Virus record (IMG/VR): IMGVR_UViG_3300020421_000122
Coordinates: 1-25,839 of that record
Source: a virus
Direction: 5' to 3' (one strand)
DNA length: 25,839 bases
Shown: piece after piece, positions 1-25,839 of the stretch
How positions within the stretch are numbered: the first letter of the stretch is position 1
Layout: each line of letters starts with the position of its first letter
Notes under the pieces: generated by a model
Told to the model about the DNA's origin: nothing
Seen by the model: the letters and a program-made list of their open reading frames with translations, nothing else
Databases searched by the model: none
Translations under genes and position numbers: made by a program

Positions 1-230
1 TTATACCTATGAGTCGCATCTTTTGTAGCTACTGTAACTTTAAAAGTAACCGCAGAACTTTCATGACGAATTCCTCCGGCTTCTCCAACAGTAATAATAT
101 CACCATTGGAATCACGGACAAAAATTCGTTGATCTTTAGCATTAAGTGCAACCTCGCCAACAGCTATATCACTTGACGTAGGTTTAGAAAGAGCTGTTTC
201 ACTCTTTTTTACTTTAATTACTACTGGCAT
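1..230 (-). CDS. Tail fibre/structural protein, N-terminal part (cut by window edge)
   Basis: The open frame runs from an ATG at 230 to the left edge without a stop and gives 76 residues; the C-terminus lies outside the window. It begins MPVVIKVKKSE and contains the pattern KPTSSDIAVGEVALN followed by a short beta-hairpin with RIFVRDSNGD. This 'P-S-x-x-x-l-a-x-G-E-l' pattern also opens the neighbouring fibre gene at 243-1349 and is common at the N-terminus of marine phage fibre proteins, where it probably attaches the fibre to the tail. An AGGA sequence sits 7 nt before the ATG. The gene follows the 243-1349 gene by 12 nt and is last in the fibre transcription unit within this window. A role in fibre structure is inferred from position and the short motif only. 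Confidence 0.7.
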   Translation of the reverse strand, partial: MPVVIKVKKSETALSKPTSSDIAVGEVALNAKDQRIFVRDSNGDIITVGEAGGIRHESSAVTFKVTVATKDATHRY

Positions 231-242
231 AGTGTTGTCCTA

Positions 243-1349
243 TTAGCTATAAGTGCCGCCGTCTATTGAATTTGTCCATGCAGGCGTTCCACTGTTACTA
301 TATAAGAAATACCCGTCTGTTCCTGCTGCGGTAACTGATAAAGCTCCAGTTCCGTTACCGTAAATAATTCCATTATCAGTGAATGAACTTGCTCCAGTAC
401 CGCCATCCGCCACTACTAGATCGGTAATACCTGTTATTGATCCACCAGTAATTGCTACACTAGAATCTTCAAGGTGGGCTACAAGAGTCGCCACAGCATA
501 TCCGGTTCCGCTAGTATTAACTGTAGTGGTGGGTTCTGCTTGTAAATTTTTAAATAGTTTCCACTTCTGGTCTCCAGCGTCACGGAAAAGCCCCGCATAT
601 TCATCTTGAGATCCAGAATCATCATATAATCCATAAAAACCAATATCTACTGCATCACTAGAATTATTGCCAGTAGCAAGTGATAACATTGAATCTGCAA
701 CATTTACAGTAGTGGAAGAAACAGTAGTAGTTGTACCTGAAACTGTTAGATTACCAGAAATTGTTACATTAGTTGGAAGTCCAATATTAATTTTATTATT
801 TGATACTGTAGTTTCAATTTCATTCGCAGTACCTTCAAAAGTAAGAGTATCTGTTCCTACAGTAATCGTATCATTTGAGCCGCTATCAGCAGCTATTGTT
901 AAAGTACTACTTTGAGCTATCCAACTAAGAACTCCAGAACCATTGGTTGATAGTACATACCCATTAGTAAGATCCCCAGGAAGAGTATAAGTTAAGTCAT
1001 TAGCAACTGCTGCAGGTGCTTTTAATGATACATAATTAGTACCGCCTGATGTCCCTTCGTAGAGTTTTAGCTCACCCTCATTTTTTAATTTAATTTCATC
1101 AAGATAAGAGTTAGCATCTGTAATTAACGCACTACTTGCTGTTAAGTTTCCAGGTGTATGGTCAAGCATATCCATGAAATGCTTACCACCAATAATCTCT
1201 GGAGTGTTTCCACCACCACTTTCGTTTCCTATTGCAAGGCGCTTTCCATAAGTTCCATTATCCCCATAGGCATAAAATAGTTCTCCTTGAGCAACACTCG
1301 AAGGCTTACCAGTTCCCGTGGTTCTTCTAATTTTAATTGTTTGAGCCAT
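243..1349 (-). CDS. Tail fibre protein
   Basis: 368 residues, low complexity, rich in T, S, G and N, as usual for trimeric beta-structured phage fibres. The N-terminus (about residues 1-45, MAQTIKIRRTTGTGKPSS..AQGEL) is the short module also seen in the next fibre gene. Residues about 80-145 hold YVSLKAP...YTLPGDLTNGYVLSTNGSG, and about 200-265 hold LTVSGTTTTVSSTTVNVAD followed by GFYGLYDDSGSQ and KWKLFKNL; both blocks recur in fibre-like proteins of marine phages. A GGTGASSF...GNGTGAL segment lies near the C-terminus, and the protein ends IDGGTYS. It ends with tandem stops (TAA TAG). The start has a GGAG ribosome binding site that lies inside a palindrome at 1352-1366. It is probably part of the receptor-contacting distal tail. 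I see no enzymatic domain and no chaperone signature. Confidence 0.85.
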   Translation of the reverse strand: MAQTIKIRRTTGTGKPSSVAQGELFYAYGDNGTYGKRLAIGNESGGGNTPEIIGGKHFMDMLDHTPGNLTASSALITDANSYLDEIKLKNEGELKLYEGTSGGTNYVSLKAPAAVANDLTYTLPGDLTNGYVLSTNGSGVLSWIAQSSTLTIAADSGSNDTITVGTDTLTFEGTANEIETTVSNNKINIGLPTNVTISGNLTVSGTTTTVSSTTVNVADSMLSLATGNNSSDAVDIGFYGLYDDSGSQDEYAGLFRDAGDQKWKLFKNLQAEPTTTVNTSGTGYAVATLVAHLEDSSVAITGGSITGITDLVVADGGTGASSFTDNGIIYGNGTGALSVTAAGTDGYFLYSNSGTPAWTNSIDGGTYS

Positions 1350-1351
1350 TT

Positions 1352-1377
1352 ATAACTCCGAGTTATCCTAATAGGAT
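1352..1377. repeat. Two abutting perfect palindromes at a fibre gene junction
   Basis: Positions 1352-1366 form ATAACTC-C-GAGTTAT (7-bp arms, 1-nt centre) and 1365-1377 form ATCCTA-A-TAGGAT (6-bp arms, 1-nt centre); they share two bases. They lie between the stop of the 1368-1784 gene and the ATG at 1349, and the ribosome binding site for the fibre gene is in the centre of the first one. As RNA the first could fold into a 5-bp stem with the GGAG in its loop. Function unknown. Confidence 0.5.
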
Positions 1378-1784
1378 CCTGCGTCTATTGTATCAGAGTC
1401 GCCACCAGCTGCGCCCACTATTATGGGAACCCACTGAAAAGTACCTGAACTTGTCTCGCGATAGACTTTAAATTGTTCATCGTCGGTATCATACCATGTA
1501 TCCCCTTCCTGTATATTAGAACCAGTTGGAGCGGATGCACCGCGAAAATCTTGATCTGCTAATTGCTGCAAAGCAGTCTGCAAATTACTAGATGTAATAG
1601 TGTTATAAGGAGTTACAGCAATATTTGCTGCATCCTGAAATTGTGCTGGAAGGGCTAAGTTATTTACAGTAACAAGAGTAGTACTGGTATCATCTAAAGT
1701 TACTCCAATACTATTATTATTTGTTACGGAAACGGTTGTTACTTCTTCAACTATTTCTACTTGTGTCCCTAATGAATCTGGCAC
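1368..1784 (-). CDS. Short tail fibre-associated protein
   Basis: 138 residues. Residues about 1-70 are a T/V/N-rich beta segment. Residues about 55-78 read like a spacer with helix (TSSNLQTALQQLADQD). Residues about 88-120 carry the compact motif GDTWYDTDDEQFKVY...FQWVPI, a small beta module that recurs in phage fibre and tail proteins and is matched in this window by an insert in the large tail tube protein. The protein ends SDTIDAGSY, resembling the end of the next fibre protein (NSIDGGTYS). The start is GTG, overlapping the upstream TAG stop as TAGTG, which implies translational coupling. It is probably a small structural component of the fibre complex; no specific role can be assigned. 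Confidence 0.8.
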   Translation of the reverse strand: MPDSLGTQVEIVEEVTTVSVTNNNSIGVTLDDTSTTLVTVNNLALPAQFQDAANIAVTPYNTITSSNLQTALQQLADQDFRGASAPTGSNIQEGDTWYDTDDEQFKVYRETSSGTFQWVPIIVGAAGGDSDTIDAGSY

Positions 1785-2122
1785 TACCGTGTTACCTCAG
1801 GATTAATAGTTACACTACCTTGAATTAACCTCTTTACGGTTGCATCGTTTGCTGTATGAATTTCCATATCATACACATATCTTCCGGCAGCAATGCCTGT
1901 AGTAGTTGATGCTTGCATTTCCATTTTCATTGTTCCGTTAGAAGCATTTACTACACTTACAGTAAAACTTGCGGTTGCACTAGAAGCGGTATGAGTTGTT
2001 CGCAGCTGAGCCCTGCCTGAGTAGCCAGTAAGATTTTTAGCTGATCCTCCCTCTGTAATTGTTAAGTCAATGGCAAAGTCGGATCCTTGATCGATCACTA
2101 AGTCATAGGTTGCTGCAGTCAT
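1784..2122 (-). CDS. Beta-sandwich tail protein next to the fibres
   Basis: 112 residues. It begins MTAATYDLVIDQGSDFAIDLTI, continues with LTGYSGRAQLR at about residue 31, and has YVYDMEIHTAND...RLIQGSVTINPEVTR at the end. This pattern (polarised N-terminal strand, 'LTGY-x-A-x-x-Q/R', then 'YDxEl..g..xRLlqGxVtv.pEVT') is a recurring small phage tail protein family that resembles the N-terminal domain of baseplate upper proteins (BppU-like); the resemblance is from memory of the family pattern. It may connect the hub to fibres. It is the first gene after promoter P1 and has a GGAG site 8 nt before its ATG. It overlaps the next start by 1 nt. Confidence 0.8.
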   Translation of the reverse strand: MTAATYDLVIDQGSDFAIDLTITEGGSAKNLTGYSGRAQLRTTHTASSATASFTVSVVNASNGTMKMEMQASTTTGIAAGRYVYDMEIHTANDATVKRLIQGSVTINPEVTR

Positions 2123-2133
2123 GTATATTCTCC

Positions 2134-2143
2134 ATTCTAGAAT
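2134..2143. repeat. Palindrome over the start region of promoter P1
   Basis: ATTCTAGAAT is a perfect 10-bp palindrome. It overlaps the last two bases of the P1 -10 hexamer and covers the expected transcription start. It could be an operator, but a 10-bp palindrome in AT-rich DNA can occur by chance. Confidence 0.3.
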
Positions 2144-2185
2144 TATATCTCAAAGGACATATTTAGTCAAGTTTTATTTTTGAGG
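2142..2185 (-). promoter_or_regulatory. Promoter P1 (fibre unit), composite motif copy 1
   Basis: On the minus strand the -35 is TTGACT (2170-2165), the spacer is exactly 17 nt, and the -10 is a perfect TATAAT (2147-2142). Upstream at 2181-2174 is AAAAATAA, three nt before the -35, preceded by CCT and one base. The same arrangement and spacing occur at two other gene gaps in this window. The likely transcription start near 2135 leaves only about 13 nt before the ATG at 2122, with the GGAG site inside that very short leader. P1 lies just after the hub gene stop and would drive the fibre genes. Confidence 0.85.
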
Positions 2186-2191
2186 TGGTTA

Positions 2192-5100
2192 CTATGAACC
2201 TAGATAACCAATTTTTACTCGATCTTTATACGTGCTATTGACAGAATCCCATTCTTTTACCTCTATTTTTGCGGTACCTTTGTCCCCTGTCATAAAAATT
2301 CCTGCGGCTCGGGGTTGAGTGCCTGCATTTTGTGCCGGTTCGCTACTAACTATTGTTAATGCTTGTGCCGAAACTCCTCCATCAACAATAATATCCCCGC
2401 CAAAGAAAGCACTAGCTTCTTGCCAAACATTACCTGACGCATTCTGAGTATTATAGTGATTAACACTAGTAGTAGTTAGTATACATCTATATGCTTTAGT
2501 AACATTATTACTATTAACTACTATGGCATGGTCTCCAAGAATAGCGTATCCCCTACCTGTTGCGGCAGTCAATAATCCGGTAGTAATAGATTGTTCGTTT
2601 ATGGTAGCAGTAGTTCCAGTAGAGATACGAAACATTCCCGGACCTGGAGTTCCTGCTTGCCCTTGTGCTGTACTATCTGATCCATCTACTCTCCAAGAGT
2701 ATATTACAGCGGTTGACCACCCTGAATCTTGAGGGGCGGCCGCATCAGACGTATAACGTCGTTGTGAAATCCAAATTTTGTCGCCATTAGCCTGTAATCC
2801 TGGGTTAGTTGTTGCCCAGTTACTACCACTTGCTACTCCATTAACAGGGTCTGCATAAGTTTGATTACTATTAGTAGGAACTTGACCGTCTATATTATTC
2901 CCTGAAGTAGTTCTCTGGTAAACATATTGTACATAGGACCTTTGTCCATCAGTACCATCTGTTGCATCATATTGTACGGCAGTTTCCCAAACCCAATAAG
3001 TAGTCGAGCCCTGTGCTGATGTGTGTGCAGCTCTTCTACCAAAAGATGCATATAATTGATTACTTCCAGCAGGTACTGTAACAGTCCAACTAGTTCCACT
3101 AATTGCAGCTGCTATTGTAGTCGCATTATCTGCCGGTTCTGTAGGAGTACTAGTAGCTCTTTGGTAAATTATTGCTGTGGACTCTCCTGTCTGTCCAGCA
3201 GCGGCTACTGCCATACTTCCTCCAAGCTGGAAGCCATCAACGGCATTATAACGAAGATAGTTTGTTCCGTCCCCAATGTCAAGTACAGGATACCAGTCAT
3301 TATTACCACTAGATCCCGATTTCTGTGCATGGCCAATAAATATACCATCATCTGTATCTGGAGCGGCTACAAAACTACCTGGGGCTGATTTATTTGGTGT
3401 AGTAATTTGTCCCGCAACCTGATTCCCGCTATCATCGGTAGTACCCACAACTATACGACTACCAACCTTTAAGGTATTAGTAAGTGTGGTATTGGCGGCA
3501 AGGGTGGACGCAGAAAGTGTGCCTGGAACAATTACACTTCCTTTAAAGTTTTCAGTAACTTTTGAACTCCAATTAGAATGTGTGACTGAACTCGAATTAT
3601 TTGTTCCACTACCTATATAAATTCTTGAACCGCTCTCTTGTCCACTCTTAGTAATTACTAAAATATCATTTGGTCGTATAAACCCGTCAGCAGATTTAGC
3701 GATTACAGCAAGTGCACCTTCCTGGGCATATTGATTGGTTGTGCTTTCATTTGAAGCCCATAAATTATTATCATTAATCCAAGCAGCATGAGTAGCATCA
3801 TCAATATAATCATGTACTGCAGGATCATAAGTAACCCCAGAACCTGGCTCTTGTCTATCAGCTACATCAATTACATAGGTAGTACCGTCTCGTACTAACT
3901 TTGGTATCTTTGAAAAGGTAAGGGTCTGAAACTTAATTCTAGCCTCATCCCCGATTCTATTTCCCTTTAACTGTTTATTATCTAGTATTCTCAGTAAAAC
4001 ACTTGCATAAAAAGGAGTTGTAGTACCGCTAATAATACCATTAGTATCTGATGTTAAAGTAATTTTACCGTTACTAGTAGTTAATACAGGTGTACAATTT
4101 GTTCCAGTAATACCATCGGTTTGAATGGCACTACCGCTAGGATCCTGGTCTGTGGTTTCATTGTTAGTATCACCATAACTAAAAGTATTATCTGCCACAC
4201 TAGAAGTAAAGGGAGCATATGTTAATTGTTGTGGTCCCAGCGCAGAAAGCCTATATACTGTGGGGGTACAACCACCGAACTCAGTTGCATCTGCTGTACC
4301 ATCTTCATTTGCATAAAAAGTATGGGTTGCATTATTAAAATCTACCTCATAGCCGGGCTTGCCGATGTCTATAGCACTTAAAGATATTTTATCCTTGGCT
4401 GCTTCTTCAGCATTTGCAGGTACTCCATTAGTGTCATCTAATTCGAATACATTTACATATAAAGTTACCGAGTCTCGGTCTGGATTATCAGCAGGGGATT
4501 TAGGTTCGAAGGCTGCATCTAGTGTAAAGTCATCATATGCCGCATTACTACCGTTAGAGTAATTATGCTTTCCTTTATATTGATTAGAAGTATTACTAGC
4601 GCTGGATTGATCACTGCCACTAAGAATATAGTCTTTAGTAGCTGCATTACCATCTATATTAGTACTTATCCAATATTGGTATTGCCAGACTTTATTATTC
4701 GCCAGATTACTAGGAGTAACTCTAAAAGTTAGATTTCCGCTAGGATTGGTTCTATCTTTACCTTCATAAAAAACTATCACTCCATTGGTAGAAACTATAG
4801 ATACTTCCCCTACTTCTCTTCTCTTTGTTACTGTACCTGATATACCATTTCCCGATACTGGGTGCCAAGGGCTCGCAACTGTTCTAACACTTGTACCATT
4901 GGGCCCTTGTACATTTACCTCTTTTACGTGCCGTATCCAGTGATATCTTGGTTGATCTCCAGAGCCCATAGGAGTATATTCGAACTTAGTTATTCCTCCA
5001 GATGTGCCAGAGTTTTGTACCCCATCTAGCCAGCCTCTTTTGCCTTCTTCATCTATTTGGCTGGCTCCTCCTGTCCAAGGAGTTATACCTGAAACAGGTG

Positions 5101-8100
5101 CTATGGATGAAACACCAGAAAAAGATCCTACATAATTACTCCAGATCTCAGTATTAAAATTTGTATTCCATGTTGTTCCATCTTTCTTAAAACAATCAGA
5201 ATTATTAGTCCATGAAAGAACAAACTTTTCATTGTCAGCATCAACAGAAACTGCTAGATTAGTCGGAGCTCCGGGAGCTGGTAAGACGGGAACACTAGTA
5301 CCAGTTATACCTGTAATATCTGATTTTCGTTTTGAAATTAAAAAGGATTCGTCATTATGCTCAACTGCAGTTACTTGAACAGCACAGTCTTCACGCATAT
5401 TTAGATTAGAAATTCTGTAGTATTCGCCTTTTTTATATACTTTTCCTAAAGTAATGGTACTTGTTGGTGCGACAGTGGCAACATCTGCTTGATTAGTTTT
5501 AAAAGAGGTACTATTAACCACTTCAGAAACTGTAAAATATGAATTATTGAAAGCTGTAGCGCCCACACTCCCATGCCCTTGAGGAATACTAATATCTTCA
5601 TACCTAACTACATCTCCCACCTTAAAACCATGAGGATTGGAAGTAGTAGTTTTACCTTGAGTACTAAATTCAACAACTGGAATATCATCACTTCCCCATC
5701 CGAATCTAGGGTAAGAAACCTGTATAATAGTCCCTGCAAGAAGAAGATTGCCTTTTGGCTCCATTATAAAGTTTATTTTCTTGCCATACCTACTTTGATC
5801 CAAATATTGTTTGGCATTAATTCTTGCATTAAAATAATTTAAAATATGCGGAGTTTTTATATCTTGTTTTTTAGGGATATTTCTATCTTCAGCTAAATAA
5901 GTGGAATTAAAATAAGTTACAGCACGGTTACCATAATCTTGCTGCGGATCTGGAAAGTTAACACTAACTGTATTCTTAGAGTTTTTCTGTCCATTATCGT
6001 CTACAGTGATTGCCCCTACAATATCAGTATCCCTTATTATTCGCGTATCGTCTGCTCCATATCCCTCTAAAACAGCGCCTGATTGTACATCAAGTTCATA
6101 CTTCCCATTAGAGTATCTTAAGATTCCATTAAAATGCGCTAATAAACTATTTATATTAGCAAAAACAGTAGTATTAGTGTCAAGAACAGGACAAGCTTGA
6201 TGTCGTGTTACTTCTCGTTGATTCTGTGACTGCCATCCCATATATCTCCAATATTTAACATCATCTGCATCATATAGAGAGTAGCCATTAACAGTAAATC
6301 CTGTTCCGCTCCATGATTTAATAAATGGATTGCCTTCAAAACTAACTGAACCATCTGCGGCGTTTGCACCTTGAGAGGCAAAACTTCCTACATAAGGATT
6401 TAAAGAAGAAGCTCCTGAGCCTGAGCCAACTCTATATAAAGTTATAGCCTGTCCAAACGCGCCATTAGAAGTAGGAACTGTAATTGTCTTAAAAGTAGTT
6501 TCAGCATTAACCCAGAATCTTCCCGTAAAAGGCTCCCACAATAAATCTCCTGGGTTATAACCCTTCCAATCAAACCATTTATGTCCTAATTTTCCAATAC
6601 AACTTGTAAAAGTAACTTCTTTATATGTTCCTCCAGAATATCCAATATTTGAAGAAATGGTTGAAACTGTACCTTGCCATACTGTATTACCAGTATTATC
6701 TCCATCATCGTCATACCTATAAACATCCCCTACACTTATGGAAGCGCTCGCAGGAAATATAATAGAAACATCAGAACGAGTGTCACAAAGTCTTGCAACT
6801 GTTTTAAAACTATCTAAATCAATATCTTTTTCAAGGCTTAACCCCTTACCATACCTCTTATTAGTAATATAATCTAATAATTGCATGGCGGGATTTATAG
6901 TAACTCTATTGTCAGGCTTAGTAATAATTTCTATTTTATCAGCTACTCTAGTACCTCCACCAAGACCCGCTGCAGTATTTGGGGATAAAGTGAAGTCTCC
7001 AGAGGCATCAATATCCCAATCATGACTAACAATAGCGACTACTGCACTGGAGGAAGAGCCATAAGTAATATTCTTACTTTTTACTATTAAACGCTTCTGA
7101 ATGACTCTGGTTCCATCATCCTTAGTTCGAGTCAACTTCACTATCATACCAAAGTAATAATCCTCGGTTGTATTACCTCCAGGAATAACTATTGCTTTAG
7201 GTGCTCGTACGGAAGGGATATCCGCTGTATTCCACCCATTAGCAGGAAGTATGTTAGAAATGTTATCTAGTGTAAGGGTGGAAGAATTTACTTTAGAACC
7301 ATTAGAATTGGATGTAACAAAGAATGAGTAGTTTATTTTAGCTCTAGCTTCGTCAGAGGAGGAGGTAGCGAAAACAGGAGCAATTCCATCGCCATATTCC
7401 ATTGCTTTTGCAACGAGCTCCCCTTGGTCTCCTCCTGCATTAAGTACAATTTTTGTACCATTAGCGGTACCATTGGAATAAGAAGCAACAGTAGCCGTCA
7501 AATTCTTTGTAATATTAGTAGAGGTTATATTCTTATGTTCGTGTGTATTAAAATACCAGCGTTTACCTGTGGAACCCTTCATATAAAAGCTAGTAGTGGT
7601 TCCTAGTCCAGGATCGGAGGCAAATCTCCAAATTTGATGTTTTCCTGTATCCGTACTTACAGGGGGATCTCCTGTTGTACTACCGTCTGAATCTTCATCA
7701 TAATAAGTATGGAAATCAGCAATAGTAATAGCTGAACCAATTTGTGCGTCTCCACTAGTTTTATGTAATGTAACGGATTCCCCTAACTGAAAATCAGTAG
7801 GATTATTATGTGCGGGGTCTGCTATCGGAGGAAAAGGATCTTCCCTATAAGCCCAGTCATAGTTGAAACAAGGTAGAATTCGTCCTCGAACTACAAAGTC
7901 TAGTTCAGGGATTTGTAAATCTTCTTCTGTAACCTCAAAATGACAAACTACATAAGCTGTATCTAGTAATCTATGATTTGGTCCCCAGTAGTTTGATTTA
8001 TCCTCATCCTCAAAATATTGACTCTGAACTAAGAAGCCCGCTGTTGTTACATCACCAGCATTATTTTTTTGTAATGCTGCAGCTTTATGAACTAAAGTTT

Positions 8101-9766
8101 GATCGGCCTCTTGATCTGGTTTTCCTCTGTGGAAGATTAACTTTGTATTAATTGGAGTTTCAAATACATGACCTAATTTATGTCGTATACCTGTTGCAGG
8201 GCTTTTTGTATTATTTTGTGCGTCTGAAATTTTTTGCCAGCCTGTTTCTGGAGCAAAGACCATCATTTCTCGTGGACCGCCTTTATAATCTACTCCATTG
8301 ATATTAATAGTACCAAAAGGGCCTGCATGTATATAAGAGGTAGCTGTGGTATGTAATGATTTAGAGGCTAAAGTATCTCCCCTATCCTTTCTACCTTCAC
8401 AAACAACACTTACTGCATCAGAGTCATCGCTTCGACTGCCCTCATCATTTCCATCTGCACAAATTCTACTTTTATCATCAATATAAATATCATATAAACC
8501 TGCTACCTCCCCTTCACATAAAGCGTATGCAGCATATACATTCTGAGTTTCCTTTGCATCTAAATCAACAAAAATAGGAAAACTGTCAATCCTATTAACA
8601 CCATATACTACTGGGAGGCGACGAGCATCAAGATTAAACTTTAATTCTATCTCACGTTCAACTTCTTCCTCGTATTCTATAGTTTTGCCACTACCTAACC
8701 CTGCAAAGCCGGTTTTTTTAAATTTATATTTGGTTTCTGTTGCTTTATATTTTGCAATTAAATTAAGAGCTTGTTCGGAGTGCATAAATCCAAAATCATT
8801 AATATACTCCGGACGAATAAGAGCAGCATAATCAGTTTGCCCTTGTCCATTAATTCCTCTATGTTCTGTATCTGAAGTTAAACGACCATTTACTGTTACA
8901 AAGTCGCCCCAATGACTTGTAAGGTTCCAACTAATTGTTGATACTTTATTTGGATCTTCTTTTAATTTAACATTAGCAATTATACCTTTAAAAATTAAAA
9001 TCGGCCCTGCTATATAAGTATCATCATAACCTTGTTGGGTACTATTAATTATCGGCGGAGCGGATCGTCCTATAATTTCTCCAGTGGAAGGATCTAATAA
9101 TGCTTTATAGACAAAAACTTCTCTATTTATATAATGAGCGTAACTGGACTCTCCCTTATCAGCGAATAAACTAGAATGTTCTTCTGTTTCTATTGTAAAA
9201 GTATAGTTGGCATTAGAGCTAGTGGAAACCCCTCCTGACTCTAAAATGACAGTAACTGTTTTATTGGCATTTCTGAATCCAGTAATAATAATATACTTTC
9301 CATTATTACCATCATCTGATGCAATTCTAATTTTATCGCCTTCCGAAAAACCTGCATCAATCCAACTTTCACTAATTTCTACAGTAGCAGGATTAGAGTC
9401 ATGAACAATAGTAGTGCTAGTAGGGACTACGGTTGAATTTAATGCTATTGAGTCCAGGGTTAACGTCATACTAGTAGCTTTCGCCTGAGTAGTTTCTGCA
9501 ACCTGACCTACTTTAGTTAAACGCTCGGCTACATAAGTTTGAGCTCCATTCCAGTCACCTACTGAATTCTGACTACCATCATCAAAAGTTATATTGTGAG
9601 AGGCATCAGTCAAATAAGAGTAGTCTTGAAAAGTTTCTGCAACTGCTCCTGTAACTGTTTTTATTGGTTTCTCAAATTTTACTAAATGAGCATATAGGAA
9701 CGGGTCTCCGCTTCTGAGTTTGGCGGAAACGTCTGAATTTATTTGTCGTAATATTTTTACTGTCAT
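2192..9766 (-). CDS. Giant central tail hub / host specificity protein (gpJ-like)
   Basis: 2524 residues, more than twice the length of lambda J (about 1130). Approximate order of parts: residues 1-300, a hub-like N-terminal region (ILRQINSDVSAKLRSGDP; HWGDF..VNGRLTSD near 285) resembling the DUF2163-type hub of gene transfer agents; 380-1300, a gpJ-like body (VVYGVNRIDSFPIF near 385, NPAMQLLDYITNKRYGKGL near 965, SVNFPDPQQDYGNRAV near 1270); 1380-1420, a small insert starting HGFKVGDVV; about 1500-1560, a fibronectin-III-like region (PGAPTNLAVSVDADNEKFVL); then beta-rich repeats, a GTLSAS..TNTLKVGS segment near 2100, two tandem modules near 2195-2360, a short GTPGPG link, and a C-terminal IIVDGGVSAQAL segment. 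It overlaps the previous gene by 4 nt (ATGA). It would close the tail tube tip and carry receptor-binding parts. No peptidase or lysozyme motif was recognised. Confidence 0.9.
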   Translation of the reverse strand: MTVKILRQINSDVSAKLRSGDPFLYAHLVKFEKPIKTVTGAVAETFQDYSYLTDASHNITFDDGSQNSVGDWNGAQTYVAERLTKVGQVAETTQAKATSMTLTLDSIALNSTVVPTSTTIVHDSNPATVEISESWIDAGFSEGDKIRIASDDGNNGKYIIITGFRNANKTVTVILESGGVSTSSNANYTFTIETEEHSSLFADKGESSYAHYINREVFVYKALLDPSTGEIIGRSAPPIINSTQQGYDDTYIAGPILIFKGIIANVKLKEDPNKVSTISWNLTSHWGDFVTVNGRLTSDTEHRGINGQGQTDYAALIRPEYINDFGFMHSEQALNLIAKYKATETKYKFKKTGFAGLGSGKTIEYEEEVEREIELKFNLDARRLPVVYGVNRIDSFPIFVDLDAKETQNVYAAYALCEGEVAGLYDIYIDDKSRICADGNDEGSRSDDSDAVSVVCEGRKDRGDTLASKSLHTTATSYIHAGPFGTININGVDYKGGPREMMVFAPETGWQKISDAQNNTKSPATGIRHKLGHVFETPINTKLIFHRGKPDQEADQTLVHKAAALQKNNAGDVTTAGFLVQSQYFEDEDKSNYWGPNHRLLDTAYVVCHFEVTEEDLQIPELDFVVRGRILPCFNYDWAYREDPFPPIADPAHNNPTDFQLGESVTLHKTSGDAQIGSAITIADFHTYYDEDSDGSTTGDPPVSTDTGKHQIWRFASDPGLGTTTSFYMKGSTGKRWYFNTHEHKNITSTNITKNLTATVASYSNGTANGTKIVLNAGGDQGELVAKAMEYGDGIAPVFATSSSDEARAKINYSFFVTSNSNGSKVNSSTLTLDNISNILPANGWNTADIPSVRAPKAIVIPGGNTTEDYYFGMIVKLTRTKDDGTRVIQKRLIVKSKNITYGSSSSAVVAIVSHDWDIDASGDFTLSPNTAAGLGGGTRVADKIEIITKPDNRVTINPAMQLLDYITNKRYGKGLSLEKDIDLDSFKTVARLCDTRSDVSIIFPASASISVGDVYRYDDDGDNTGNTVWQGTVSTISSNIGYSGGTYKEVTFTSCIGKLGHKWFDWKGYNPGDLLWEPFTGRFWVNAETTFKTITVPTSNGAFGQAITLYRVGSGSGASSLNPYVGSFASQGANAADGSVSFEGNPFIKSWSGTGFTVNGYSLYDADDVKYWRYMGWQSQNQREVTRHQACPVLDTNTTVFANINSLLAHFNGILRYSNGKYELDVQSGAVLEGYGADDTRIIRDTDIVGAITVDDNGQKNSKNTVSVNFPDPQQDYGNRAVTYFNSTYLAEDRNIPKKQDIKTPHILNYFNARINAKQYLDQSRYGKKINFIMEPKGNLLLAGTIIQVSYPRFGWGSDDIPVVEFSTQGKTTTSNPHGFKVGDVVRYEDISIPQGHGSVGATAFNNSYFTVSEVVNSTSFKTNQADVATVAPTSTITLGKVYKKGEYYRISNLNMREDCAVQVTAVEHNDESFLISKRKSDITGITGTSVPVLPAPGAPTNLAVSVDADNEKFVLSWTNNSDCFKKDGTTWNTNFNTEIWSNYVGSFSGVSSIAPVSGITPWTGGASQIDEEGKRGWLDGVQNSGTSGGITKFEYTPMGSGDQPRYHWIRHVKEVNVQGPNGTSVRTVASPWHPVSGNGISGTVTKRREVGEVSIVSTNGVIVFYEGKDRTNPSGNLTFRVTPSNLANNKVWQYQYWISTNIDGNAATKDYILSGSDQSSASNTSNQYKGKHNYSNGSNAAYDDFTLDAAFEPKSPADNPDRDSVTLYVNVFELDDTNGVPANAEEAAKDKISLSAIDIGKPGYEVDFNNATHTFYANEDGTADATEFGGCTPTVYRLSALGPQQLTYAPFTSSVADNTFSYGDTNNETTDQDPSGSAIQTDGITGTNCTPVLTTSNGKITLTSDTNGIISGTTTPFYASVLLRILDNKQLKGNRIGDEARIKFQTLTFSKIPKLVRDGTTYVIDVADRQEPGSGVTYDPAVHDYIDDATHAAWINDNNLWASNESTTNQYAQEGALAVIAKSADGFIRPNDILVITKSGQESGSRIYIGSGTNNSSSVTHSNWSSKVTENFKGSVIVPGTLSASTLAANTTLTNTLKVGSRIVVGTTDDSGNQVAGQITTPNKSAPGSFVAAPDTDDGIFIGHAQKSGSSGNNDWYPVLDIGDGTNYLRYNAVDGFQLGGSMAVAAAGQTGESTAIIYQRATSTPTEPADNATTIAAAISGTSWTVTVPAGSNQLYASFGRRAAHTSAQGSTTYWVWETAVQYDATDGTDGQRSYVQYVYQRTTSGNNIDGQVPTNSNQTYADPVNGVASGSNWATTNPGLQANGDKIWISQRRYTSDAAAPQDSGWSTAVIYSWRVDGSDSTAQGQAGTPGPGMFRISTGTTATINEQSITTGLLTAATGRGYAILGDHAIVVNSNNVTKAYRCILTTTSVNHYNTQNASGNVWQEASAFFGGDIIVDGGVSAQALTIVSSEPAQNAGTQPRAAGIFMTGDKGTAKIEVKEWDSVNSTYKDRVKIGYLGS
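2680..3184 (-). repeat. Two tandem diverged modules in the hub C-terminal region
   Basis: At protein level, copy A (about 3184-2956) and copy B (about 2946-2680) share YQRATS / YQRTTS, SGTSW / SGSNW, an RRA / RRY site after an aromatic strand, and ETAVQYDATDG / STAVIYSWRVDG at the end. Each is about 75-90 residues. They look like duplicated beta domains, perhaps glycan-binding, but the function is inferred from position only. DNA identity between copies is low. Confidence 0.6.
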
Positions 9767-10818
9767 GCTTCGGCTTCTTCTACTTTAAGACTAAAATTAT
9801 AAAGATTATCTACATTTAAAGAGTACTTTTGTAATGCGGAAGGCATTATTACTCGTACTTTTGGGTCATAAAAAACAAAACTATCGTTATCATTGGGGGT
9901 ACCACTAGCAGTAATACTTTTTGTTAGGCCGGGGGTGAATGTAATTCTGACTTGATAATCTGCAGGCCGTGATAAGTTACTATCATAATGATCGTAAGTC
10001 TCTACTCTGGTGACCATATACGCTTTTGTATGATTGCTTGCTTTGGAGTCTTTTACAGTAAATAAATCACCAACGCTAGGCGCTCCATGCCCTCTCCAAT
10101 TATAAGTTCTTTCATCATTTATTGTAATTGCAAAAGTAATATCTGCACTCGCCCCAATTAAATCTTTGTTAATAGTTATATTACTACTATTGGTATAACC
10201 ACTTCCTGGGTTTGCTATTTTAACCGTGGGTGTGACACTGTTACCTACAGTTGTAGTTACATCAAATGTTGCTCCAGTACCTCCACCTCCAGTACTAGCA
10301 ACTCTGGTATAAGTGCTTGCAGTAGTAAAATTAGCAGTACTAGGTGTATTTATTGCGTATACGGCTCCTGAGATTCCATCTCTTCTGCCCTGAAGTAATA
10401 GACTTGTTGAGCCTGCAGCTCCCTGAGTAGGGTTTGTATCTGGAAACAAATTTACATTATTTGCTGTAGCTGGATTCACAAAAGTACTAAACGTACTATC
10501 TTGTGGGGTTCTATATTGGGGTAAAGACACGTAAAAAGGATGAATTGCCCCCATGCGCTGAAGTAAAAATGTATAAACAGGATTAAAATCTTCAAGGGTC
10601 AGTTTATTATATTTAATATTAATATTCCACTTATGCCCTGCTATTGAACGTGCCGCAACTCTTTGAGAATTTGTTCTACTTATAAGAACTTTCTGATCCG
10701 AAACAAGATCGACAGACACATAACCAGGACCCGCAGATCCTGTGCCTGATGCACCGGCAGTTGAAATAAGATTATTGGGATCAGGTAACGTATCCTGATA
10801 ACTAGTAAAAGATGCCAC
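9763..10818 (-). CDS. Distal-tail / minor tail protein
   Basis: 351 residues between the tape measure and the hub, the usual place of a distal tail protein. The N-terminal half has SRTNSQRVAARSIAGHKWNI and VYTFLLQRMGAIHPFYVSLPQ (about residues 48-105), which fits a tail-tube-like fold that frames the hub. Residues about 168-231 form a glycine-rich insert (GGGGTGATF...NPGSGYTNSSNITINKDLIG) that matches an insert in the large tail tube protein. The C-terminus (VRVIMPSALQKYSLNVDNLYNFSL) returns to the core domain. The start is GTG overlapping the tape measure stop as TAGTG, with a GGAGAG site before it. It overlaps the hub ATG by 4 nt. The assignment rests on gene order and fold-like pattern, not on a recognised family signature. 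Confidence 0.75.
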   Translation of the reverse strand: MASFTSYQDTLPDPNNLISTAGASGTGSAGPGYVSVDLVSDQKVLISRTNSQRVAARSIAGHKWNINIKYNKLTLEDFNPVYTFLLQRMGAIHPFYVSLPQYRTPQDSTFSTFVNPATANNVNLFPDTNPTQGAAGSTSLLLQGRRDGISGAVYAINTPSTANFTTASTYTRVASTGGGGTGATFDVTTTVGNSVTPTVKIANPGSGYTNSSNITINKDLIGASADITFAITINDERTYNWRGHGAPSVGDLFTVKDSKASNHTKAYMVTRVETYDHYDSNLSRPADYQVRITFTPGLTKSITASGTPNDNDSFVFYDPKVRVIMPSALQKYSLNVDNLYNFSLKVEEAEA

Positions 10819-13800
10819 TATGCTCTCCTATATCCTGCGAATGGAGTACTGTAAATACTTGTATCAATATTTTCTAGAAAGGGGTCTCCATATTCATTTG
10901 CTGCTGTTCTTATCATACCTATTATATTACCTTGCTGTTCTGTTAATACTTCTTCCACTCCTACGGCATCAATAGTATTAATATTAAATGTTACATTATT
11001 TCCACCTGCCATATTTTCAGTATCATCGGCTGGAACTACTCTTCCTGGTCTATCTGGCATAAATAACTCAGGTCCTTGCTCTCCGACTACATAACCGGCT
11101 GTTCCACCTGCAGCTCTATATCGTTTTCCTGCGAATGCACCTTGGAAGTTCTCTGGGCCTCCTATGCCTGATGCTCCTCTCATATAAGCAAGCTCTCCGG
11201 CCGCTGACTGTGATTTAGCAAAGTCTACCGAGTTTCTTCTCTTTCCAGCACTTACAGCTCCAGGAGCTGTAGGAGTTTGAGCGGCTCCTCCCTCATATTG
11301 CATACCAGAAATCATTGATATCTGCATAGCACCCATTGCTGCAGTCATTCCTGCAAGTATGAAACTCCAAGGAGCCGGTGCACTAGATAGTGCCATTGCG
11401 ATACCAGATGCAGTTGCCATGACAGCTTGGGCTAATTGTAACTTCTTTTGAGTTTCAAAAGCCTTTCGCTTCATTGCTTCTTTCTTTTTCTCTAATTCTT
11501 TTATCTTTGCTATACTTTTTGCAGATTGACCATCTCGTTTCTTTTCTGCTGCGATTTCTTTATCGACCGCGGCAATAGCAGCTTTTGACTTTGCAGCTTG
11601 CATTTGGGCGATTTGCCCAATCATTCCTGCAACTGCACCTAAAGCCTGGCCTACTATCGCTGCTTTATCAGATAGCTCCATTGCGTCCCAGGCAGCTCCC
11701 ATGGTTTCGAAAGTCTCACCTTGTTTGGTTTCAAAATTCGTAAGAGTATTAGTTATATTCTCGAAAGTACCTGTAAATAATTCCCCTATTATGAGACTAC
11801 TCTCCCCTAGTTGAGCAACGAATTCGCCTTCAGGTCCGAGAGCTCTTAAGTCCTCCATCATTGGACCCATTATATTACGTACGGCTTGTATTTTTTCGCT
11901 TGTCTTTGCTTCATCCCATCCTGCCGTATCCTCATCAAAAGCATTTGTCATACGCTCATATGTAGTATCACCCTGAGAACTAGCACCCATGAATTCATTT
12001 TTTACTTTTTCATTGTCTTTAGTAGGATTCATAGCTTCGTTAACGTTTGCTATGTGCTGCGCTGTTGCTCCCGCTATAACTGCTGTTTTGGTGCTTGCAA
12101 CAAGGGCTCTTGTCGCCTTTAGTTGAGTAGATTCTAAACCAAGCATTTCTGCCTGTTTTATAAGATACTCATATTTTGCGTCTAAAAGAGTGTATTCGAT
12201 GTCTATACCCATTATTTTAATGGCGAACTCTGTGTTCATCGCTTTAATCTGTTCATCTTGCATTTTCTTTTTAAGATCTCTTTCTTCTTTCGCAGTAAGA
12301 GTTGTTGAACCTCTCTTCGCAAAGGCGGCGTCTTGAGCCTGCAGACGAAGAGTCTTTTCTTTAGCATCTAGTATCTGCTTATTTGCGTCTAGGGCTTTTT
12401 TCATAAATCCTAAAGATTCTTTTTGAGCTGCTGCGGTGGCTTGTGCCATTTCCCAATCTTTTGTACTTTGATCCTTACTTTCTGCTTTGATTGCTGCCTT
12501 TTCTGACTCGATCTCTTTTAATCTAGTTGCTTTCTCTGTTTCCTGCTTTAAGGCTACGATCATTAGTCTTTCTGTCTCTAACTGTTCCATTTTTTTATTA
12601 ACTAGGCTCTGTTCCATTACTTGAATCTGACCTAGAATCTCAGGGGAGGCCTTTCGCATATGTTGTACATTTTTTAACTCTTGCTTTTCTTTAGCTATAA
12701 TCCCAGGTAATTCCGCTAATCTATCTCTATACTTAACTACGTTATTTTTTAAGGTGTTGAAATCTTTAACACGATCTTTAGAACCTTTAGTGAATCTCTC
12801 CATTACTTTAACAATCTCGGCATCAGAGCCGTCCATGTTTAGAGCTCTCTGTAATTCTGTGGCTTCGGCAGTTAACTCTCCTTTCGACTCCTGATTTAAA
12901 GCAAGACTAATTTGCTCTAGATCTTCAACAATGGCATCGTAAGGGCCTTTATTCTTTTCAGCCATCTTACCAAGATTCCCTAATAAGCTGTTCGCTTTCG
13001 AATTTGCACTATCTAAAAGGGTTACTATTGTCTCCTTCTCCGAGGGTTTTGCAAGAATGGCATCTACATCTGTTTTTTGGGCTGTTTCTCCTAATGCTCT
13101 GAGTTCTTCTCTCTGCGCTTGTAGCCTTGCTACTTCCTCATCATTTCCCGACAGTCGCGCCTTTACTATTGCTTCAGCATTACCTCTAAGTACTTGGGCT
13201 ACTGTGACTTCGTTAATCGCCTCTTTCAATTTTTTCGTTTCTTCTGTGAGGCCCGCTACTGAGGAAGCGGCCAGCTTACCTGGAACCCCAAATAATAACT
13301 TATTAAAAATAGGATTCTCTAACCAATAATTAGCATCCTCTTCCGCCTCGCCTAGTTCACGAAATCTTTCTGCTAGAGTGGCCATTTTTGAGTCAACTTC
13401 TACTTGGGATATTTCTATTAACCGATCTCTTACTTGCGCAGCGGCTCCTGCTTGCTGCCTTGTAGTCGCTTCCCAAGTCTTCCATTCGGCATTTACAGCT
13501 TTCATATCAATACTTTCTAAAGTAGTTTTAAGTGTCTTTGCAGACTCGTCTAATTGGTCAAGACTCTCAATAATTTCATTCTGTTTTTTAACGGTTTCTC
13601 CATCACCGAACCAATCATCCCACTTTGCAGCAACCATTCCTATAGCCATACCTATTAAGCCAAGCCAAGGTAACGCAACTAATATTGCTGTACCTAAAGC
13701 CCTGAATGAAAGAGTTGCTCCATAAACAAAAGCTTTAAGACCAAGAAAACTGACACTGGCTTTCCCATTCATAACCGCAGCCATAGCAAGTTCCAGTTTA

Positions 13801-15170
13801 TACCATCTAACAGCGTCAACAATTCCCGTATATGCACCTTTTAGATTCCATTTTGAAGCCGCATCAAGGGCAGAAGCAGCGGCGGCAGCTCTAGAAGCCT
13901 GAATCGAGGACATCATAGTTATTTGTAATTGCGCTTGTGCTTGTGTTACACCATTCAAAGCCGCTCTCTTAGTTTGGAGTGTTGCAGCATGAGTGCCCTC
14001 CTGTGCCTCAAGTGCAGTTAGATTAGCTGCACGATCAGTAGAAGATTGGGTTAAAGAGGCGTTGGCGGCTTCCATTTCCTCATATGAAGCGGTGCCTTCT
14101 TTTATACTATGAGATAATTGATTATATGCTTTGGGCAGGTCCCCGGTAGTAGTAATATTTTTCTGTGTTTCAAGGGCTGCTTGGGCCTGTGTTGCTGCAT
14201 ATTCTTTGAAGCTTTTTGCCGCACCTGTTAGCCCAGGCAAGAGAGTACTTCTAATAGTACTAGCGAATAAAAGAACTCCTCCAATTAATCCCAATTTACT
14301 TTTTGAGAAAAATTTAACCATAGGGACAAGAGCTTTATTTATAAAAGTAACAAATGATTTTAATAAGTCAGAAAGAGAAGCAGCAAGCTGATCATATGCA
14401 TTAACCTCAATAGCTTCAGCAACACCGGAAAAAGCATCCTTACCTTCTATAATAATTGCATTTAAAAAGGCTTGACGTTGTTGAAAGTGTGTTAATTGAC
14501 TTGCAGTTGTACCAATCTGGGCAGCATAGTCTTCAGAAGCTTTATCCAAACGAACCATTATACCTAATTCATCTAATAGTTCTGGTTCTAGCTTTGCGGC
14601 ACCACGTATTAAACGATTGAGAGCATCGGTCATATCTCGACCAAGAGCAAGAGAAGCACCTTTTGCAACCTCACCTAAATCTGCTATTTGTTTTCCCGAA
14701 AACCCGGAAGAAGTTGCAAGAGCAACTGATGACATAGCTTCTTGGGTGGAGACAGCTTCGCCAGTAATTTCTCTTAATCTATCGGCAATATAAGGTAGAT
14801 TTCTACCCGCTACTTCTCCAGTATAAGCCAGACCTGCAGCAAGCTGTTCCGCTGCTGCTGCTCTTTGTAAAACTCCAAATGCTGCTGTTAAAGCAAAAAC
14901 GTTTGCCGCTAAAGTAGCGTAGGCTCCTACTAAACCGCCTCCGCCCACCATGCTTTGATTCATCTTGGAGAAGGCTTTAGTAGTATTCATGCCCGCTTGG
15001 GCTACACCTTTATTGCCTTTACTCCACCTATCTCCTGCTTTAGTGGCTCTATCTGTGGCAGTAGAAGTTCTATCAATAGCGCTCGCTGCAGCATTTGCAT
15101 CTTTTGCAATTATTTTCCATGAACCGTCTTTTTTAGCTTTGACGGTAAAGGTAATACTATTTTCGGCCAC
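10818..15170 (-). CDS. Tape measure protein
   Basis: 1450 residues; sets tail length and is threaded in the tail lumen. The N-terminal 100 residues are basic and alanine-rich. Residues about 150-230 contain the block LGRDMTDALNRLIRGAAKLEPELLDELGIMVRL, common in marine phage tape measures. Hydrophobic segments occur near 295-310, 487-518 and 1248-1290, as expected for a protein ejected into the host envelope. Residues about 550-1060 are long charged alpha-helix/coiled coil. The C-terminal region has VVGEQGPELFMPDRPGRVVPADD, a typical tape measure ending. At roughly 0.15 nm per residue the tail would be near 200 nm, a rough inference. The start is GTG (15170), overlapping the chaperone frame by 14 nt, with a purine-rich AGAGAAAG upstream. 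No lytic transglycosylase or metallopeptidase motif was seen. Confidence 0.95.
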   Translation of the reverse strand: MAENSITFTVKAKKDGSWKIIAKDANAAASAIDRTSTATDRATKAGDRWSKGNKGVAQAGMNTTKAFSKMNQSMVGGGGLVGAYATLAANVFALTAAFGVLQRAAAAEQLAAGLAYTGEVAGRNLPYIADRLREITGEAVSTQEAMSSVALATSSGFSGKQIADLGEVAKGASLALGRDMTDALNRLIRGAAKLEPELLDELGIMVRLDKASEDYAAQIGTTASQLTHFQQRQAFLNAIIIEGKDAFSGVAEAIEVNAYDQLAASLSDLLKSFVTFINKALVPMVKFFSKSKLGLIGGVLLFASTIRSTLLPGLTGAAKSFKEYAATQAQAALETQKNITTTGDLPKAYNQLSHSIKEGTASYEEMEAANASLTQSSTDRAANLTALEAQEGTHAATLQTKRAALNGVTQAQAQLQITMMSSIQASRAAAAASALDAASKWNLKGAYTGIVDAVRWYKLELAMAAVMNGKASVSFLGLKAFVYGATLSFRALGTAILVALPWLGLIGMAIGMVAAKWDDWFGDGETVKKQNEIIESLDQLDESAKTLKTTLESIDMKAVNAEWKTWEATTRQQAGAAAQVRDRLIEISQVEVDSKMATLAERFRELGEAEEDANYWLENPIFNKLLFGVPGKLAASSVAGLTEETKKLKEAINEVTVAQVLRGNAEAIVKARLSGNDEEVARLQAQREELRALGETAQKTDVDAILAKPSEKETIVTLLDSANSKANSLLGNLGKMAEKNKGPYDAIVEDLEQISLALNQESKGELTAEATELQRALNMDGSDAEIVKVMERFTKGSKDRVKDFNTLKNNVVKYRDRLAELPGIIAKEKQELKNVQHMRKASPEILGQIQVMEQSLVNKKMEQLETERLMIVALKQETEKATRLKEIESEKAAIKAESKDQSTKDWEMAQATAAAQKESLGFMKKALDANKQILDAKEKTLRLQAQDAAFAKRGSTTLTAKEERDLKKKMQDEQIKAMNTEFAIKIMGIDIEYTLLDAKYEYLIKQAEMLGLESTQLKATRALVASTKTAVIAGATAQHIANVNEAMNPTKDNEKVKNEFMGASSQGDTTYERMTNAFDEDTAGWDEAKTSEKIQAVRNIMGPMMEDLRALGPEGEFVAQLGESSLIIGELFTGTFENITNTLTNFETKQGETFETMGAAWDAMELSDKAAIVGQALGAVAGMIGQIAQMQAAKSKAAIAAVDKEIAAEKKRDGQSAKSIAKIKELEKKKEAMKRKAFETQKKLQLAQAVMATASGIAMALSSAPAPWSFILAGMTAAMGAMQISMISGMQYEGGAAQTPTAPGAVSAGKRRNSVDFAKSQSAAGELAYMRGASGIGGPENFQGAFAGKRYRAAGGTAGYVVGEQGPELFMPDRPGRVVPADDTENMAGGNNVTFNINTIDAVGVEEVLTEQQGNIIGMIRTAANEYGDPFLENIDTSIYSTPFAGYRRA

Positions 15171-15489
15171 TATGCTTTCTCTTTAGCTTTTCATGCTCCC
15201 TCTTCAAGTGTTCTGAAGATTCTTTAATTGCGCGCTGATCTAAATTGTTCAAAATATCTATCGTAAACGAAGGATCTTCAATCCCATATATCTCTAATAA
15301 AATAGGAAGGTTTGTATAATCTTTTCCTACATACCCTATATCAGGGTAAACTCTATCGCCTAAATAATTAAAAATAACTGCTGCATCATTTACTTCAGCT
15401 GGAAAATCCTCCCAATCTGGAGGCATTTCCTCAGGCTTAATTTCATGCCCCATCTGTTCTTGCATCTCAAAATAACGCTCTCGCGTCAT
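15157..15489 (-). CDS. Tail assembly chaperone, C-terminal part (gpT-like), likely made by +1 frameshift
   Basis: 110 residues from an ATG at 15489, containing MQEQMGHEIKPEEMPPDWEDFP near the N-terminus and DRVYPDIGYVGKDYTNLPIL about residues 44-65; this style is typical of the downstream tail chaperone that binds the tape measure. It sits between the first chaperone frame and the tape measure gene, as T follows G in lambda. The reading frame is +1 relative to 15497-15949 and is open without a stop from the slippery AAAAAAG at 15529-15523. The ATG has no good ribosome binding site at normal distance: the GGAGGAG upstream is 24 nt away. I infer that it is made mainly as a fusion of about 263 residues (142 from the first frame, 11 linker residues, then these 110). 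The basic C-terminal tail is K/R-rich. Confidence 0.85.
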   Translation of the reverse strand: MTRERYFEMQEQMGHEIKPEEMPPDWEDFPAEVNDAAVIFNYLGDRVYPDIGYVGKDYTNLPILLEIYGIEDPSFTIDILNNLDQRAIKESSEHLKREHEKLKRKHSGRK

Positions 15490-15496
15490 TCCAGAA

Positions 15497-15949
15497 TCAA
15501 GATTTTTGAACAGCTCCTCCAGCTTTTTTAGGCAGAACTCTCGCTGACTTGCTACGAAAATTATCTAAATCAAAGACTACCTCATTGAGCCATGTATCAA
15601 ATTCTGTTGATTGACTTACAAGAACTTCGGCATTTTCTTCCGAGTACTCCACTTCAGTATTTTTATCTTTGTCACCAATATCTATTAAAATTAAAGTTTC
15701 AAGATGTTCTAGGGTTAGCCCTTTCCAGTTTTTTACACTGGCTTTTGTAAATAAAGTTACAAACTTATCCTCATCTAAGGTTTCTTCAATCTGCCTTGAT
15801 TTTCTATTGAATTTAGAGGTTGTACACCTCTTTCTTAATACTGTCAATTCTTTTCTAGAAAGATTTGCTACTTCTACGGAAAATCCGTCTAGGCCGGAAA
15901 AATCAATCCACACTGATTTTGTATCGACCACTAATTGTTTTAAATCCAT
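15497..15949 (-). CDS. Tail assembly chaperone, N-terminal part (gpG-like)
   Basis: 150 residues starting MDLKQLVVDTKSVWIDFSGLDGFSVEVANLSRKEL, with a helical middle (LEHLETLILIDIGDKD) and FDTWLNEVVFDLDNFRSKSAR near the C-terminus. Position just upstream of the tape measure and overlap in function with the following +1 frame identify it as the gpG-type chaperone that coats the tape measure before tail tube assembly. The zero-frame product ends ...PKKAGGAVQKS at a TGA. The codons CCT AAA AAA G near the end form the proposed frameshift site. AGGAG lies about 11 nt before the ATG and overlaps the stop region of the preceding gene. Confidence 0.85.
   Translation of the reverse strand: MDLKQLVVDTKSVWIDFSGLDGFSVEVANLSRKELTVLRKRCTTSKFNRKSRQIEETLDEDKFVTLFTKASVKNWKGLTLEHLETLILIDIGDKDKNTEVEYSEENAEVLVSQSTEFDTWLNEVVFDLDNFRSKSARVLPKKAGGAVQKS
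15511..15529 (-). promoter_or_regulatory. Programmed +1 frameshift site with internal SD-like sequence
   Basis: In the zero frame the codons are CCT AAA AAA GCT (A-run and G at 15529-15523). A +1 slip lets both lysine tRNAs re-pair with AAA and AAG, and the new frame (CTG GAG GAG CTG TTC ...) runs straight into the 15157-15489 frame. A -1 slip would enter the third frame, not this one. GGAGGAG lies 3 nt after the slip site (about 15519-15513) and could pause ribosomes. A -2 slip would reach the same frame and is an alternative. Confidence 0.65.
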
Positions 15950-15963
15950 ATTACTCTATACTC

Positions 15964-16842
15964 CTATGTTGTGTTATAAGTTATTACGCTTGAAAGCGAG
16001 GTTGGGTTTTGTGTCATTCTCCAATCATACCCTTCAGAAAATACATCTGATACTTGGATTCGATTTGTAAATGAGCAATTACTTATATTAAAATCTAGTC
16101 CATAAAAAGGTGTTATTGATCCCGCTTTTATTCTTATACTCGTATTGGTACTCCACGTAAGTACGTCTGTTGAGCCTTCTTCTAAATATTTTGATATTGA
16201 GCCTGATACTACTCTAGTCCCAGTGGTAAACTCAGTAGGGTACATAGAACTGGTACTATCAGTTGCCGCTAACCCTCCTTGTATTGTGGTGTACTTATTC
16301 CACTCAATGTCATTATCAAGCTCTACTGACATAGTTCTAGGGGCTATTTCTGTACTACCAATCGTACACTGAGCAATACGGGCTAAATTGTAGGTACTGG
16401 TAGTAATACTAGTGTTCTGTGCAACACCTGGTATTGTCCCAGTAAATTTTGACAGCTTAGATGCTTCGCCTTCCACCGTTAAACTCAGGGGTTTAGATTT
16501 ATTAATCTCGAACGACCCATTTGTAATAACGCATTTTTCCAGCTTAAAATCATCTTGCGGTGTAGATATGTATAAATCAAAAGTTGTATAATCAAGTAAT
16601 CTTTCAAATACAATCTTATTTCTTACTTCCTGCAATAATGGAACTGTAAAAGAAACACTTGCAGGCTGTGCTTTATTTATTATGGAACCTTCAAAGCTAC
16701 TTTGGTTATGTAACGTTTTTACAGCATAAGAAACTTCTGTAAATACTTGGCCAAAGGTAATTTCACTTATGTCTAACTTATACTGCTTGCTATCGTGCAC
16801 AAGATATAAACTAGCTTCTTTTTTAAAAGTAAATTCTGCCAT
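15964..16842 (-). CDS. Second tail tube protein (paralogue of the 16945-18567 product)
   Basis: 292 residues. The N-terminus MAEFTFKKEASLYLVHDSKQYKLDISEITF matches the start of the larger tube protein in pattern (MAEyxxFxrdsxLYmxxDgxxyxxpxxxxxxF). Near residue 205 it has EFTTGTRVVSGSISKYL, matching HITGTRTVSGSATCYL in the larger protein. I infer a tail tube-like beta-barrel fold; it could be a second tube subunit, a tube end cap, or an initiator at the hub. It lacks the two inserts found in the larger paralogue. It is the first gene after promoter P2 and is preceded by a leader with a strong hairpin; the ribosome binding site is weak (GGA only). Confidence 0.75.
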   Translation of the reverse strand: MAEFTFKKEASLYLVHDSKQYKLDISEITFGQVFTEVSYAVKTLHNQSSFEGSIINKAQPASVSFTVPLLQEVRNKIVFERLLDYTTFDLYISTPQDDFKLEKCVITNGSFEINKSKPLSLTVEGEASKLSKFTGTIPGVAQNTSITTSTYNLARIAQCTIGSTEIAPRTMSVELDNDIEWNKYTTIQGGLAATDSTSSMYPTEFTTGTRVVSGSISKYLEEGSTDVLTWSTNTSIRIKAGSITPFYGLDFNISNCSFTNRIQVSDVFSEGYDWRMTQNPTSLSSVITYNTT

Positions 16843-16863
16843 GTCAGTCCGTTTTATATGATA

Positions 16864-16883
16864 AGGGGCTCAAAAGAGCCCCT
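16864..16883 (-). other. GC-rich leader hairpin after promoter P2
   Basis: AGGGGCTC-TTTT-GAGCCCCT forms a perfect 8-bp stem with a 4-nt loop. It starts about 9 nt after the expected P2 transcription start, so it would sit at the 5' end of the mRNA. It is followed by TTATCATATAAAA, not a U-tract, so it is a poor terminator on this strand. It may protect the mRNA end, affect translation of the next gene, or partly stop transcripts arriving from the large tube gene. Confidence 0.7.
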
Positions 16884-16898
16884 CTCTTTACCCTATAT

Positions 16899-16942
16899 AT
16901 TATATTTCAAAACACCACAAATGTCAAGAATTATTTTTTAGG
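16899..16942 (-). promoter_or_regulatory. Promoter P2 (second tube to hub unit), composite motif copy 2
   Basis: Perfect consensus on the minus strand: TTGACA (16927-16922), 17-nt spacer, TATAAT (16904-16899). AAAAATAA lies at 16938-16931, again 3 nt upstream of the -35, preceded by CCT plus one base. It starts just after the stop of the large tail tube gene. The expected start near 16892 gives a leader of about 50 nt including the hairpin. Confidence 0.9.
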
Positions 16943-16944
16943 GG

Positions 16945-18567
16945 TTATACACCGATGTACTTGAGTGTCACTTCGTCAGCTTCACCTACACCAGAGCCCA
17001 GTCCATGGAAGTTGGTTTCCAAAGAAATCACATCTTCAATAGAGTGACTAGGAACTTCTAAGTGCGCAGTAGGTAATGAAATTTCAAACCGTGGTTTGGT
17101 TGTATCTGTACCACCTACTTGCAAGGTAATTGCAAACTTGTTAATAACAGTATTAACATCAGAGACTAAGTCCGCAAACAAGTCACGACTTCGGTTAGTA
17201 GCAGCGTCTGAACTTGCTAAATAACAAGTAGCGCTACCAGAAACTGTTCGTGTTCCTGTTATGTGCTCGATTGGTTGGTTAACCTTACCGAGTTCTTCCG
17301 GTGTTAAGTAGGAAATATTATTACTAATAGTAACATTTCCACCCGTTAATGCAACAGAGTAACTTGTCTCATATGAGTCAGAGTTTCCTGCAGCGTTTGT
17401 AAACGTTGTAGAACTTTGGAAAGTACTCTCAGGTGCTAAGGTCAGCTGAGTTAGTCGGTTACGGATAAAGTTTCCAGTATCTGTAGTTCCTTCAGTTCTG
17501 GCTTGAGTCCAACTTGCTGCCGCATTTGTTGCACTTGTTGACATATAGAACTTATCACTATCATCAGTATCAATCCAAATTGCTCCCGCAGCTGATGGGT
17601 TTGGAAAGGTTGCTGCCGCAGTAAACTGCCCTGCACCCAGTCCTGTTGGAACTTCCTTAATCTGACCCGCCATTCCTGACCAGCTAATTTGTGCAATACC
17701 ATCTATATCAAAATCAATAGATGCTTCGTTTACAACCGCATTTTCTAACTTGTACAACAATCGACCCGCGCTTCTATCACTAAATACATAGTATAGATTG
17801 AACGTTCCTAATGCTGCACGACTTGAGTCATAAAAGTTAATATCCAAGTCTGTAGCGTCTGAAGTAAAGGATTCTGAAGTTACTGTAAGAACTAAGTTAT
17901 CGTCTCCTGATGCTCCACCGATAAGCTCACTATCAACAGTGATTGTATTACCAGTATCGAACTGAGTTCCCCTTTCTGTAATGGTTGTAGTTGCAACACC
18001 ACTACCGTTAACAACGATTGAGAGTACCGCGTTAGTTCCATCAGTATTACTACCTGAGCCTGCAGCTACTGTTGCTCCAGTACTACTTCCAGAGGCAGCG
18101 GTTGGTACAGCAACGGTATAAGTTCCTGCTGTTCTGTCACTATCAGTTCCACCTGAAGTGGTTGCTAATGAGGTGATTGCACCACCAGTTGACCCATGCT
18201 TGAATTTACCAGTAGTTGGCTGATATGCATTTTGACCTGCCATTGCTACCCATAAGGCTTCTTCACAAGCGTGCTGATGATTAGCGCTGCTATCGGCTAC
18301 GCCATTATTGTACGCCTTTGATCCTGCTGATTTAAAGGGTCGCACATATGAACTAAAAGACCATTCGGCAGCTGATAGAGAGTCTGTAAACATTTTACGA
18401 CCTCTACGAGACCTGCCGGAAGCATCCTCCATCTCGTTAAGAGTTATCTCGGAGGAATTCGTTGCTTGAGAGAAGCTAAATCCATCAAGCACAGGAATCG
18501 ACCAGAGATATCCGTCTTTTTCCATGTAGAGGCGCGAGTCTCTACTAAAATGTAAATATTCTGCCAT
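16945..18567 (-). CDS. Major tail tube protein (large, with inserted modules)
   Basis: 540 residues, long for a tail tube subunit. The core begins MAEYLHFSRDSRLYMEKDGYLW and has WSFSSYVRPF near residue 70 and EHITGTRTVSGSATCYL near 430; the C-terminus is FEISLPTAHLEVPSHSIEDV..., typical of tube proteins. Two segments look inserted. Residues about 136-229 are a glycine-rich beta module ending TITVDSELIGGASGDDNLVL, and residues about 322-354 hold IWIDTDDSDKFYM...SWTQAR. Both have matches elsewhere in this window. The gene lies between the tail terminator and the chaperones, as expected. AGGAG precedes the ATG at good spacing. No composite promoter is found in the 61-nt gap upstream, although a tube protein would be needed in high amount. 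It polymerises to form the tail tube. Confidence 0.85.
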   Translation of the reverse strand: MAEYLHFSRDSRLYMEKDGYLWSIPVLDGFSFSQATNSSEITLNEMEDASGRSRRGRKMFTDSLSAAEWSFSSYVRPFKSAGSKAYNNGVADSSANHQHACEEALWVAMAGQNAYQPTTGKFKHGSTGGAITSLATTSGGTDSDRTAGTYTVAVPTAASGSSTGATVAAGSGSNTDGTNAVLSIVVNGSGVATTTITERGTQFDTGNTITVDSELIGGASGDDNLVLTVTSESFTSDATDLDINFYDSSRAALGTFNLYYVFSDRSAGRLLYKLENAVVNEASIDFDIDGIAQISWSGMAGQIKEVPTGLGAGQFTAAATFPNPSAAGAIWIDTDDSDKFYMSTSATNAAASWTQARTEGTTDTGNFIRNRLTQLTLAPESTFQSSTTFTNAAGNSDSYETSYSVALTGGNVTISNNISYLTPEELGKVNQPIEHITGTRTVSGSATCYLASSDAATNRSRDLFADLVSDVNTVINKFAITLQVGGTDTTKPRFEISLPTAHLEVPSHSIEDVISLETNFHGLGSGVGEADEVTLKYIGV

Positions 18568-18628
18568 AGTTTAATCTCCTATGAACCTGAAAAGACTGGT
18601 CGTGAATATTTATTCGTGCCAGAATTTT

Positions 18629-19081
18629 CTAATAACGAACTTCTACTAGTATTTCGCCTACTCCTAGAGGTTCGAGCACACCTTCATCAGTATCTATACT
18701 AATGACAGTGATTTGTTGAGTATAGTAAACAATATTCATCTTGTCAGTATACTCTAATCGTGAGTTATCTTCTATAACTGTCTCTACATCTTCCATTAAT
18801 TGATTTAATACTTCTTGAGCATCTTCATCTTCTACATAACATCTGATTGTGACTGTTAAAAATCTATCTCTTACTCCTGCAGTTCTATATTGCCGAGTTT
18901 CGTTGCCGGCATTAAGGTGAATTGCGGGGAATTCATCTATCTCATCCCAGAACTTTAATCGAGGATGGACATTTTCTCCTACATCTGTCAGGAAAGCTCC
19001 CTGACCATTGATTCCTTTTAGTTTACTAACAAGAGAATCCACTATTCTCTTGCGTCTAGAAGCATAAGTTCTTGATGTCAT
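18629..19081 (-). CDS. Tail terminator / tail completion protein
   Basis: 150 residues, mixed alpha/beta. The N-terminal helix RRKRIVDSLVSKLKGI is followed by FPAIHLNAGNETRQY, a strand pattern FLTVTIRCYVEDED and the helix LNQLMEDVETVIE; it ends EPLGVGEILVEVRY. This helix-strand-helix-strand plan and length fit the tail terminator (gpU/gp17-like) family, which caps the tail tube at the head side. Position directly before the tail tube gene supports this. The ATG overlaps the previous stop (TAATG) and has AGGAGA 6 nt before it. The family call is by pattern, so moderate. Confidence 0.75.
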   Translation of the reverse strand: MTSRTYASRRKRIVDSLVSKLKGINGQGAFLTDVGENVHPRLKFWDEIDEFPAIHLNAGNETRQYRTAGVRDRFLTVTIRCYVEDEDAQEVLNQLMEDVETVIEDNSRLEYTDKMNIVYYTQQITVISIDTDEGVLEPLGVGEILVEVRY

Positions 19082-20526
19082 TACTGTCTCCTAGTGTACA
19101 TTCTTCCTAAACCGAACTGTGATACGATCTCTCTTATTGACTGGTCTATTATTACTCGAGGGTCTCTATAGGCACTTGCGAACCGAGTTCCACTCCCAGT
19201 TTCGTACACCTCATAAGGATCTCTTGCATAAGTATAACCAACACTAGGGTATCCTTGGGCGGTTTGCGTAACATCTGTAGCCCTGACACTTTCTAAAAAT
19301 CTTCCTGTTCTGCTTTCTAGTCTAGGATCTACCATTTTTGCTCCAACCCTGTCCTGTAGCTGGGCATTAACTAGTCCTAATATATTCTGTATATTGAATT
19401 TGGGTTGTTCTCCGGCGGAGGCCGTAGCTGCTCCGGCAGGTAGTGTTGGTTCTGCGATTTTCCCTCTTCCACCTCTTTCAACGTTAGCTCCATCAATTTT
19501 TTTACTTACTGTCTTTTTTCGTGCTTTCTTTTTTGTATTTTCAGTTCTAACAGTAACATACTTATTTTTCTTATATGACTTTGCAATACTATTAATAATG
19601 GTTTTACGATCTACTAGTAATAGAGAGTCTGAGCCTTTTAACTGGTACAATTCTAAACCCTCAGCACCGCCAGTAAGTAACTCTTTTAATCGCTTTCTAA
19701 TATCGTTTAGTTTTTTCTTCATCTCAGCACCTCTTAGAATATTACCGGTGGCTCCTTCCATTGAGATTTCAAACTCCATAACCCCTGTCTCAGGGTCTCT
19801 CATAAATTTTAAATCAATTCCTAAGGTCTTTAAATCTGCTATTAAATCTGTTTCTGCTAAACATTCTAAGGGCTCGGTTTTCTTCATGACCTTCTTTTTA
19901 TGTTTATCAAATGCTTCTCGCATCCTTGTTTCAACTACACCCTGTCCCATTTTATGACCGGAATGCATAGCTCTACCTTTGTATAGACGCTTTCCATCCT
20001 TACTAGCATAGGCTTTTTCAAACTTCTCTGAACGACCCATACCACCTTCACTTTTTTCTGCTTTTTTGGTTAAATGCCCTCTTACACCGTGAAAGAACGC
20101 ACTATAGCCTTTATGGTATGCGCGTTTTATCTTATCGAAAACATCCTTTTGACCCTGTGCCCATTTATTAGGTGGTAACCCTGTTCGTATATTTGTGGTA
20201 AACACAAATGAAATTATACCGTTCCTTTCCACTACTTTCGCAGCTACACCTTGCTTTTGACCCCCATTAGCTTTTAAGGTCATACTCTCTAATGTAGTTC
20301 TTAATGTACTAGTCATATTCGGTGCTATTTTTCTAATATAAGTATTTAATGCTGCACTTTTAATTTCTTTAGCAGCCATCTCAGCTATAAATTCCTCAAT
20401 AAACATGTCTTCACTATATACGAAAGTATGAGTGCGAAGATTATAACTTAATCGTGTATCTGCGCTGGGGGATTCTAAGTCTTTACTTAAACCCTCTATA
20501 AACGTCATTAATGATTCAGTACTCAT
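19081..20526 (-). CDS. Neck / head-tail joining protein, unknown family
   Basis: 481 residues. The first 60 residues are acidic; residues about 120-290 are strongly basic and helical (K/R-rich, with MKKKLNDIRKRLKELL); residues about 330-370 are a basic, low-complexity linker. The last 100 residues include DPRLESRTGRFLESVRATDV, PSVGYTYARDPYEVYETG, and RDPRVIIDQSIREIVSQFGLGRMY, which looks like a separate compact domain of gp10-like head-tail completion type. It lies between the connector and the tail terminator, where HK97-type phages place gp10-like proteins (usually only 120-150 residues), so this would be an enlarged version. It overlaps both neighbours by 1 nt (TAATG). Ribosome binding site is weak. 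Function is inferred from position. Confidence 0.7.
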   Translation of the reverse strand: MSTESLMTFIEGLSKDLESPSADTRLSYNLRTHTFVYSEDMFIEEFIAEMAAKEIKSAALNTYIRKIAPNMTSTLRTTLESMTLKANGGQKQGVAAKVVERNGIISFVFTTNIRTGLPPNKWAQGQKDVFDKIKRAYHKGYSAFFHGVRGHLTKKAEKSEGGMGRSEKFEKAYASKDGKRLYKGRAMHSGHKMGQGVVETRMREAFDKHKKKVMKKTEPLECLAETDLIADLKTLGIDLKFMRDPETGVMEFEISMEGATGNILRGAEMKKKLNDIRKRLKELLTGGAEGLELYQLKGSDSLLLVDRKTIINSIAKSYKKNKYVTVRTENTKKKARKKTVSKKIDGANVERGGRGKIAEPTLPAGAATASAGEQPKFNIQNILGLVNAQLQDRVGAKMVDPRLESRTGRFLESVRATDVTQTAQGYPSVGYTYARDPYEVYETGSGTRFASAYRDPRVIIDQSIREIVSQFGLGRMYTRRQ

Positions 20527-21113
20527 TAAAAGTTTTTATATAGGTCTAAGACTCTCTTAATGTGGTCTGGAAATGCAACATTATCTTTCTGACTAGAACT
20601 ACCATCATTTTGTATACTAGCGCCTGCCATGGTTCGCCGTTGTTTATGCTCATCTTTCAAGTAGTAAGTAATTAAATCAATTACTGCTAATTTTAAATCA
20701 GCTGGAACAGCGCTATAGCCTGCAGTATACACTATTTTTACAGCACCGACTCCTGTTGGCCAATTCTGGTAGCCACCTGAGGTTGTTCTAATAACACTAT
20801 CTGTTGTAGTGTCTAGAGCGTATTCATAAGCTCCGGTTGTAAGTGTAGTATAAGAGTCAGAATACGACTGACGTTCTTGTACACTTACTATTGCATTGAT
20901 AGGGCTCTCAGTTAGCTGTACTATATGAGTTCCCCAATTAATATTGAACTCTTCTGTTTTATTAGAAGAGTAATAATCTACAAAACTGTTTGCACAATAA
21001 GTTTTTATTAATTGACTCACAGAAGGTATTAATGCATTAATTCTCAAGTCCTCTTTTGGAGTACTCAAGCCTTCCGCATCTTTATAATCTTGTAATGTTA
21101 TTAAATCTGCCAT
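20526..21113 (-). CDS. Head-tail connector protein (HK97 gp6-like)
   Basis: 195 residues. The N-terminus MADLITLQDYKDAEGLSTPKEDLRINALIPSVSQLIKTYC is the classic gp6-type start (LxxYK.. then paired helices), with ESPINAIVSVQ near 70, IVYTAGYSAVPADLKLAVIDLITYYLKD near residue 125-150, and an IKRVLDLYKNF ending. These match the connector family that forms a ring under the portal. It follows the capsid gene after the terminator at 21126-21151, with no evident ribosome binding site before the ATG. Its overlap with the next gene is one base. Low copy number (a 12-13-mer ring) would fit reduced transcription after the terminator. Confidence 0.9.
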   Translation of the reverse strand: MADLITLQDYKDAEGLSTPKEDLRINALIPSVSQLIKTYCANSFVDYYSSNKTEEFNINWGTHIVQLTESPINAIVSVQERQSYSDSYTTLTTGAYEYALDTTTDSVIRTTSGGYQNWPTGVGAVKIVYTAGYSAVPADLKLAVIDLITYYLKDEHKQRRTMAGASIQNDGSSSQKDNVAFPDHIKRVLDLYKNF

Positions 21114-21125
21114 AAATCAACTAAT

Positions 21126-21151
21126 AAAAACTTAGGGGAGGATCCCTCCCC
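21126..21151 (-). terminator. Rho-independent terminator after the capsid gene
   Basis: On the minus strand GGGGAGG-GAT-CCTCCCC forms a 7-bp GC-rich stem with a 3-nt loop (21151-21135), followed by TAAG and TTTTT (21130-21126). It lies 40-65 nt after the capsid stop. Only about 13 nt separate it from the connector ATG, and no promoter fits there, so downstream genes must depend on readthrough or on a more distant start. Confidence 0.75.
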
Positions 21152-21160
21152 CAGTTCCCA

Positions 21161-21180
21161 TGATTACTAGTAAGTAATCA
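21161..21180 (-). other. Perfect 8-bp hairpin after the capsid stop
   Basis: TGATTACT-TACT-AGTAATCA on the minus strand is a perfect 8-bp stem with a 4-nt loop, 10 nt after the capsid stop and 9 nt before the terminator. It may protect the 3' end of the capsid mRNA from exonucleases or assist the terminator. Confidence 0.6.
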
Positions 21181-21190
21181 AAAAGTGCTA

Positions 21191-22609
21191 TTAAGCGTTG
21201 TCTGCGTATCTCAAGGAACGTGCACCATTAGTAGTTTCAAGTGCCTTAAATCCGAGCGCCTGGCTAGCAACCAGAACATTACGCTGCTTACCAACTTCGT
21301 AATCAGTCTCAATGGTGACTCCACGTAGACGTGGGACAACAAAGCGGCCTGTATTAACAACGATAGCTGCAGTGCCTTCGTCAGCAGGTGATAGTTCGTT
21401 AGAAACAACCACAGGTGAACCGAATGCAGTACCCATCATGCCATTAATGTTGGCTGCGATATCTGATCCTGCTTTATCAACAGTTCGGAAATCGCCATCT
21501 TCTGCAAGAAGATCATAGTATACAGCAAGAGAAACAACATAAACAAGATCAGCAGGATTAATGCCATACTTGCCCATAGCTTCTCTTCCAATCTCAAGCA
21601 TAGAAGCTGTAAATGCAGGTGCTCCATCAAGCTGTGCAGTTACAACAGTTGCACCTGATACAAGACCAGAGCCCTTATCGCTTCCGTCTCCACCAGCGAG
21701 TCCATAAATAGCGCCTGAAGTTCCATAAAGAATGGCTTTATCAGTTGCTACAGCATGTGATCGTGCAAGTGCTGAGGTAATCATTGGAATAAAAGAAACC
21801 AAAGATGTCTCATCTACATCGTTATCGATGTAAGTACCTGCTGCGAGACGCTGAGTGTTTAACACACGGTTTGCAACGTCAAACTGGCCATTAGTTCCGC
21901 CTGCAGCCATATCTAAACGATCATTCGCAGTATCAATGGAGAATGCTGTACCCCAAGTTGCTCCATTAACGTCTGCAACGAAAGGCATAACTGTTGCTCC
22001 TGATGATACAGGAATCTCACGGAACAAACCAAGAAGTTTAGTTTCTAGCTTAACTTCCTCTTCGAACTGTTGAGTTACAGTTATATCAAGATTACCAGAG
22101 GTAGTTTGGCTACCAAACTGTGTTCCATCTGTACCTTTTTGCATGACTCGCTTACCAAGGTCAGTATCCCAACCTTTCTTTGTAATTGCGCCATAAACTT
22201 TAGCTTCCAAAGCTTCACGACCAAAAGCCTCTTTAGACTTACTAGAAAACTCAAACTTGCTATTACGCATAGCTTCAAGCTCATCGGCCTTCTCTTTAAC
22301 TTGGCCTTCGTACTTTTTGACAAGCTCATTTATTTCTTCAGCTTTTGCAGCTTCGAATTCTTTTTGCATGTCAGTAGCCAAGCGGTCAGTACCAGACTCA
22401 ACAGCAGTTACTACTGCTTGCTTGACTTCTTCTTCTTGCTGAGCTTTAGCTTCTGCTTCCGCAGTTGCTTTCTCAGCTAGTTCTTTTTGTACAGCCTCAT
22501 CGGCTGCTTTTTGCTCGGCTTGCTTCATTGCAATTTTAGCAGCAGTTTCCTCAGCTACTTTTTTAGCAAAAGCTTCCAAGTCAACGGGTTGTTGTGTCTC
22601 TTCAGACAT
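21191..22609 (-). CDS. Nested major capsid protein (internal start)
   Basis: In-frame ATG at 22609 inside the protease-capsid fusion, preceded by AAAAGGAGA and 5 nt, one of the strongest ribosome binding sites in the window. It would give a free capsid precursor of 472 residues beginning MSEETQQPVDLEAFAKKVAEE, that is, starting exactly where the scaffolding delta domain begins. This would supply the hundreds of capsid copies needed while the full-length fusion provides few protease copies. The site and frame are seen directly; its use is inferred. Confidence 0.65.
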   Translation of the reverse strand: MSEETQQPVDLEAFAKKVAEETAAKIAMKQAEQKAADEAVQKELAEKATAEAEAKAQQEEEVKQAVVTAVESGTDRLATDMQKEFEAAKAEEINELVKKYEGQVKEKADELEAMRNSKFEFSSKSKEAFGREALEAKVYGAITKKGWDTDLGKRVMQKGTDGTQFGSQTTSGNLDITVTQQFEEEVKLETKLLGLFREIPVSSGATVMPFVADVNGATWGTAFSIDTANDRLDMAAGGTNGQFDVANRVLNTQRLAAGTYIDNDVDETSLVSFIPMITSALARSHAVATDKAILYGTSGAIYGLAGGDGSDKGSGLVSGATVVTAQLDGAPAFTASMLEIGREAMGKYGINPADLVYVVSLAVYYDLLAEDGDFRTVDKAGSDIAANINGMMGTAFGSPVVVSNELSPADEGTAAIVVNTGRFVVPRLRGVTIETDYEVGKQRNVLVASQALGFKALETTNGARSLRYADNA

Positions 22610-23146
22610 CGTTATCTCCTTTTGGACTTGCGCCCCGTCACTATTAGTGAAAGTTTTTTTGAAATCTTCGTACTCATCCATCGAGTCGAAGGACTTCGCC
22701 AGTGAAAAAGTAGCTGTTTGGTTACAGGGTACAGATACTACCGATACCTCAAACAATTCAGCGTCCTTTATTCTCAATCCGTCGGTTTCCTCTAAGTAAT
22801 CAGCGTCCTTGACTCGGAAACCAACAGAAAAGGCTCCAAGAACACCGTCTTTAACTAGTTCAGCTACATCGTTAGCTGCCTTACTAATTTTTGCTGTTAA
22901 CTCAAGCCCATCTTTAGAAGCTTTGACTTGCGTCGCTCTTCCAATCGGCCTGTTGTAATCATGATTGAAAAGAATTATCGGATTCTTCTCGAAATTATCT
23001 AACCCACCCTTAGTCCATGCGTCTGCTGATATAGAGTCGCCCGCGCGGTCAAAATCTGCAGTACTAGCCATACCTCGGATTTTAATACTACCATCATCCT
23101 CAGTATGAGACTTAAAAGTAGAGGTTAGATTAAATACTTTTTCCAT
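21191..23146 (-). CDS. Prohead protease-major capsid protein fusion
   Basis: 651 residues from ATG 23146, which has a strong GGGAGGAGAG site directly before it; the longer start at 23176 adds ten residues that would encode that site, so I prefer 23146. Residues about 1-165 are an HK97-family prohead protease (U35/S78-like): LFNHDYNRPIGR gives a likely catalytic His62 and GAFSVGF a likely Ser107, followed by LFEVSVVSVP with Glu133. Residues about 180-300 are A/E/K/Q-rich helix like the scaffolding delta domain that is cut off in HK97. Residues about 305-651 are an HK97-fold capsid (VTQQFEEEVKLETKLLGLFREIPV, MPFV, TDKAILYG, DYEVGKQRNVLVASQALGF). The fusion would process itself. A second start with its own site lies inside at 22609. 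The gene overlaps the 97-residue gene by 17 nt. Confidence 0.9.
   Translation of the reverse strand: MEKVFNLTSTFKSHTEDDGSIKIRGMASTADFDRAGDSISADAWTKGGLDNFEKNPIILFNHDYNRPIGRATQVKASKDGLELTAKISKAANDVAELVKDGVLGAFSVGFRVKDADYLEETDGLRIKDAELFEVSVVSVPCNQTATFSLAKSFDSMDEYEDFKKTFTNSDGAQVQKEITMSEETQQPVDLEAFAKKVAEETAAKIAMKQAEQKAADEAVQKELAEKATAEAEAKAQQEEEVKQAVVTAVESGTDRLATDMQKEFEAAKAEEINELVKKYEGQVKEKADELEAMRNSKFEFSSKSKEAFGREALEAKVYGAITKKGWDTDLGKRVMQKGTDGTQFGSQTTSGNLDITVTQQFEEEVKLETKLLGLFREIPVSSGATVMPFVADVNGATWGTAFSIDTANDRLDMAAGGTNGQFDVANRVLNTQRLAAGTYIDNDVDETSLVSFIPMITSALARSHAVATDKAILYGTSGAIYGLAGGDGSDKGSGLVSGATVVTAQLDGAPAFTASMLEIGREAMGKYGINPADLVYVVSLAVYYDLLAEDGDFRTVDKAGSDIAANINGMMGTAFGSPVVVSNELSPADEGTAAIVVNTGRFVVPRLRGVTIETDYEVGKQRNVLVASQALGFKALETTNGARSLRYADNA
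22615..22623 (-). promoter_or_regulatory. Internal ribosome binding site for capsid
   Basis: AAAAGGAGA on the minus strand, followed by TAACG and ATG. It is better than the sites of most genes here and lies in the linker between the protease and delta domains, the right place for independent capsid synthesis. Confidence 0.7.
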
Positions 23147-23423
23147 TCTCTCCTCCCGAGCTTCCCTTTTTAACAACTTTAGGGGCTGCTTTGGCTTTTG
23201 GTTTCAGGTCCTTAGTTTCTGGAAAAACTTTTTGCATGGTTCCTATAATACTATCCCAAGAACTGGACCAAACCTCATCATCAAGGTAAGACTCTTCCAA
23301 CCATTTGGTTTTTAGTGCCTCTTCCTTGCTTATAAGATACCCTTGCTTTACAGAAGTATCTGCAAAATATTTCAAGGCTAACATCCTATATTTTTCATGT
23401 AGCTTTATCTTTTTTTCTGTCAT
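23130..23423 (-). CDS. Small phage protein of unknown function between portal and protease
   Basis: 97 residues. The N-terminal two thirds are helical and mixed in charge (KLHEKYRMLALKYFADTS; WLEESYLDDEVWSSSWDSIIGTM), and the last 30 residues are a basic, flexible tail (KPKAKAAPKVVKKG). No signal peptide or membrane segment. The ATG overlaps the portal stop as ATGA, and its 3' end overlaps the protease-capsid start by 17 nt, so it is firmly part of the operon. I do not recognise the family. Its position suggests a head assembly or portal-associated role, but that is only inference from order. Confidence 0.8.
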   Translation of the reverse strand: MTEKKIKLHEKYRMLALKYFADTSVKQGYLISKEEALKTKWLEESYLDDEVWSSSWDSIIGTMQKVFPETKDLKPKAKAAPKVVKKGSSGGENGKSI

Positions 23424-24610
23424 TCTTCTTCCTCTTCTACGGGTCTACCGCCCTCATTTGGATTTGAAGCACTACCCGCTATATTTGCTGGTATTCGTAG
23501 TTCATCATGTCCTTCTAGAGCTTCAAACCCTAATTGTGATCTTGCTTCATTTGCACTTATAATACCGGCATTGACTAATCCAGAATAGTAAAATGATTGA
23601 TCTCGTAATTCAGGCTGTAGAGCAGGAATATTAGTAATATCTTCCTTTACACTAAAACCAAAAAATCTTTCTAGTCCAAAGTTAACTTTTCGTACTATAG
23701 GTAGTATTGTCTCTAAATAATACATCCTCATATTTGGACGTATGTTTGCATTATTGCCTGAATCTAATAAAATTGGAGGGACTCCTACTGCCTTTAATAT
23801 AATCTTTTCGTTTTCACCTATAGAACTCTGGAAGTCTAAATCTTTAAAGTTAACATTTGAAATAGCATCTATTTCTATTCCACCATCCAGAATTAGAGGC
23901 CGTCTGCCTCCTGCTGTAGGTTGATACCTTACTTGCCAGGATTGAAGCATTCGCTCCTTAATCTTCTCTGATAAAGTATTAGGACTTTTTAAAACCAACC
24001 CTGGCACAGCCCCGTTTTTAAAGAAATTATCTTGAAACTGCCGCATATTTGCCATTAAAGACATAGTACGAACGGCAGGTTTTAATCTAGAAACTCCCCT
24101 GTATATATCATGGAAGGAATTTTCTTTTATATGTATAATTTCATCAGGAGAGTAGTCTACTTCAGCATAGGTATACTTACTTATAAATGTTTTTGCGTCT
24201 GCATGAATTGTAACATCGGAGGCAGGGATATGGTAGAAGTGAGCACCATCATAATAAATAAAAATATTGCCATCAAGAATATAATCAGTAATTAAATTAC
24301 GCTTGAAGGAGCTGATGTCTTGGAATAGGTTTGGTTCCTCATTTATAAGTTTTTGAACTTTTGAACGCTTTATCCCTTTTACAACTCCAGACATATTAAT
24401 AGGCTGCACTATTGCAGGTATTTCCGCACAGTCATCAACAACCATATTTACTGCACGGTTAACAATCTCTATAGTCTCATAGTACTTTTCATAACTTTGA
24501 GTGTGCTCACGAGACGATTGCGACTCTGTTCCAAAGTACTGTTGAACAGGATTTAATTTTTCATAAATATCCTCTTCACTTCGGTTTAAGAATCTGTCAT
24601 ACCATGCCAT
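23420..24610 (-). CDS. Portal protein (HK97 family)
   Basis: 396 residues, near the usual length for HK97 portals. It begins MAWYDRFLNRSEED, with IEIVNRAVNMVVDDCAEIPAIV about residues 47-68, a stretch NLITDYILDGNIFIYYDG near 105-122, PDEIIHIKENSFHDIYRGVSRLKPA near 155-179, and KERMLQSWQVRYQPT then ILDGGIEIDAISN near 217-250; DQSFYYSGLVNAGIISANEARSQLGFE near the end is the family's C-terminal helix with the 'G-x-x-s-x-N-E-x-R' pattern. It forms the dodecameric gate for DNA at the head vertex and binds the terminase during packaging. It overlaps the HNH gene by 14 nt and the next gene by 4 nt. AGAGATAA lies before the ATG. Confidence 0.95.
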   Translation of the reverse strand: MAWYDRFLNRSEEDIYEKLNPVQQYFGTESQSSREHTQSYEKYYETIEIVNRAVNMVVDDCAEIPAIVQPINMSGVVKGIKRSKVQKLINEEPNLFQDISSFKRNLITDYILDGNIFIYYDGAHFYHIPASDVTIHADAKTFISKYTYAEVDYSPDEIIHIKENSFHDIYRGVSRLKPAVRTMSLMANMRQFQDNFFKNGAVPGLVLKSPNTLSEKIKERMLQSWQVRYQPTAGGRRPLILDGGIEIDAISNVNFKDLDFQSSIGENEKIILKAVGVPPILLDSGNNANIRPNMRMYYLETILPIVRKVNFGLERFFGFSVKEDITNIPALQPELRDQSFYYSGLVNAGIISANEARSQLGFEALEGHDELRIPANIAGSASNPNEGGRPVEEEEE

Positions 24611-24962
24611 GTTTATCTCTTTGAATCTGTACCCAGCGCATTTGTTTCTTTGCCGTTGTTAATGCGGGGTTGCGGCCATATACTTTGTGCAGTTGTCTGT
24701 GGTGTCCGTAGCACAAAGTGACAGTGTGCTCATATAATTCTGCCCAGTGCTCTTCTATAAAATCATCCCGAATTGCAAGAATATATTTAGGATCATGCCC
24801 CGTCTTTTTAATCCAGTTGTGTATAAGAGGTGCTAAACTATAGTAGTGGTGGAAATCTAATTTAACGTCAGCCCCACAGATATAGCATTCCGAGTCCTTT
24901 TCGTAGTTATTCTTCGCTCTATCTCGGATATATTTTACTATATCTCGTTTTAATTCGGCCAT
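24597..24962 (-). CDS. HNH endonuclease
   Basis: 121 residues. Zinc ligand pairs are visible as C26-x2-C29 and C84 with H87, and the catalytic motif is D37-H38-H39 followed by the helix with H87/H88 and LHKVYGRNP, in the HNH order. Small HNH proteins beside the terminase and portal genes assist terminase in cutting at cos sites in several phages (HK97 gp74 is the known example), so a packaging role is more likely than a homing role; this is inference. It is the first gene after promoter P3, with a leader of only about 26 nt and no clear ribosome binding site before the ATG. It overlaps the portal gene by 14 nt. Confidence 0.85.
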   Translation of the reverse strand: MAELKRDIVKYIRDRAKNNYEKDSECYICGADVKLDFHHYYSLAPLIHNWIKKTGHDPKYILAIRDDFIEEHWAELYEHTVTLCYGHHRQLHKVYGRNPALTTAKKQMRWVQIQRDKHGMV

Positions 24963-24994
24963 TGGGTTTTAGAACTTCTATTTTCAATTAGAGA

Positions 24995-25038
24995 ATTATA
25001 TCGAGTTTCAGATACTATGTCAAACATTATTTTTCAGA
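24995..25038 (-). promoter_or_regulatory. Promoter P3 (HNH-portal-capsid unit), composite motif copy 3
   Basis: Perfect TTGACA (25023-25018), 17-nt spacer and TATAAT (25000-24995) on the minus strand. AAAAATAA lies at 25034-25027, three nt upstream of the -35, preceded by TCT plus one base. It sits just after the terminase stop. The expected start is near 24988. Confidence 0.9.
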
Positions 25039-25044
25039 GGTCTC

Positions 25045-25839
25045 CTAAAAACTTATTGCAGAAGTTTCAAATGAATACAATGCGTATCTAAGTGCATCGG
25101 ACATATGTGAAGCTCTATTGTGTTTTGGTTTTTCCCGAGCTAAATTAGGATTAGAGTCCCACTGATATTGATCTAATGCCGCTAATGATTCGGCACAGGT
25201 TTGCTCTACTAGTAATTTATCATTGTCTACTATTGCGGCTACGTGCGCTATTCCATCTAATACACTTTTCTTTGCGTTAATAGTTGTTATGTCATAGTTC
25301 TGGGCGAAGTCAAAACGGGTTTGTTGAGCGGCGGAATCAATATAAATATAGTCTATATCCCATTTCTCTATCTTAGCTTGTATTTCTTTAGCGTGTTGCT
25401 CGGTAGTTTTCTCAGCGTCTAAGTATTCGTCTAATAAGTAATATTTCTGCTCATCCCACTCATAGCCTAGAACACAGAACGCTGTAGGATCTCTATAACC
25501 TACGTCGAGACCTGCAAATATATCCATTTTGGATGTGTCTATTTCGCTAAAGTTCGCTGTACATTCCTCATAGTTAAAGTTCCAGATTTGACCTTCATAA
25601 GTATTAAAATCGGCTTCGTATTCTTGTCTAAATTCAGCATCGGACATAGATTTTCTAGCTTCCGCAATATCATTCTCAGACATGCGAGGATTATCTTTAT
25701 AAGTGGCTCTAATAGATGCCCATTCTGAAAATTCATCTTGAAATCCTCTGTAGAAAAACTCGGAGAACCAGTTATTCTTTCCTCTAGGTGTACTTATGAA
25801 GATGGCTTTTGAGTTATCTTTATCGAGCGTGGGGCGAAG
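25045..25839 (-). CDS. terL: Terminase large subunit, C-terminal part (cut by window edge)
   Basis: The frame is open from the right edge to the stop at 25045, giving 264 residues; the N-terminal ATPase domain with Walker A is outside. The first in-window residues include AIFISTPRGKNNWF, the coupling motif of the packaging ATPase. The nuclease domain follows: FAGLDVGYRDPTAF with the first acidic residue, YIYIDSAAQQ with the second, and SHMSDALRYALYSF with the third, the usual RNase H-like arrangement for cutting DNA at the start and end of packaging. An ATG at 25683 is internal and should not be taken as the start. The next feature downstream is promoter P3 and then the HNH gene. Confidence 0.95.
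   Translation of the reverse strand, partial: LRPTLDKDNSKAIFISTPRGKNNWFSEFFYRGFQDEFSEWASIRATYKDNPRMSENDIAEARKSMSDAEFRQEYEADFNTYEGQIWNFNYEECTANFSEIDTSKMDIFAGLDVGYRDPTAFCVLGYEWDEQKYYLLDEYLDAEKTTEQHAKEIQAKIEKWDIDYIYIDSAAQQTRFDFAQNYDITTINAKKSVLDGIAHVAAIVDNDKLLVEQTCAESLAALDQYQWDSNPNLAREKPKHNRASHMSDALRYALYSFETSAISF

Follow-up and report, generated by a model that had tools for sequence, protein, structure and literature searches.

The window, the whole 25.8-kb (25,839 nt) stretch analysed here, is a single virus record and a genome fragment. Its clear genes are all structural and all lie on the minus strand. They begin with the C-terminal part of a terminase large subunit (212-aa ORF, 25045–25683; phrog_5653, phrog_2), of which the complete gene in the relative G021 encodes 434 aa. 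A small HNH-like gene (24597–24962; phrog_3497, with a weak HNH match) lies between terminase and portal (23420–24610), the latter about 40% identical to T5-like portals. Protease/capsid and head-tail connector genes are also present, together with genes for the major tail protein (16945–18567; phrog_3575), a tail tube/baseplate protein (15964–16842; phrog_3889), the tape measure, a distal tail protein, a 2524-aa J-like central tail fibre protein (2192–9766; phrog_31) and a protein resembling those for L-shaped tail fibre assembly (1784–2122; phrog_1084, phrog_3304). The 661-aa minus-strand ORF at 21191–23176 has matches to profiles for prohead protease (PF04586, phrog_80) as well as for the major head protein (phrog_617), and is an apparent protease-capsid fusion, the two being separate genes in T5.

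The best matches of the portal and major tail proteins are T5-like phages, at 31–41% identity, and megablast of the window against cultured phages returned no match. G021 (72.9 kb), whose portal is 72% identical to that of the window, encodes a T5-type polymerase, 46% identical to that of T5, as well as D5, ligase, a DnaB-like helicase, SbcCD and PhoH, with late genes on one strand and replication genes on the opposite one. The window and its relatives are genome fragments; in the window and G021, T5-type structural and replication genes are found in T5-like order. The window is a late operon of structural genes from an uncultured phage of T5-like type. Among contigs with portal relatives, 6 of 8 were binned with marine gammaproteobacterial genomes, a hint at the host and weak evidence, because binning of phage contigs is itself weak. 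The portal-relative phage contigs in public MAGs (L334–L341) fall mostly in Gammaproteobacteria, also in Parcubacteria and Bacteroidetes, a membership that is probably contamination plus a host hint.

Exact matches to AAAAATAA-N3-TTGACW-N17-TATAAT occur three times in the whole window, with no mismatch and always on the minus strand (2142–2181, 16899–16938 and 24995–25034), each in a gap immediately 3' of a stop codon. Putative late promoter 1 (24995–25038) occupies the gap between the terminase large subunit gene and the HNH/portal genes, and the HNH-like gene is the one it would serve first; AAAAATAA is at 25027–25034, TTGACA at 25018–25023 and TATAAT at 24995–25000, with a predicted start around 24988. 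Putative late promoter 2 (16899–16942) stands between the major tail protein gene and the tail tube gene, the first gene past it, with AAAAATAA at 16931–16938, TTGACA at 16922–16927, TATAAT at 16899–16904 and a predicted start around 16892. Putative late promoter 3 (2142–2185) separates the J-like gene from the tail-fibre assembly gene, again the first gene downstream; here AAAAATAA is at 2174–2181, TTGACT at 2165–2170 and TATAAT at 2142–2147, and the start is predicted around 2135. TTGACA and TATAAT hexamers with a spacer within 17 ± 1 correspond to sigma70 promoters, and the consensus score is 12/12 at two sites and 11/12 at the one with the TTGACT -35. Shuffling put the chance expectation at 0.05 matches per window on average, and 0 of 100 shuffles gave three. 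No further copy at ≤3 mismatches is present in the window, nor does AAAAATAA-N3-TTGACW occur in it beyond the three sites. The initial annotation had described three copies of one layout in three gaps, two of them perfect sigma-70 consensus, with no other copy in the window, and all of this was borne out. T4-type late promoters are read by a phage sigma and have a TATAAATA -10 and no -35; in contrast, the window promoters have both hexamers of the host sigma70 consensus.

Two hairpins were found along the operon. One, resembling an intrinsic terminator, lies 3' of the capsid gene without an adjoining promoter (21133–21153, minus strand), at the same post-capsid junction where T5 has a terminator. 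The other (16860–16886, minus strand; fold z-score -4.5) is in the predicted leader of promoter 2, from +7 to +33. In the relative L188 (11790–11850), a comparable hairpin followed by a T-run is found just upstream of the promoter, so that the side of the promoter on which it stands seems to differ between lineages.

With the -10 hexamer numbered -12 to -7 and the -35 hexamer -35 to -30, the block falls at -46 to -39. Its conservation was measured at orthologous loci collected by protein, where promoters were accepted by their -35 and -10 alone. The initial annotation had named loss of the block at equivalent gaps of close relatives that keep both hexamers as evidence against its proposal. The block survived this comparison: among 81 distinct orthologous gaps keeping -35 and -10 (35 terminase, 37 major-tail and 9 J gaps), which are not independent events because the sequences are related, 0 had lost the block. 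Despite this relatedness, flanks and spacers show that there was ample time for change. In ortholog pairs whose spacers were more than 20% different, block mismatch was 0.00, 0.06 and 0.04 for the terminase, major-tail and J gaps, respectively, versus 0.45, 0.52 and 0.55 for the spacers. Hexamer mismatch was low, in part because sites were selected on the hexamers; the block was not so selected. The YCT-N that the annotation placed at the upstream end is present as written in all three window copies, but the DNA just upstream of the block (-55 to -47, YCT included) mismatches at 0.53–0.67 in diverged orthologs, so that YCT does not belong to the element. What is conserved is A(5)-T-A-R-T-T-C, from -46 to -36, abutting the -35 hexamer. 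The comparison strongly supports a conserved and presumably functional block upstream of what look like strong sigma70 promoters. A dyad or direct repeat around the -35, suspected by eye from ACC/GGT and ACCT pairs in some gaps, was discarded, as its orientation differs between gaps.

Searching IMG/VR with AAAAATARTTCTTGACA-N17-TATAAT gave at least 120 matches, versus 4 contigs in all IMG/VR for a control pattern with the block reversed. Among the matches listed were 119 loci with the pattern, and at 113 of them the encoded proteins, some early and some late, belong to this phage group. Signals of this kind are strongly conserved in a large set of uncultured marine T5-like phages. In the Vibrio T5-like phage JSF10, however, a perfect late sigma70 promoter lacks the block, which is therefore not universal among T5-like phages; the motif is a lineage signature of this T5-like group.

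The early loci were gathered via the D5 homolog and not via the motif, and near-identical sites were thinned before counting. An A-tract, taken as at least four A's at -46 to -42, was present in 39/51 early and 59/61 late promoters, classes that are defined by homology of the neighbouring genes and not by expression, and in 0/5 intragenic chance promoters. The block is thus slightly stricter in late promoters (p=0.0014). In G021 and its group, replication-gene promoters are also preceded by it, at sites beside the genes for DNA polymerase, the D5 homolog, ligase and helicase. The proposal that the block defines a late regulon is therefore not supported, and the block was rejected as a late-regulon marker because early promoters of the same phage group carry it. 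One record (G009; L208, 13700–16900) has a cluster of closely spaced promoters beside polynucleotide-kinase-like and D5-like fragment genes, in several of which the block is weakened (CCAAATAGTTG), while one has the -35 TTGCTT in the style of T5.

The classes differ around the -10 hexamer. A G at -13 was found in 43/51 early versus 15/61 late promoters (p=1.5×10−10), an A at -6 in 47/51 versus 24/61 (p=3×10−9), and both together in 41/51 versus 2/61 (p=1×10−18); these p-values are optimistic because of phylogenetic non-independence, and the early sites span several different genes. Separately, late promoters have C at -52 more often (40/61) than early ones do (19/51; p=0.004).

In T5, the host sigma70 polymerase transcribes all three gene classes (pre-early, early and late), P-J5 and P-G25 were shown to be late by primer extension, early promoters share an ATATT discriminator, and the mechanism of the early-to-late switch is stated as unknown (PMC7472727). 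The promoters of the marine group resemble those of T5 (early P-N25 and P-H207 group, late P-G25 and P-J5) in their host sigma70 type, N17 spacer and TATAAT; early and late promoters alike have an A-tract where the proximal UP subsite would lie. Of the T5 TTG-N20-TATAAT sites, 28/35 have AAAA within -46 to -38, late P-G25 included, and late P-J5 has AAAAA beginning at -46. The early promoters further agree at -6 (A) and, for the most part, at -13 (G): A-6 is present in 31/35 and G-13 in 22/35 of these T5 sites, nearly all of which are early, and late P-G25 and P-J5 are without G-13. P-G25 lies after pb2, a place equivalent to that of promoter 3 after the J-like gene, and has a terminator immediately before it there. 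There are differences. The early -35 of T5 is TTGCTA or TTGCTT, whereas TTGACA serves in either class of the marine group; the block reads AAAAATARTTC in the marine group and is AAAAATTCAT-like in T5; and the T5 annotation has no promoter at the places equivalent to window promoters 1 and 2. The profile of gpT5.026, phrog_4215, whose homologs were considered as a candidate switch factor, matches in T5 and JSF10 and in none of 10 group fragments, which are incomplete genomes.

The proximal UP region extends from -46 to -38, with an A-tract at -44 to -41 (PMC5664571), and in rrnB P1 the A's at -41 to -43 are critical (PMC4390567). The phage block is A-rich within these limits: positions -44 to -42 are A in at least 90% of the thinned early and late sites, and -41 is T in 75–86%. 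It resembles the proximal subsite of the E. coli UP element (rrnB P1 type), which likewise is A-rich from -46 to -38 and precedes a sigma70 promoter, but it departs from the E. coli full-UP consensus by a T in place of A at -41, and adds TTC beside the -35; alpha would bind it without a distal subsite, and no conserved one was found in the promoters of the group. Phage Mu Pm similarly has a proximal-type UP subsite only; however, it depends on the activator Mor, and the site for alpha is farther upstream, at -53 to -55 (PMC4390567).

Because the block occupies the positions of a proximal UP subsite, where T5 has A-tracts in both classes, we read it as a proximal UP-like subsite. We consider it fairly probable that the phage relies throughout on promoters for host sigma70 in which a proximal UP-like subsite serves the alpha C-terminal domain. 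The three strong promoters of the window would each start transcription anew at a junction of the late operon, serving portal-side, tail-tube-side and fibre-side genes. On the AAAAATAR block, at -46 to -39, one alpha C-terminal domain of the host RNA polymerase would dock beside sigma region 4 at the -35, and raise initial binding. The block would be a general module of the promoters of the group, early and late, and timing would be set elsewhere, most likely by the -10 flanks, with G-13 and A-6 in early promoters. Of the initial suggestion of an UP-like element or a phage activator site, the conserved block and its fit to the proximal UP register stand, but a late-specific activator is unlikely, because the same block precedes replication-gene promoters.

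The block is more specific than an A-tract, and this counts against the UP reading: T-41 and the TTC occupying -38 to -36 make it conceivable that something else reads the block. In the best surviving alternative, which we hold to be unlikely, AAATARTTC abutting the -35 is the site of a phage or host DNA-binding factor, not alpha, that acts on all phage promoters and would recruit or retain polymerase on phage DNA. The specific T-41, A-40, R-39 and TTC, the near confinement of the motif to one lineage and a D5-family DNA-binding regulator encoded in 8/8 records searched all speak for such a factor. However, the block coincides exactly with the alpha proximal subsite and has no conserved dyad or repeat, T5 promoters of the same layout are strong sigma70 promoters (PMC7472727), and the early promoters that carry the block must fire before early products accumulate. 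Less probable still is a block unread by any protein, which would either bend or stiffen the DNA as a rigid A-tract or be the relic of a recent duplication of a promoter cassette. The A-tract composition and the likeness of the three copies agree with this, but T-41 and TTC go beyond an A-tract, and flanks and spacers have diverged by 45–70% around a block that has not, which argues against a recent duplication. A late-specific activator site defining a late regulon is very improbable, for although all three window sites precede late genes and the block is slightly stricter in late promoters, it also stands at early replication-gene promoters in these genomes.

On its own, the composite sequence is enough of a signature to retrieve an abundant uncultured T5-like group from metagenomes, and it marks the transcription units of that group. 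That the shared block is not the late signal corrects a tempting error, and the -13/-6 contrast offers a testable handle on the early-to-late switch of T5, in which all promoters are host sigma70 promoters (PMC7472727). More speculatively, and with rather low odds in our estimation, AAATARTTC may be a lineage-specific box read at every promoter of the phage by a phage-tuned RNA polymerase partner, and G-13/A-6, two positions around the -10, an early timing code. If true, the phages of this group and T5 would have a compact temporal code in common.
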